In this document: positions 1-64,000 of the stretch, piece after piece
Numbering within the stretch: position 1 is the stretch's first letter
How the letters are laid out: the number at the start of each line of letters is the position of its first letter
Made by a program: the position numbers and the translations under genes
Notes under the pieces: generated by a model
Seen by the model: only the letters and a program-made list of their open reading frames with translations
Databases searched by the model: none
What the model was told of the DNA's origin: nothing
Origin: Yponomeuta sedellus
Lineage: Eukaryota > Arthropoda > Insecta > Lepidoptera > Yponomeutidae
DNA length: 64,000 nt
Reading direction: 5' to 3'
Assembly (NCBI GenBank): GCA_934045075.1
Contig: OW203727.1
Span: forward strand, 16,738,861 to 16,802,860

Positions 1-182
1 AGGCATATTAAATTTGTAGAGAAATATGATCTATTTGTCAAACTATAAAAACAGTCTAAATGTGAAGAGATCCAAAATTACCACGTCGAAGGTATACTTG
101 ATAGCCACATGACCAACAAACAGAAGTCAAAATGATTTCATCATGCTCAAGTTTTGGATGGTGCTTTCTGAACTTCTTGTTA

Positions 183-217
183 TATTAATTAATTAATTAA
201 TTAATTAATTAATTAAT
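183..217. repeat. AATT microsatellite
   Basis: About eight units of TTAA/AATT. Confidence 0.85.
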
Positions 218-219
218 TT

Positions 220-1800
220 TGTCTATCACTATTATTAATTTCCTCCCCTTCATTATTTTGATGTTCCACGATTTAGAAGACCAAGTTATATTGACGATTA
301 CACTTGGGAAAAACGTGGATTTAGAAAAACAAACGCTTATTTGCCTCTTTGAGAAAATAATATGGATATACCTTTACAGTTTTCAGAATGTAACCAAGTT
401 TAAAAGTGCAAGTCATTTGTAGCTTTCTCGGTTCATATAAAAGTGGATTTAGAGCTAGCTTTCAGTGGTACAGTTACTCTTCCATGTCGTCTTTTTGTCA
501 ATGAAATGTTCGACATTGAATAATGTTGTACCACAGAAAACAAAGAAACCAAGTAATCAAAGTTGGTAATAATACAATATTGTGAAGTGAGTAATAATTT
601 ACGATCTATTGACTAAAATAAGGATTTATCAATTTATTTAGATGTAGTATTATTTCTTAAAGGTGCAAAGGTACAATTGAGACAGTTAGTGAATATAATA
701 GTTCTCTTAAACCTCATTATAAAGTAAGTAGTCTTTGTCTCATTTGATATTTACATATTTGAGACGACCATTGTACTTACTAATTGAATCGCATATAATC
801 AGTTCATTGACTGTATACTTTACAAAAAAGTCTTGCCGGTATCCCGGAGAGGTAGACCACTATCCATGATCCTGACAAACCATAGTTAATCGTAACTACA
901 TATATTAAAATATATTGTAGCTTAAAAATCATTAATGTAATAAGTAATTTATTATGTGGCTGTAACAATAACAGCCGGGTTATTGAGTTGGGCTTTTTTG
1001 CATAGTTTCGATAATAACAGCTAATCAGCTGAATTATTTCTGTTAAAGAATAAAACAAAGAATACACTTTGACTGTCGTGAAGATCGTGAAGGTTTTACA
1101 TTAAACAAGTTGAACTAAGACTTTCATTTGCACTACACATTTAGTAACCTAATTCCGAAATCACTTACTTGATCTTATGTCGGAAGACTTGAACCAGATT
1201 TCGCCTAAAAACGAATAACTTAGTCATAGTGAGTAAGGACGGATATCGCGTTAAATTTCGGAATCAAGTAAATGCCGCGAATATACAACTAATAATTGAA
1301 TAACTATTTTACTCTAACACAATATCTTCGGCATTGGTGCAAAAGCGAGAAATAAACAGATAGATAGTTGTCCCATCCCTTTTTTTAATTAACAGTGTTA
1401 TATTACAACGATACGTTCCGTCTAGATGACACAAAATTTGTAGACTCGACGGTTCTTTATTTTTATTCCGACTAGTCCGCCGAAAAAACAGCCAAATTAG
1501 TCCAAAGATCTTTTTTTACATCAAGTAACTCTATCCTCGTCCGGCCCCTGTGTAGTAGGGTAGGAGCGCTAGATTAATCAATGTTTTTAGCAGACTCGTA
1601 TAGCTCTCAGTCAATACATGTCCTGCCTATAATTACTACCTAGGAATACATGGCCCGGGCAGAGCTACATTTAAGCGCAAAGGGTCCCTTCAGCCCACAC
1701 ACATCCTTTCCTCAGAGACAGTTTGGGCTCAGCTGCTTTGCGTATATACGAACTCAAGGCTATTCCAAACGAAGTAAGCCAAACGATCGGCCATATTCGA
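220..1800. other. No recognised gene
   Basis: AT-rich sequence with a short CCTGTATCC-family tail near 830-890. No exon or RNA gene seen. Confidence 0.5.
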
Positions 1801-1805
1801 CCGGA

Positions 1806-2010
1806 CGGCCTCTGTGGCGCAGCGGTAGCACATCTGCCAACCATGCAAGAGGTCCCGGGTTGGATACCCGGCTGGGAAAAAAAACCCCAGGTCTTGGATG
1901 TTTACATGTTTGTGATGTCGTTGTTTCTGGTTCCCACGACACAGGGTATCCTAGTGTGGGGCCAGAAGTAATGTATGTGCCTGTATGTAAATGTTACGAT
2001 ATATTTCTAT
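1806..2010 (+). repeat. SINE-B copy
   Basis: GGCGCAGCGGTAGCACATCT (box A) and GGTCCCGGGTTGGATACCCG (decayed box B), then a shared body with GGTCTTGGATGTTTACATG. Same family as 38565 and 54450. Confidence 0.75.
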
Positions 2011-2139
2011 TATTTTTATTTTGGTTACTGACTGTCATATTTTTTTTAAATTGGACATAGATTTAATGTGGTTTAATGAAACATTGGGTACTTATTTACG
2101 GATTTGCCGTTTAAGCTAATCAGATAAACAAAGCTTATG

Positions 2140-2250
2140 ATTGATAAAGAACACTTTATTGCACAACCAGATAAAATAACTTTACAAGTACACAATTTAG
2201 GTATACATTACGGGAACGTTGTGGTCAAGAGACTACTCTTCTCTACAAGA
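2140..2250 (-). repeat. LINE tail (TTATTGCACAA family)
   Basis: AGAACACTTTATTGCACAAC followed by an AT-rich stretch. The family's full form ends CTTCCAGACAACCTT. Confidence 0.5.
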
Positions 2251-3225
2251 AGTAAATGTTTGATATAAAAAGATGAAAGAATAAAATAGTCCACTGCAAC
2301 CCTAGTGGGAATCTAGTTTCAATAGAACAACTCACAACATTTTCTGCGTGTTTATAGTTTTATAGCAATTATTAAACTGAGTAGTTTAGTTTTAAAGGTA
2401 ACTGTTACTATTTTCGAAAGGGTAAAGCTCTGAGAAGTACTTATTTTATGTGTTTATGCAGCGGTTAATGAAATTATTAGAAGTATCCTTCTAATTGTTA
2501 CAGTGCTACACAAGAAATAAGTCTCGTGGATGTACCTGCGCAGATGACCAAATTTTGGATGTGCGGCAAGTTGATCGACCAATCAGATAGTTTCGTTTTA
2601 TGGCAGGCCGCGCGCCTTATTGCTATTGGTTGATTCAACGTCATCCATGCAGGTGACTATTAGTTTGGCAATATTAGCGTGAGCAAAATGGGTAGCGCTA
2701 CTACGGCAATCAATTCTGCACCTTAACCGTATCGGTTAAAGATCATGTGGAATCTACTTATAGCTTCGGGTACTTTCGTTACACTTCTTCCTTATCTGCG
2801 CGAACGTTGATTCCCGAAGGGACTTTTATGAGTTTCACAATCGGGACATCGTGGGTGAATAGATTTGACATTTGTGAAGTTATAGTACCAATACGACTCG
2901 CTAATCGCGAAGGAAAACATCGTGAAGAAACCTGAATGTCAAAAAAAATGCTGTTCTACTACCTCAACGCTTAAAATTGCCATACTCTCTCTTTCTGAGA
3001 AACGGCCTGTGCTTCGCAGTAGGACTTAAGTGAATTAAAAACATTCATCTAATACGCATTTCACTTTTATAGTTATAAATAATAAGTTTTCAGAATATGT
3101 TTTTAAAACAGTTCTGAACTATTTAAACCACTTTTCTAGCCCTGGAATATTAAAATCACAATATTTTAAGACAACGATTGATTGAACAAGTGATTGTGGA
3201 ATTTATTGGTAACTATAGGAGCAGA
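2250..3225. other. No recognised gene
   Basis: Mostly unique sequence. A diverged SINE-C-like body is visible at about 2855-3010, and a weak inverted repeat with CCAAT/ATTGG at 2570-2640. Confidence 0.4.
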
Positions 3226-3229
3226 AAAA

Positions 3230-3620
3230 CTATCTGGTCAATGTGGCCTTAGGGGATAGAGTACCAAATGCCGTCATCCGACATCGGGCGAAGTCCGACG
3301 ATATTGATGGCCGAATTTCCAGTGTGAATTGGCCATGGACGGGACACCTGGCGAGGTGGGAAGACAGCAGCCGGACCATGGACTAGTAGGACTAGTAACG
3401 GAGTGGTGGCTGAGAGCCGGGTGGCGGTCAGTGGCAGACCATATGACCGATGGTCGGACGATGTGGTTGGCAGGTCTCGGATGCGATTTTATGTAGCCTA
3501 TGGTGTGACGACATACAGCAGCTGGCAGGTCACACCTGGACCAGCGCTACCGAAAACAGAGATGTTTGGAACGCGATGGAGGAGGCCTACACTAATTATG
3601 GGTGTCCCGAACTATAATAT
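3230..3620 (+). mobile_element. LINE reverse-transcriptase C-terminal relic
   Basis: Frames carry WPWTGHLARWEDSSRTMD and later an RPYDRWSDDV-like block, matching the W-x-GH-x-R and RP-x-RW-x-DD motifs found after the reverse-transcriptase domain of many insect non-LTR elements. Broken by stops and frameshifts. Confidence 0.5.
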
Positions 3621-4074
3621 TTAATCAAATTTCATTTTATATATTTTGTGATATTTTATATACGTACGTGTATTTAAATTATATTTGTAATATTTAGTCA
3701 ACCTAGGTTATGTAATAAATCACTCCTATACTATATTGTTTACTGGCACTACCCCTTCCACTGTCCGCATTATCGTAGGTTAGCTGGAAGAAAATACTAT
3801 CTAGTATTAAGCTCGCCTTTGTACAAATCTGTTTTAGTGCAATAAATAATTTTTCATTCATTATTTAAAGAATTAAGTCTATAATTAATTAAGTTTAAAT
3901 ATATTCAACTATGATAGCTAATTAATTTATCAATTTTAATCTGTTAATTTATAAATGCATGTATTTTAATTTTAATGTATCAATAATAATTTTAATGTTC
4001 TATTTAATTAACTACTAATCAAGTGTAATGTAATCAATTCTGTTTGGGAAATAAATGGCTATAATAATAATAAA

Positions 4075-4160
4075 CGTCTCACTGCAGGGCACAAGGCTTA
4101 TCTCAGAGAGAGAGAAAGTGAGTGTATGAGGTTAATTACCACCCGTGCCCACCGCGGATT
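4075..4160. repeat. GTCTCACTGCAGGGCAC repeat fragment
   Basis: AAACGTCTCACTGCAGGGCA followed by GCCCACCGCGGATTAGCA. A dispersed family that also occurs at 4730-4830, 13380-13420, 56285-56345, 62945-63090 and 63745-63795. Confidence 0.55.
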
Positions 4161-4352
4161 AGCATCTGAGCAGAGAGAGTATTGTAAAGAGGTTCGAAAT
4201 TTCTCTGTTGCCCGAAGTAGCCCATTAGCTCAGTTGGGAGAGCGCTGGCACGGTTAGCCAGAGGTCGCGGGTTCGAGTCCCGACATGGGTGGAATATTTA
4301 ACCTCTAAATAGGTTTTTGAAATTGTTCTTAGCACGGGTTAGTAGATTAAAA
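4160..4352 (+). repeat. SINE-A, single copy
   Basis: tRNA-derived SINE: GCCCATTAGCTCAGTTGGGA gives a box A and GGTTCGAGTCCCGAC a box B, followed by a TTAGCACGGGTTAG tail. The tail and the many copies argue for a SINE rather than a tRNA gene. Confidence 0.8.
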
Positions 4353-4729
4353 AAGAATATAAGCCTATAAACTTTTCACTTAACTTTTACTTGATCTATT
4401 GTCTTATGACATTTGGATAGATCATTTCATTTCTCATTAAATTAAATAACAAGAAACAATACACAATAATAATTATATTTTCATATTCAATTCAATGTAC
4501 TCCAAAATTATTTTAAAAGAAATCCATTATATGAATTATAGTAAATAGATATATTTTAATGACTAATTCGTTTTTTTTATTTAAGATGTTCAATGAGCTT
4601 TAATATCAGTCAATTTTTCATTTAATTGGATATTTTAAGGTTGTTTTGTATTTCAATTGATTATATGATACACATTCGGAATTTAATGTTTGAACTGTCT
4701 CCTTATAGTAGTAGAATAAAGGCTTTTTT

Positions 4730-4830
4730 TTTTATAAACGTCTCACTGCAGGGCAAAAGCCTTATCTCAAATACAGAGAGGGAGAATGAGCTTAATCACC
4801 ACCAGTGCCCACCGCGGATTAGCAACTGTG
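4730..4830. repeat. GTCTCACTGCAGGGCAC repeat fragment
   Basis: Second copy, 650 bp downstream of the first, with the same two blocks. Confidence 0.55.
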
Positions 4831-4951
4831 CTAAATCCTTGAAGCCGTGTAAACTAGACATAACTTGAAATGATTGTCTGCTGTGATATTGAACGATGCA
4901 GATTAAATTGTGTTACTTTGCAGTTAACGAATATTTCAATTACTTTTTCGT

Positions 4952-5262
4952 TCGTTATCAACCCTTGTATGTCCCCACTGCTGGGGCACGGGTCTCTTCC
5001 TGCATCGCAGGAAGTGCCCGTAACCCGTGCCGTCAGAAGTTATCAAGCCGTCCATAAGGCCTCTGACATGGTTTATCAACTGCCATTATATGACAGCCGG
5101 CACCAACGGCTTAACGTGCCTTGCGAAGCACGGAAGCGCTCGGAAAAATGCCACTAGCGGTAGTCACGGGACGCTCACCCATCCTGTACCTGACCGCTCC
5201 TGTTGTTGCTTAACCAAGTTATTGATTCCAATCACTCGGTTCGCCTAGGCCACGATTGCTTT
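4952..5262 (+). repeat. Rep350 interspersed repeat
   Basis: A family of about 350 bp, here missing part of its 5' half. It starts ATCAACCCTTGTATGTCCCC and ends GGCCACGA. The centre holds GACAGCCGGCACCAACGG. Non-coding; class unknown, with several truncated and fold-back copies. Confidence 0.7.
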
Positions 5263-5767
5263 TTAACTTTCATAAATGTTTGAATAAATAATTATGGCAT
5301 CGAATGAAATATAACGCTTGATTGCTATTAAAATTATCGCGATTCAACGCTTCATTCATTCAGATGTCTACCTGTTCTTATCAAATTTTAATCAGTACAT
5401 TTTTCCATTTGAAATACGAATGAAAAAGAATGAGTTTATTTAGAAAATCAGTATGCGCCTTCGATTGGATTTATTACTTTTTATTAAATTACGTCCAAAG
5501 AGCTTCTCTTCGTTGTGATAAAAATCTCAGCAGTACACAAGGTGTAACGAAAAGTTTAGTCTCGCGAAAGCCCGGAGGTAGTCTAGAATAGGCATTGGAA
5601 TGTTTTAATTTTTCTTTGAAGTGGTGGTGCCCAGGGGATAGAACAATGGACGTCATTTTGTTTTTTAAGTTATGTGCATTAGTGAAAACCACTGGCTAAC
5701 TGTGAAGGAAATCATCGTGAGGACCTTAGTGTCTGAAGTGTTAACATACGTCAGCGTTTGTTACTTA

Positions 5768-5870
5768 CAATGGCCCATCTACGCGGCTAAGTGCGGAAAT
5801 CTCAGGTCTAACTAACATAGTTAGTTAGACCTGAGATTTCCGCACTTAGCCTCATGATTGGGCCATTGTA
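5768..5870. repeat. Palindrome in a SINE-C-related body
   Basis: GGCTAAGTGCGGAAATCTCA and its complement meet at about 5818. The same sequence occurs unpaired at 51505-51560. Confidence 0.7.
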
Positions 5871-7560
5871 CGTAGTAACTAACATGTAATGGCGCAAAAC
5901 GTTTTTTAACTTATTCATAGAATAAAACTCACGCATGGATAATCGAATTAATTCTTTGATTGTTGATAATTACATTGTATTACAAAATAAAATATTTCTA
6001 AACAGTCCATCACTATGACATCCTGTTTCCATGGGAAACAAAGTACTTTACAGAAGGTTACCATGTCTCATATTATAAGTAAAGATCGCTAATGTATCTG
6101 TTCTTGATTGCCGCTTTTTAGGTGAAGTAATGACTTCAAAAATCAATTTGAACAACCATGTACCCTCTGCATCAAGGATGTTTCTTGCTCTGCATACAAT
6201 TCATGCCTACGAGCTACGGCTATGGGCTACGGCGTAGCACAGAGCCTAAGCTGCGTTCTAATTCGTAGAAGACATTTTAGCAACTTTTCTGTGTTTCAAG
6301 GTTTCTTGTTTTTGCGTTACTTCACTAATTCTTCTACGCTAATTGTTGTTTTTGCGTACAATCCGCTTGCTTTTATTAAAAAAAAACACTCTTAGTTAAC
6401 GCCGTGTATACTCTTACTATGAGAAATATATTTTGGATGTTTGTACCACGTGACTATATCGGTCGAATGAGTGAATGTACTTATTGAAAGTTGTTCAATG
6501 ATCGATACAAACTTATGAATCGAGTTCTAATTTGAGTCTTACTTACTTGCTAATTGCTTACTGGAATTAGCAAAAAAACCTCTTAATATATTTTTTATAT
6601 TTTTCATAGTAACCGACCGCATGAATTCAATTGATAATTTTAATTTGTTTCATTATTGACACTCACTATAGAATCTCCCCCTTATTCGTAATAGTCTGCT
6701 AACTTAAAACATTGCTAATTCTCACTCTGTCTTCTTCTATTGACCTAAGTCAGACTGAAAAAGAACACTCTTTAGCAGCTGTTTTAAGTTAGCGGACCAT
6801 TATGAATAAGGGGATCTGATTCCAGGTTTTGATTTTTTTATTTGTGATGAGATTCGATAGGCAATGTTATAACAAAACTAAGTTCTATATTTTTTTTGTA
6901 AATAATGGGTTTTACGGTGTTCTTTTTACGGTACGGAACTCTAAAAAGAACAGGTTTGCGTCACGGAGGGAAAGTTTTTTCAAGAACAGCTTTGAGTCTT
7001 TGAAAGCGTAATCGACTTATTGTACGAAATTCCAAGTAGGTATCCAAGCAAAGCTCAGAATTTTAGCATTTGCCAATCTAGTGACTGATACACGATTATC
7101 TTATTATTATAGATATAACTAGCTAGAAAACTCAGTAATATTTTCCGACTAACAAATAATAAGACCCCAGATCGTAGTCTTTGTGAAATTATCCTAAGTG
7201 TCTTGCATAGTTTCTGTTAACGAGAAGTAAAGATATTTAGGCATATTTGTACAATACAGTGTCCTAATTTTCTGCCGTTTGGTCTTGCATTAATTTGATA
7301 ACAAAACAATAGAAACGGTTTGTCTTGGCTTGAAACTCTTCCCCTTTTATTTTGTAGGCAAGAACCTCCATTTTCTTTAGCAAGCATTGAATTGCTTGTG
7401 ATTTTAATTAAATGTTTAATCAAGCCACCTAAGCTCAGTGCATATTGCTTAGTAATGCTGGCAAAGAAGAAGATCAGAAGAAGAAAAAGAAGTATAATTT
7501 ATAACTGGAATGGCCTGAAGGAGATGAGGCCTACGCCCATCAGTGGGATCTGTTTATCAT
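5870..7560. other. No recognised gene
   Basis: Unique AT-rich sequence. Near 6675-6815 a segment around CCCCTTATTCGTAATAGTC and its inverted partner GACCATTATGAATAAGGGG suggests a MITE of about 145 bp. Confidence 0.4.
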
Positions 7561-7565
7561 CATCA

Positions 7566-8145
7566 ATCTATTATGTCCCCACTGAGGGGCACGGGTCCCT
7601 GAGGAAGGTATAGGCCATACTCCACCACGGGGGCCAAGTCCGGATTGGTGGAGGCTTGCAAGACTAGTGGCTGGTCTTACTGTCAGAAGTTTTCAAGCCG
7701 CCCTAAGGTATTTGACATGGCGTAACGACTGTTATTATATGACAGCCGGCACCAACGGCTTAACGTGCCTTACAAAACACGGAAACGCTCCGCAAAATGC
7801 CACTAGCGATAGTCACGGGATGGTCACCCTTCAGCACACGACCGCGCTTGTTATTGCTTAACTCTACTTACTTAGATGGCTTCCAATCAATCAGTTTTAA
7901 GGCAAGCAGTCGTTCTTGGATTAACGACTGACATCTACCATCTACATCTATCAATTGCTTAGCGTGCCTTGCAAAACAAGGAAGTGCTCGGAAAATATGC
8001 CACTAGCGGTAGTCATGGGATGGTCATCCTGCACCTGACCGCGCCTGTTGTTGCTTAACTCGAGTTGATTCCAATGGGTTATTCCACTAATCCCCATTGA
8101 AAATCCCCATATCACTCGGTCACTAGGCCACGAGCGCTTTTAACC
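7566..8145 (+). repeat. Rep350 copies, one nearly full and one 3' half
   Basis: The first runs from 7566 to about 7862; a second 3' half follows at about 7962-8145, separated by about 100 bp of unrelated sequence. Confidence 0.65.
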
Positions 8146-8539
8146 ATAGTGTGCGTACAGATTATTAATCTAATGTAGTCAAAAATATAAACTTTATACT
8201 TCTTTCGGAGTACTGCATGTCTGGTGCACCCTGTCGCCTCCATTCTCGCTGAATTGCAAAATCCTTTTACAACGACGGCGCACTCTCGTTTGCCGGTGTA
8301 CAACGAATAAAAGACCGCCGTTATGTGAATTGATTTTTGATATTGACATTAATTTTGGAGTAGGTTTACTGGAGTAGGTTTACCCAGCACCTCTACCTTT
8401 CTGACAGCTATGTCGGCCTAGCCCATGGGAAAGGCAAGCTAACTCGAACGGCAAAGGAAAACATGGTAAAGAAACCAGGGTTTGTTATTTAGCAACTATT
8501 GACTTAAAATTTGACTTTGAAGAATTGAAAAAAATATCA

Positions 8540-8925
8540 ATAAAACACAGCCCTACGCCTGTATCCCAGAGGGGTAGGCGGATACCAGGGACAGCCACTT
8601 GCTACGATCCTGGCAAGTCACCTTCGCTTCATCAACGTTCATTAGTCGTTGCATGCACACATGCCTCTTCCGATTACTCTTTATGAGCCCCTTTGCACGT
8701 GCATACATACCCTTTTAGGTCGAAATATGTCCGCCTAGGACGTCCTTTACCGGCCTTTCCTCCCGTATTCACTAAATATATATGTTTCGACGATCTTTCT
8801 TCCTTTATCCTCTTTACGAGTCCAAACCAGCGCAACATTCCTTTCTCAATTTTAGCCACTAAATCCTCTTTCAACTCACAACGTTTTCTAATCACACTAT
8901 TGCGTATCCTATCATTCAAAGTAAC
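8540..8925 (-). mobile_element. LINE C-terminal relic with 3' tail
   Basis: The - strand reads MNDRIRNSVIRKRCELKEDL, MLRWFGLVKRI and GKGRPRRTYFD, the usual end of a non-LTR reverse-transcriptase protein. It is followed by the recurrent tail GGATCGTAGCAAGTGGCTG with CCCTCTGGGATACAGGCG. Confidence 0.65.
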
Positions 8926-8939
8926 ACTATAAATAGTTT

Positions 8940-9130
8940 AAAAACCTATTTAGAGGCTAAAAATTTCACCCATGCCGGGATTCGAACCCGCAACCTCTGG
9001 CTATCCGTGCCACGGATAGGCATGGATAGCCAGAGGTTGCGGGTTCGAATCCCGGCATGGGTGAAATTTTTAGCCTCTAAATAGGTTTTTAAATTTGTCC
9101 TTAGCACGGGTTAGTGCATTAAAAATAAAA
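8940..9130. repeat. SINE-A fold-back (inverted dimer)
   Basis: A - strand SINE half runs straight into a + strand half, giving a near-perfect palindrome, with the 3' tail only on the right. Flanks share AAATAGT. Confidence 0.8.
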
Positions 9131-10105
9131 ATAGTATAACTATACATAGTTCTCAAGAAAATATTAAGAGTAAATAATAAATAAACAAAAGGTTTTAATT
9201 TACTTTGTATGAAAAATATAAAATTGAGGCTGAGAACTTTTGATTTATTTTTTTATTCATTTGAAGCGGTTTAATGTACTGAAGCTGAAGTAATAATTAA
9301 GTAACAGTTTTTAAACTGTAAATTATTACTTCAGGAGTTAATTCAATAACATGTTTAAAAGACCTTTACTCAATTATAAGTCATTAAGTCAAGTCATATT
9401 TACATCCATGCACTTTATTCAGTTACGGTTAGGATAACTTTATATAAAGTGGCGCCTAGCATATATCTCCGAAGGGTAGGCAAAGACAGAGGGCCTGCAC
9501 TTACCACAATCTTGACACAGCTCGGATAAAATCAACAAAAATTTGTAAGCCGACCCGCTAGCGTGTAGATTAATGTGATCGATTAATTAATATAGATAAG
9601 GAAACGACTAAAATCTAATCCTCTCACGTAATAGGGACGATGTTAAGAAGGAGCAATGAGTTTTTCAAACCATTTTTTTTGTTTTTTTTGTTAATGAAAA
9701 CCTTATTATTTTTAAAAACTAATAAATTCATTAAGTCACATAGTAATTGTAATTTAATGAACGTTACAAGTTTACCTAGACACCTAGTTAAACTTGTAAA
9801 ATTTCAAAATCTGTACAATTGGTAAGAAAAAATGGACATATTAAACCAAACTTAATATTTTCAGTCTTTTGATCCTTAATTAACAGAGTTTACATACAAT
9901 TTCAGTTTACAGCGTTTACATATAGCTCCTTTTTGTACTTGCTGCTTACACATTACGTAATTAAACATCACATTACTCAATTTGAATCCCGGAAAGATAG
10001 GTAGAGCTCAGAGTCATCCAGTTGCCACGATTATAACGAAGTTTTTCGCTTTATCGTCAACGTAACTACCATTGAAAATGTATAGTGAAAGTCAAAAAGT
10101 CGATA
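9130..10105. other. No recognised gene
   Basis: AT-rich, with a short tail repeat near 9455-9540. This is where further exons of the - strand gene could hide; none was convincing. Confidence 0.4.
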
Positions 10106-10108
10106 TCA

Positions 10109-10170
10109 ACCATTTGTACGTCCCCACGGCTGGGGCATGGGTTTCTTCATGTATCGCAGGAAGGTTTGGC
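10109..10170 (+). repeat. Rep350 5' stub
   Basis: Only the first 60 bp (CAACCATTTGTACGTCCCCA onward to a GCAGGAAGG). Confidence 0.6.
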
Positions 10171-10273
10171 ATACATATTCTAATCGTCATACTCGTACAA
10201 GGAGTTATAACCGAGATACTTACTTTGAATTAATTCGATGAATTAATTCTAGGGTTAAAAGTTTAAAACTTAC

Positions 10274-10331
10274 CTTTAGCGAAACTCGCACAAAACAGCG
10301 CGCACGCCACCAAAAGTTTTAGCACACACAT
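10274..10331 (-). CDS. First coding exon of a second gene: signal peptide only
   Basis: Reading leftward from ATG at 10331, the exon encodes MCVLKLLVACALFCASFAK plus one base and meets a near-perfect donor, AAAG/GTAAGT, at 10273. This is a typical short insect secretory signal peptide, with start context AAAATG. It ends in phase 1. I searched the - strand to the left edge by eye and found no convincing second exon, so the rest probably lies outside the window or in a short exon I missed. The mature product is unknown. Confidence 0.6.
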
Positions 10332-10342
10332 TTTAGTCGCTT

Positions 10343-10382
10343 GAACTGTGGAATTAGAACATGACACTCACTTATTTAGATA
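10343..10382 (-). promoter_or_regulatory. Candidate core promoter of the - strand signal-peptide gene
   Basis: On the - strand a TATA-like TATCTAAATAAG (10382-10371) lies about 30 nt upstream of an initiator-like CACAGTTC (10350-10343), leaving a leader of about 15 nt before the ATG at 10331. The CACAG could instead be a 3' splice site of a leader intron, so the call is tentative. Confidence 0.35.
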
Positions 10383-10829
10383 AACTTGCTTAAACTCTGC
10401 TTTTGGCTTGGTCAGCCCTGAAGTTTTAATTTTTCTGTCGTATCGTAGGAATTGTGAAGGTTCTGACTGAAATGGGATGGAGACTACACTCTCCGATAGC
10501 GAGCTCATAACTGAATGGACTGAAGCGAATGGCTGAGGGACCTTTTCAAAAGCGCATGCGCGGTTCCAGGAGTTTCCCAGTTCGTTTTAATTAACCATCA
10601 TAACTTTTCATAGCGAGTTTTAAGAGTACTAGAACCTATTAGTGGATTTTTAAAATACTTAAGGAGTTTCATGCAGTAGAACCACTAATTGAAAAAACAT
10701 ACCTTTTTCGCACATCGTTTTCGGAAAACGAGTCAGTACCACGTTAATAGTTAGTTTCGGACCCATGACTAAGAATCTAGGATCACGAACCTAGGAGTGG
10801 GAGAAAAACTAACGTTTTGAGGATTCTGT

Positions 10830-11480
10830 AGTCAACAAGACACCTTTATAGTTTCGTCATGACCGTATGTCTGTCTGTCCGTCTGACCGCGGCTTAGCAC
10901 ACAGACAACAAGTACTAGACAGCTGAAATTTGGTCTAGAAATACATTCTGTCTATTTCTAGAACTAGATCGTCTACACCTACATTAAATATGCATTTTTT
11001 TTTGCCTACACCATAGTGTGGAATATGATTGAAATAGGTAGTTTCAAGGCATTGTGGGTGTAGAAAAACCCTTTTTCGATTTAGGATACTTATGCAAAGT
11101 AGTAAGCTTTAACATATTTTAAACTTTCGCGACTTGTACACCTATTTAGAATATTTTCGGGGCTTAATCGCGTAGTAATTTATTGCTATTTTGCCTCGAC
11201 GTTTCGACGACGTTACAGTCATCGTGGTCACGAGAGACTGATAGCTGGCACCCGTTCACATCTTCGGCTGATGAGGTTTCAGACTACCCTCAGTCTACCG
11301 ACTACCTCGAGGTAAAATAGCAATAAATTACTACGCGATTAAGCCCCGAAAATATTCTAACTATATAGTAAGCTTTAAAGCACAATTTTTTTTTAGTACA
11401 GGGCGTCCTCCATCTACTACGGCCAAACGGTTTATTGCAGAAACGTGTAAAATTCAAGGCAGTAGCAAATATATATGACA
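10830..11480. repeat. Dispersed element with CTGTCTGTCCGTCTGACCGC start
   Basis: The CTGTCTGTCCGTCTGACCGCGG stretch, a following GCTGAAATTTGG block and a terminal AGGGCGTCCTCC block recur in the same order at 50130-50490. Non-coding, split here by the MITE at 11147. Confidence 0.5.
11147..11359. mobile_element. MITE with 53-bp terminal inverted repeats
   Basis: The ends starting TAGAATATTTTCGGGGCTTA are inverted repeats with about one mismatch over 53 bp around about 107 bp. No coding capacity. It is inserted in a longer dispersed element (10830-11480) that also occurs near 50130-50490. No target duplication is clear. Confidence 0.7.
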
Positions 11481-11869
11481 CAACATAAAAAAAATGACCG
11501 CTAAGTAGGCTTTATAAGTTAACGAGTAATAGGCCATCTTAGAAAGTAAAACTTCTTACAAATTTCCTTAAAAATTACTTTCATGAAGTTATTACTTTCT
11601 TCTACCAAAGCAGGTAAAAACCAGACAATACTTGGACGGATTTTAGCGTTAATGTTATCTAGTCCTAAGTTTTTGGCCTTCACGGACACGGATCCTAAAA
11701 TAATAAGATTGAGAGATTGTACTGACTTCTTTTGCAAAAACGATGTGTAATATATTTTGTTATTGGCGGCGCTAATGTTAAGGCTATGTAAGTTAAGGTA
11801 AGAAGCTTCTTAAATTTTTAACTTACTTTCCTATGTTTCACGGGCTTCCTTTTTTTCAGTTTTACATTC

Positions 11870-13075
11870 TAATGAGGAAATACAAGGCTTAAGATGTCAC
11901 GTGCTTTTCTAGAAAGGACAAAGCCCAAGATGTAAATGTGCTTTCTTAGAAAAGATAATTGCTACGATTTTACATAGTTTGCTATAAAAGACTAATATGG
12001 AAATAAGAAAATCCAAGGCCTAAGATGTCACGTGCTTTCCTAGAAAGGACAAGGCCCAAGATGTTACATGCTTTGCTAGAAAGGACTAATAAGGAAATAA
12101 GAAAATACAAGGCCTAAGATATCACGTGCTTTCCTAGAAAGGAAAAGGCCCAAGATGTTACATGCTTTGCTAGAAAGGACTAATAAGGAAATAAGAAAAT
12201 ACAAGGCCTAAAATGTCACGTGCTTTCCTAGAAAGGACTAGACTCAAGATGTTACATGCTTTGCTAGAAAGGACTAATAAGGAAATAAGAAAATACAAGG
12301 CCTTAAATGTCACGTGCTTTCCTAGAAAGGACTAGACTCAAGATGTTACATGCTTTGCTAGAAAGGACTAATAAGGAAATAAGAAAATACAAGGCCTAAA
12401 ATGTCACGTGCTTTCCTAGAAAGGACTAGACTCAAGATGTTACATGCTTTGCTAGAAAGGACTATTAAGGAAATAAGAAAATACAAGGTCTAAAATGTCA
12501 CGTGCTTTCCTAGAAAGGACTAGACTCAAGATGTTACATGCTTTTCTAGAAAGGACTAATAAGGAAATAAGAAAATACAAGGCCTAAAATGTCACGTGCT
12601 TTCCTAGAAAGGACTAGACTCAAGATGTTACATGCTTTGCTAGAAAGGACTATTAAGGAAATAAGAAAATACAAGGTCTAAAATGTCACGTGCTTTCCTA
12701 GAAAGGACTAGACTCAAGATGTTACATGCTTTGCTAGAAAGGACTAATAAGGAAATAAGAAAATACAAGGTCTAAAATGTCACGTGCTTTCCTAGAAAGG
12801 ACTAGACTCAAGATGTTACATGCTTTGCTAGAAAGGACTAATAAGGAAATAAGAAAATACAAGGCCTAAAATGTCACGTGTTTTCCTAGAAAGGACTAGA
12901 CTTAAGATGTTACATGCTTTGCTAGAAAGGACTAATAAGGAAATAAGAAAATACAAGGCCTAAAATGTCACGTGCTTTCCTAGAGAGGACTAGACTCAAG
13001 ATGTTACGTTCTTTTTTCTAGAAAAGAAAATGCCCAAACATTTATGTGCTTTCCTAGAAAGGACAAGGACTAAGA
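11870..13075. repeat. 94-bp satellite array, about 12 units
   Basis: CACGTG recurs at 11898, then at 12029 and every 94 bp exactly to 12969 (11 steady units). The first interval is 131 bp, that is 94 plus one half-unit of 37. Each unit has two related halves: CACGTGCTTTCCTAGAAAGG and a TACATGCTTTGCTAGAAAGG version. Variants at 12463 and 12650 repeat at 188 bp, suggesting a two-unit higher-order step. The array ends in diverged units. Confidence 0.9.
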
Positions 13076-13699
13076 CAAATTATCTGTTCTTCCTAATTGT
13101 TTATCTCTGGCCTAATTAGTTTTACCATATCTAAAAAATTATGTCCCAGGCACTGCAGCATTGGAGTGGTCCCTTTAACTATCAAGTGTGAATAAAGGTG
13201 CTAATGAACGCTGTATAAATCATTACGTGGATGCAAAGCATGCATGGTAGTTCTTTCAAATGAGGCCCAGACACCACATCGTATTTATGTGTGCAAAAAT
13301 AATAATAACAATAAGTATCTATAAATAAACGAGACGTTATAAAACTCGATTCTGTGTTTTACAAAAGTACCCATACTCTCTCTTCCTAAGAGAAGGCCTG
13401 TGCCCTACAGTGAGACGTTTATAGAGTACATAAAGAATAGGTACTTAACGACTTCCCTGTGCCGATATAACGAATTTTGCGATTCTCCAGACACGTCCTC
13501 TATGAGAAGTTGTGTGTCCGTAGATATATTAAAAATAAGTCATATGTAGCCTTTTTCCAATACACTCCTCTGCGCCATATACGACTCATTGGAGAGTGAA
13601 ATTGTTGAGCAGCGTATGAAGGGTGTAACAAATCCTCATGGACATCCAAAAATAGGGCTTTTACTCGTCAATACGAACTTTCACTAGAATTAAAATTTC

Positions 13700-13900
13700 G
13701 CATAAGCAAGAAAAAATGCTGCTCCATACTAAAATTAGCATGAGCGACATCAAAATAAGCGGTTCCATGCTAGAGATACTACGAACCACATTCAAATAAG
13801 CCGTTCCATGCTAAAGTCATCACGAGGGACATTTAAATAAGCTGTTCTATACTAGAGTTACCAAGAGCGAGTGACATTTGAGAAATAGCAGATACGATTT
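13700..13900. repeat. 41-bp degenerate minisatellite, about 4 units
   Basis: Units starting ACATCAAAATAAGC, ACATTCAAATAAGC and ACATTTAAATAAGC begin at 13747, 13788 and 13829, an exact 41-bp step, with diverged units on each side. Confidence 0.75.
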
Positions 13901-14165
13901 TTTTACCCTCCGGGACACAAGCGTCAGTTTATGGTGTGTTACCATTCACTTACTCACTTAGCATGATGACTTCAAAACTTTAATGCCTGCACTATCATAC
14001 AGGTTTTAGGGGTTATGATAATCTTTATTAGGTCCTGTGAAACAATCCATATCTGGTTTTACAGGACCTAAGTATTACCTAGGTTCATATATTTTACTCT
14101 CTGTACTCTTAGGTTAAAAAATATCTGTTTAATTTCCATTTGTAAGTATAATAAAGTGATTATAT

Positions 14166-14365
14166 TATTTTTAATGCACTAACCCGCGCTAAGGACAAAT
14201 TTAAAAACCTATTTAGAGGCTAAAAATTCCACCCATGCCGGGATTCGAACCCGCGACCTCTGGCTATGCGTGCCAGCGCTCTTTCCAACTGAGCTAATGG
14301 GCGACTCACCGGCACCAGTGAAATTTCGAACCTCTTTAAAATATACTCTGTATTACGTACAGGCA
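14166..14365 (-). repeat. SINE-A, single full copy
   Basis: Tail, body, box B and box A read from left to right on the complement, with the leader ending at a GTATTACGTACAGGCAG stretch. Confidence 0.8.
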
Positions 14366-14908
14366 GGTGATCTGTCAGGTGGCAAGTGGTAGTCTCTGGT
14401 CTCTGCCTTCCCCTCACGGATACAGGCATGAGGTTATGTTATGTTTACTGTAATAAAGTGTGTTCTATCTATCTATATGGTTTTACTATAGTGTAATCCT
14501 ATGTAAATAGTAAGAAAGAGCTTTAAATTACAAAATAACGCCGAAAATTTCCATTACTAAGCAGTTTATTAAGTAAGTAGTTTATTAACATACGTGCTGC
14601 TCGCAATACGATTCCTTCCAGTACCAATCTACTTTAGAGCACAATTAATAGTTCCGACTCAAGTGGTTCGTTATTGAATTAGTTAATTAAACAATGTAAT
14701 TAATTAATTATTCAGTTATTAATTGGCGACAGGATAAGGTGGTGATAGACCTGTCCATACACCTGTAACAGAACACCGAGCATTCGCCTTTCCTAAACTT
14801 AACGACGAACAGAGCCAAGCATCGAGCTAAACATCGCTACGAACATTTTAAGATCATTGAGCGATCGCTTTTATGTGCTAAGCTGAGTACCGACCAAGGT
14901 TAGGAGGT

Positions 14909-15080
14909 TTTAAAAACCTATTTAGAGGCTGAGAATTCCACCCATGCCGGGACCCGAACCCGCGACCTCTGGCTAACCGTGCCAGAGGTCGCGGGTTTGA
15001 GTCCCGGCATGGGTGGAATTTTCAGCCTTTAAATAGGTTTTTAAAATTGTCCTTAGCACGGGTTAGTGCATTAAAAAAAT
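14909..15080. repeat. SINE-A fold-back with target duplication
   Basis: Inverted dimer of the SINE 3' half, flanked by GTTAGGAGGT at 14899-14908 and 15089-15098. The duplication shows the dimer went in as one unit. Confidence 0.85.
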
Positions 15081-15099
15081 TATATAACGTTAGGAGGTG

Positions 15100-15760
15100 T
15101 AATGTAACCTGTTACACAGAGAGCATTCATGCTGTCAGTATGTAGTGTAACGGGGAAACCAGTGAGTATCCAGCAGTTTGAGTGCTCCACCCGGCTGTCA
15201 GCGAATTATTAGCGAACAGCATTACGCCTTGTAACGTTAGTCGCTTCGAGATGTCAGACGGCGGGAGAATGACAAAATTGCTCGGCTCGTTAAAAAGCTT
15301 GACGCGAATTTACTGTCGTTTCGCTAGAATGTTCGCTAAGGCCCCTTTTTTTTTGTGGACTCGGTCTTGACTCTTTTGTCGGACTTAATGTAGAGAGCTC
15401 CTAATAGGTGTTAATCAATTATTAAGAAATAACATGTACAAAGGCGACCTTATCTCTGTAAGAGATTTCTTCCAGCAAACCTTAGGAAATAGGAATAAGC
15501 TGTAAAAAACGGGTCTATATGTGTATAAAATAAACTACAAAAGTCCTAAATAACAACCTATGTCACAAAATAAAGAATAAAATAAACTACACAAACTAGA
15601 TATCTAAATAAAAATAAATAATATATAGCTCAATGTCACTATAGAGATTGATAGTGTTTTTTCAACCGCTTTTTCTGCTCTTTTGTTTTTCTGTTTGGTG
15701 TCCTGACCATTTATTTTGTAATCAGTCCCCCTCCCCCTTAGGCACAAACTTGCACTATGG
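15100..15760. other. No recognised gene
   Basis: Unique sequence with a short LINE-tail fragment near 15440-15490. Confidence 0.4.
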
Positions 15761-15761
15761 C

Positions 15762-15850
15762 GCTCATTAGGAGAGAGCTATCCTCTCTCCTAATGAGCGC
15801 CATAGTGCGAAAGCGTCCAGCAGTGGACTAAAATAGCCTGAAGAAGAAGA
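15762..15850 (+). repeat. LINE tail with fold-back start
   Basis: Arms of about 23 bp (GCACTATGGCGCTCATTAGG and its complement) form a palindrome, followed by CCAGCAGTGGACTAAAATAG and GAAGAAGAA. Confidence 0.65.
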
Positions 15851-16201
15851 AATGGCAATTGTGACCTTTTATTTTACCTGCATCGAATGTTTGTTACAAT
15901 GCTCATTACAAGTGAACGCTAAAGTCTATCTGCGGCATTATTTGAACAGTTTATATTACAGTTATTTATAGTTATATTGTACATTCTTTAACCGACCCTA
16001 ACGTCTAAGCCACTCCGCCACTCTAAGCCAGGCATTCTTCGAAAACATATTTCATTAATACTTATTTAGTAAGTAGATTTAAGTAACGATAAAGTAAAGA
16101 AAAAAAATTGTCTGCGTTCTCAGACTTGCCAATTGGCATTGTCCTAAATATTGACAATAGTTACAAATGATACTGTTTAGTAGTAGCATCAATCGATCGA
16201 T

Positions 16202-16345
16202 AGCAACCCTTGTATGTCCCCAGTGCTACGGCTCGGTGTCTTCCTGCATCGCAGTAAGGTAAGGCCATACTCCACCACGGGGGCCAAGTCCGGGTTGGTG
16301 GAGCATTGTAAGACAGTGGCGGCCCTTGCTTAACGACATGACATG
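16202..16345 (+). repeat. Rep350 5' fragment
   Basis: About 140 bp of the 5' half, ending shortly before the palindrome around the mariner element. Confidence 0.65.
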
Positions 16346-16374
16346 ACTTAACGGAAAAAAAACATATAAAAACC

Positions 16375-16450
16375 AAACTTAGCAAGACAACACCTATTGA
16401 ACGATTTATTTATATTACGGTGAGTTAAAATTACCTAAAATATCATATAT
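16375..16450 (+). repeat. Left arm of palindrome surrounding the mariner element
   Basis: Pairs with 17752-17833 in inverted orientation with only a handful of mismatches. The transposon TA target lies at the exact centre, so the element either jumped into the centre of an existing palindrome or has unusually long nested terminal repeats. Confidence 0.7.
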
Positions 16451-16451
16451 A

Positions 16452-17751
16452 CAGGGTGGCCAAATTGGAGGTATACAAATTTTTTTTGCCGCCATTTTGT
16501 TTTGGCGGTAAATGTGACAGTTGTTGCATAAAAATTACTTTATGTAGATACAGCAAATTTATTATGGAGCGTTTTACGACAGAACAACGTGTTTTAATTA
16601 TTAAAACGTTTTACTCAACCAAATCATGTAGGTATTGCGGAAACTCTGACAAAATTGCGGCCGATTTTTGGTAGAAATAACTTACCTTCGCGGCTAACAA
16701 TAGCTCGTTTTTTGAATAAATTTGAGCAGTATGGCATTGTAACAGATAAAGCAGTTCCTCATCGTGTCAGAAAGGCTCGTACAGAGCAGAATATCCAAAT
16801 TGTTTGTCAAAGTGTAGCCGAAGAACCCACATTGTCTACCAGGCGACGTCCGCAACAACTCGGAATTAAGAGGACTTCTCTACAGACAATTTTGAAGAAA
16901 GACCTTTGTTTGTTTCCATATAAGGTACAGATAACTCAAGAATTTCGGCCTCGAGATCATGAATGCCGTCGTGATTACTGTAGTGCTATGCTAACAAAGC
17001 TGGAAAGAGACCCAAACTTTCATAAAAAAATTATTATGAGTGACGTAGCTCATTTCGACTTCAGCGGATTTGTTAATAAACAAAATTCTCGCTATTAGAA
17101 CAACCTTCTTTGATTCACGAACGACCACTGCATCCTCGTCGAGTAACAGTTTGGTGTGGAATTTGGTCAGGAGGGGTAGTTGGGCCTTATTTCTTTGAAG
17201 ATGCTATGGGTGATGCTGTTACAGTGAATGGAGATCGGTACCGTGAGATGATTATCAATTTTTTCTCGAATCAAGTGAATCAATTGGGCTTAGGAAACAT
17301 GTGGATTCAACAAGACGGGGCCACATGTCACACGGCACGAGCCACAGTAGAAACATTAAAAAGAATGTTTCCCGGTCGATTAATTTCGAGAAAGGGTGAC
17401 ATTGATTGGCCCCCAAGATCGCCTGATTTAACAGCTCCTGACTTTTTTCTGCGGGGCTATCTAAAGGGACGTGTCTATGCTAACAGGCCAATGAATCTTC
17501 AGCAATTAAAACAAAATATTCGAGACACAGTCACGGAGATAACACAGAAAATGTGTGAAAATGTGATGAAAAACGCGATGAAAAGAGTTCGCATCTGCGA
17601 TGCTGCTAGAGGTGGACATTTGTCTGACATTATTTTCCATGTTTAACTGCCGGCCCTAAATGCTATATTTAACAAGGAATACTTAATATACTTTATATTT
17701 CATAGAATAAAATTACAAAACTAAAGTGTATACCTGTTATTTGGCCACCCT
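16452..17751 (+). mobile_element. Tc1/mariner-superfamily transposon (DD41D type), degenerate
   Basis: A 1,300-bp element with terminal inverted repeats beginning CAGGGTGGCCAAAT and ending in the complement, flanked by TA duplications (16450-16451 and 17752-17753). About 26 terminal bases match with a few differences. Size, TA target and coding content fit a mariner-type element. It is embedded in a larger palindrome (arms 16375-16450 and 17752-17833). Confidence 0.85.
16564..17646 (+). pseudogene. Mariner-type DDE transposase, broken by two frameshifts
   Basis: Starts MERFTTEQRVLIIKTF, changes frame near 16650, continues through the helix-turn-helix region and the first catalytic block (MSDVAHF and FVNKQN), changes frame again near 17095, then runs to the stop at 17644. 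The C-terminal half carries the second Asp in WIQQDGATCHTA and the third in SPDLTAPDFF, with 41 residues between them: DD41D spacing, as described for the rosa-like mariner group. A usual Glu after the first Asp is Val here. At about 360 codons it is full length but cannot make an intact transposase without frame correction. Confidence 0.8.
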
Positions 17752-17833
17752 GTATATATATATGATATTTTAGGTAATTTTAACTCATCGTAATATAAAT
17801 AAATGGTTCAACAGGTGTTGTCTTGCTAAGTTT
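17752..17833 (-). repeat. Right arm of palindrome surrounding the mariner element
   Basis: Inverted counterpart of 16375-16450, starting at the TA duplication. A second, AT-rich palindrome (about 17840-17900) follows directly. Confidence 0.7.
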
Positions 17834-17989
17834 ATATATTGATTTTATTCTTATCATATGTATAAGATATATGATAAGAATAAAATCATATATCATTATG
17901 ATAAAATCATTAATAAAATCATTTAAATAAATCGCCCCGAGACATATCCGACCCAAAGGCACCCAAGACACTGGCAGCATTACACAGCG

Positions 17990-18580
17990 AGGGATATCCT
18001 TTGCATCAAAAATGCACCTGTGTGGTAGTCAAAGCCAAGGTTCCTGAGACGACGCCCTATCTCCTTAACAAAAACTCTTCCCTGGGCACCCTAAACTCAC
18101 ACTTAAGTCTAGCTGCAGCTTAAGCAGCCGACCCAGGGACAGCAACCGTCGAAACAATATGAGAAGTTGCGAAGGTGCACACACAGGTGGCATCCCATTA
18201 CACTCTGTACATTGGTTCTTTTGTTATATTGTGCCCTAAACATTACACAAAACCTCCTATTTGTAATTTGCTAGCAAACAAAGAGTAACCTTTATTAAAA
18301 AGTTATTTTCAATGTTTTCTTTTCTCCACGTTATCGTTTATTCAACTGTGTGTAATAGGTAAGTATATATAGGACGGGTTCCAATGACCTTTCGATTTAA
18401 TCGCTATAATTGCTTTCTTTGAACATTACAATTGTTACCTTAGGTCACAGATTAGATAGAGCTCATTTGTTTCTTTGTCTATCTTTACCGCGGTTCTTGT
18501 TGGCGAGAATAGAAGACAAAGAAATCCAAACAATCTTGCCGCTTACCTACTATAATAGTTTTAATAAACTTTCCAATCAA
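17990..18580. other. No recognised gene
   Basis: Unique sequence; open frames are short and featureless. Confidence 0.4.
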
Positions 18581-18583
18581 ATG

Positions 18584-18695
18584 AAACAAATTTTATTTTA
18601 CGTGAATGTTATTCACGTAAAATAAAATTTGTTTGATTAATCTATTTCTAATTAACCTAATTATATTATAATTAGGTTAATTTGAAATAGATTAG
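18584..18695. repeat. Two adjacent AT-rich palindromes
   Basis: Arms of 24 bp (18584-18607 and 18611-18634) are followed by a second imperfect palindrome (about 18637-18695). Confidence 0.7.
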
Positions 18696-19208
18696 TCTGT
18701 TCGAAATTATCAAATAGACATTAATTTGATATTAATCTATTTCAAATAATCTAAAGGTTCGAAAAGGTAAATCTGTTGTTTACCTAAACAACGGATTGTA
18801 TAATTTCTATGCATTTTGCGTCAACTAAAGAATATTAAAAAAATGTAGATATACGGAAAGAGTAAGAAATTTTGTGCCAAATAGATTACCAAGAATGTGT
18901 CAAAAAAATACGCGTTACATTCGCTCCAACGCGACGGTTAGCAGCAAAAAATCTTCGTAATGCAAACACATTGACAGACCACGGGCTAGTGCAACTTCAT
19001 ACAGAAAACTTGTCGTGTTCTAAAAGTTTTATAAATAATAAAACTGGAACGACTTCAACTGTTGCTTTATTCGTACTGTTTATTTTATAATAAAACAGAA
19101 AACTGGATAAAAACGGATAAACAGGTAAAATAGTCAGATCTAGTCAAGGTGTGAGGTGGTAATCATAGAAATGAGGGAAATCGAAAAATGTGTGACGTAA
19201 TTTTAAAT

Positions 19209-19469
19209 TTAAAAACCTATTTAGAGGCTAAAAATTCCACCCATGCTGGGATTCGAACGGGCGACCTCTGGCTATCCGTGCCAGCGCTCTTTCCAACTGA
19301 GCTAATGGGCTACTCACCGGCATCAGTGAAATTTCGAACCTCTTTACAACATTCTTTGTATTACGGATAGCCAGAGGTCGCGGGTTCGAATCCCAGCATG
19401 GGGGGAATTTTTAGCCTCTAAATATGTTTTTAAATTGTCCTTAGCACGGGTTAGTGCACTAAAAAGAGT
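19209..19469. repeat. SINE-A fold-back with target duplication
   Basis: A longer - arm and a shorter + arm with tail, flanked by GTAATTTTAAAT at 19197-19208 and 19470-19481. Confidence 0.85.
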
Positions 19470-19539
19470 GTAATTTTAAATATTTAAGAGTGATAGGTAA
19501 AAGAAGAAATATAAAAAATGGTGTAAAGAGGTTTGCACC

Positions 19540-20700
19540 GTTGCAAACTTACGTAGTACTAAGTTTTCTAAGTTTTCCACTATATGGAGTTGCCCGACTT
19601 AAGCTACTCCGATTTAACCTCCCCGAACGATGTACTCACTGAGCCCGTACGTCTGCCGCACCCTGGGCAATAATCAGCGAGTCCTTACCCTGATTGGAAA
19701 ATCCTTTCACTACGATGACTTGCCATCGACACGCTAAGGAGACCTACTTCAAACTGTCAAAATATACACTTTGACAATTAGGGATCGTCCTAATGTTCAA
19801 CCCAATAGAGTGGGCAGTTAAGGAGTAGAGGACTAATCGTGGTTTTATAATTATTTTTAGCCGACTTCAAAAAAGGAGGTTCATAATTGGTTGAATTTTT
19901 TATCTATAATTTATAAGCGCTCGTGGCCTAGGCGAACAGAGTGATTGGAATCAATCACTTGGTTAAGCAACAACAGGTGCGGTCAGGGTTGGGTGGGTGA
20001 GCTAGTGGCATTTTTCCGAGCGCTTCCGTGCTTCGCAAGGCACGTTAAGCCGTTGGTGCCGGCTGTCATGTAATGGCAGTCGTAAGGCCATGTCAGAGGC
20101 CTAATGGGTGGCTTGATAACTTCTGACAATAAGGCCCGCCACTGTCTTACAATCCTCCACCAACCCGAACTTGGCCCCCGTGGTGGAGGATGGCCTAACC
20201 TTCCTGCGATGCAGGAAGAGACCCGTGCCCCAGCAGTGAGGACATACAAGGGTTGATAACGAACATACATAAACGTTCAGCAATATTAATTTTTCCACCA
20301 CATCCGATTTCGTTCATTTTTTTTTTGTAAAAAGGAGACCCTCAGGGTATGGAGTTATTCTTATTAAATTTGGACCAAATATGGAGACGAATTCCATGAG
20401 AAACTCGTCGTGCTCTTCTTTTAATGAGTATTAAGTCCCACTGCAAGAGAGAGGGCTTTTTTTGGGAAAAGAGCAGGGGCTTACTCATCGCTGATGTATG
20501 ATAACACCTTGGGTACCCGGGTTTCCTCACGACATTATCCTTGACACTACAATGCGTGAAAGAAAGCTTTCCTAAACGACGTACTTGTACTGTCTGTCGT
20601 ACCCTGGGCAACAATCTCCTCACGCTGATTAGTTAATCCTTTCACAACGATCTCGAACCTAGCGTGGCATTGATACACTAGGAAGACCTTGAAAGCCTAG
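19540..20700. repeat. Two copies of an unclassified repeat around a Rep350
   Basis: 19600-19760 and about 20480-20700 share blocks such as CCGCACCCTGGGCAA / CGTACCCTGGGCAACAATC and GGAAAATCCTTTCAC-like stretches. A third diverged copy is at 8200-8290. No reading frame is kept. Confidence 0.4.
19917..20260 (-). repeat. Rep350 full-length copy
   Basis: Complete in reverse orientation, from GCGCTCGTGGCCTAGGCG to ACATACAAGGGTTGATAACG. Confidence 0.75.
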
Positions 20701-20984
20701 GTAGTTTTCCTTGTAATAATACACCACACAGGGCATAGCAAAACATATGCCATTATGAAATTAGTAACACTAGCAAAGCTAATTAGAAAAGCAGCTCTGC
20801 TATTCTTATCAATGAGCGACTTGGTTCAATAGCTCTGTGACGTACAGGAACAACGCTCTAAAACTGTCACACTGTAAAGGCGACAGAAGTACAGTCATGA
20901 ATTTACACAAAGTCACTTTCCATCTAACATCTACGTTTTTTTAAACATATAATGAGACATTTATTAAACAGCATATAAATTACA

Positions 20985-21515
20985 CTATTTTTATTTTTAA
21001 TGCACTAACCCGTGCTAAGGAACAAATTTAAAAACCTATTTAGAGGCTAAAAATTTCACCCATGCCGGGATTCGAACCCGCAACCTCTGGCTATCCGTAC
21101 CAGCGCTCTACCAATTGAGCCAATGGGCGACTCACGGCATCAGTGAAATTTCGAACCTCTTTACAATATTCTCTGTATTACGTACAGGCAGCGACATCTG
21201 ACTTAAGCAAATTGCATTACTTACAGCCCCGACTACCTACTTTGCAGTTAGGTTTTAACATCGGAACGATATCACTGTACCCACATGATTACACTATTTT
21301 TATTTTTAATGCACTAACCCGTGCTATGGAACAAATTTAAAAACCTATTTAGAGGCTGTACGTAATACAGAGAATATTGTAAAGAGGTTCGAAATTTCAC
21401 TGATGCCGTGAGTCGCCCATTGGCTCAATTGGTAGAGCGCTGGTACGGATAGCCAGAGGTTGCGGGTTCGAATCCCGGCATGGGTGAAATTTTTAGCCTC
21501 TAAATAGGTTTTTAA
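20985..21515. repeat. SINE-A complex fold-back with target duplication
   Basis: A full - copy with leader, a repeated tail segment (about 21290-21352) and a + copy lie between AGCATATAAATTACA at 20970-20984 and at 21516-21530. The 15-bp duplication brackets the whole 530-bp structure. Confidence 0.8.
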
Positions 21516-21689
21516 AGCATATAAATTACAAATGAATCTAAACTAATACTAAATTAAGGATTAAATTAATAAGTAAACTAAAATCTAATTAATATAAACT
21601 ATTAAAAATAAATACCTATACATCTACCTTGCTTGCACATTCAGTACATATTTTATGTTATTTTAAATAACGTCTTCAAATAAACTCAC

Positions 21690-21800
21690 GCTTTTAGCTC
21701 GGAGGGGTAGATAAAGACCAGCGTCTACCAGCTGCCAAGTTCTCTTTCATCGCTTTCGCTTCATCAAAATACATAATTCGTTCGTTGCATGTATGTTCAG
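21690..21800. repeat. Tail repeat (CCTGTATCC family)
   Basis: Diverged copy with GCTCGGAGGGGTAGATAAAG and TTCATCAAAATACATAATTC. Confidence 0.45.
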
Positions 21801-21939
21801 GGTGCTTTGTTTGTCATATACATATAGTATTCTTATTTATTCGCCAAACTTCCAGCTCACATTTCAGATGGATATATATATCTATAAGCATATAGAATCT
21901 AAAGTGTTACTGTGTTAAATCACACTTATCAAACGTATC

Positions 21940-22303
21940 GATATCAACCCTTGTTTGTCCCCACTGCTGGAGCACGGGTCTCTTCCTGCATCGCAGGAAG
22001 GTTAGACCATACTCCATCATGGGGGCCAAATCCGGGTTGGTCGAGGGTTGTAAGACTGTGGCGGGCCATACTGTCAGAAGTTATCAAGCCGCCCCTAGGG
22101 CCTCGGACATGGCTTAACGACCGCCATTACATAACAGCCTGCACCAACGGCTTAACGTGGCTTGCGAAGCACGGAAGCGCTCGGAAAAATGCCACTAGCG
22201 GTAGTCAGGGGACTGTCACCCATCCTGCACCTGACCACGCCTGTTGTTGCTTAACTCAAGTGATTGATTCCAACCACTCGGTTCGACTAGGCCACGAGTG
22301 CTT
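21940..22303 (+). repeat. Rep350 full-length copy
   Basis: Complete + copy; the open frame across it is incidental. Confidence 0.75.
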
Positions 22304-22684
22304 AAAACGTATACTCATTCTTATACATACTTATATAGAGACGAATCCAATCACGATTATTTGTTAGGTGCCGGTTTAGGTAATTAATTAAGTTTTACTT
22401 AGTAAATAATCGCGACCAACCCTTTTAATGTATAAATAACCAACCATGTATGAGCAAGAACATCACGAGTCGCAAGAAATACTCAATTTAATTCAATTTT
22501 ATTGCAACATAAAGTAAAGAATTTAAATTCTGTTTGCCGAATGTGTGTGTACAATGTAAAATGAAAGTGAAAGTAAAAGCTGTTGCCTTAGGGCCGTAGG
22601 GTAGTGCAGAAAAAGCGGGTAAAAAAAACTCCACTCTGACCATCATTTCTCAAGTCATACTAAACCTAATACATCAGTTAATTC

Positions 22685-23220
22685 TGCATCATCATCCATT
22701 TGGCGCCCACTGCAGGACATAGGCCTCCTTTACGGTTTCCCAAGCTTCGCGATCTTGTGCCGTCCGCATCCATCATGGATGAATCCATCAATCATCCATC
22801 AAAAAAAATTTCCTAACATATTAATTAATAAAAATAATTATAACATACTAATTATATGATGTTTTTAAATGTTTTATACTTATATACCAGATTGTTTCTA
22901 AGATTGTATTTGTTTTAGATTTAGATTATTCTACTCTAATATTTGCACACCTTAACTGGTATAGCATGCATGTTCCTTTACTTATCTTTAACAGCTACTT
23001 AATGTATTTACCATGCTTTCGCAAATAAAATGTTTTATCTTACCTACTCCCCGCCACCGTAGGTCGTCAGACCATCTGGTGGAGGGCCTGCCTATGCTGC
23101 GTCGTCCAGTCCGCGGTCGTCAGGTCAGAACTTTTTCACCCCAACAACGTCCATCAGTTCTTCGAGCTATGTGAGCCGCCCACCGCCATGGTTGCGCCCA
23201 GTTCATTCTTATTCAATTAT
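22685..23220 (-). mobile_element. LINE 3' relic in two pieces
   Basis: Pieces at 22685-22790 (GCCCACTGCAGGACATAGGC) and 23040-23220 (GGTCGTCAGACCATCTGGTG) belong to one common antisense LINE end, separated by about 250 bp of AT-rich sequence. Confidence 0.5.
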
Positions 23221-23269
23221 AAATAGAATATACTGATGAATACAAAATATTAACAGTCCTATTTATAAA

Positions 23270-23385
23270 AAGTCAATTCCACCAAAAAAATCTCAAGACG
23301 GAGTTAAATTCGGTGTAGGACCTCCTCTTAAAAACCGGCTTTAGCTCCGTCTTCAGAGGGTGTTTTAGTGGAATCGACTTTTTTA
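23270..23385. repeat. Short inverted-repeat element
   Basis: AAAAAGTCAATTCCACCAAAA pairs with a TTTTAGTGGAATCGACTTTT end, and an inner AAGACGGAG pairs with CTCCGTCTT. About 115 bp, MITE-like, just upstream of the main gene's first exon. Confidence 0.5.
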
Positions 23386-23499
23386 CAAGACCGTAGGTGT
23401 TGAGACCGATTTCGCAATGAATGAGTCAGTCAGTAGACATTGTTACGCTTTCATTACATTTCAAAGACGCATAATAATATCCTTCTGTACACTTCAAGT

Positions 23500-23642
23500 G
23501 CCAACGCTCCGATAACATATCAGTGCATCAGTTAACATATCAGTGTTGTACATATTGCGGCTAGGAATGAACGGAAAATGTAGGCTGTGTAACCTCCTGC
23601 GCAGCGTTTAGTGATATTTTTTTGTTATGAAACAAAAGAACA
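23500..23642 (+). promoter_or_regulatory. Candidate transcription start and 5' leader of the membrane-protein gene
   Basis: Three arthropod initiator-like TCAGT motifs lie at 23520, 23528 (TCAGTT) and 23540, about 100-120 nt before the start codon. I see no convincing TATA box. The leader holds two upstream ATGs. One at 23567 opens a 14-codon frame that closes before the start. One at 23627 opens a 13-codon frame that overlaps the start out of frame and stops at 23668. The main ATG has A at -3; the 23627 ATG has T at -3. The assignment is positional only. Confidence 0.35.
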
Positions 23643-23715
23643 ATGCAGTATTGGTTTGCGCTTTATAGTTCGTTAGTGTTAGTCTACGCTCATCCAAGAG
23701 AGATCAATATTCAAG
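23643..23715 (+). CDS. Exon 1: signal peptide
   Basis: Encodes residues 1-24 plus one base, starting MQYWFALYSSLVLVYA, a short hydrophobic signal peptide with an Ala at the likely cleavage point. The donor is CAAG/GTGATT, which is acceptable but not strong. It ends in phase 1, which fits exon 2. The ATG was chosen because it alone opens this frame and has A at -3. A LINE relic begins about 220 nt into the following intron. Confidence 0.7.
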
Positions 23716-26700
23716 GTGATTGGATTAGATTACAGTGTTTTTGTTTACATATTTAAAAGCTATTTCCTCGTAAATAAATACCGGCAGTTACAGGAAAGCA
23801 ACGAAACGAAACGTGTCTTGAGTGTAAACGTAAATAAGATTGTGGAACTCCATTAATTCGTGTTTGGTAGGAAAATTGTCATATTATGTACATTGTGCTA
23901 AAGAAGAAACTTCATCAACAATTTTTTTATGTAACGTCGATTGTGTGCCACTGCCGGGCAAAGGCCTCCCCTTTTGCCTTCCACTCCTCCTTGATCATGG
24001 TCACCTCCTGCCAGCCCGGCAAAAAGGTCGTGAGGTCGTCCCGCCATCTCCGCTTGGGTCAGCCACGTTTGCGATATTCGTCGCGCGGAACCGAGTCAGT
24101 GACGATTTTTACCCACCTCTCTGGGTCCATACGGCTTAGGTGGCCCGCCCAATTGCACTTCAGTTTAGCGGTTTCAGCTCCAACATCGACAATTTTGGTT
24201 CTGGACAACAATTTAAATCGAATTCAACAATTTAAATCCATAAATTAGCATTATATTAGCATGGAGCGGCGGTAGAACAGTGGGTAGAACACTGGACTCG
24301 GAAGCGAGAGACCGAGGTTCGATTCGCAATGAGAGCATGTACTTTATTTACTTATACTTTATTTTCTAACTTATGCAGATTGGTGAAGTTATAGTATCAA
24401 TTCTACTCGCTAACGGTAAAGTTATTATGAAATTATGAATCCGTGGTGGGCACGCATAGTAATTAAGCCCATACTCAATCTAAGAGAAGGCCTGTGCCTG
24501 TGGGACGTCAAAAAGCTACATGAAAAACGCATTTTGTTCCACTGATCAGTCAAAGAAACTTTCTCAAGTGAAGCATATAACTAAGTAAAAGGAACAGTAT
24601 TCTTATCACGATTTTCGATATTTTACTATTTTTGATATTTCGATGGTGAAGGTGGTTGTTTATGTACCATCACTTAAGGTTTAAAAAGCCATATAAAATT
24701 TAAATAATATTATTTTTTCCAAAGTGTTAAGGTTCGTTGCTGTGAGGTATTAGGTATTCAGTTAAAGAGGATACCTACATCTTGAGTATCGTGGAATATG
24801 CTAAGAGAAAGCGCTTTTTTATTACAGAGAGAATGTAAAGCGGTTTTTTGTGGAGCTCTAATTAAGTTTGAATTCATTACTTTGCGGAAACGCAAAGGTC
24901 TTTTTTCAAAGAGGTGTTTTATTTTCGCCTTAGAAAAGTACGAACAGTGGATGTTAAGAGAACTATCTTGTTTTAAAATTATTATGTCTGTCGTACTCGG
25001 CAGTACTCCAAAGTTAATTACCGTTAGAAGTTTTCAAATAAGTCTAATACATAATGTATAGCGCTTCGCCATCTTTGGAAAATATTAAGTAATTGGCAAT
25101 AAGGCACCAAAGTCTGTCTTCGTCGAAGCCTTTCGACTTGGCAGCCGGCGCCGTTCGGGATGGGTGCAGTGGAAGGCTTGGGGATCCCTAGACTTCCCCG
25201 TCTATTCCAAGAGCTCTTTCCCCAGAAAGCTATCTACAATGCACCTTCACGGCACCACGTTTTCATCGAAAGATGTCTACTAATGTATAGTTTGGCGACT
25301 CAAATCATCTTATATGTTTATCAATTCTATTTTTCACCTTAAATTAATATTAATAATAATATTAATAATAACATAACATAACTACTTACATTCCTGTATC
25401 CAAGAGGGGTACGTAGAGACCAGGGACTGCAACTTGCCGTGATGATGACAAATCGCCTTTGCTTCATCCACGTTCATAAGTCGTTGCATGCGTTAAATAA
25501 AAAATAAATAATATTTTGCGGAAATCCATAATAGCAGCAAGCAAGTATTGGTGTCGGTGGTGGTGTGTTTGTGTCTTGCTTCTGCTTGAAAAAGTGAGAG
25601 AGAGGGCGGTGCATTAACTAACTGCATGTTGGTTGTGGTATTTTCGATGGAATTTTGCAACGTAATGTTCACATTTAATGCTGAATTAAATAATAATAAT
25701 AGTTTAATAAATAATTATTTTGGAACTGAACTGAAACTGTCGTAATTACTACACAAAATTAGCAAAACCTGATCGGACTCTTCGGGCAAAAAATCAAGTA
25801 AGTGAATCCGGAATTAGATTAGATTATTGTACACGCCAGAAAACAAAATACTTAAAAAGGCTTACATATCTAAGTATTGCCGTATACAATAATCGGCGGT
25901 CTTATCGCTAAAAGCGATCTCTTCCAGACAACCTTGAGATGGATAGAACTGAAAGATGAAGAGAGTAAGAATTAGCATAAATCAATTCATTATCGATTTA
26001 TTATTCTTTTAGATGAATGTGAGCTGCTTAGCTGTGTGGGTGAAGAATACTCGTGCGTGAATGGAAAGTGCTTCTGCGCATCCAACTATGTGCCTAGCCT
26101 TTCGCAAACCAGCTGCGTCCGATGTCCAGGTAAGAGCAGATGCCTATTTTACTGAGTCACAATTCATGGTTTACTATGACTATTCCACGTACATTAAAAA
26201 GTCGATTCACTCACAAATTATTAAGTAGGAGGACTCGGCTACGCAACGCGAAATGGTCAAAATTAACTGTGACTTGTAGTATTGTGAAATGCGACCGTGC
26301 CCTATTTTGATGATATCAACCCTTTGTAGTCCCTACTGCTGGTCTCTTCTTCCATCGCAGAAAGGTTAGGCCATACTCTACCACGGGGGCCTAGTCCGGC
26401 TTGGTGGAGGATTGTAATATAGTGGAGGGCCTTAATGTCAGAAGTTATCTAGCCGCCCATAAGGCGTCTGTCATGGCATAACGATTGCCATTATATGACA
26501 GCCGGCACCAACGGTTTAACGTGCCTTACAAAAATCAGAAGCGCTCGGCAAAAATGCCACTAGCGGGAGTCACGAGATGGGCACCCATCCAGCATCTGAC
26601 CGCGCCTGTTGTTGCTTAACCATTAGTGATTGCTTCCAATCAATCAGTTCCACTAGACCACGAGCGCTTCAGATCCACTAGGCCTAGCGGCATAGCGCCG

Positions 26701-29700
26701 TAAGACAAGATAAGAAAAGATAAGAATATTCTTTATTGTACACCAGAGCACATATTATAAAACATGTAAAGATACAAAGTACAATTGGCGGCCTTATTGC
26801 TAAAAGCAATTTCTTCCAGACAACCTTAAGCCGGAAAGTTGCTGAAGTATTTCCTTCAGCAACTTTCAAGCTTAAGGTTGTCTGGACGAGACGGGTAGTC
26901 GGTGCAAATATGAATATTCTGTATGATATGCCGTATTTTGCTGTTATATATTTTTATTCAATCTCGACACCTAAGATTAAGACAGTATCAAAACTGCGAT
27001 GACAGGTTTCGTACGTATTAAACAAGGACACTGAGGCAAATATTAACAGCAACCCTACCCTACGTAATACAGAGAATATTGTAAAGAGGGTCGAAATTTC
27101 ACTGATGCCGGTGAGTCGCCCATTAGCTCAGTTGGAAAGAGCGCTGGCACGGATAGCCAGAGGTCGCGGGTTCGAATCCCGGCATGGGTGGATTTTTTAG
27201 CCTCTAAATAGGTTTTTCAAACCCTACCCTACCTAACCTAACATCTCCACCCCAATCTAGCTGCGGTTAGGTTGAGGTGAGGTGTGTTAGGTTTTCAAGA
27301 TTCACTGCAAATTAGGTTTCCGTCCTCAAAGACCTCTCGACGTTGCCTTTCTAACGTGAAAGTTAAAAAGCCCCGAAACCGAAAAAATTCTGTTTTAAAC
27401 GCGAAATACGTAAATTTCTAGGATTAGAAAACATTTTCTATATGATGAGTAGGTCCAACCATTCGGTTTAAATTATAAATATAAATATTATTATTCGCAC
27501 AGCTGTGATTTTTTAACTATTCTTGGAAGTGCTAGTGACGATCCATAAGCTAGGGCTCTACGAGCAAATTTTTTTTATACATACATAAATAACCTCACGC
27601 CTGTATCCCAGAGGAGTAGGCAGAGACCAGGGACTGCCACTTGCCACGATCCTGACAAATCACCTTCTCTTCATCAACGTCCATAATTATAATTTTTTTA
27701 TAATTAACGTTAAACCGACTTCATTACACTAAGGCACTTAAAACGCAGAAATAGTTTAAACGAATACGACCTCTAAATTCAAAATTCTTATAAATCTAGT
27801 CATGGTAGAAGTAGATAAAAATCACTTAATGTCTGCGACTTTGATTACACAAAGTTAATACAATTTGAATTTATTTATTTCGAATATTAATCTATATGGA
27901 CATTTTTCACGCATATATACAATCTATTTTTAAAATCTAATATAATTACATAGACATAAAACCTTATACTGATTCATTACACAATTACTGATACTGAAAT
28001 CAGCATTACACAATTTAAACCGCACCTCAGCTCTCTTGGCGCTGCATGCTGCGCACACCGGGTACCGGCAGAATATCAGCGCTGAAGTTTTTTTCCGAAC
28101 TTCCAGCACATGCTGAGTCAGAGCCCATTTACGTTTGCCACACCTACGTTGGTAACTCTTAGTCCAGTACATTGCCCGGGTACATTGCCGTACTGTGTAT
28201 GGCTAGTTGTCTGTGTGTTTCGCTTTTCATGTACCAATGCTACTGTTTTGTTTGTTTATTATTTCTTCGTGCTGTGACTTGTAACCAGATTCTTATGGCT
28301 TCACTTTATATACGTGTGTGTGTCTTTTGTAAATAAATTGTTAATCAATCAATCAATCAATATGTATATTGGAGTCGGTGCCAAGACTTTATCAGAGCAT
28401 CACTGAATTACCAATTACCCACCCAGGATCACTGAAACATATGCATTGCATATTACTAATGGATGGGCCTTATTTGCTTCTGTCCATTGAAGAGTTCCGT
28501 TCTCCATATCTGAAAGTCCTCATCATATATTCACCAAATTCAAATTGGACCAATATTGGGACGCTATATCTAATCTAACAAAAAACGGTTAAGATTTGAC
28601 GAAGTTACGCGAGAGCATAGTAAAAAAGTAACAAACGCGTCGAAATAACCATGATCGTCATATAATCCTTTTCTGAGGCGAACCGAGTGATTAGAATCAA
28701 TCACTTGAGTTAAGCAACAACAGGCGCGGTCAGGTGCAGGATGGGTGACCGTCCCGTGACTACCGCTAGTGGCATTTTTCCGAGCGCTTCCGTGCTTCGC
28801 AAGGCACGCTAAGCTGTCGTCGGTGCCGGTTGTCATGAAATGGCAGTCGTTAAGCCATGTCAGAGGCCTTATGGACGGCTTGATAACTTCTGACAGTAAG
28901 GTCCGCCACTGTCTTACAATCCACCAACGTGGACTGGCCCCCGTGGTGGAGTATGGCCTAAGTTTTCTGCGATGCAGGAAGAGATCCGTGCCCCAGCAGT
29001 GGGGACATACAAGTGTTGATAACGACAACGAATCCTTTTTTGAACGTGGTTAAAAACGGTGCACACTCATTGCCAACCGATGATAATTATCCTGAAAACT
29101 GGAACATTTGTACAGCACATAGAATATTATCTTCCCATTTCGTTATAATATTCATGAATGTTCTTATTAGGCCAATACTACCAAATTAGGATCTTTACTA
29201 ATTAGCAAATTTGCAATAATAACGTAGGTACTTAATTAGTTTACCTACGGCAACTTTGCCTATTTGAAAGGTAACGAAGGATATTGTTACGAGCGTCTTA
29301 ATTGTTTGTTCAAGCTACAAAATTAAACAAATTTTACGAAACCTTGTACAGTCGGCAGCACATCAACCTTAACATATTTTGCAAGCTGTAACGTAAGTGA
29401 GTGGAGTGTAAAGTCATATTTTGTTTTAAATATAAATTTAATTATTTACATTTCTCTTAACCCATATAAGCCCAGAACTTTTTTAGTTTCAGATTTTGAT
29501 CATTTTCAATAATGTTGATGTCAATAGGCTAAGATACAAGTTTAAGGTGATTTTAAGGTGGAAAAAATTATATTTTTTGTGTTTTTTAGGTGTTCGAAAA
29601 CGATACATTGGGCATATAGGGAAGAGCGGGTGATCGTGCTCTTCCACTGTAAAGGGAAATTTCCCGCCAGGCAGATCGTATGCCTGGGGACGGCCGGTCC

Positions 29701-32700
29701 AACTGTTGTTAGTCGGACGTTATATTTATGCTATGTCATTAAAACACTTTGATTGCGCGATGCAGGAATGTTGGAGTTTGTAGTGCGCGCGCAGAGTTGA
29801 CATGTGCTCGCCACATCACTCCCCTTCAAGACCGTAGCTACGCATAGCTAGGTCTGATAGGAATCGAAGTCTGTGCTATAAAGCCTGCAAGTGCCAGGTG
29901 ACGCTGAGTCTGTGAGTCGACTAGCGGTTGAGGGTGTTCGGCGGCTAACAGTCACTTCACCGGCGACAGTACCATGGAGCCCGCGCATGTGGTAGGAACC
30001 GGTGAAGGCTGCTGTACCACTGACAACGTGTGCTGTTGCTGTGTGGCTGCCGTGCCGAGGGGTTGGAGGAAGATCACCATCAGTCCCAGTAGTCGGTGCG
30101 TTGACTGTAGTGGAACTGATGAAGTGAGAGGGAAGAATGCTGGCCTTGCTTTGAGACTGTATGTGGGGTGATGCGAGAGCGAAGGAAGGTTGACAGTGTT
30201 CTGTCAGGGGTCACCACTATAGGGAAGAGCGGGTGATCGTGCTCTTCCACTGTAAAGGGAAATTTCCCGCCAGGCAGATCGTATGCCTGGGGACGGCCAG
30301 TCCAACTATTGTTAGTTGGACATTGTATTTATGGTATGTCAGTGAAACACTTTGATTGCGCGATGCAGGAATGTTGGAGTTTGTAGTGCGCGCGCAGAGT
30401 TGACATGTGCTCGCCACAGGGCATATATGCTACAAGATATATAGGTAATTTAAACAACGAGGTTTTCTATGTTCTTTATTGAAAAAAAAGGAAAGAAATA
30501 ATTCTAAATACTTATAATTTAACTATGAAATGCCGAAAAACATTTAGAGTGTAGGTTAACCTTCCATTTTTCGCAGTAAGAGACCGTCAAACTTTTACAT
30601 AACGCACATCTCATCCTCTTCGGTGCCCTGGTGATTATGTGCTCGGCGGTATGTTTACAAACCGTAGCAGGCTCATGCGTAGAAATACGCTTTGAAGGTC
30701 TGGAATGTTGCTTTTTACATACGGAATTACATACTGGAATGTTGCTTATTACGTTTCTTTGCAATAAGGATCTAGCAATGCTGCGCCAAAATTCCAGAGT
30801 ATCTACATCTTTGCAGTAATTCCGAGCTAACAGGGTAGCAAACGTAGTGTAGGACGCCCTCCGACCAGGTGGGATTACGATCTGCGAAAAACTGCCGAGA
30901 TATGCTAAATGCGGCAAGCTGAAGACAGGTTCATTAGAGGAGGGCTATGTCCAGCAGTGGACTAATATAGCCTGAAGAAGAAGAAGAAGGGTAGCATTGT
31001 TGACTGCAACATCTGTCAGCCACAAGATTATCGGCATGTACCACTTTTTTCCACTTATCGCAATGCGATAAGTACCCACATTTTCGTCCAGCCGATCGAC
31101 ACCACCCATGAAACTGTTATATTGGCACACAAAGTTCGGTTGTGGTACAGTTATTCTCTCCTTTTGGGCACCTGAGTTTCTTCTTGCATGTTGTAATGGT
31201 TGAACACCATACACACTAGGTAACACTGTGACCACACTGTTATCGTACACAAATGCCAGCGGCAAGCCGGCTTGACGCAAATACAGCACGTTGTTGCAGT
31301 TGTTCCTTACAAGACTTGTCGTCTCTCAAAGGACACTTCTGTCTGCGGTTGCTGCGTACTGCACCTGTCACTAGGACGTTTTTCTCTTTCATGTACGATA
31401 CTAAGGGTAGTCCAGAAAAAACTATCACAGTAAACCGAGAGCCTCGTGTCTTCGTAGAATTTTTGAATCCAAGTCATCAATTTTGTAACAACATGATGAC
31501 CTAATCCGGAACTGTATTGTTCGTAGCAGCCTTGATATGGATTAGCGTACAAGCAATATCCTAAGCGCCAAATCTTATGGGTTTCCTTTTTATATGCTGT
31601 TTACATCCATGCCTGCCATACTACGGTATCATTGACTCCTCGATGCTGATGTCTTTTTACCCGACTGCAGCGAAGCCCAAAAGGAGGGTAATGTGTTTAG
31701 TGCGTATGTATGTATGTATGTATGTAAGTATGTCCGATTCTATGTTCCCTCATAACTCCTTAACCAATGGTCAGATTTTGTTAAACAAGGTGTCATTCGA
31801 TTCGGCATCCTTGCGCGGGTGTCATAGGCTATATAAAATCATAATTATGCGATCAGAACCGTGACGAAAAATATAATTCGTTAAGAAGCTTCGTTAAAGT
31901 ACAGCTAGGAGCCACTAGATGGCGCTGTTATATTTAGTTTATTGAATTCGAATACTAATTTTATTGAACTACCCCTAACAGGTGTGAAATATTTAAAACA
32001 GAATTTTGCGGATGACGTAGGTTACATAAAATCAGCATTAATAGAGAACCAACGGAACAAAAAATAACATTTACTTCTAAGCAATTAAAGTACCACTTTT
32101 AGCCACTTGATGGCGCTGCTATATTTTATTTATTCTAATACAATGTGTATACATAATTTCGGCTTTGGTCTACATGTAAACAAACCATTTATAGAATCGG
32201 TACAAATGCGGAAAGAAATAATTCCTATAAAGTGGTTTGATCCTTCTAGATCATTCATTTTATTAAAAAATATAATTTTGTTTAACTACGCCTAACACGT
32301 GCAAAGTATTTAAAAGAGAATTTTCCGGGTGTCGTTGATTACATTAAATCAGCATTAATAGAGAACAAACGCAACACAAATAATATTCACTTCTAAGTAA
32401 TTAAAGTACTGTAGCATTAGTTCCTCTACCCAACCACAGATGGCGCTGTTTGTGTTCTAAATTGCGGTATGGTTTTGTCCGAAGGCGAATATTAAACAAA
32501 ATTGGATAGTATTTGAGCGCTTGCGAATCATCTCGGCCAATACTGACTGTCCATTAGTAATAGGCACGACTAGTGACGTAGGTAATATACCTCGCTTTGC
32601 GCTGTGGTGCGAGTAGTACAGTTACTAATCCGTAATCCTTAGTAAGTTTCATATTGCTTCAATAAATAGATCCCTAAGTACGTGCTGTCGTGCTGAAACA

Positions 32701-35700
32701 ACGTTTCTCTTCTTGTCTGCTGAAACCCTGTCCTACAGTACCACTTTTAGCCACTAGATGGCGCTGGCATATATTTATTCTAGTACATGTATAAATTTAC
32801 ATAATATCAGCTTTGCTCTACATGTAAACAAACCGTCTATAGAAACGGTATAAGTGCTGAAAGAAATAATGCCTATAAAGTGTTTATTTCTTTCTACGCC
32901 ATTCGTTTATCTCATTAATTTAAGAAATATCAACCTCATAGGGGGTAATAAAAATAATACAATTACTGCAGACGCCGAGAAGTAAGGGATTGCTGGACGA
33001 GTTTGGGATAGACGGCCGAGTCGTAGACGAAGCCGTCTAGAACGAGTCCTGCAATCCCTGTTCCGGCCGAGGATTGTATAATGCTTTTCTCAAACAATGC
33101 GAGGAAATATTAATATTAAAATAATTACTAGGTAATTAAGAAATAATAGTTTGGTTTGCCGTCTTTTTATTTTTTTAAATACACTAACATATTTGAGCAC
33201 CATGTTTAACCGCACAAAAACCAATACCATAGATTGTATTTTTTGTTAATCTAAGTATGCTTACATAACTTAGTAGGTGGTTGGCTGTATGTAATTTTTC
33301 CTTGGTCAGTTTAATTTTAGTAAGTAAATTTAAAAAGTTAGAGCAGCGGACGGTAATGGATTTTCATACTTACTTTACTGGCTTAGGCCAGTAAAGTGAG
33401 GCGGGAGCCATAAAAGAGAAACTTTGTGGCTTTATTTCATGGTAATAACACAAACATTTCTGAGCATGTTTGAGAAAAAATAATTAATTTCTTAACACTG
33501 ATATTAATTTCCTACTGACACTTAGACCAAAACTAACTGAACAAAATATATAAAGTGTAGCATGTAACTCCTTTTCCCCTGTGCGGTCATAGTCAGACAA
33601 GCTGGGTTCAAAGAAGAAACAATAAATGATAAAAAAATATTTGAACGCTCTCACTGGTAACCGAAGACGGATCCTCCGTGACCTCGTATCGTAGGACCCA
33701 TGAAATTTTAAAAAATTCTAGCTCTATTCATCTTAACGAATTTTATCTCGTTTCCTCCGAAAATAAGATTATGATTTTGTGCTAGGTTTCCTGTTCACTT
33801 GTGAGACCAAAGATTGCTTATCTACACCTAAATATTCAGTAAAATTTTTCAATGCTTTAGGGGGCCACCTCAAGATGAATTTGTTATAGTTTCATTTTAA
33901 TACCGGTAATATTTTGGCATTCAGAAAACCAAGATTTTGTATGTCCCCACGCCCATGCCACAACTCTAAATAACTACGCCAGGCCGAAGGCCGAGCCCCA
34001 TCATGCGGGTGCGAGGAAACTTGCCGCGACGAGGTTGAAGGCCGAGTTCAATACAGGTCGCGGCACGGCCGAAGGCTGTGAAGCGGGCTTATAGAATACT
34101 CCCACGGCGATTCCAAATGCTGAGCTCTATTTACGCTGATGCCAAATGGAGAGACTATTAGCGCGGCCGAAGGCCGCGACAGTTACTTAAAGTTGCTGTT
34201 AGGAGGAAACCTGTCGCGCCTTTGTACAGGCCGCGGCTGAAGGCTCAGACCATTTATGTTCCCATTTAAAAGTCCTTATTCTAAGTAATTAGCGAGACCG
34301 AAGACTGGGCCCAGCAATGCAAGCACGAAGAATTCTAGTCTGGAGATGTCGAAAGCTGAGCGCCGTTCAGGTCGAAGAGGTAATTCGTGACTACTCCAGT
34401 CCCCACCTACAATCGTTAACATTAAATAACTAGGTGCAGTGGAGCGTTTTAGGCTACATAAACAACATACAATTTATGTAAGGATAATAAAGAAAAAAAT
34501 CTGTCGTTTCCTTTGCAAATATTCTAGATAGTTTAACACCATTAGACCATATTCATTATACTAGCTAAAAAATATCGTACGACATAATTTTTTAATGCAG
34601 GCAGGTGGTACCTATGACTATATCAAACAAGTATATCAGTAAAAATATTTATGATTTGCCGAGACATGTCCATTGTCGAACAAAAGAAAATAAAGCAATA
34701 AACTAAAATTCATTTAGGACATAAAATAATATAACGATTTAAAGCATGTAAACAGAACAGATGGACCTTTAAATTTTATCGTTTTACTGAGTCACTAAAA
34801 GGTCAAAAATAAAAAAATATTTAAAAAAATAAAAGAACCCGACTGCAGTGATAAATCAACTGAAAGGGAAAAAATAAGATAATTTTATTTTCAAATGCTA
34901 ATGTCGAATCAGAAGAGTTCATGCTGCTTTACTTGAGGGACCAAATAATATAACTTTATAAGCATTATTTGCTCAAACTGTTGCATTTATTATTTTATAT
35001 AAAATGATGCAGTCGGGACCCATTAGAGGACTTTAAACAAACAGTAATGGGTCCCGACTGCATCATTTTATATAAAATAATAAATGCAACAGTTTGAGCA
35101 AATAATGCTTATAAAGTTATATTATTTGGTCCCTCAAGTAAAGCAGCATGAACTCTTCTGATTCGACATTAGCATTTGAAAATAAAATTATCTTATTTTT
35201 TCCCTTTCAGTTGATTTATCACTGCAGTCGGGTTCTTTTATTTTTTTAAATATTTCAATAATAGCATATTGCAAAAAAAATTCGTTGAGCATGACAAAAA
35301 GGGTTTGCAAAATCAAAGTTGGTTTCGTCTCCTGAGTCCGAATCAGACAACTACGGACAACAATAAATATGTCAGCGCTTATCACCTCATCATCCGAATC
35401 CGATTCGTTGAGTAAATCTACTACTTCATTTGTAGTCAAAGCCTTGGACATCCTAAAACTAAAAATATAATTTAGTACAAGTTTCACCTGTATATTTGCC
35501 CAACGTATCGTTTTCGAACACTAACAATTACAAGGTAATTTAGGGATAAGTAGTTGAATGAAATATCAGTTACTACTAAAAACATGAGATAATATATTCA
35601 ACTTTACTTTAGAATAATAATAGTAGCAGAAATCAAAAGAATTCTAAAAAATAACTTACTTACTTCTCGGAGCCGACATGTTTTTTACGCGCCAAAGCAC

Positions 35701-38700
35701 AACATCAAAATGATACCCTTTTTTTTAAAATAAAATGTCACCATAGGGTATTTGTTTATTTATGCGGTAATAACTTAGTTTATCATAATAATAACAGATG
35801 TAGCTACCGGTATTTTTATACGATAATTTGTGAACCATAATGCATTTTCGAAAGTGCATAATTTTGTTCGTTTTCGAATCACTGGGCATATGGGTTAAAG
35901 GTTCACATGTTCTGTTCATGTTCTGTCGACTGTACAAACCTACGGCGACTTTCAAACGCAATTCAAGTGCGCGTTTACATCGTTTCTACTATGCTGCAGC
36001 GCATTTGCATCGCATACAGTCACGCACAGTCTGATAGCTTTTAGAACATACCTCGGCTACTATCGGATAGAATCGGATATATTCGTGTAATAGAAATATC
36101 GGAACCAATATGACATTTAGGGCTGATTTTTCAATAGTCAGATAACTTTTATCCGAGGAATAAAAATGGCAGTTTGACATAATTTATTTTCATACATAAG
36201 CTGTTTAACCGCCATTTTTATTCCTCAGATAAAAGTTATCTAACTATTGAAAAGTGATGTCATATTAGTTCCGATATTTCTATTACAGGAATATATCCGA
36301 TTCTATCCGATAGTAGCCGTTATCTGATTATTCAAAAATCAGCCCTTAATTAAATAAGAAAAGTTTTATACAGAGCAGAAAGTAGTATCAATAAAAGGTG
36401 AAAATTACTTTGCTAAATTCCGCCAAAAAATCCCACAAGCACCATGCGGTTAGTTTTTTGGCGGAATTTGAAAAAAAATTTTTTATCTTTTTTACTTTAG
36501 GGCCTTTTGTACACATAAGAGTGAGATGACAGTCCCATCGTACCCATCTTAATTATACCACCACCACCACCACATAAAGTATCCATATAGCTAACTATGA
36601 TTACTAGCTGTAATATTAAAAGTGTACAGAAGCTTAGCCGCGCCACAGTTTGGTTCGGACAATTTGGCAAAGTCATTTTCACATTTTAATGCTTTTATGG
36701 ATTTCCGCAAAGTAACGCCTAATTCCATACAATATAGGAAGTAGTATTACGCTTGTGTGCTTTCGACGAAAACCGAAGCCTACTCTAGAGCCCGAGGTAT
36801 ATTCTTAAAGCTAACCGACTACATATTAGTACTTTAATAAAAGTATTTAAAAATTTAATAATGTGCCTAGGGTCAGAAAGGAAAGAAACATAAACAAATC
36901 AATGTTTTAACAGCCTTATACTATAAGCGATTAACTTGTGTATTACGTCACTATCTGTTAAGACTCTTTTTTAAATATGTAAGGGTAAGAAATTGCACGT
37001 CGGCATGCGTAGAATCGGTTCACCCTTTTTTTGTAATTTTACTCTCATAGACGTCTCCAGGACGACTTTTGTACGCGCTTCTGGATAGGGTTTTGTCCAT
37101 ATTCTTAAGAAGTGATGCAAAGCCGCTGCATCATGTGATTTGTTTTGCATTCGTTAACAAGAAAGTGATGGGTGCACGTGCGCGAATCGTATTTCAATCA
37201 CGATTTAAACTGCGATTGTATTCTCATATAACTTATAAGGATACACTGTGAATATGCAATGACTTAAATATTAATAAAATGACGAGTATTTCGATAATAA
37301 GTATTAAGCCAAGTGATCGATCACTGGCGTTAGTTAGTGATCGATTTTACGTAATGTTCTTTATTATTAACTTCGCTTGTATTCAACGGAGAAACTGAGT
37401 GAAAGAATGACTATCAAAAACTATACTCGATTTAAATTTAAATTTTCTCGCGAATGACTATCAAAAACTATACTCGATTTAAACTTAAATTGATGCCTGA
37501 GATCCAAATCCATAGAACGCATTTTTTTGTAGAATTTTACGCATTGGAAAAAATCATTAAAAGCAAGATTCGGAAATCACAAATCTTTACAAACGTGTAA
37601 CAGAGGTATATTACTGTTAATTTATTAGTAACGCACTTTATAATAATAAAATTATGGCTCAAAATATATTAATGTTACTCTTTATAATAACATTCTTGTT
37701 GGTTGTCAGAAAGAGATCGCTTTTTGTTGTAAGACCGCTAATTGTATACCAAATGCAAGCCTTTTGATGTATGTTATTTTCTGGTGTATACAATAAACAT
37801 TTGTAATGTAATCTAAGAACGAGAAGAACATTCCCTCAAAATATATGTCTTACAATTTTAAAATCACACTGTTGTATAATTCTATTCTCCTTGGCACTCC
37901 AGGTCTAGGCGAGCCATGTTTCAGTGTGTGCTGCAACCGCGACGCTAACACCAGCATCCAGTGCTGGAAGGGCGTATGCCAGAACTGCTACGATGCGTAT
38001 GGCACTTGGATATGCCGGTAAGGACACACTACCTTTCCATCTATGGGGCATCTAAGGATTTCGTAAGCCAAAGTTGAAGAGGGTTCAATATCTCACCGAT
38101 AAAACCGTTCTATGGATAAAAGTTGACGTGAAATCTTTAAAAATACTTTTACCTTATTTTTACGTCAGACTGGTTGAAACTTGACTCAAGTCACACCTGA
38201 CGATAAACTAAGACGGGGTCTAAGATTTTACGTGCTTATCTGTTAAGTGCCAGTTCTCGTTAGTTTTGAAGAAACCTAGGTTATATGTCTCCGGAAAGAC
38301 AGACTACGGCAATGTGTTCCACAACTTTGACGATGGCGCAGCGGTGCTGTGTGGTGTCGGCCTAGAGAATATTACCAACCCAATTCTTCGTGGGCAGCAG
38401 CGCCCTCTGCAATACAATTCCACCGAACTGTGATCCCCAACCCGCATGCCCAGCGTGGGGATTGTGGGCATTACCCCCTATGATAGCACGACGTGGCGCT
38501 CTGTAGTGGAGGGCTATGTCCAGCAGTGGACTAGTATAGCCTGACGATGACGATGATGGCGCAGCGGTAGCGCATCTGCCTACCATGCGAGAGGTCCCGG
38601 GTTCGAACCCCGGCTGGGGACAAAAGAAGTCCCAATCCCAGGTCTTGGATGTTTACATGTTTGTGATGTCGCTGTTTCTGGTTCCCACGACACGGGGTAT

Positions 38701-39143
38701 CCCAGTGTGCGGCTAGAAGCAATGTATGTGCCTGTAGATATGTAAATGTTATGTTAAGTTAATATTATGTAATTTATTCGGTAACATGTTGCTCTGTCTT
38801 ACCGATGACGTGATGGGGAGAGGGTGCCTTTTTAGAACAATAATATAACGTTTATGTCACGTAAAGTCATTTCAAAAAGCTATGGTGTATGGATGTATGG
38901 ACATCCAAAGTAAAAGTTGTTCATATCGACGAGTTTGTGTTTAAGGCCATTACTATACCATTTACAGGTATATTATTACTAGTTCACCCCGCAAAAGTTT
39001 TTGATTTATTCAAAAGAAGACATGGAAAAACCACAAACCTGTTGTTTTTGCCATATTAAATAGTCAACGACCTATTCTTAGATCTGCCAAAAATACACAA
39101 AAAAACTGTCAATCCATTTCAGTGGAGTTTACTGTGACACGAG

Positions 39144-39187
<44 letters not shown>

Positions 39188-42100
39188 CATTAGATAGTAA
39201 TACCTACCACACTATACAGTCACTCGACCTACGGGGAGAGTCTAAAATGTATAAATGTCCAAATGAGTCATATTGGGGCTGCAAGTGATGCAAATTGCTT
39301 CAGCCAGATGTTGCTGCCTGTACTTAATACAGAGAGTATTGTAAAGAGGTTCGAAATTTCACTGATGCCGCGGTAAGTCGCCCATTAGCTCAGTTGGGAG
39401 AGCGCTGACACGGTTAGCCAGAGGTCGCGGGTTCAAGTCCCGGCATGGGTGGAATTATCCTTAGCACGGGTTAGTGCATTAAAAAAATAATATGAGTCAT
39501 ATTAGTCCGGTAATGGTCGTTTCATTCACACTATCGGTAGTCTAGTAACCATTGCAGTGGGATAACCCGTGCTACATAGCTCGGCGCCTCGCGCAATTCG
39601 ATCTTCCTCGCGAGAGACGTCTGTTTAATTTGCGCGGGTTATACCCCTCCCTGGTACGAAATTGTACTGCTATTGCTTTGTAAACTACTAAATTGAGTCA
39701 AATAACAACGATTGTTGTGTTTTCATAATTCTATTGAAAAACTATGTAAGTATTAGACTCTCGGGCCGGATCCCAAATTGCCCTATGCTATGGCAACCTC
39801 CACCAATCCGAACTTGGCCCCCGTGTGAAGTATGGCCTTACGCCTTCCTCAGGGAAGAGACCCGTGCCCCTCGGATGGGACATCATTATGTCCCATCCGA
39901 GGGGCACGGGTCTCTTTGATGATGATGATGATGATGGTAACCAGGCAAGGACATCACAAACATGGAAATACACTCAGACTGAGGCCATACTATATATTAA
40001 TCAAGTACGACAGCCTCCTGCAGGAATAGAACCGACCACCTCCGCTTTGGCAGTCAAGGGCAACCTTTAGACAAACGAGGCATTCAACTAAGAAGTATCG
40101 TCTAACTATTATTCTTATAAATCAAGCTTTTATTGCACAAACATTTTAAAAATAAAATCTTACAATGCGGCGGACTTAATGCCACAAGCTTTTTCTACCA
40201 GTCGACCGCAGGAGGAACGAAGGAGTAGGTAGGCGTACAATAAAACGAAAAATTATAGGGTGTAATTAAATAAACTTACACGTCTTAATAGTTTATCTAG
40301 AATTTATAATTTCAGTTTCGATTCTAGAGACAACATGGACCAAATCCTGCTCGTGACAGTGTCGCAGATTGCCATGGCAACGGCGCTGGTGCTGGGCATC
40401 ATTGCTACCTTCGTGCTGCTCTGCAAACTCTGCACGACTACGAATATCAGGTTTGGTATCTATAATCTGAATAATAATAAGTAATAAATATTCATGAACA
40501 TATAACACAGATCTCGTTAGCCTATACTAAGTACAACTCAATGACTTGTGTTATAGGTGCTAACTCAACGATAGATTTAATACAATAAATACATAGATAA
40601 CATCCAAGACCCGAGACAAACAAGAAAAGTTCTTTTTCATTTCTTATACTCGGAAAGTAGTGTTGTTTTGATCTGATTATTGGGTGGAAAATGCTGCTTC
40701 CCTCCATAGGGAGGGAAAAATTTATACAAATTACTTCCCACCTAAGGACCGGAATGAATTTTAAAAATAGAAGTACTGTCAGTTGTGAAGAGTTTTATGT
40801 AATAATAAAAAAATATTTAAAAAAATAAAAGAACCCGACTGCAGTGATAAATCAACTGAAAGGGAAAAAATAAGATAATTTTATTTTCAAATGCTAATGT
40901 CGAATCAGAAGAGTTCATGCTGCTTTACTTGAGGGACCAAATAATATAACTTTATAAGCATTATTTGCTCAAACTGTTGCATTTATTATTTTATATAAAA
41001 TGATGCAGTCGGGACCCATTACTGTTTGTTTAAAGTCCTCTAATGGGTCCCGACTGCATCATTTTATATAAAATAATAAATGCAACAGTTTGAGCAAATA
41101 ATGCTTATAAAGTTATATTATTTGGTCCCTCAAGTAAAGCAGCATGAACTCTTCTGATTCGACATTAGCATTTGAAAATAAAATTATCTTATTTTTTCCC
41201 TTTCAGTTGATTTATCACTGCAGTCGGGTTCTTTTATTTTTTTAAATATTTTTTTATTTTTGACCTTTTAGTGACTCAGTAAAACGATAAAATTTAAAGG
41301 TCCATCTGTTCTGTTTACATGCTTTAAATCGTTATATTATTTTATGTCCTAAATGAATTTTAGTTTATTGCTTTATTTTCTTTTGTTCGACAATGGACAT
41401 GTCTCGGCAAATCATAAATATTTTTACTGATATACTTGTTTGATATAGTCATAGGTACCACCTGCCTGCATTAAAAAATTATGTCGTACGATATTTTTTA
41501 GCTAGTATAATGAATATGGTCTAATGGTGTTAAACTATCTAGAATATTTGCAAAGGAAACGACAGATTTTTTTCTTTATTATCCTTACATAAATTGTATG
41601 TTGTTTATGTAGCCTAAAACGCTCCACTGCACCTAGTTATTTAATGTTAACGATTGTAGGTGGGGACTGGAGTAGTCACGAATTACCTCTTCGACCTGAA
41701 CGGCGCTCAGCTTTCGACATCTCCAGACTAGAATTCTTCGTGCTTGCATTGCTGGGCCCAGTCTTCGGTCTCGCTAATTACTTAGAATAAGGACTTTTAA
41801 ATGGGAACATAAATGGTCTGAGCCTTCAGCCGCGGCCTGTACAAAGGCGCGACAGGTTTCCTCCTAACAGCAACTTTAAGTAACTGTCGCGGCCTTCGGC
41901 CGCGCTAATAGTCTCTCCATTTGGCATCAGCGTAAATAGAGCTCAGCATTTGGAATCGCCGTGGGAGTATTCTATAAGCCCGCTTCACAGCCTTCGGCCG
42001 TGCCGCGACCTGTATTGAACTCGGCCTTCAACCTCGTCGCGGCAAGTTTCCTCGCACCCGCATGATGGGGCTCGGCCTTCGGCCTGGCGTAGTTATTTAG

Positions 42101-44337
42101 AGTTGTGGCATGGGCGTGGGGACATACAAAATCTTGGTTTTCTGAATGCCAAAATATTACCGGTATTAAAATGAAACTATAACAAATTCATCTTGAGGTG
42201 GCCCCCTAAAGCATTGAAAAATTTTACTGAATATTTAGGTGTAGATAAGCAATCTTTGGTCTCACAAGTGAACAGGAAACCTAGCACAAAATCATAATCT
42301 TATTTTCGGAGGAAACGAGATAAAATTCGTTAAGATGAATAGAGCTAGAATTTTTTAAAATTTCATGGGTCCTACGATACGAGGTCACGGAGGATCCGTC
42401 TTCGGTTACCAGTGAGAGCGTTCAAATATTTTTTTATCATTTATTGTTTCTTCTTTGAACCCAGCTTGTCTGACTATGACCGCACAGGGGAAAAGGAGTT
42501 ACATGCTACACTTTATATATTTTGTTCAGTTAGTTTTGGTCTAAGTGTCAGTAGGAAATTAATATCAGTGTTAAGAAATTAATTATTTTTTCTCAAACAT
42601 GCTCAGAAATGTTTGTGTTATTACCATGAAATAAAGCCACAAAGTTTCTCTTTTATGGCTCCCGCCTCACTTTACTGGCATAAGCCAGTAAAGTAAGTAT
42701 GAAAATCCATTACCGTCCGCTGCTCTAACTTTTTAAATTTACTTACTAAAATTAAACTGACCAAGGAAAAATTACATACAGCCAACCACCTACTAAGTTA
42801 TGTAAGCATACTTAGATTAACAAAAAATACAATCTATGGTATTGGTTTTTGTGCGGTTAAACATGGTGCTCAAATATGTTAGTGTATTTAAAAAAATAAA
42901 AAGACGGCAAACCAAACTATTATTTCTTAATTACCTAGTAATTATTTTAATATTAATATTTCCTCGCATTGTTTGAGAAAAGCATTATACAATCCTCGGC
43001 CGGAACAGGGATTGCAGGACTCGTTCTAGACGGCTTCGTCTACGACTCGGCCGTCTATCCCAAACTCGTCCAGCAATCCCTTACTTCTCGGCGTCTGCAG
43101 TAATGTATTATTTTTATTACCCCCTATGAGGTTGATATTTCTTAAATTAATGAGATAAACGAATGGCGTAGAAAGAAATAAACACTTTATAGGCATTATT
43201 TCTTTCAGCACTTATACCGTTTCTATAGACGGTTTGTTTACATGTAGAGCAAAGCTGATATTATGTAAATTTATACATGTACTAGAATAAATATATGCCA
43301 GCGCCATCTAGTGGCTAAAAGTGGTACTGTAGGACAGGGTTTCAGCAGACAAGAAGAGAAACGTTGTTTCAGCACGACAGCACGTACTTAGGGATCTATT
43401 TATTGAAGCAATATGAAACTTACTAAGGATTACGGATTAGTAACTGTACTACTCGCACCACAGCGCAAAGCGAGGTATATTACCTACGTCACTAGTCGTG
43501 CCTATTACTAATGGACAGTCAGTATTGGCCGAGATGATTCGCAAGCGCTCAAATACTATCCAATTTTGTTTAATATTCGCCTTCGGACAAAACCATACCG
43601 CAATTTAGAACACAAACAGCGCCATCTGTGGTTGGGTAGAGGAACTAATGCTACAGTACTTTAATTACTTAGAAGTGAATATTATTTGTGTTGCGTTTGT
43701 TCTCTATTAATGCTGATTTAATGTAATCAACGACACCCGGAAAATTCTCTTTTAAATACTTTGCACGTGTTAGGCGTAGTTAAACAAAATTATATTTTTT
43801 AATAAAATGAATGATCTAGAAGGATCAAACCACTTTATAGGAATTATTTCTTTCCGCATTTGTACCGATTCTATAAATGGTTTGTTTACATGTAGACCAA
43901 AGCCGAAATTATGTATACACATTGTATTAGAATAAATAAAATATAGCAGCGCCATCAAGTGGCTAAAAGTGGTACTTTAATTGCTTAGAAGTAAATGTTA
44001 TTTTTTGTTCCGTTGGTTCTCTATTAATGCTGATTTTATGTAACCTACGTCATCCGCAAAATTCTGTTTTAAATATTTCACACCTGTTAGGGGTAGTTCA
44101 ATAAAATTAGTATTCGAATTCAATAAACTAAATATAACAGCGCCATCTAGTGGCTCCTAGCTGTACTTTAACGAAGCTTCTTAACGAATTATATTTTTCG
44201 TCACGGTTCTGATCGCATAATTATGATTTTATATAGCCTATGACACCCGCGCAAGGATGCCGAATCGAATGACACCTTGTTTAACAAAATCTGACCATTG
44301 GTTAAGGAGTTATGAGGGAACATAGAATCGGACATAC

Positions 44338-44393
<56 letters not shown>

Positions 44394-47300
44394 GCACTAA
44401 ACACATTACCCTCCTTTTGGGCTTCGCTGCAGTCGGGTAAAAAAAGGCTCATCCGAGACCACGGCACCTGGAAAAGTGCCGAAAACGTTGGAAAAATTGT
44501 AAAAATTTAATAAACGAGCATAAATCCGTATAAAAACAGTTTTAATTATGTCTAGTGCTCGTGTTAACCTTAGAAAATTACAATAAATAGGCTTTTAAAA
44601 AAAACTAATAAAAAAAACTGCGGCCATGTGAGTTTCTAAACAGCCAGTGTGAACTTAGCTCAAACTTCTTTGAGCGGAATAAGCCGCAACAATGACGCAG
44701 TGAGTTCCATATTTAAAATTTAAAAAGTCGACTTAAATTTGTGAGTACTAATATAGTATAGTATCTGTGATGGAATTCAAAAAAATAGGTAATATCTTTT
44801 ATGCTAAGATTTCAATATTAAAAATGAGTTTTTATTTTCCTCATATTCGAAATGAAAAGTGGAGTGCTTAACACGGGTAAAAGAATCAATTCCTACTCGG
44901 ACTATAGCCGGGAATTGATTCTTTCTATCCTCGTTAAGCGATCTACTATTCCTAGTCTGACCCGGCTGGGGTTCGAACCCGAGACCTTCGGTTTTACAGT
45001 CAGCGTGCCAAACCGCTGCGCCACCGAGGCCATCAATATCAATATCAAATCATCATCATCAGCCCACCACTGCTCAACGCTGGGCATCAGTGGCGTAACT
45101 ATAGGGTGGCAAGGCTGGCTTAATGCCACGGGCCTCGGACCCGTTGAGGCCCCGAGCTCAGATATAACGATACATTTTAAGAAAATTTTGAAAAATTGTG
45201 TATTTTTTACCCGACTGCAGCGAAGCCCAAAAGGAGGGTAATGTGTTTAGTGCGTATGTATGTATGTATGTATGTATGTAAGTATGTCCGATTCTATGTT
45301 CCCTCATAACTCCTTAACCAATGGTCAGATTTTGTTAAACAAGGTGTCATTCGATTCGGCATCCTTGCGCGGGTGTCATAGGCTATATAAAATCATAATT
45401 ATGCGATCAGAACCGTGACGAAAAATATAATTCGTTAAGAAGCTTCGTTAAAGTACAGCTAGGAGCCACTAGATGGCGCTGTTATATTTAGTTTATTGAA
45501 TTCGAATACTAATTTTATTGAACTACCCCTAACAGGTGTGAAATATTTAAAACAGAATTTTGCGGATGACGTAGGTTACATAAAATCAGCATTAATAGAG
45601 AACCAACGGAACAAAAAATAACATTTACTTCTAAGCAATTAAAGTACCACTTTTAGCCACTTGATGGCGCTGCTATATTTTATTTATTCTAATACAATGT
45701 GTATACATAATTTCGGCTTTGGTCTACATGTAAACAAACCATTTATAGAATCGGTACAAATGCGGAAAGAAATAATTCCTATAAAGTGGTTTGATCCTTC
45801 TAGATCATTCATTTTATTAAAAAATATAATTTTGTTTAACTACGCCTAACACGTGCAAAGTATTTAAAAGAGAATTTTCCGGGTGTCGTTGATTACATTA
45901 AATCAGCATTAATAGAGAACAAACGCAACACAAATAATATTCACTTCTAAGTAATTAAAGTACTGTAGCATTAGTTCCTCTACCCAACCACAGATGGCGC
46001 TGTTTGTGTTCTAAATTGCGGTATGGTTTTGTCCGAAGGCGAATATTAAACAAAATTGGATAGTATTTGAGCGCTTGCGAATCATCTCGGCCAATACTGA
46101 CTGTCCATTAGTAATAGGCACGACTAGTGACGTAGGTAATATACCTCGCTTTGCGCTGTGGTGCGAGTAGCACAGTTACTAATCCGTAATCCTTAGTAAG
46201 TTTCATATTGCTTCAATAAATAGATCCCTAAGTACGTGCTGTCGTGCTGAAACAACGTTTCTCTTCTTGTCTGCTGAAACCCTGTCCTACAGTACCACTT
46301 TTAGCCACTAGATGGCGCTGGCATATATTTATTCTAGTACATGTATAAATTTACATAATATCAGCTTTGCTCTACATGTAAACAAACCGTCTATAGAAAC
46401 GGTATAAGTGCTGAAAGAAATAATGCCTATAAAGTGTTTATTTCTTTCTACGCCATTCGTTTATCTCATTAATTTAAGAAATATCAACCTCATAGGGGGT
46501 AATAAAAATAATACAATTACTGCAGACGCCGAGAAGTAAGGGATTGCTGGACGAGTTTGGGATAGACGGCCGAGTCGTAGACGAAGCCGTCTAGAACGAG
46601 TCCTGCAATCCCTGTTCCGGCCGAGGATTGTATAATGCTTTTCTCAAACAATGCGAGGAAATATTAATATTAAAATAATTACTAGGTAATTAAGAAATAA
46701 TAGTTTGGTTTGCCGTCTTTTTATTTTTTTAAATACACTAACATATTTGAGCACCATGTTTAACCGCACAAAAACCAATACCATAGATTGTATTTTTTGT
46801 TAATCTAAGTATGCTTACATAACTTAGTAGGTGGTTGGCTGTATGTAATTTTTCCTTGGTCAGTTTAATTTTAGTAAGTAAATTTAAAAAGTTAGAGCAG
46901 CGGACGGTAATGGATTTTCATACTTACTTTACTGGCTTAGGCCAGTAAAGTGAGGCGGGAGCCATAAAAGAGAAACTTTGTGGCTTTATTTCATGGTAAT
47001 AACACAAACATTTCTGAGCATGTTTGAGAAAAAATAATTAATTTCTTAACACTGATATTAATTTCCTACTGACACTTAGACCAAAACTAACTGAACAAAA
47101 TATATAAAGTGTAGCATGTAACTCCTTTTCCCCTGTGCGGTCATAGTCAGACAAGCTGGGTTCAAAGAAGAAACAATAAATGATAAAAAAATATTTGAAC
47201 GCTCTCACTGGTAACCGAAGACGGATCCTCCGTGACCTCGTATCGTAGGACCCATGAAATTTTAAAAAATTCTAGCTCTATTCATCTTAACGAATTTTAT

Positions 47301-50300
47301 CTCGTTTCCTCCGAAAATAAGATTATGATTTTGTGCTAGGTTTCCTGTTCACTTGTGAGACCAAAGATTGCTTATCTACACCTAAATATTCAGTAAAATT
47401 TTTCAATGCTTTAGGGGGCCACCTCAAGATGAATTTGTTATAGTTTCATTTTAATACCGGTAATATTTTGGCATTCAGAAAACCAAGATTTTGTATGTCC
47501 CCACGCCCATGCCACAACTCTAAATAACTACGCCAGGCCGAAGGCCGAGCCCCATCATGCGGGTGCGAGGAAACTTGCCGCGACGAGGTTGAAGGCCGAG
47601 TTCAATACAGGTCGCGGCACGGCCGAAGGCTGTGAAGCGGGCTTATAGAATACTCCCACGGCGATTCCAAATGCTGAGCTCTATTTACGCTGATGCCAAA
47701 TGGAGAGACTATTAGCGCGGCCGAAGGCCGCGACAGTTACTTAAAGTTGCTGTTAGGAGGAAACCTGTCGCGCCTTTGTACAGGCCGCGGCTGAAGGCTC
47801 AGACCATTTATGTTCCCATTTAAAAGTCCTTATTCTAAGTAATTAGCGAGACCGAAGACTGGGCCCAGCAATGCAAGCACGAAGAATTCTAGTCTGGAGA
47901 TGTCGAAAGCTGAGCGCCGTTCAGGTCGAAGAGGTAATTCGTGACTACTCCAGTCCCCACCTACAATCGTTAACATTAAATAACTAGGTGCAGTGGAGCG
48001 TTTTAGGCTACATAAACAACATACAATTTATGTAAGGATAATAAAGAAAAAAATCTGTCGTTTCCTTTGCAAATATTCTAGATAGTTTAACACCATTAGA
48101 CCATATTCATTATACTAGCTAAAAAATATCGTACGACATAAATTTTTAATGCAGGCAGGTGGTGCCTATGACTATATCAAACAAGTATATCAGTAAAAAT
48201 ATTTATGATTTGCCGAGACATGTCCATTGTCGAACAAAAGAAAATAAAGCAATAAACTAAAATTCATTTAGGACATAAAATAATATAACGATTTAAAGCA
48301 TGTAAACAGAACAGATGGACCTTTAAATTTTATCGTTTTACTGAGTCACTAAAAGGTCAAAAATAAAAAAATATTTAAAAAAATAAAAGAACCCGACTGC
48401 AGTGATAAATCAACTGAAAGGGAAAAAATAAGATAATTTTATTTTCAAATGCTAATGTCGAATCAGAAGAGTTCATGCTGCTTTACTTGAGGGACCAAAT
48501 AATATAACTTTATAAGCATTATTTGCTCAAACTGTTGCATTTATTATTTTATATAAAATGATGCAGTCGGGACCCATTAGAGGACTTTAAACAAACAGTA
48601 ATGGGTCCCGACTGCATCATTTTATATAAAATAATAAATGCAACAGTTTGAGCAAATAATGCTTATAAAGTTATATTATTTGGTCCCTCAAGTAAAGCAG
48701 CATGAACTCTTCTGATTCGACATTAGCATTTGAAAATAAAATTATCTTATTTTTTCCCTTTCAGTTGATTTATCACTGCAGTCGGGTTCTTTTATTTTTT
48801 TAAATATTTTTTTATTATACAACTACCTACAGTAAGACCATATACTGCAACTAGAGACCGTATCTAAATTCAAATATATATTAACATTTCGAAACGTTCA
48901 TAGGCAAAGACGCGTTGTCTTTCCAACTCACATTCATACAAAATGTGCTGAAGGGACGGGGCGAAGTCCGTACAGAAAAGACGGGGGAGGGCGTGAACGC
49001 TAAGCAACGCGTCGCGTCTATTCGTCCCACGTCCTTTCGTAAAAATTCCACTGTTGTTGAAGTTGTTACTTCTGTATAGCATGTACAACCTCTTTTTATG
49101 GAACACTACACTGCAAGAGGCCCGACATTCAATAGGCCGGTTTTTCTTATGCATTTCAGTCAGCTAATAGCTTTTTAAGATAGATTAACAGATCTTTGTG
49201 TTAATCTGCCTTTAAAAACGCGGGGTTATATGAATACAGATGACGTGGTTAGTTTTTTCTCTTTGGTACTATTAAAAATCCGTTGTAATCTAAGTATCTG
49301 TCATTGGCGAATGAGCGAGTAAGTTGTCAAAAATTGCGATTTTCGACTCTTCATGTTTTTGAAAATCAGTCCTGAAGATAAAGCGGGTTGGAAAAGGCTC
49401 GGATCAGTTCTTATATTTCACGGTGCAGCGCTGCCAAGAATTTGGCTTGACGCAATCGCATTAAATGCAACTGAACAAAGCCGATGCATAGGTAGCAATA
49501 TGCCGATATTATAACCGTTATTAGGAAGGTATTCGCGTACATACTTGTAGCTTCCTATGATCTATTAATTTGCGTTCGCAATTTGATTAGAACAATTCTC
49601 GGTAATTGGTAAAGGCTCTGCGGTTTTGTGTTCGGAGGTTTGTGGGTTCATTAAACCCTACTGTTGAGTACATAAGCTTATTAACCATTGTGGTGTTCCT
49701 CTTTCTTGCTTTCTCTTCCTGGCTATTTATTTGCACCGAACTATTCAGATCTTGTTTTCATGATTTTGGATTCTACGAAGTTTTTTCAATATATCTTACT
49801 AATGCGAACGCACTTGAGAGCGCTGTTCTTTTTTTTTTTTTTTAAATGTTATGTAGTAATGTGTTTTATGCCACACCTGGCAATAAAGTGGCTTTCTGGC
49901 CAAGTGTAGACATAAAAAGATGTACACAACACGGGAGGTAATAAAGAAAGCTCTCGATCGCATATTTACGTCCCTCGCTTGCAGCTCGGGCCGCAAACTT
50001 TGCGATCTCGGCCTTTCTTTGTATTACCACCCTAGTTGTGTAATGTACTATTACCTAAGTTTATTTTGTTGTTTTGGCGTGTGTATTGTGGCTATAATAA
50101 ATGTATTTTCTCCTTTCTTCTTCTTTTTTCGCTATATCCGTCTGTCTGTCTAGCCGCGGCTTAGCACAGACACGAAAAACAAATAGTAGGAAGCTCATAT
50201 TTGGCATATATATATATATATATATATGCCAAATATATACAAAATAATAAATATATATAATCAAGCTAACAAAACGGTAGGAAAATTTTAAAGAAATATT

Positions 50301-53300
50301 TTTAGGGTACCTCCGCTGTACCTAAATTAAGGATGCAATTTCTGTCTCGCTTACACCACAGTCTGAAGGGTATCGTTGGATTGATTGCTTAAAAATATTG
50401 AGAGTGTAGGAAAACCATTTCTCAATTTGGGTTTTGCGAAAGTTTAAGTCCTAAAGCGAAAAATTTTAGTGTAGGACGCCTTCTAATAGGTCAGGACTAG
50501 ACGTATAAGTCCATTGATAGATGTTTGCGCCAAAAGTAACCAATAGCTCAACTCATTACTGATCCACTTTTAAGGTACTGTACAGGCGATGTCTTAGAAG
50601 CCAGTATGTATTCAGTATTTTTTTTATTTACAGAACAAATTATAACTTTAAAACGTAATAATATATAAGCCTAGATTTACAATTATACCCTCTTTGCGCT
50701 ATCCAATAGAGTACGTAGGTACATGCCTTGTTAAGCGAAATATCTGATTAAACCGATTAGCCCTTGCTTCTATTCGCATAGAAATAGCCTGTTTACAAAT
50801 AAGGCTTCACAACTAACACTAGTATAGGTAATAATAAACGGTGCCTAGTTTTATAAATCGCTTCATTAGATCTTTTATTACTTTTCGCTTACAACAGTTC
50901 AACTAGAATATGTGATTTTACTTACACTAAGGAATATTGATGTTTTCATTACGGTTATATGGTAGATATGTAAGGTACTATCATGTCGACTGTCATGTAA
51001 TGGCAGTCGTTAAGCCATGTCAGAGGCCTTATGGGCGGCTTGATAACTTCTGACAGTAAGGCCCGCCACTGTCTTACAATCCTCCACCAACCCGGTTTTG
51101 GCCCCCGTGGTGGAGTAGGTATAGTCTAACTTTCCTGCGATGTAGGAAGAGACCCGTGCCCCAGCAGTGGGGATATACAAGGGTTGATATCTATGTAACA
51201 TATGAATTAAAGGGTAGAGCATATGCCGTGTAAAGATGAGGACCGTTTAACGAAACATTTAATTTAACGTAGTAAATCAAATCGCTAACCGTGAAGGAAA
51301 ACTTCGTGAGAAGACCTGAGGGTCTGAGATGTTCAACTACCTCAGTGCTTGTAATTTCCAATCCACGGTGGACACACGTGGTATTTAAGCCGATTCTCTC
51401 TCTTTCTGAGAGAAGGCCTGGGCCTTGTATTGGGACGTACTAAAAAATCAATAACAGAATGTATCCATGGTGATCAGTAGGGATCGGTGCTGGTAAAGTA
51501 TTAGTTAGTTAGACCTGAGATTTCCGCACTTAGCCTCATAGTTGGGCCATTGTACGTAGCAAGCGCTGAGGTACGCTAACACCTCAGACACTAGGGTTTC
51601 TTTACGATGTTTTCCTTCACCGTCAGCGAGTATTATTGCTACTATAATTTCACAAATGTACATAACATAGAAAACAAAGTCATTGGTACATGCCGGGGTT
51701 CAAACCCACGACCTCCTTATGGAGAAGCCGGCGTTCTACACCGCTCCGCTACCACCGCTCTCTGGTAATGTAGTATGAGGATAACGATAAGTATTTTCAT
51801 AGCAGTATTGTTTTTTTTAAAAGTCTGATAAGGCTATAATTCCCTTTTCATAAGTTTATTTCCAATTCTATCCAATGCGGTCCGGCATATCGTTTGTAAA
51901 AAACAACCAATTTTCGTTTTTATGGGTATTGCTCCTTGAAAGGCTGACTTAAGGCGCTGTACGTGCTAAAACATTTACACGTACATTTTTAAGGTATAAG
52001 GAGCGATTATTTTGTGACAAAATGAACTGCCATGTATCATTGTTTGCCTGGAATAACGGATAAACCCCCTTAAGCCAGCAGCTCTAGATAACGCTGCTTT
52101 TGATTGCACTTTTTTCATTAGCCCAATGCAATCACACTAGTGGATGATGGAACAGTGTATGAAAAGTGTTAAGGTGTGTTGACTAATGCAGATAAGAATG
52201 AAGACAATAAGGATGATAAATGACAAGTCTCTTAGTACCTACAACTCATTCGCTGTAACTTGTCCGTTGCTACTGTAACGTTTGCACTCTATGACATGGG
52301 CGTAGAGTACATTATTCAACTGGAAAGGGAACGTCTTATCTGTAGGTACATGCAGGGTAATTTTCAAATGCCCGATTCCTGAAACAAATCAATTAGGTCC
52401 TTCGTTATAGAACGTTTAATTTTTTTTGCCTTTTTTTTTTTAATTCTAATTTTATGTGATTTTCCGCTACTCTGTGGTAATGGTAATTAAACATTCGGAT
52501 AATGTTTAAACCTAGATATTTTATAAACCTAGCATGGATATTCCTACATGAAGAATAATGAATAAGCCGAGGCCCTGATATTGCTTTTAACTGTTTACGC
52601 GAATTTCATAAAATTGTGAATCATTTTCTGATACGTAATTTTTAAGATATACATTTTTAATTAAAACTGTTTCTATACGGATTTATGCTCGTTTATTACA
52701 TTTTTACTGGTAAATAAATAATTTCTATTTTTAGTTCATAAATCGTTCGTTATCAACCCTTGTATGTCCCCACTGCTGGGGCACGGGTCTCTTCCTACAT
52801 CGCAGGAAGGTTAGGCCATACTCCACCACGGGGGCCAAGTCCGGGTTGGTGGAGGATTGTAAGACAGTGGCGGGCCTTACTGTCAGAAGTTATCAAGCCG
52901 CCCATAAGGCCTCTGACATGGCTTAACGACTGCCATTATATGACAGCCGGCACCAACGGCTTAACGTTCATAAATACAATTTATTTATCATTCATTTAAA
53001 AATTAAAATGTTTTGAAAATGAAATGAAAATGAAAATGAAATATATTTATTATCGGTTCAGAAATTAAAACTTACATTACTTAAAACACACAATATGCTA
53101 AGAAAAAAAGCCGTATTGCCCTGCATGCATCACAAAAAGAAAAAGAAAAATACCTTTGTTATATATATCACAGTTATTTCATGCATGTGACTTTCATTCA
53201 TTGGTGACAAATAATTTATACTTCACTTTACATAAAAGAGAAAAAAAGGCTAAAAGTAATATTTCCCTGTCGACAGCTGATTACTTTAGTTCTAATATGT

Positions 53301-56300
53301 TTTACAGACATAGTATTAATAATTATAGTTCTTTATTCTAAACTTAGCCTACCTGCCGAGCCCACATGTTGGGTCTTTTTGGCGACTGTACGCAGAGCAA
53401 AAAAAAAAAAAAAGAAATCTTTCCCATATGATGCATGATCAATGTGCCACTGTGTGTACTCGTACCCACTTCCGCTGACCCGATAATCGGATATAGCTCA
53501 GCTATGTGCTATCCAAGAGTGGTAAGATAGCGCTGGTTTTCAGCTACCTCCTCTTCACAACATGTATACTAGTTTTATAATAATGGTGGCGCTCTGTATA
53601 GATACAGTGAGGCCTTAATTAATTAATTTCGTAAACACATTAGTTTGGGCTCTTCATTAGTACATAAGATTAAGTATTTTTGACACTTTTATTACTTAAC
53701 GTGTGAGTAATCTATTTCTATTTTAACAGCCTTACTAATAAACTTGTTGTAAGTACTGTATAACTATGCATTTTGATGAGAGTACAGCAGAAACTGCCAC
53801 TTAATTAACGTTAATTAAGTGGCAGTTTCTGCTGTACTCTCGAACTACAATACGTAGTTTTCCTTTTTAGATCGGATTTGAAATAAAACTCTTATAATAA
53901 ATGCTAACGAAAAAAGGCACATTTGAAAAAATACAATATTCATATCAACTATTGTACAGTTGAGCAGCTTGACCTTTACATTTTATTTGAATAGCTGATG
54001 TCGACAGTGCAATTACGTATTAGGTATAGTTACATCTAAACGCATAAACTTAAACATATTCATAAGTTGATCAATTGTATTTCTATTGTTTTTACCAACA
54101 TGTAATTTTACAATCAATGACCCTACAAAACAATATACATGGAAGACATACAGACGTATAGGACTGTAATATCCGATTGTTTGACTTTCCGTCGACCAAT
54201 CTATAGATCTAATTAAGATAGTAGCCACTTCAACTCTACTTCAACCGTAATATTCGATAGAGACTATTTCCCGTCAGCCTTATCGCTGTAAAGAGTTCCG
54301 TATTGTGATATTAGTTGCGTTATCTTGCATTATGTACCAGAGCAAGAGGAATATAACGCGACTCCATCTATATTAACAGACAGAGGATCAATGTAAAGGA
54401 ATAAAAATCTAATGGAGTTTTCTTGCAAACTCGCACGTAACATAACATTTATACATACAGGCACATACATTGCTTCTGGCCCCACACTAGGATACCCTGT
54501 GTCGTGGAAACCAGAAACAAAGACATCACAAACATATAAACATCCAAGACCTGGGTTTTTTTGTGTCCCCGGCCGGAATTCGAGCCCGGGACCTCTTGCA
54601 TGGTAGGCAGATGCGCTACCGCTACGCCACAGAGGTCGTCACGTAACGTAACTGTACACCATGTATCTTGGGTGGTTTGAAAGCGACAGCAAAATTAACG
54701 TGCCTATACAATTTCTATCTAATACCTTGATTGATACAACCCTCTGTATATACCCACTGCTGGGGCACGGGTCTCTTCCTGTATCGCAGAAAGAATAATA
54801 CTCCACCACGGGGGCCAAGTCCCCGTTGGTCAAGGATTGTAAGGCAGTGGCGGGGCCTTACAGTCGGAAGTTATCAAACCGCCCATAAGTCCTCTGACCT
54901 GAATGAACGACTGCCACTACATGACAGCTGTCATACTAACGTGATATTAATCTTGCAATATTTTGGAACAAATCTACATACCTACTACACATCGATACTT
55001 ATGGCGTCAGTACAGCTGTAGATTTAGTTCATTAAAGACTTACGTTACATATTACAAAGCCAGTAACGTAATTGTGTGACTCTAAAAGTAAAGCTTGGGC
55101 TGCTATTATAGTAGCGATAGCATTAAAAGACGTGTCAAGAGAAGAAAGATATGAAGCATTGGCTTCAACACAGAGATCGATATAAAGACCTAAATTATTT
55201 AAATCAGATTCGCGAACAACAAATAATCAATGATTATGAAAATTTCTTTTGCATATATCCTATGAACACTGACCAATACTGACACCTTAAATATCGAGCA
55301 AAGACTAGAAACACGGTTTTTATCGGCGATACTTGATATAAATCGTGGGATCCAGCGATCCGTATCACGATCCGTGATCCGCTATACTTCACACTCGATG
55401 AAAATCGTAATCCGAATAACGCGATAAAATAAATATTGAGCGTGTAGCATGCTCCATTTTTATGTACAATAATGTGTTTTCTATCTATCTATAGTTGCAA
55501 TGAACAGGGTGGCCTAATCTTCCTGCGACGCAGGAAGAGACCCCTGCCCTAACGGGGCGACGACGTGCAAAGGGTTGATATCAACAATATCACGTTAAAT
55601 ATCGTGATAAATATCGAGCGCGTAGCATGCGCCAATGAAAATTACATAGCTATTTCCTAACCTAAGAGTACAGACGGCGACGCCCTATAAACTATATGAA
55701 GTTTGAAGGGAAGTTTGAGGTAATACTCAAAGTTCCAGGTTTCTCGTATGCTAAGATATGAAGCGGTGGTATCGCAGCGGTAGAGCGCCAGCCTTACATT
55801 CAGCAGGTCGTGGCTTCGAAACCGACATGTACCAATGACTTTGTTTTCTAAGTTACGTACATTCAACAGTATGTCAACAGTATGTTTTCGTTACGATGTA
55901 ACGGAACATAATTTGCCCGTAACGTGAATTAGTAAAGTGGAGGCACGTGAAGGTTAGTTTGCTATCGACTGCATATTTGTGAAGTTATAGTAGCAATTTT
56001 AAAAACCTATTTAGAGGCTAAAAATTCCACCCATGCCGGGATTCGAACCCGCGACCTCTGGCTATCCGTGCCAGCGCTCTTTCCAACTGAGCTAATGGGC
56101 GACTCACCGGCATCAGTGACATTTCGAACCTCTTTACACTATTCTCTGTATTACGTACAGAGGTTTTTTAAAATTGTCCTTAGCACGGGTTAGTGCATTA
56201 AAAATAACAATAGTATTATAGTAGCAATACCAAACGATAAAGGTAATCATCGGGAGTCTCTCTGGTGTTTACAGACCTTACCGCTTGAAATTGCCAATCC

Positions 56301-59300
56301 ACGGTGGGCATGCGTGGTAATAAAGCCCATACTCTCTCTCTGAACGAAAAAAATAAATTAGTTTCTTTATTATACGCAACAAAAAACAATCATAGAGACA
56401 ATAGTTACAAAAGAAGTGGTACAAATAGCGGCCTTATACTGAAAGCAATTAGTTAATGTTAACGTTAATATACGCTACCAGGAGTATTTTTGTATGCATT
56501 TCGGCCAACTGGTAAAAGTAGATCAACAAATTGCTAGTGGGTCGCCTAATTTCATGTAAATTTAAGCTTTTCTTTTTTCCGTTCTTTCGTTTCAGACCAA
56601 ATAACCAATCCCATGATGGAACGCGGTTATCAATAGGAAGCTTACAACTTTACGTGGAGGAGAGACTTAGAGATGCGCCACCGAGGTAATGATCACAATC
56701 ATCATCCAGAGCTGCCCTTATTGAAGCAACTAAATAATTTCCCAAAAATATTCTCTGCTATACCGTATGGGTTGGTGGAGGATTGTAAGACAGTGGCGGG
56801 CCTTACTGTCAGAAGTTATCAAGCCGCCCATAAGGCCTCTGACGTGGCTTTACGACTGCCATTATATGACATCCGGCACCAACGGCTTAACGTGCCTTGC
56901 GAAGCACGGAAGCGCTCGGAAAATATGCCACTAGCGGTAGTCACTCCCCGGACTTGGCCCCCGTCGTGGAGTATGGCCTTACCATCCTGCGAGGCAGGAA
57001 GAGACCCGTGCCCCAGCAGTGGGGACATACAAGGGTTGATAACGATACCGTATGGGGCCAGACAGTTGCCACTGACTGGGTCCCACGCGACGGATAATCG
57101 TGGCCGACCAAGGCGGTGATTGCGGGACGATCTCAACTTTCTGCCGGGGTGGCAGGGAATGGCCGGTGACAGGGAGGAGTGAAGAGCTAAACGGGATAGA
57201 CCGTGCCGTTGCCCAGTAGTGGGACCACAGATATCTCACAGCGGGACCCTAAAGCAGCTGCGTAAAAAAAACTTCTGTAATTGCTCGGGGGGTGGTCTGT
57301 GATATACCTATGTCCATTTCAACTTGGATATTATTTTTGGAAAATTCTAGTTAAGTAGGTACTTTTTCTCCAGTCACCACCGTTTAACAGGGGCGTGTTT
57401 CACTAATATACCATTCATAGTTTATTACAATAAATCGAAGAACCTTGCATAGCGGAGCCTTCCTCCTTTTTCTTCTTAGGGTGTCGAAGGCAAGCCATCA
57501 TGGTGGCAGGATTTGCCAATCAGCGTAAGAATCTCGCTAAGTGTCGCCCAGAGCGCGCCAGATGAACGGGCTCATTGAGCACGTCGTTGGGGGATGCTCC
57601 AGACATGCACCCCTTCCTACATGTTAATCTGTTGGAACTGAATTGTCATAGTAAACCATGAATTGTGGTTCTGTGAAACTGGCCGATGGCGGTCGTAAGT
57701 AAACGAAGACGGAGTCTTGGATACTACGTGAATGCTTCTAATATTCCGGTTAGCTCTAGTTTCAAAGAAACCCAGATTAAATTATATCTCTCAGATAATA
57801 TATTGCATATTTAAAGAGCGAAAAAGATATCAGTACTGCAAGCAGCCTTATATAAATAGAGGTTATCTTTTTCCAGCTACACGAGAGCGGGACCTGCCAG
57901 CTCGTCAATAGCCCCAACACCATTCTTTGTCAACGCAGGATTTGTAAGTATCGAAGTAATGCTGTATGTATCTCGATATCTCCTTTGTAAGCGACAGAAC
58001 GCACGGACCCCTATAATGCATTAAATGTAATGAAAAAATCCGACAGCAAGTGCGCGAACTTTTCAAACATTTTCATATTACACGCCATAAATATAATATG
58101 AGGACTACAACTGAGAAATAGAGATTTGATTTAAAAAGTTAAGGTCAACATATATTTAAAAGCCGTACCTCCCATTTAAAAAAAAAAGTAAATATTAGTG
58201 GCAAACCCAAGCATACCCCTCCGGGGAATTTTGGGAAAGTTCCCAATGTTCCCAAAATTCTCAGTGATTATAATGCGTGCCTAAATTTTATTATTAGTTT
58301 TAATACATTGATGATCACTAGTAAAATACCACAATAAAATTTCTGCATGAGGGATGTATTCCCAGCGACACAACAGCAGGCGAACGAGAATGTTCTCAGA
58401 AAATGAGTGCGCATAAAGTAAGCTCATTATAATTATTTTGTGATTTGCAGTTTTGCACTGAATAACTGAGTGGTATAAATAAAACGAAGACATAATTTTT
58501 AAATTCTTGTAAGCATCAATCGTTTTAAGTCACAATTAGTTAAGTTACAAATTATATAGGTTGGATCGTTAATTTTTGATTAAACTTTGATTAGCTTCTT
58601 TATTTAATTAAGTACCAATTTGCGCAAGGAGAACTACTGGATCCGTTTGTTAATTGCGGATCAAGTCACATATACTACAATTAAATAAAAGTATGAAACT
58701 ATGTGGTCGTAATTAAATATCAAATATTGATGTGCGTTCTCGTTCATATTTTATCACGCTGTCGTCACACATTAAATTATATGTAACTAGATTTTAAGCT
58801 AGCTACACCATGATATTATAACATGCAATGTTACTGATCTGTCGTGTAAAGCAATAAAATAACATTTATAATGAAGATCTCGTCCTGCGAGAACTTTCTC
58901 GGAGAACATTCCTCCCGGTCCATTTCTATTCGTGACGCCTCATGACGACGTCGACACTTTGATGCGTTCGTTCGCACAAATATGTATCATCATGAATATG
59001 TGACACTTATCTGCGCCCCTTATGTTTATCGCAGCTATATTTTCACTGATAATATCGCTGTAGACACGTTTATCACATATATTTACTCGATGTCATGGTG
59101 TCATTCGATGTCAACCTCAGAGTTCTACACAAAGTTCAGCCAAAGTCAATGTTACAATTAACAACCATTAATGACTATGTGCTGTGTGGTGTCGGCCTAG
59201 AGAATAGCACCAATCCAAATTCTTCCCGCGCGTGTCGTAAAAGGCGACTAAGGGACACAAACCCAGGGGTGGGCAGCAGCGCCCCTCTGCAGTACAATCC

Positions 59301-62300
59301 CACCAAACTGCGATCGCCAACCCGCATGCCCAGCGTGGGGATTATGGGCTATATCACCCAATGATGGCACAACCTCGCGCTATGGCGCTCATTAGGGGAG
59401 GGCTATGTCCAGTAGTGGACTAATATAGCCTGAAGAAGAATGACTATGATAATTCGAAGATATAACACAGATTGGCAGCACAATTAAATATAGTACCTAG
59501 TAATAAAATATTGCCTTCGACTGCCTCGTTGATCTAGCCTTTAAGGCTCTGGCTATCAAGACAGAGGTTGTGAGTTCAATTCACACTGATGGCCGCCGTA
59601 CGTTTGTACAAGTGGCCTCAGTCTGGGTGTATTTTCATGCTTGTGACGTCCTTGCTTGCTTGAGAGAGTACTTTGGACAAGTTAAGACTACTATTTGGAA
59701 ATCCATTTAAAACTCTAAACCGTGTAGATAGATAGAGAACACTTTATTGCACAACCAGACAAAAGAATACAGCTACGATTTCTTAAATTCATGTAATGTT
59801 ATACAATTAGCGGACTTATCTCTTAGAGCGATCTCTACCAGACAACTTTTGGATGGAGTGGATTGCTTGAAGAATATGCATGCATGTGCAGGTGCATATA
59901 TTGAAAATAAATTAAATCAATCAAATCGAAAATATATTGACACCACGTAGCAAAAGATTGCGTGAATGTAAGTACTTATAATTAAATATAAAGCACATAT
60001 GTTTAAAAAATAATATATATAGATATTAAAAAACTAAAACCAAACAGTAGGTAATACAGAGAGTATTGTAAAGAGGTTCGAAATTTCACTGATGCCGGTA
60101 AGTCGCCCATTAGCTCAGTTGGGAGAGCGCTGGCACGATTAGCCAGATGTCGCGGGTTTGAGTCCCAGCATGAGTGAAGTTTTTAGCCTTTAAATAGGTT
60201 TTTAAAACCAAACAGTTCAAATCATTTTCATTTTTGATCGTGGCAAGCAGGGGGGTGAACCTTGTCCTCGCCTACCCCCTTCGGGACACAGGCGTGACTT
60301 AATGTTATGTCCAAATAATTTTGGAGGCCTAATGCCAAACGAGATACTTCTATATAGTTTGAATTCAATTCCAACAAAACCGCAAATGTTCGGAGCACAA
60401 AGACGTGGTCTAATTAACCTTCTGGTCCGGGAGGTATATGCTAAATTACCTTCTCTATCGGATAACTACTGAAACCTGTACACTTTATACAGGTCGTACC
60501 TTGCGATTCTCGTAAATGCAATTTCCTATACGTGTCTGGAACTAATGAACTATGAAGCGTAAGAAGTATGTCATATCGCGACAAGTGGTAAACTGTGGTT
60601 TCTGCCAGCCCCACCGTAGGGGCGTGAGTTTATGTATTATTTATGAATGTAACTATAAGTAACTTTGAAATTAAACAAACATTTGCGAATTTGTAGTCGC
60701 AATACCACACGCTAACGGTGAAGGAAAACATCGAGGAAACCCGCGACTTGGTTGGCTCCGCACGTATTGACTAGTCTTTCCTGTGGGCTAGGCCGACTAA
60801 GCTGTCAGGATGGTATAGGTGCTGGGCAAGCCTACACCATCTATAAAACCATGGCAGGCACTACAGCGTCGGGCGTCCCTTCACCCATCTAGTGTGAGTG
60901 AGGATACTACTAGACGCTGTATAAATCATCTCATTACGTATATGCAGAAAGGCCAATCATCATCAAATATAAGTAGAAAACTAAAGTAAAAAGGAATTGT
61001 GCGTTTTTGAAACCGTGTCTTGAGCTTTCAGCAAAACTAGGTCTGGGAAAACTTTTGAGAACATTCTGTAATGAAGGTGGTTCGAGGTGCTACCTAGCGC
61101 CACCAATGGAATAAAAATCATAACTTGCATAACAATACGTAGATATTTATAATTTTGACATTTTTTTTCAACATTCTAGGACTTTAATATTACATATTAA
61201 ATATAAATATTACATATTGCGGGTGCCGTAAAAGGCGACTAAGGGACTCAACCCGGGGGGTGGGCAGCAGCGCCCCCTGCTGTACAATTCTACCAAACTG
61301 CGATCCTGCAAGTGATGCAAATTACTTCAGCCAGATGTCGCTGTCTGTACGTAATACAGAGAATATTGTAAAGAGGTTCGAAATTTCACTGACACCGGTG
61401 AGTCGCCCATTAGCCCAGTTGGAAAGAGCGCTGGCACGGATAGCCAGAGGTCGCGGGTTCGAATCCCGGCATGGGTGGAATTTTTAGCCTCTATATAGGT
61501 TTTTATACGATTATTTATTAATAATCTTGTTAACAAGGGTTAAGAAAAAACGAAAAAATGTACTCTACACAGAAAAAAGTTAGAATATTTTTTTACATAA
61601 TGTTACAAGGCTTACATGCCTGATGTGTTAACATGGGCATGTTGTTTAGAGCATCAGTAATAATAATACTATAGTATTACGAATAATAATACTATAGTAA
61701 TACTAACGTAGTCATTAGTAACTTTGCAATTGGGTATTATTAATTTATATTTAAATAATGTCTATAAATTACCTACTATTAACGACTGAACGGAAGATGC
61801 AACGGCCACGACACGACGGTATTTAGAAGTTGTCGGCTATCCAGTCTTCTGTACATGCATATACTGTAGAAATACAGGTATTAACACAGAACATTGTTCT
61901 GTGGGTATTAAGCATGTGTGCCGCCCCTGTCACGTATACACTAACACAAACGGGAAATCTATTCAGGCCAACTCGAATCCTCCAATTAAAATAGAAATGC
62001 AAGTTGCAATTCCAGTGATAATGACTGGTTGAGGTAGAGTATAGATTGGAATTTCCATACGAACTTGGTGGAAATCTGGCCTAACTTCTAATTTATTCCA
62101 GTTGAGAAACACGGTGAGGACCATGACAAAATTAATAAAAAAATGCAAAAATGCCTTAAATTAATTTGACCTTTCTATGTTCCATAGCAAACCACAGGTC
62201 AAATTAGTGAAATTTATGTTTTGGTACTTCGTGATAATTTCTAATAAATAAAAATTGATTGCTCTATTCTAAAATATTATGTTATTTGCAAAGGAAACTG

Positions 62301-63890
62301 GGCTTTATATAAGTGTAAACCCTGTATGTAGATTACATAACTCTTCATATTATGAAGAGTACATTTTAGACATCATATTATCTGATTTTGATGAATAAAA
62401 TCTTATCTTATGTTACCTTAAATATACATCAACTAATTGAGGCCTGATTTGTTCACAATTAACATTAAGTAAACAAAGAAACCCGGACTCTCTCACAAAG
62501 TATTAAAATTTATGGTAAGTGATGAAACAATATAAAACTGAAAAAATATTTTTTTAAAACAAAAGAACCCGACTGCAGCTATAAATCAATTGAAAAGGCA
62601 AAAACAAGATAATTTTATTTCAAAATGCTAACCTAGAATCAGAAGAGATGACCCTGCTTTACTTAGGTGACCAAATTATATAACTTTATAAGCATTATTT
62701 CCTGAAAGTGTTGCATTTATTAATAGTTCGTGGGTTTCGCGAAGCTCACTTTAGAAATTCGCTGCTCCAGACGTCCAACCCCTCCGACGTTGCTCTTCAT
62801 TATTTACTTATATGCACGTCCTAATGATAGGTACTTGATAACAGGAAAAGTTGACTGCAAAGACTTATTGAAATAATACGAAACCTAAAAACGGTTTTTT
62901 GAAAAAGTTATTTAAAGCGGGTCTACTCGTAATCGCGGTTTTTTATGTAGTCTATTAGCGTCCCACTGCCGAGCACAGGCCTTCTCCCAGAGAAAGATTA
63001 TGGTGCCCACCGCGGATTGGCAATTTCAAGCGCTAAGGTATTTGAAAACCTCAAATACTCACGTTACCTCACGATGTTTTCCTACACAGTTAGGTAATGT
63101 GGAAATATAGACTCTGCTGCATGCTATAAGAACTCTCTTTTCTATGTTCTGGACAATGCTCTGCTAAGTTCACTAACATACTCTTTCTCTCGTCTGAACG
63201 GCTCTTTGTGGAAACGTGAACAAAAATTAGGACAGTAGGACATATAATCTTAAAAGAAAAACTGTCACACCTAACAAGAGTTTACAAGTTAATCAATGAG
63301 TAAAAGTCGAGTCACTTGTAAAAGGAACATTTCTTAAAAATTCCATTCACAATTTTATTTTGGAATATTAATTATTCATCAAAAAGACCCTCCTAAGGAA
63401 CATTTGAATAGTAATATTTATCCATAAATTTAATCCATAAATGCCCAGCGTGGGGATTATGGGCATTACCCCTCAATGATGGCACAACCTTGCGCTCATT
63501 AGGGGAGGGCTATGTCCAGCAGTGGACTAATAAAGCCTGAAGAAGAAGAAATGTAATTGTTCATTTTAGTTGATAACTCTCTCTCTCTCTCTTCCCAGCT
63601 TTAGTCCAACATGGCGTTGGGATCAGCTTTCCCTATTTTCTTTCTCCACTTCGCCCTATTCATTTTCCTTAATCAGTTTATCGGGAAAAATGAATGGACG
63701 TAGCACTTTTAGTTTGATTTTTTATTTTATTTAGCCGATAAACGTCTCACTGCAAGGCACAGGCCTCTCAGAGCGAGAGTATGTGCTTAATTATATACGT
63801 TTTTTTCAGATTCACGATAGCAGCGTCCCGCCTCCTCCATACACGCCAAGCAAGTCTGAGGAACAATCAAGCCTTGCTGTACATATTTGA
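23643..63890 (+). CDS. Seven-exon gene: cysteine-rich type I membrane protein with PPPPY cytoplasmic tail (gene span)
   Basis: Joining seven exons gives an uninterrupted 678-nt frame (225 residues plus TGA), with GT/AG signals and matching phase at all six introns (1, 1, 2, 2, 2, 0). Seen in the translation: a hydrophobic signal peptide (residues 1-16, ending VLVYA); 14 cysteines between residues 27 and 101, including a CVNGKCFC run and a CC pair at 73-74; an NTS glycosylation sequon at 79; a hydrophobic helix at about 112-137 followed by K139; and a tail ending SVPPPPYTPSKSEEQ and further residues. PPxY motifs bind WW domains, for example of Nedd4-type ligases, so the tail may recruit trafficking or ubiquitin machinery; that is inference. 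The topology resembles Shisa/VOPP-type small cysteine-rich PPxY proteins, but I cannot show homology. The spacing of the first cysteines is EGF/EB-like. Coding DNA is under 2% of the span. UTR exons and the polyadenylation site were not identified. Confidence 0.8.
23935..24190 (-). mobile_element. LINE reverse-transcriptase C-terminal relic in intron 1
   Basis: The - strand reads KLKCNWAGHLSRMDPERWVK, PRDEYRKRG, stop, PKRRWRDDLTTFLPGWQEV and EEWKAKGEAFARQW. This is clearly the tail of a non-LTR retrotransposon protein, with one internal stop. The same family occurs at 57057. Confidence 0.75.
24262..24515 (+). repeat. SINE-C-like copy in intron 1
   Basis: A tRNA-like head (GAGCGGCGGTAGAACAGTGG, GAGGTTCGATTCGC) is followed by the body GAAGTTATAGTATCAATTC and an inverted AGAAGGCCTGTGCC end. 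Confidence 0.65.
25388..25495. repeat. Tail repeat (CCTGTATCC family)
   Basis: CCTGTATCCAAGAGGGGTAC to CATAAGTCGTTGCATGC, the same tail that follows the LINE frame at 8540. Other copies: 830-890, 9455-9540, 21690-21800, 27596-27690 and, inverted, 60235-60305. Confidence 0.55.
25840..25945 (-). repeat. LINE tail (TTATTGCACAA family) in intron 1
   Basis: TTATTGTACACGCCAGA to GCGGTCTTATCGCTAAAAGC and CTTCCAGACAACCTT, ending about 70 nt before exon 2. Confidence 0.55.
26013..26129 (+). CDS. Exon 2: first half of the cysteine-rich ectodomain
   Basis: 117 nt, phase 1 to phase 1, so it could be skipped without shifting the frame. The acceptor TTCTTTTAG follows a good pyrimidine tract and the donor is CCAG/GTAAGA. 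It encodes D25 to P63 plus the first base of G64, with cysteines at 27, 32, 39, 44, 46, 59 and 62 and an EGF/EB-like core (CVNGKCFCASNYVP). It stands out from its surroundings by sense-codon composition and tight cysteine spacing. Confidence 0.85.
26315..26668 (+). repeat. Rep350 copy in intron 2
   Basis: Complete but diverged, about 190 bp after exon 2. Confidence 0.7.
26720..26890. repeat. LINE tail fold-back
   Basis: The TTATTGTACACCAGAG tail continues to CAGACAACCTTAAGC and then folds back: arms of about 30 bp around 26829-26885 pair closely. Confidence 0.6.
27064..27219 (+). repeat. SINE-A, single copy with target duplication
   Basis: Starts GTAATACAGAG and ends AGGTTTTTC, flanked by AACCCTACCCTAC at 27051-27063 and 27220-27232. 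Confidence 0.85.
27596..27690. repeat. Tail repeat (CCTGTATCC family) in intron 2
   Basis: CGCCTGTATCCCAGAGGAGT to CTTCATCAACGTCCATA. Confidence 0.55.
28340..28362. repeat. AATC microsatellite in intron 2
   Basis: About five units of AATC. Confidence 0.8.
28672..29025 (-). repeat. Rep350 full-length copy
   Basis: Complete reverse copy in intron 2, ending ACATACAAGTGTTGATAACG. Confidence 0.75.
29615..30418. mobile_element. Short element with 201-bp direct terminal repeats (TRIM-like)
   Basis: Two nearly identical direct repeats (29615-29815 and 30218-30418) flank 402 bp of internal sequence. The flanks repeat GGGCA on both sides (29610-29614 and 30419-30423), consistent with a 5-bp target duplication, and the repeats end in CA. 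Small LTR-type non-autonomous elements have this layout. I see no clear tRNA primer-binding site next to the left repeat, so the LTR assignment is uncertain. It is inserted in the piggyBac-like element. Confidence 0.55.
30519..31653 (-). pseudogene. piggyBac-like transposase, catalytic and C-terminal part
   Basis: Starting at the copy A junction it reads ISIEESMIPYYGRHG, then passes through shifted frames with GYEQYSSGLG-like, YCDSFFWT and CPLRDD stretches, then PQPNFVCQYNSFMGGVDRLD and KKWYMPIILWLTDVAVNNA, all characteristic of the piggyBac transposase domain. It ends in a Cys/His-rich tail (CALCK, YCEKW, HSKCF), as in the family's zinc-binding C-terminus. Several stops and frameshifts make it inactive, and a LINE 3' tail (30933-30988) is inserted in it. 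Confidence 0.75.
30933..30988 (+). repeat. Short LINE 3' tail inserted in the piggyBac transposase
   Basis: Carries the recurring CCAGCAGTGGACTAATATAG tail followed by a GAA-repeat end, as at 15810, 38515, 59405 and 63510. It interrupts the transposase frame. Confidence 0.6.
31912..32766 (+). promoter_or_regulatory. Four CTCF-like motifs in copy A
   Basis: CCACTAGATGGCGCTG at 31912 and 32751 matches the CTCF core consensus CCASYAGRKGGCRS exactly. CCACTTGATGGCGCTG at 32103 has one mismatch. CCACAGATGGCGCTG at 32434 keeps only the 10-bp core. All face the same way. Binding by an insect CTCF is inference. Confidence 0.4.
33975..34385 (+). repeat. GGCCGAAGGCC hairpin tract in copy A
   Basis: About eight versions of a GC-rich mini-hairpin (GGCC, loop GAA, GGCC, and decayed forms such as GGTTGAAGGCCG) within 410 bp of otherwise AT-rich DNA. 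Copies B (about 41690-42090) and C (about 47530-47935) carry the same tract. It could bind a transposase or form RNA structure; neither is shown. Confidence 0.6.
34815..35255. repeat. 441-bp terminal palindrome, copy A
   Basis: Two arms of about 200 bp, nearly perfect inverted repeats, around a loop of about 20 bp. Each arm carries CCCGACTGCA at both its outer and inner parts, so the unit looks like two joined element ends. Confidence 0.8.
35256..35451 (-). pseudogene. piggyBac-like transposase, N-terminal fragment
   Basis: Reads MSKALTTNEVVDLLNESDSD and onward from ATG at 35451, a typical acidic piggyBac transposase N-terminus. It breaks off at 35256 where copy A of the 3.6-kb element begins. 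An AG precedes the start, so a leader intron is possible. Confidence 0.6.
36120..36345. mobile_element. PIF/Harbinger-like MITE
   Basis: Ends GGGCTGATTTTT and AAAAATCAGCCC with TTA on both sides (36117-36119 and 36346-36348), the 3-bp target type of PIF/Harbinger elements. 226 bp, non-coding, internally palindromic. The right half contains an inverted copy of sequence that lies outside the left end (about 36050-36115). Confidence 0.65.
36350..37695. other. Intron 2, no feature recognised
   Basis: Unique sequence with a short direct duplication (GAATGACTATCAAAAACTAT near 37405 and 37452) and a small inverted repeat around 36415-36475. Confidence 0.45.
37700..37800 (+). repeat. LINE tail (TTATTGCACAA family), + orientation
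   Basis: TTGGTTGTCAGAAAGAGATC to GGTGTATACAATAAAC, about 100 bp before exon 3's acceptor. Confidence 0.55.
37903..38017 (+). CDS. Exon 3: second half of the cysteine-rich ectodomain
   Basis: 115 nt with acceptor CACTCCAG and donor CCG/GTAAGG, phase 1 to phase 2. It encodes residues 64-101 and part of R102, with seven cysteines (69, 73, 74, 84, 89, 92, 101), the CC pair and the NTS sequon at N79. It follows an intron of about 11.8 kb that contains the nested piggyBac cluster. Skipping this exon alone would shift the frame. Confidence 0.85.
38300..38550 (+). repeat. LINE 3' tail (GAA/GAT-ended family)
   Basis: GTGTCGGCCTAGAGAATA to CCAGCAGTGGACTAGTATAG and a GACGAT-repeat end. Same family as 59170, 61215 and 63435. 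Confidence 0.6.
38565..38765 (+). repeat. SINE-B copy
   Basis: GGCGCAGCGGTAGCGCATCT with an intact GGTTCGAACCCCGG box B and the common body. It follows directly on a LINE tail (38300-38550). Confidence 0.75.
39150..39186. repeat. AT microsatellite in intron 3
   Basis: About 18 AT units. Confidence 0.9.
39300..39487 (+). repeat. SINE-A copy
   Basis: Leader with GCCAGATGTTGCTGCCTG, box A at about 39383, box B at about 39430, and a shortened tail missing the AGCCTCTAAATAGG block. Confidence 0.75.
39795..39935. repeat. Rep350 5' fragment forming a fold-back
   Basis: AGAGACCCGTGCCCCTCGGA and its complement form a palindrome of about 60 bp with a 5-nt centre, followed by a GAT microsatellite. 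Confidence 0.65.
40130..40215 (-). repeat. LINE tail fragment before exon 4
   Basis: TTTATTGCACAAACATTTTA to GCGGCGGACTTAATGCC, a diverged copy about 100 bp before the exon 4 acceptor. Confidence 0.45.
40316..40450 (+). CDS. Exon 4: juxtamembrane segment and transmembrane helix
   Basis: 135 nt, phase 2 to phase 2, with acceptor TAATTTCAG and donor ATCAG/GTTTGG. It encodes R102 to I146 and part of R147. An acidic juxtamembrane stretch (FDSRDNMD) is followed by about 26 hydrophobic residues (from ILLVTVSQIAMATALVLG to the LLC at 136-138), then K139. Because it is phase-symmetric, skipping it would remove the membrane anchor without changing the frame and could give a secreted form. Copy B of the 3.6-kb element begins 360 nt downstream. 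Confidence 0.85.
40811..41251. repeat. 441-bp terminal palindrome, copy B
   Basis: Same length and content as at 34815-35255, with the central loop in the orientation expected for an inverted copy. Confidence 0.8.
43299..44153 (-). promoter_or_regulatory. Four CTCF-like motifs in copy B
   Basis: The same four motifs on the - strand at 43299, 43617, 43947 and 44138, conserved without change. They point toward those of copy A and away from those of copy C. Confidence 0.4.
44333..44393. repeat. TACA microsatellite at the 5' end of copy B
   Basis: About 14 units on the + strand. The matching TATG runs in A (about 31700-31728) and C (about 45255-45288) are shorter, so this is the main length difference among the copies. 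Confidence 0.85.
44878..44925. repeat. Palindrome between copies B and C
   Basis: AAAAGAATCAATTCCTACTC pairs with its near complement ending GGGAATTGATTCTTT across a short centre. Confidence 0.6.
44975..45040 (-). repeat. tRNA-like SINE head (SINE-D)
   Basis: On the complement, CTCGGTGGCGCAGCGGTTTG and GGTTCGAACCCCAGCC give boxes A and B. A single copy in this window, in the spacer between copies B and C. Confidence 0.55.
45466..46320 (+). promoter_or_regulatory. Four CTCF-like motifs in copy C
   Basis: The same motifs on the + strand at 45466, 45657, 45988 and 46305. Confidence 0.4.
48369..48809. repeat. 441-bp terminal palindrome, copy C
   Basis: Same length and content as the other two copies. 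The equal length in all three shows that it belongs to the element. Confidence 0.8.
48870..49154 (-). other. Open frame, possible retroelement remnant
   Basis: A 94-codon frame with SLQHILYECELERQRVF, which resembles the HILxEC block near the end of some non-LTR proteins. No other supporting motif. Confidence 0.2.
49923..50041. repeat. Short inverted-repeat element
   Basis: An ACACAACACGGGAGGTAAT left end pairs with an ATTACCACCCTAGTTGTGT right end; the inner parts also pair imperfectly. About 119 bp, non-coding. Confidence 0.5.
50125..50490. repeat. Second copy of the 10830-type element
   Basis: Contains CCGTCTGTCTGTCTAGCCGC, a TTTGGCATATAT block with an AT microsatellite hairpin (50205-50240), and a GGACGCCTTCTAATAGG end. 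Confidence 0.5.
50984..51197 (-). repeat. Rep350 5' part
   Basis: Reverse copy truncated at the GTCGACTGTCATGTAATGGC point. Confidence 0.7.
51250..51770 (-). repeat. SINE-C copy
   Basis: The tRNA-like head lies at 51690-51770 on the complement (CGGGGTTCAAACCCACGACC as box B). The body runs left through CGATGTTTTCCTTCACCG, a GTTAGTTAGACCTGAGATT block and an AGAGAAGGCCTGGGCC segment, which may include a second nested copy. Confidence 0.65.
51780..52735. other. Intron 4, no feature recognised
   Basis: AT-rich unique sequence. Confidence 0.4.
52742..52968 (+). repeat. Rep350 5' part
   Basis: Well conserved to GGCACCAACGGCTTAACG, then broken off, at a place similar to the break in the 50984 copy. 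Confidence 0.7.
52970..54440. other. Intron 4, mostly unique
   Basis: Apart from the palindrome at 53778 I see an A-run at about 53400 and an LTR- or tail-like GAAAATGAAAATG run at 53010-53045. No gene. Confidence 0.4.
53778..53841. repeat. Perfect 64-bp palindrome without loop
   Basis: Two 32-bp arms beginning GAGAGTACAGCAGAAACTGC meet at AACGTT with no mismatch. No known repeat family recognised. In intron 4. Confidence 0.85.
54448..54640 (-). repeat. SINE-B copy
   Basis: Reverse-complement copy with body, box B and box A in that order. Confidence 0.75.
54735..54935 (+). repeat. Rep350 diverged 5' part
   Basis: Same order of blocks with deletions, ending after GACTGCCACTACATGACAGC. Confidence 0.6.
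55505..55580 (-). repeat. Rep350 5' stub
   Basis: TCCTGCGACGCAGGAAGAGA to CAAAGGGTTGATATC, about 75 bp. Confidence 0.55.
55757..55900 (+). repeat. SINE-C head
   Basis: AGCGGTGGTATCGCAGCGGT and GTGGCTTCGAAACCGACATG, matching the 51690 copy in inverse orientation, truncated after a CAATGACTTTGTTTTCTAAG block. Confidence 0.65.
55998..56215. repeat. SINE-A fold-back with target duplication
   Basis: A - copy joined to a short + tail, flanked by TTATAGTAGCAAT at 55985-55997 and 56216-56228. Confidence 0.85.
56365..56455 (-). repeat. LINE tail fragment before exon 5
   Basis: TTTCTTTATTATACGCAAC to GCGGCCTTATACTGAAAGC, about 140 bp before exon 5. Confidence 0.5.
56596..56685 (+). CDS. Exon 5: cytoplasmic tail, proximal part
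   Basis: 90 nt, phase 2 to phase 2, with a strong pyrimidine tract and TTTCAG acceptor and donor CCGAG/GTAATG. It encodes R147 to P176 and part of S177, including GTRLSIGSLQLYVEERLRD, a stretch that could form an amphipathic helix. Only about 75 nt of unique intron follow before a fold-back repeat insertion at 56772. Confidence 0.8.
56772..57044. repeat. Rep350 fold-back with 12-bp target duplication
   Basis: A + segment (to about 56945) is joined to a - segment, flanked by ATACCGTATGGG at 56760-56771 and 57045-57056. The insertion split a LINE relic and lies 86 nt after exon 5. Confidence 0.8.
57057..57235 (+). mobile_element. LINE reverse-transcriptase C-terminal relic in intron 5
   Basis: Shifted frames give ATDWVPRDG, RDDLNFLPGWQGM and DREEWRAK, the same family as 23935. 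It was split by the Rep350 fold-back. Confidence 0.6.
57877..57943 (+). CDS. Exon 6: cytoplasmic tail, Ser/Pro-rich segment
   Basis: 67 nt, phase 2 to phase 0, with acceptor CTTTTTCCAG and a near-consensus donor TTT/GTAAGTAT. It encodes S177 to F199, rich in Ser, Ala and Pro with one Tyr (SYTRAGPASSSIAPTP), probably disordered. Confidence 0.8.
57945..59160. other. Intron 6, no feature recognised
   Basis: AT-rich unique sequence with a short hairpin at about 58220-58262 (GGGGAATTTTGGG and CCCAAAATTC). Confidence 0.4.
59170..59445 (+). repeat. LINE 3' tail, longest copy
   Basis: Runs from GTGTGGTGTCGGCCTAGAG through AAAAGGCGACTAAGGGACAC and CCCGCATGCCCAGCGTGGGG to CCAGTAGTGGACTAATATAG and GAAGAAG. 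Confidence 0.65.
59520..59660 (+). repeat. tRNA-like SINE (SINE-E)
   Basis: GCCTCGTTGATCTAGCCTTT and GAGTTCAATTCACACTGAT resemble decayed boxes A and B, with a downstream GTATTTTCATGCTTGTGACG block. Confidence 0.45.
59735..59860 (-). repeat. LINE tail (TTATTGCACAA family) in intron 6
   Basis: GAACACTTTATTGCACAACC to TAGAGCGATCTCTACCAGAC. Confidence 0.55.
60049..60203 (+). repeat. SINE-A, single copy with target duplication
   Basis: Flanked by AAAACCAAACAGT at 60036-60048 and 60204-60216; ends at AGGTTTTTA like the 27064 copy. Confidence 0.85.
60700..60960. repeat. Unclassified dispersed repeat
   Basis: Shares GTGGGCTAGGCCGACTAAGC-type and GACGCTGTATAAATCAT blocks with 8380-8480 (inverse) and 13140-13270. 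Non-coding. Confidence 0.4.
61215..61305 (+). repeat. LINE tail fragment joined to SINE-A
   Basis: GGTGCCGTAAAAGGCGACTA to ACTGCGATCCTGCAAG, running straight into the SINE-A leader at 61305. Confidence 0.5.
61305..61508 (+). repeat. SINE-A, long copy
   Basis: Includes the GCAAGTGATGCAAATTACTT leader and the SINE body, ending AGGTTTTTA. Confidence 0.8.
61510..62550. other. Intron 6, mostly unique
   Basis: Contains a short direct duplication around 61655-61700 and the doubtful antisense frame at 61963. Confidence 0.4.
61963..62148 (-). CDS. Possible small membrane-protein frame (doubtful)
   Basis: A 61-codon - strand frame with two hydrophobic stretches (FINFVMVLTVFLNW and PVIITGIATCISILIGGF) around a polar loop. 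I do not recognise it. It could be the last exon of an antisense gene, a pseudogene, or chance in AT-rich DNA. No good splice acceptor was confirmed upstream. Confidence 0.15.
   Translation of the reverse strand: MHFFINFVMVLTVFLNWNKLEVRPDFHQVRMEIPIYTLPQPVIITGIATCISILIGGFELA
62555..62735. repeat. Old half-arm of the 3.6-kb element's terminal palindrome
   Basis: Begins AAAGAACCCGACTGCAGC and continues with diverged but collinear sequence to about 62735. It matches one arm only, without the second arm or the rest of the element, and may be an ancestral form or a decayed solo end. Confidence 0.65.
62945..63090. repeat. GTCTCACTGCAGGGCAC repeat, long copy in intron 6
   Basis: TAGCGTCCCACTGCCGAGCA through GCCCACCGCGGATTGGCA to CACGATGTTTTCCTACAC. 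It links this family to the body of SINE-C. Confidence 0.5.
63435..63550 (+). repeat. LINE 3' tail in intron 6
   Basis: TGCCCAGCGTGGGGATTATG to CCAGCAGTGGACTAATAAAG and GAAGAAGAA. Confidence 0.6.
63745..63795. repeat. Repeat fragment at the exon 7 acceptor
   Basis: ATAAACGTCTCACTGCAAGG to TATGTGCTTAATTA ends about 15 nt before the acceptor AG of exon 7. Confidence 0.6.
63810..63890 (+). CDS. Exon 7: C-terminal exon with PPPPY motif and stop
   Basis: 81 coding nt, phase 0, after acceptor GTTTTTTTCAG. It encodes IHDSSVPPPPYTPSKSEEQ and six more residues, then TGA at 63888. PPPPY at 206-210 fits the WW-domain ligand consensus PPxY. The sequence just upstream of the polypyrimidine tract (63745-63795) is a fragment of a dispersed repeat, so the acceptor region is partly repeat-derived. 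No AATAAA is visible before the window ends. Confidence 0.8.
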   Translation: MHDSSVPPPPYTPSKSEEQSSLAVHI

Positions 63891-63928
63891 CGGAAGGACA
63901 CCGTCTAATCACTATATTATAATATAAT

Positions 63929-63955
63929 AATCCTACTTATATTATAAGTAGGATT
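63929..63955 (+). other. Hairpin in the presumed 3' UTR
   Basis: Two perfect 12-nt arms (AATCCTACTTAT and its complement) around a 3-nt loop, 39 nt after the stop codon. The motif also resembles the start of a common lepidopteran interspersed repeat, so it may be transposon debris rather than a regulatory stem. Confidence 0.4.
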
Positions 63956-64000
63956 TGTAAACTATGTTAATTCTAGATTCATGCTGGCTTAGGTTATAAG

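What the first reader, a model, noticed from the sequence alone, without database searches (positions are those of the whole stretch)
23643..63890. A hidden seven-exon gene for an unnamed cysteine-rich PPxY membrane protein
All seven coding exons are 67-135 nt and would be missed by open-frame searches. Joined, they give a complete 225-residue protein with signal peptide, 14-cysteine ectodomain, one membrane helix and a PPPPY tail. Phase agreement across six introns is very unlikely by chance. I cannot place it in a named family; Shisa/VOPP-like topology is only an analogy.
Basis: partly seen in the sequence, partly recalled or inferred. Interest (0 to 1): 0.75.

Follow-up and report, generated by a model that had tools for sequence, protein, structure and literature searches.

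The report
Unnamed insect cysteine-rich PPxY membrane protein
A real moth or butterfly gene in seven small exons encodes an uncharacterised membrane protein, with relatives in other moths and butterflies and in a stick insect, whose tail looks built to recruit ubiquitin ligases.

Summary
Seven plus-strand exons between 23643 and 63890 join in frame into one protein. A protein search returned 43 relatives, all uncharacterised: 38 carry a source name, all of moths or butterflies, and 5 have none. A further search found one stick-insect relative. In its own genome the protein matches only these seven places.

One correction: exon 4 most likely starts at 40328, not 40316. None of 43 homologues has the four extra residues, so the protein is 221 aa, not 225.

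One addition: the tail has two PPxY motifs. PPSY is split by the intron between exons 5 and 6; 47 of 50 sequences carry at least two. A lysine follows the last PPxY in 45 of 50, and 37 of 50 end in a hydrophobic-x-hydrophobic form, like a PDZ ligand.

The 14-cysteine ectodomain looks EGF-like plus knottin-like, but fold matches are weak. It works like a Shisa or CYYR1 adaptor but is not Shisa-like: the C*C*CC*CC pattern is absent.

Most likely it is an adaptor that recruits NEDD4-type ligases; this is inferred, not shown. New variant of a known kind; moderate interest.

The parts
23643..23715 (+). exon 1 (73 nt): ATG, signal-peptide-like N-terminus; predicted cleavage after residue 16 (my reading of the V-Y-A site)
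   Evidence: parallel N-termini; weakest by similarity, 7 of 49 homologues at E<10
26013..26129 (+). exon 2 (117 nt): first half of the ectodomain, seven cysteines, EGF/EB-like spacing
   Evidence: 44 of 49 homologues at E<0.01
37903..38017 (+). exon 3 (115 nt): second half of the ectodomain, seven cysteines, knottin-like spacing
   Evidence: 45 of 49 homologues at E<0.01
40328..40450 (+). exon 4 as corrected (123 nt): membrane helix; the 225-aa version starts at 40316
   Evidence: 0 of 43 homologues have the four extra residues; 45 of 49 homologues at E<0.01; helix 104-140
56596..56685 (+). exon 5 (90 nt): conserved inner tail, ends inside the first PPxY (PPSY)
   Evidence: 48 of 49 homologues at E<0.01
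57877..57943 (+). exon 6 (67 nt): completes PPSY, linker
   Evidence: 12 of 49 homologues at E<0.01 and 33 of 49 at E<10
63810..63890 (+). exon 7 (81 nt with stop): PPPPY (63828-63842), lysine, C-terminal V-H-I, TGA
   Evidence: 41 of 49 homologues at E<0.01

Best explanation
A lepidopteran gene with seven coding exons, seen once in its genome, encodes a type I single-pass membrane protein of about 221 residues from an unnamed insect family. Shown by sequence: homologous exons, a conserved 14-cysteine ectodomain, one hydrophobic helix, two PPxY motifs, a lysine just after the second, and a hydrophobic-x-hydrophobic C-terminus. Inferred: (a) the ectodomain, one EGF-like and one knottin-like half, binds a ligand or a partner membrane protein; (b) the PPxY pair recruits the WW domains of a NEDD4-type ubiquitin ligase; (c) the ligase ubiquitylates this protein or its partner, and the complex is sorted to endosomes and lysosomes; (d) the C-terminus may dock a PDZ scaffold. 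In effect it is an adaptor that sets how much of some surface protein stays at the membrane. My odds: gene real about 0.97; (b) and (c) together about 0.5; (a) and (d) about 0.3 each.
For: 43 homologues at E<=1, 38 of them over at least 80% of the query; seven ordered matches and no others at E<=10 in the own genome; exon-by-exon matches with shuffled control. At least two PPxY in 47 of 50 sequences, R[DN][AV]PPxY in 49 of 50, a lysine within eight residues after the last PPxY in 45 of 50, the 14-cysteine spacing in 44 of 50. Hydrophobic-x-hydrophobic C-terminus in 37 of 50. Stick-insect relative keeps cysteines, helix and RDAPPRY. WW and HECT exons neighbour each other on contigs C4, C12 and C21 of this genome. 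CYYR1, of the same layout, binds WWP1 through PPxY and sends it to lysosomes (PMC11399591, passages).
Confidence: 0.55

Rival explanations
1. It is a ligand receptor or co-receptor that signals or adheres through its ectodomain, and the PPxY motifs only control its own turnover.
For: Conserved 14-cysteine ectodomain (44 of 50) with a glycosylation sequon in 39 of the 47 sequences where the module was found; EGF- and Dkk-like weak fold matches. Melan-A is an example of a PPxY membrane protein that is itself the ligase substrate (review PMC9604169, one passage).
Against: The most conserved stretch lies in the tail (invariant columns R157, S159, S162, R170-R172, P175, P176 of 44 sequences), which suggests the tail does more than mark the protein for turnover.
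Confidence: 0.25
2. The PPxY motifs recruit WW proteins that are not ubiquitin ligases, or act with the PDZ-like C-terminus as a junction or polarity scaffold.
For: Hydrophobic-x-hydrophobic C-terminus in 37 of 50. CKAMP/Shisa proteins use a type II PDZ motif to place a partner at the membrane (PMC6470934, passages). This genome has 26 WW matches at E<=0.01, not all near HECT exons.
Against: The C-terminal reading is a motif only and 10 of 50 sequences fit neither class pattern that I used.
Confidence: 0.15
3. The exon chain is a chance assembly of open segments.
For: Exons 1 and 6 are short and weakly matched (0 and 12 of 49 at E<0.01); I used the stated total length to pick exons 5 and 6.
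Against: Colinear homologues, seven ordered genome matches, shuffled control, multiple alignment through every junction.
Confidence: 0.02

Closest known systems
Unnamed lepidopteran protein family (for example LOC110384030 of Helicoverpa armigera, LOC115456420 of Manduca sexta)
   Same: Same length, cysteines, helix, PPxY pair and C-terminus; the window protein is a member
   Different: Window protein is 40-57% identical to the 43 aligned homologues; it has PPSY where most of the family has PPRY
CYYR1
   Same: Signal peptide, cysteine-rich ectodomain, one helix, several PPxY in the tail; a documented WWP1 regulator (PMC11399591, passages)
   Different: Three PPxY in CYYR1; assigned to the Shisa-like family in PMC5578492; no Pfam match of the window protein to any family at E<=10
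Shisa-like proteins (STMC6: Shisa, WBP1, VOPP1, TMEM92), with CKAMP/Shisa6-9
   Same: Short single-pass proteins, cysteine-rich head, PY motifs; CKAMPs end in a type II PDZ motif (PMC5578492 and PMC6470934, passages)
   Different: Shisa-like have six cysteines as C*C*CC*CC; here 14 with one CC pair
Commissureless and PRRG4
   Same: Short single-pass proteins with PPxY/LPxY that act on surface receptors (PMC5578492, passages and section 6)
   Different: Comm lacks ectodomain cysteines (same paper); PRRG proteins have a Gla domain
Melan-A (MLANA)
   Same: PPxY tail, ubiquitylated through NEDD4 and ITCH and sorted to lysosomes (review PMC9604169, one passage); the stick-insect tail matches PF14991 at E 0.0058
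   Different: 17.3 bits is below the 27-bit cut-off and only the stick-insect row was seen to match; no cysteine-rich ectodomain (recalled)

Membership tests
Unnamed lepidopteran family | Colinear similarity with 14-cysteine ectodomain, helix and R[DN][AV]PPxY box | tested here: met
   the stick-insect relative by profile comparison
Shisa-like (STMC6) | Signal peptide, cysteine-rich ectodomain, single helix, PY motifs | tested here: met
   sequence, alignment, model
Shisa-like (STMC6) | Six ectodomain cysteines as C*C*CC*CC (as stated in PMC5578492) | tested here: not met
   14 ectodomain cysteines with one CC pair in the window protein
Shisa-like (STMC6) | Match to Pfam Shisa_N (PF13908) | tested here: not met
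   0 Pfam families at E<=10 for the protein; PF13908 search of the own genome gave one match, below cut-off and on another contig
Shisa-like (STMC6) | Four-aromatic motif in the helix (PMC5578492, legend of S1 Fig) | tested here: not met
   one aromatic residue (F) in the hydrophobic stretch of exon 4, read
Commissureless | PY motifs in the tail and no ectodomain cysteines (PMC5578492) | tested here: not met
   PPxY present, but 14 ectodomain cysteines
EB module (PF01683) or EGF-like domain | Profile or fold match | tested here: inconclusive
Knottin (inhibitor cystine knot) | Cysteine framework and fold | tested here: inconclusive
NEDD4-type ligase adaptors or substrates | PPxY motif in the cytosolic part | tested here: met
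   two in the window protein; at least two in 47 of 50 sequences
NEDD4-type ligase adaptors or substrates | Binding to WW domains and ubiquitylation | not testable with these tools
   Only the motifs and WW and HECT exons in the genome could be seen

The most novel reading that the evidence does not exclude
An ancient insect family, older than the split of stick insects from moths, of EGF-plus-knottin membrane proteins with a paired-PPxY and PDZ-type tail: an insect counterpart of the Shisa/CYYR1 adaptors with a different ectodomain, controlling the surface level of an unknown receptor or channel.
Probability: 0.35. Interest if true: 0.6.

Novelty: new variant of a known kind. Interest (0 to 1): 0.42.

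Why it matters
It gives exact exon coordinates for a member of an unnamed protein family, lists the family's conserved features (14 cysteines, RDAPPxY box, second PPxY with a lysine behind it, hydrophobic-x-hydrophobic end) and offers a testable job: recruiting NEDD4-type ligases at a membrane. If the design arose apart from Shisa and CYYR1, a cysteine-rich head on a PPxY tail has been built more than once. It also shows that reading raw DNA can recover a gene of small exons spread over 40 kb.

Tried and rejected
Pfam on the typed 225-aa protein, its ectodomain and its tail gave no family; an earlier scan used a sequence with one residue that I had guessed wrongly and is superseded. PDB sequence searches gave only chance-level matches. 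NCBIfam gave one weak, irrelevant match in 1 of 20 members. Foldseek gave no match at E<=0.001 on PDB or on viral models. Rows in the VIA lists that fit only the long helix (reovirus sigma1, NEL dimer, a tail fibre) were set aside. PMP22_Claudin matches in 6 of 22 members (best E 0.0014) were set aside because that family has four membrane helices (recalled) and this protein one. A Shisa or Comm identity was considered and rejected on cysteines.

The third protein search, with the stick-insect sequence added, found no further insect order, but scored only the 7996 candidates sharing most words, so absence from flies, beetles or bees is not shown. Papers: 12 identifiers of homologues (11 locus names, one UniProt accession) gave no paper; topic searches gave nothing on this family. 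A protein tree of 42 of the 50 sequences (8 short, broken or fused models left out by me) did not place the window species: no well-supported set holds it. My first sequon count (29 of 43) caught a CC pair in some signal peptides and was redone (39 of 47 with the module).

Full report
What was claimed and what is there. The finding gives a seven-exon gene of 225 residues between 23643 and 63890. The window is a 64-kb piece of a genome of 657.5 Mb in 57 contigs; by the kinship of this gene it is lepidopteran. The ends read as stated: an ATG at 23643 followed by a signal-peptide-like stretch, and an exon with PPPPY that ends in TGA at 63888-63890. I found the inner exons by listing open AG..GT segments rich in cysteine or hydrophobic residues, and exons 5 and 6 with the help of the stated total length. 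The chain is in frame with GT-AG borders.

Is it a gene? Yes. A protein search returned 43 proteins at E<=1 among 142 candidates. 38 have a source name, all of moths or butterflies (species names from the call, their order recalled); 5 are unnamed assemblies. 35 of 43 are 211-232 aa long and 38 of 43 align over at least 80% of the query. In the own genome the protein matches seven places at E<=10, all in this window and at the seven exons, so no second copy was seen. tblastn of 49 collected homologues on the window finds exons 2, 3, 4, 5 and 7 in 41 to 48 of 49 at E<0.01, exon 6 in 12 and exon 1 in none (7 of 49 at E<10). Shuffled proteins gave 1 of 471 matches at that level; the real homologues gave 559 matches outside the exons, the best at 0.006. 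Exons 1 and 6 rest on splice sites, frame and the multiple alignment.

Correction of exon 4. In the alignment the 225-aa version has four extra residues behind the last ectodomain cysteine; 0 of 43 homologues have residues in those columns, while 38 of 43 have residues just after. In the six homologues printed the exon 4 match starts at 40326 in four, at 40338 in one, and one has no match. An AG at 40326-40327 gives an exon 40328-40450 in the same phase that restores the family's C-R-D junction, and it scored slightly better in my simple acceptor matrix (0.8 against -0.4). The product is then 221 aa. Both acceptors could be used; only cDNA can tell.

The tail. Among the 44 aligned sequences the invariant columns lie in the tail: R157, S159, S162, R170, L171, R172, P175 and P176 in the 225-aa numbering. 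R[DN][AV]PPxY occurs in 49 of 50 sequences and two or more PPxY in 47 of 50. In the window the first motif is PPSY, cut by the intron between exons 5 and 6, so it is invisible in the unspliced DNA. A lysine lies within eight residues behind the last PPxY in 45 of 50. 37 of 50 sequences end in the hydrophobic-x-hydrophobic form of a class II PDZ ligand and 3 in the class I form; 10 fit neither. This is a motif rule from memory, not a test.

Beyond Lepidoptera. A profile search found one relative in a stick insect, Bacillus rossius (337 aa, E 4.6e-5). hhalign of it with the family alignment gives probability 98.3 over 145 columns, from the cysteines through the helix to RDAPPRY. A third search added no further order, but it scored only the candidates sharing most words, so the distribution elsewhere is open. 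P0042, an unnamed assembly, is a distant member (37-42% identity to six other sequences; E 9e-10 against the stick insect).

How it probably works. PPxY motifs are ligands of WW domains. This genome has 26 WW matches at E<=0.01 and 38 HECT matches at E<=1e-5; they neighbour each other on contigs C4, C12 and C21, as expected for NEDD4-type ligases. The nearest documented parallel is CYYR1, with signal peptide, cysteine-rich domain, one helix and three PPxY: it binds WWP1 and directs it to lysosomal degradation (PMC11399591, passages). Melan-A is ubiquitylated through NEDD4 and ITCH and sorted to lysosomes (review PMC9604169, one passage); the stick-insect tail matches the Melan-A profile, below its cut-off. 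I therefore favour an adaptor, or a self-limiting receptor, that recruits a NEDD4-type ligase. [quoted passage not shown]

What it is not. PMC5578492 states, citing Pei and Grishin 2012 (not read by me), that most Shisa-like proteins have six cysteines as C*C*CC*CC; here there is one CC pair among 14. Pfam found nothing in the protein, and a Shisa_N search of the genome gave one match, below cut-off and on another contig. It shares topology and perhaps working principle, not membership.

Isoforms. Some database proteins look like exon-skipped forms: P0036 and P0040 lack about exon 2; P0039 and P0043 lack the residues of exon 4, and so the membrane helix; P0026, P0033 and P0035 lack 11 residues at the start of exon 4. 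P0026, P0033, P0035, P0036 and P0039 are named isoform X2. Exons 2 and 4 are multiples of three here, so skipping would keep the frame, but nothing shows that it happens in this species.

Novelty. The family is in databases without name or function. Searches by 12 identifiers and by topic found no paper on it, in an open-licence library only. I file it as a new variant of a known kind: a single-pass PPxY protein with an ectodomain not seen in the named families that I compared.

Noticed in passing
31654-35255, 40798-44365 (inverted), 45204-48809: Three copies of a 3.6-kb element, 99.8-99.9% alike, lie in introns 2 and 4 of this gene; one end holds a palindrome of about 440 bp and no ORF of 100 aa or more lies inside. 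A 1-kb piece has 40 long matches among the scored candidates in the genome, those outside the window at 95-99%: a recent local spread or duplication.
   Followed up: partly
63715-63793: A short repeat with 39 further scored matches at 80-93% identity in the genome ends 16 bases before the exon 7 acceptor.
   Followed up: no
11966-13014: Tandem array of a 94-bp unit, 11.2 copies.
   Followed up: no
16655-17646: Two neighbouring ORFs; the first carries the DUF4817 helix-turn-helix (E 4.7e-6), the second had no Pfam match; probably remains of a transposase.
   Followed up: partly
30519-31289 (minus strand): Piece of a transposase of the DDE_Tnp_1_7 type (PF13843, E 2.3e-9), inside intron 2.
   Followed up: partly
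19910-20262, 21938-22307, 26341-26669, 28676-29025, 7602-7896: Dispersed repeat of about 300-370 bp at 82-88% identity in both orientations; it accounts for the ORFs at 21912-22367 and 28570-29028.
   Followed up: no
L016:299 (299 bases past the window end): Nearest AATAAA downstream of the stop codon is about 409 bases behind it; a possible polyadenylation signal.
   Followed up: no
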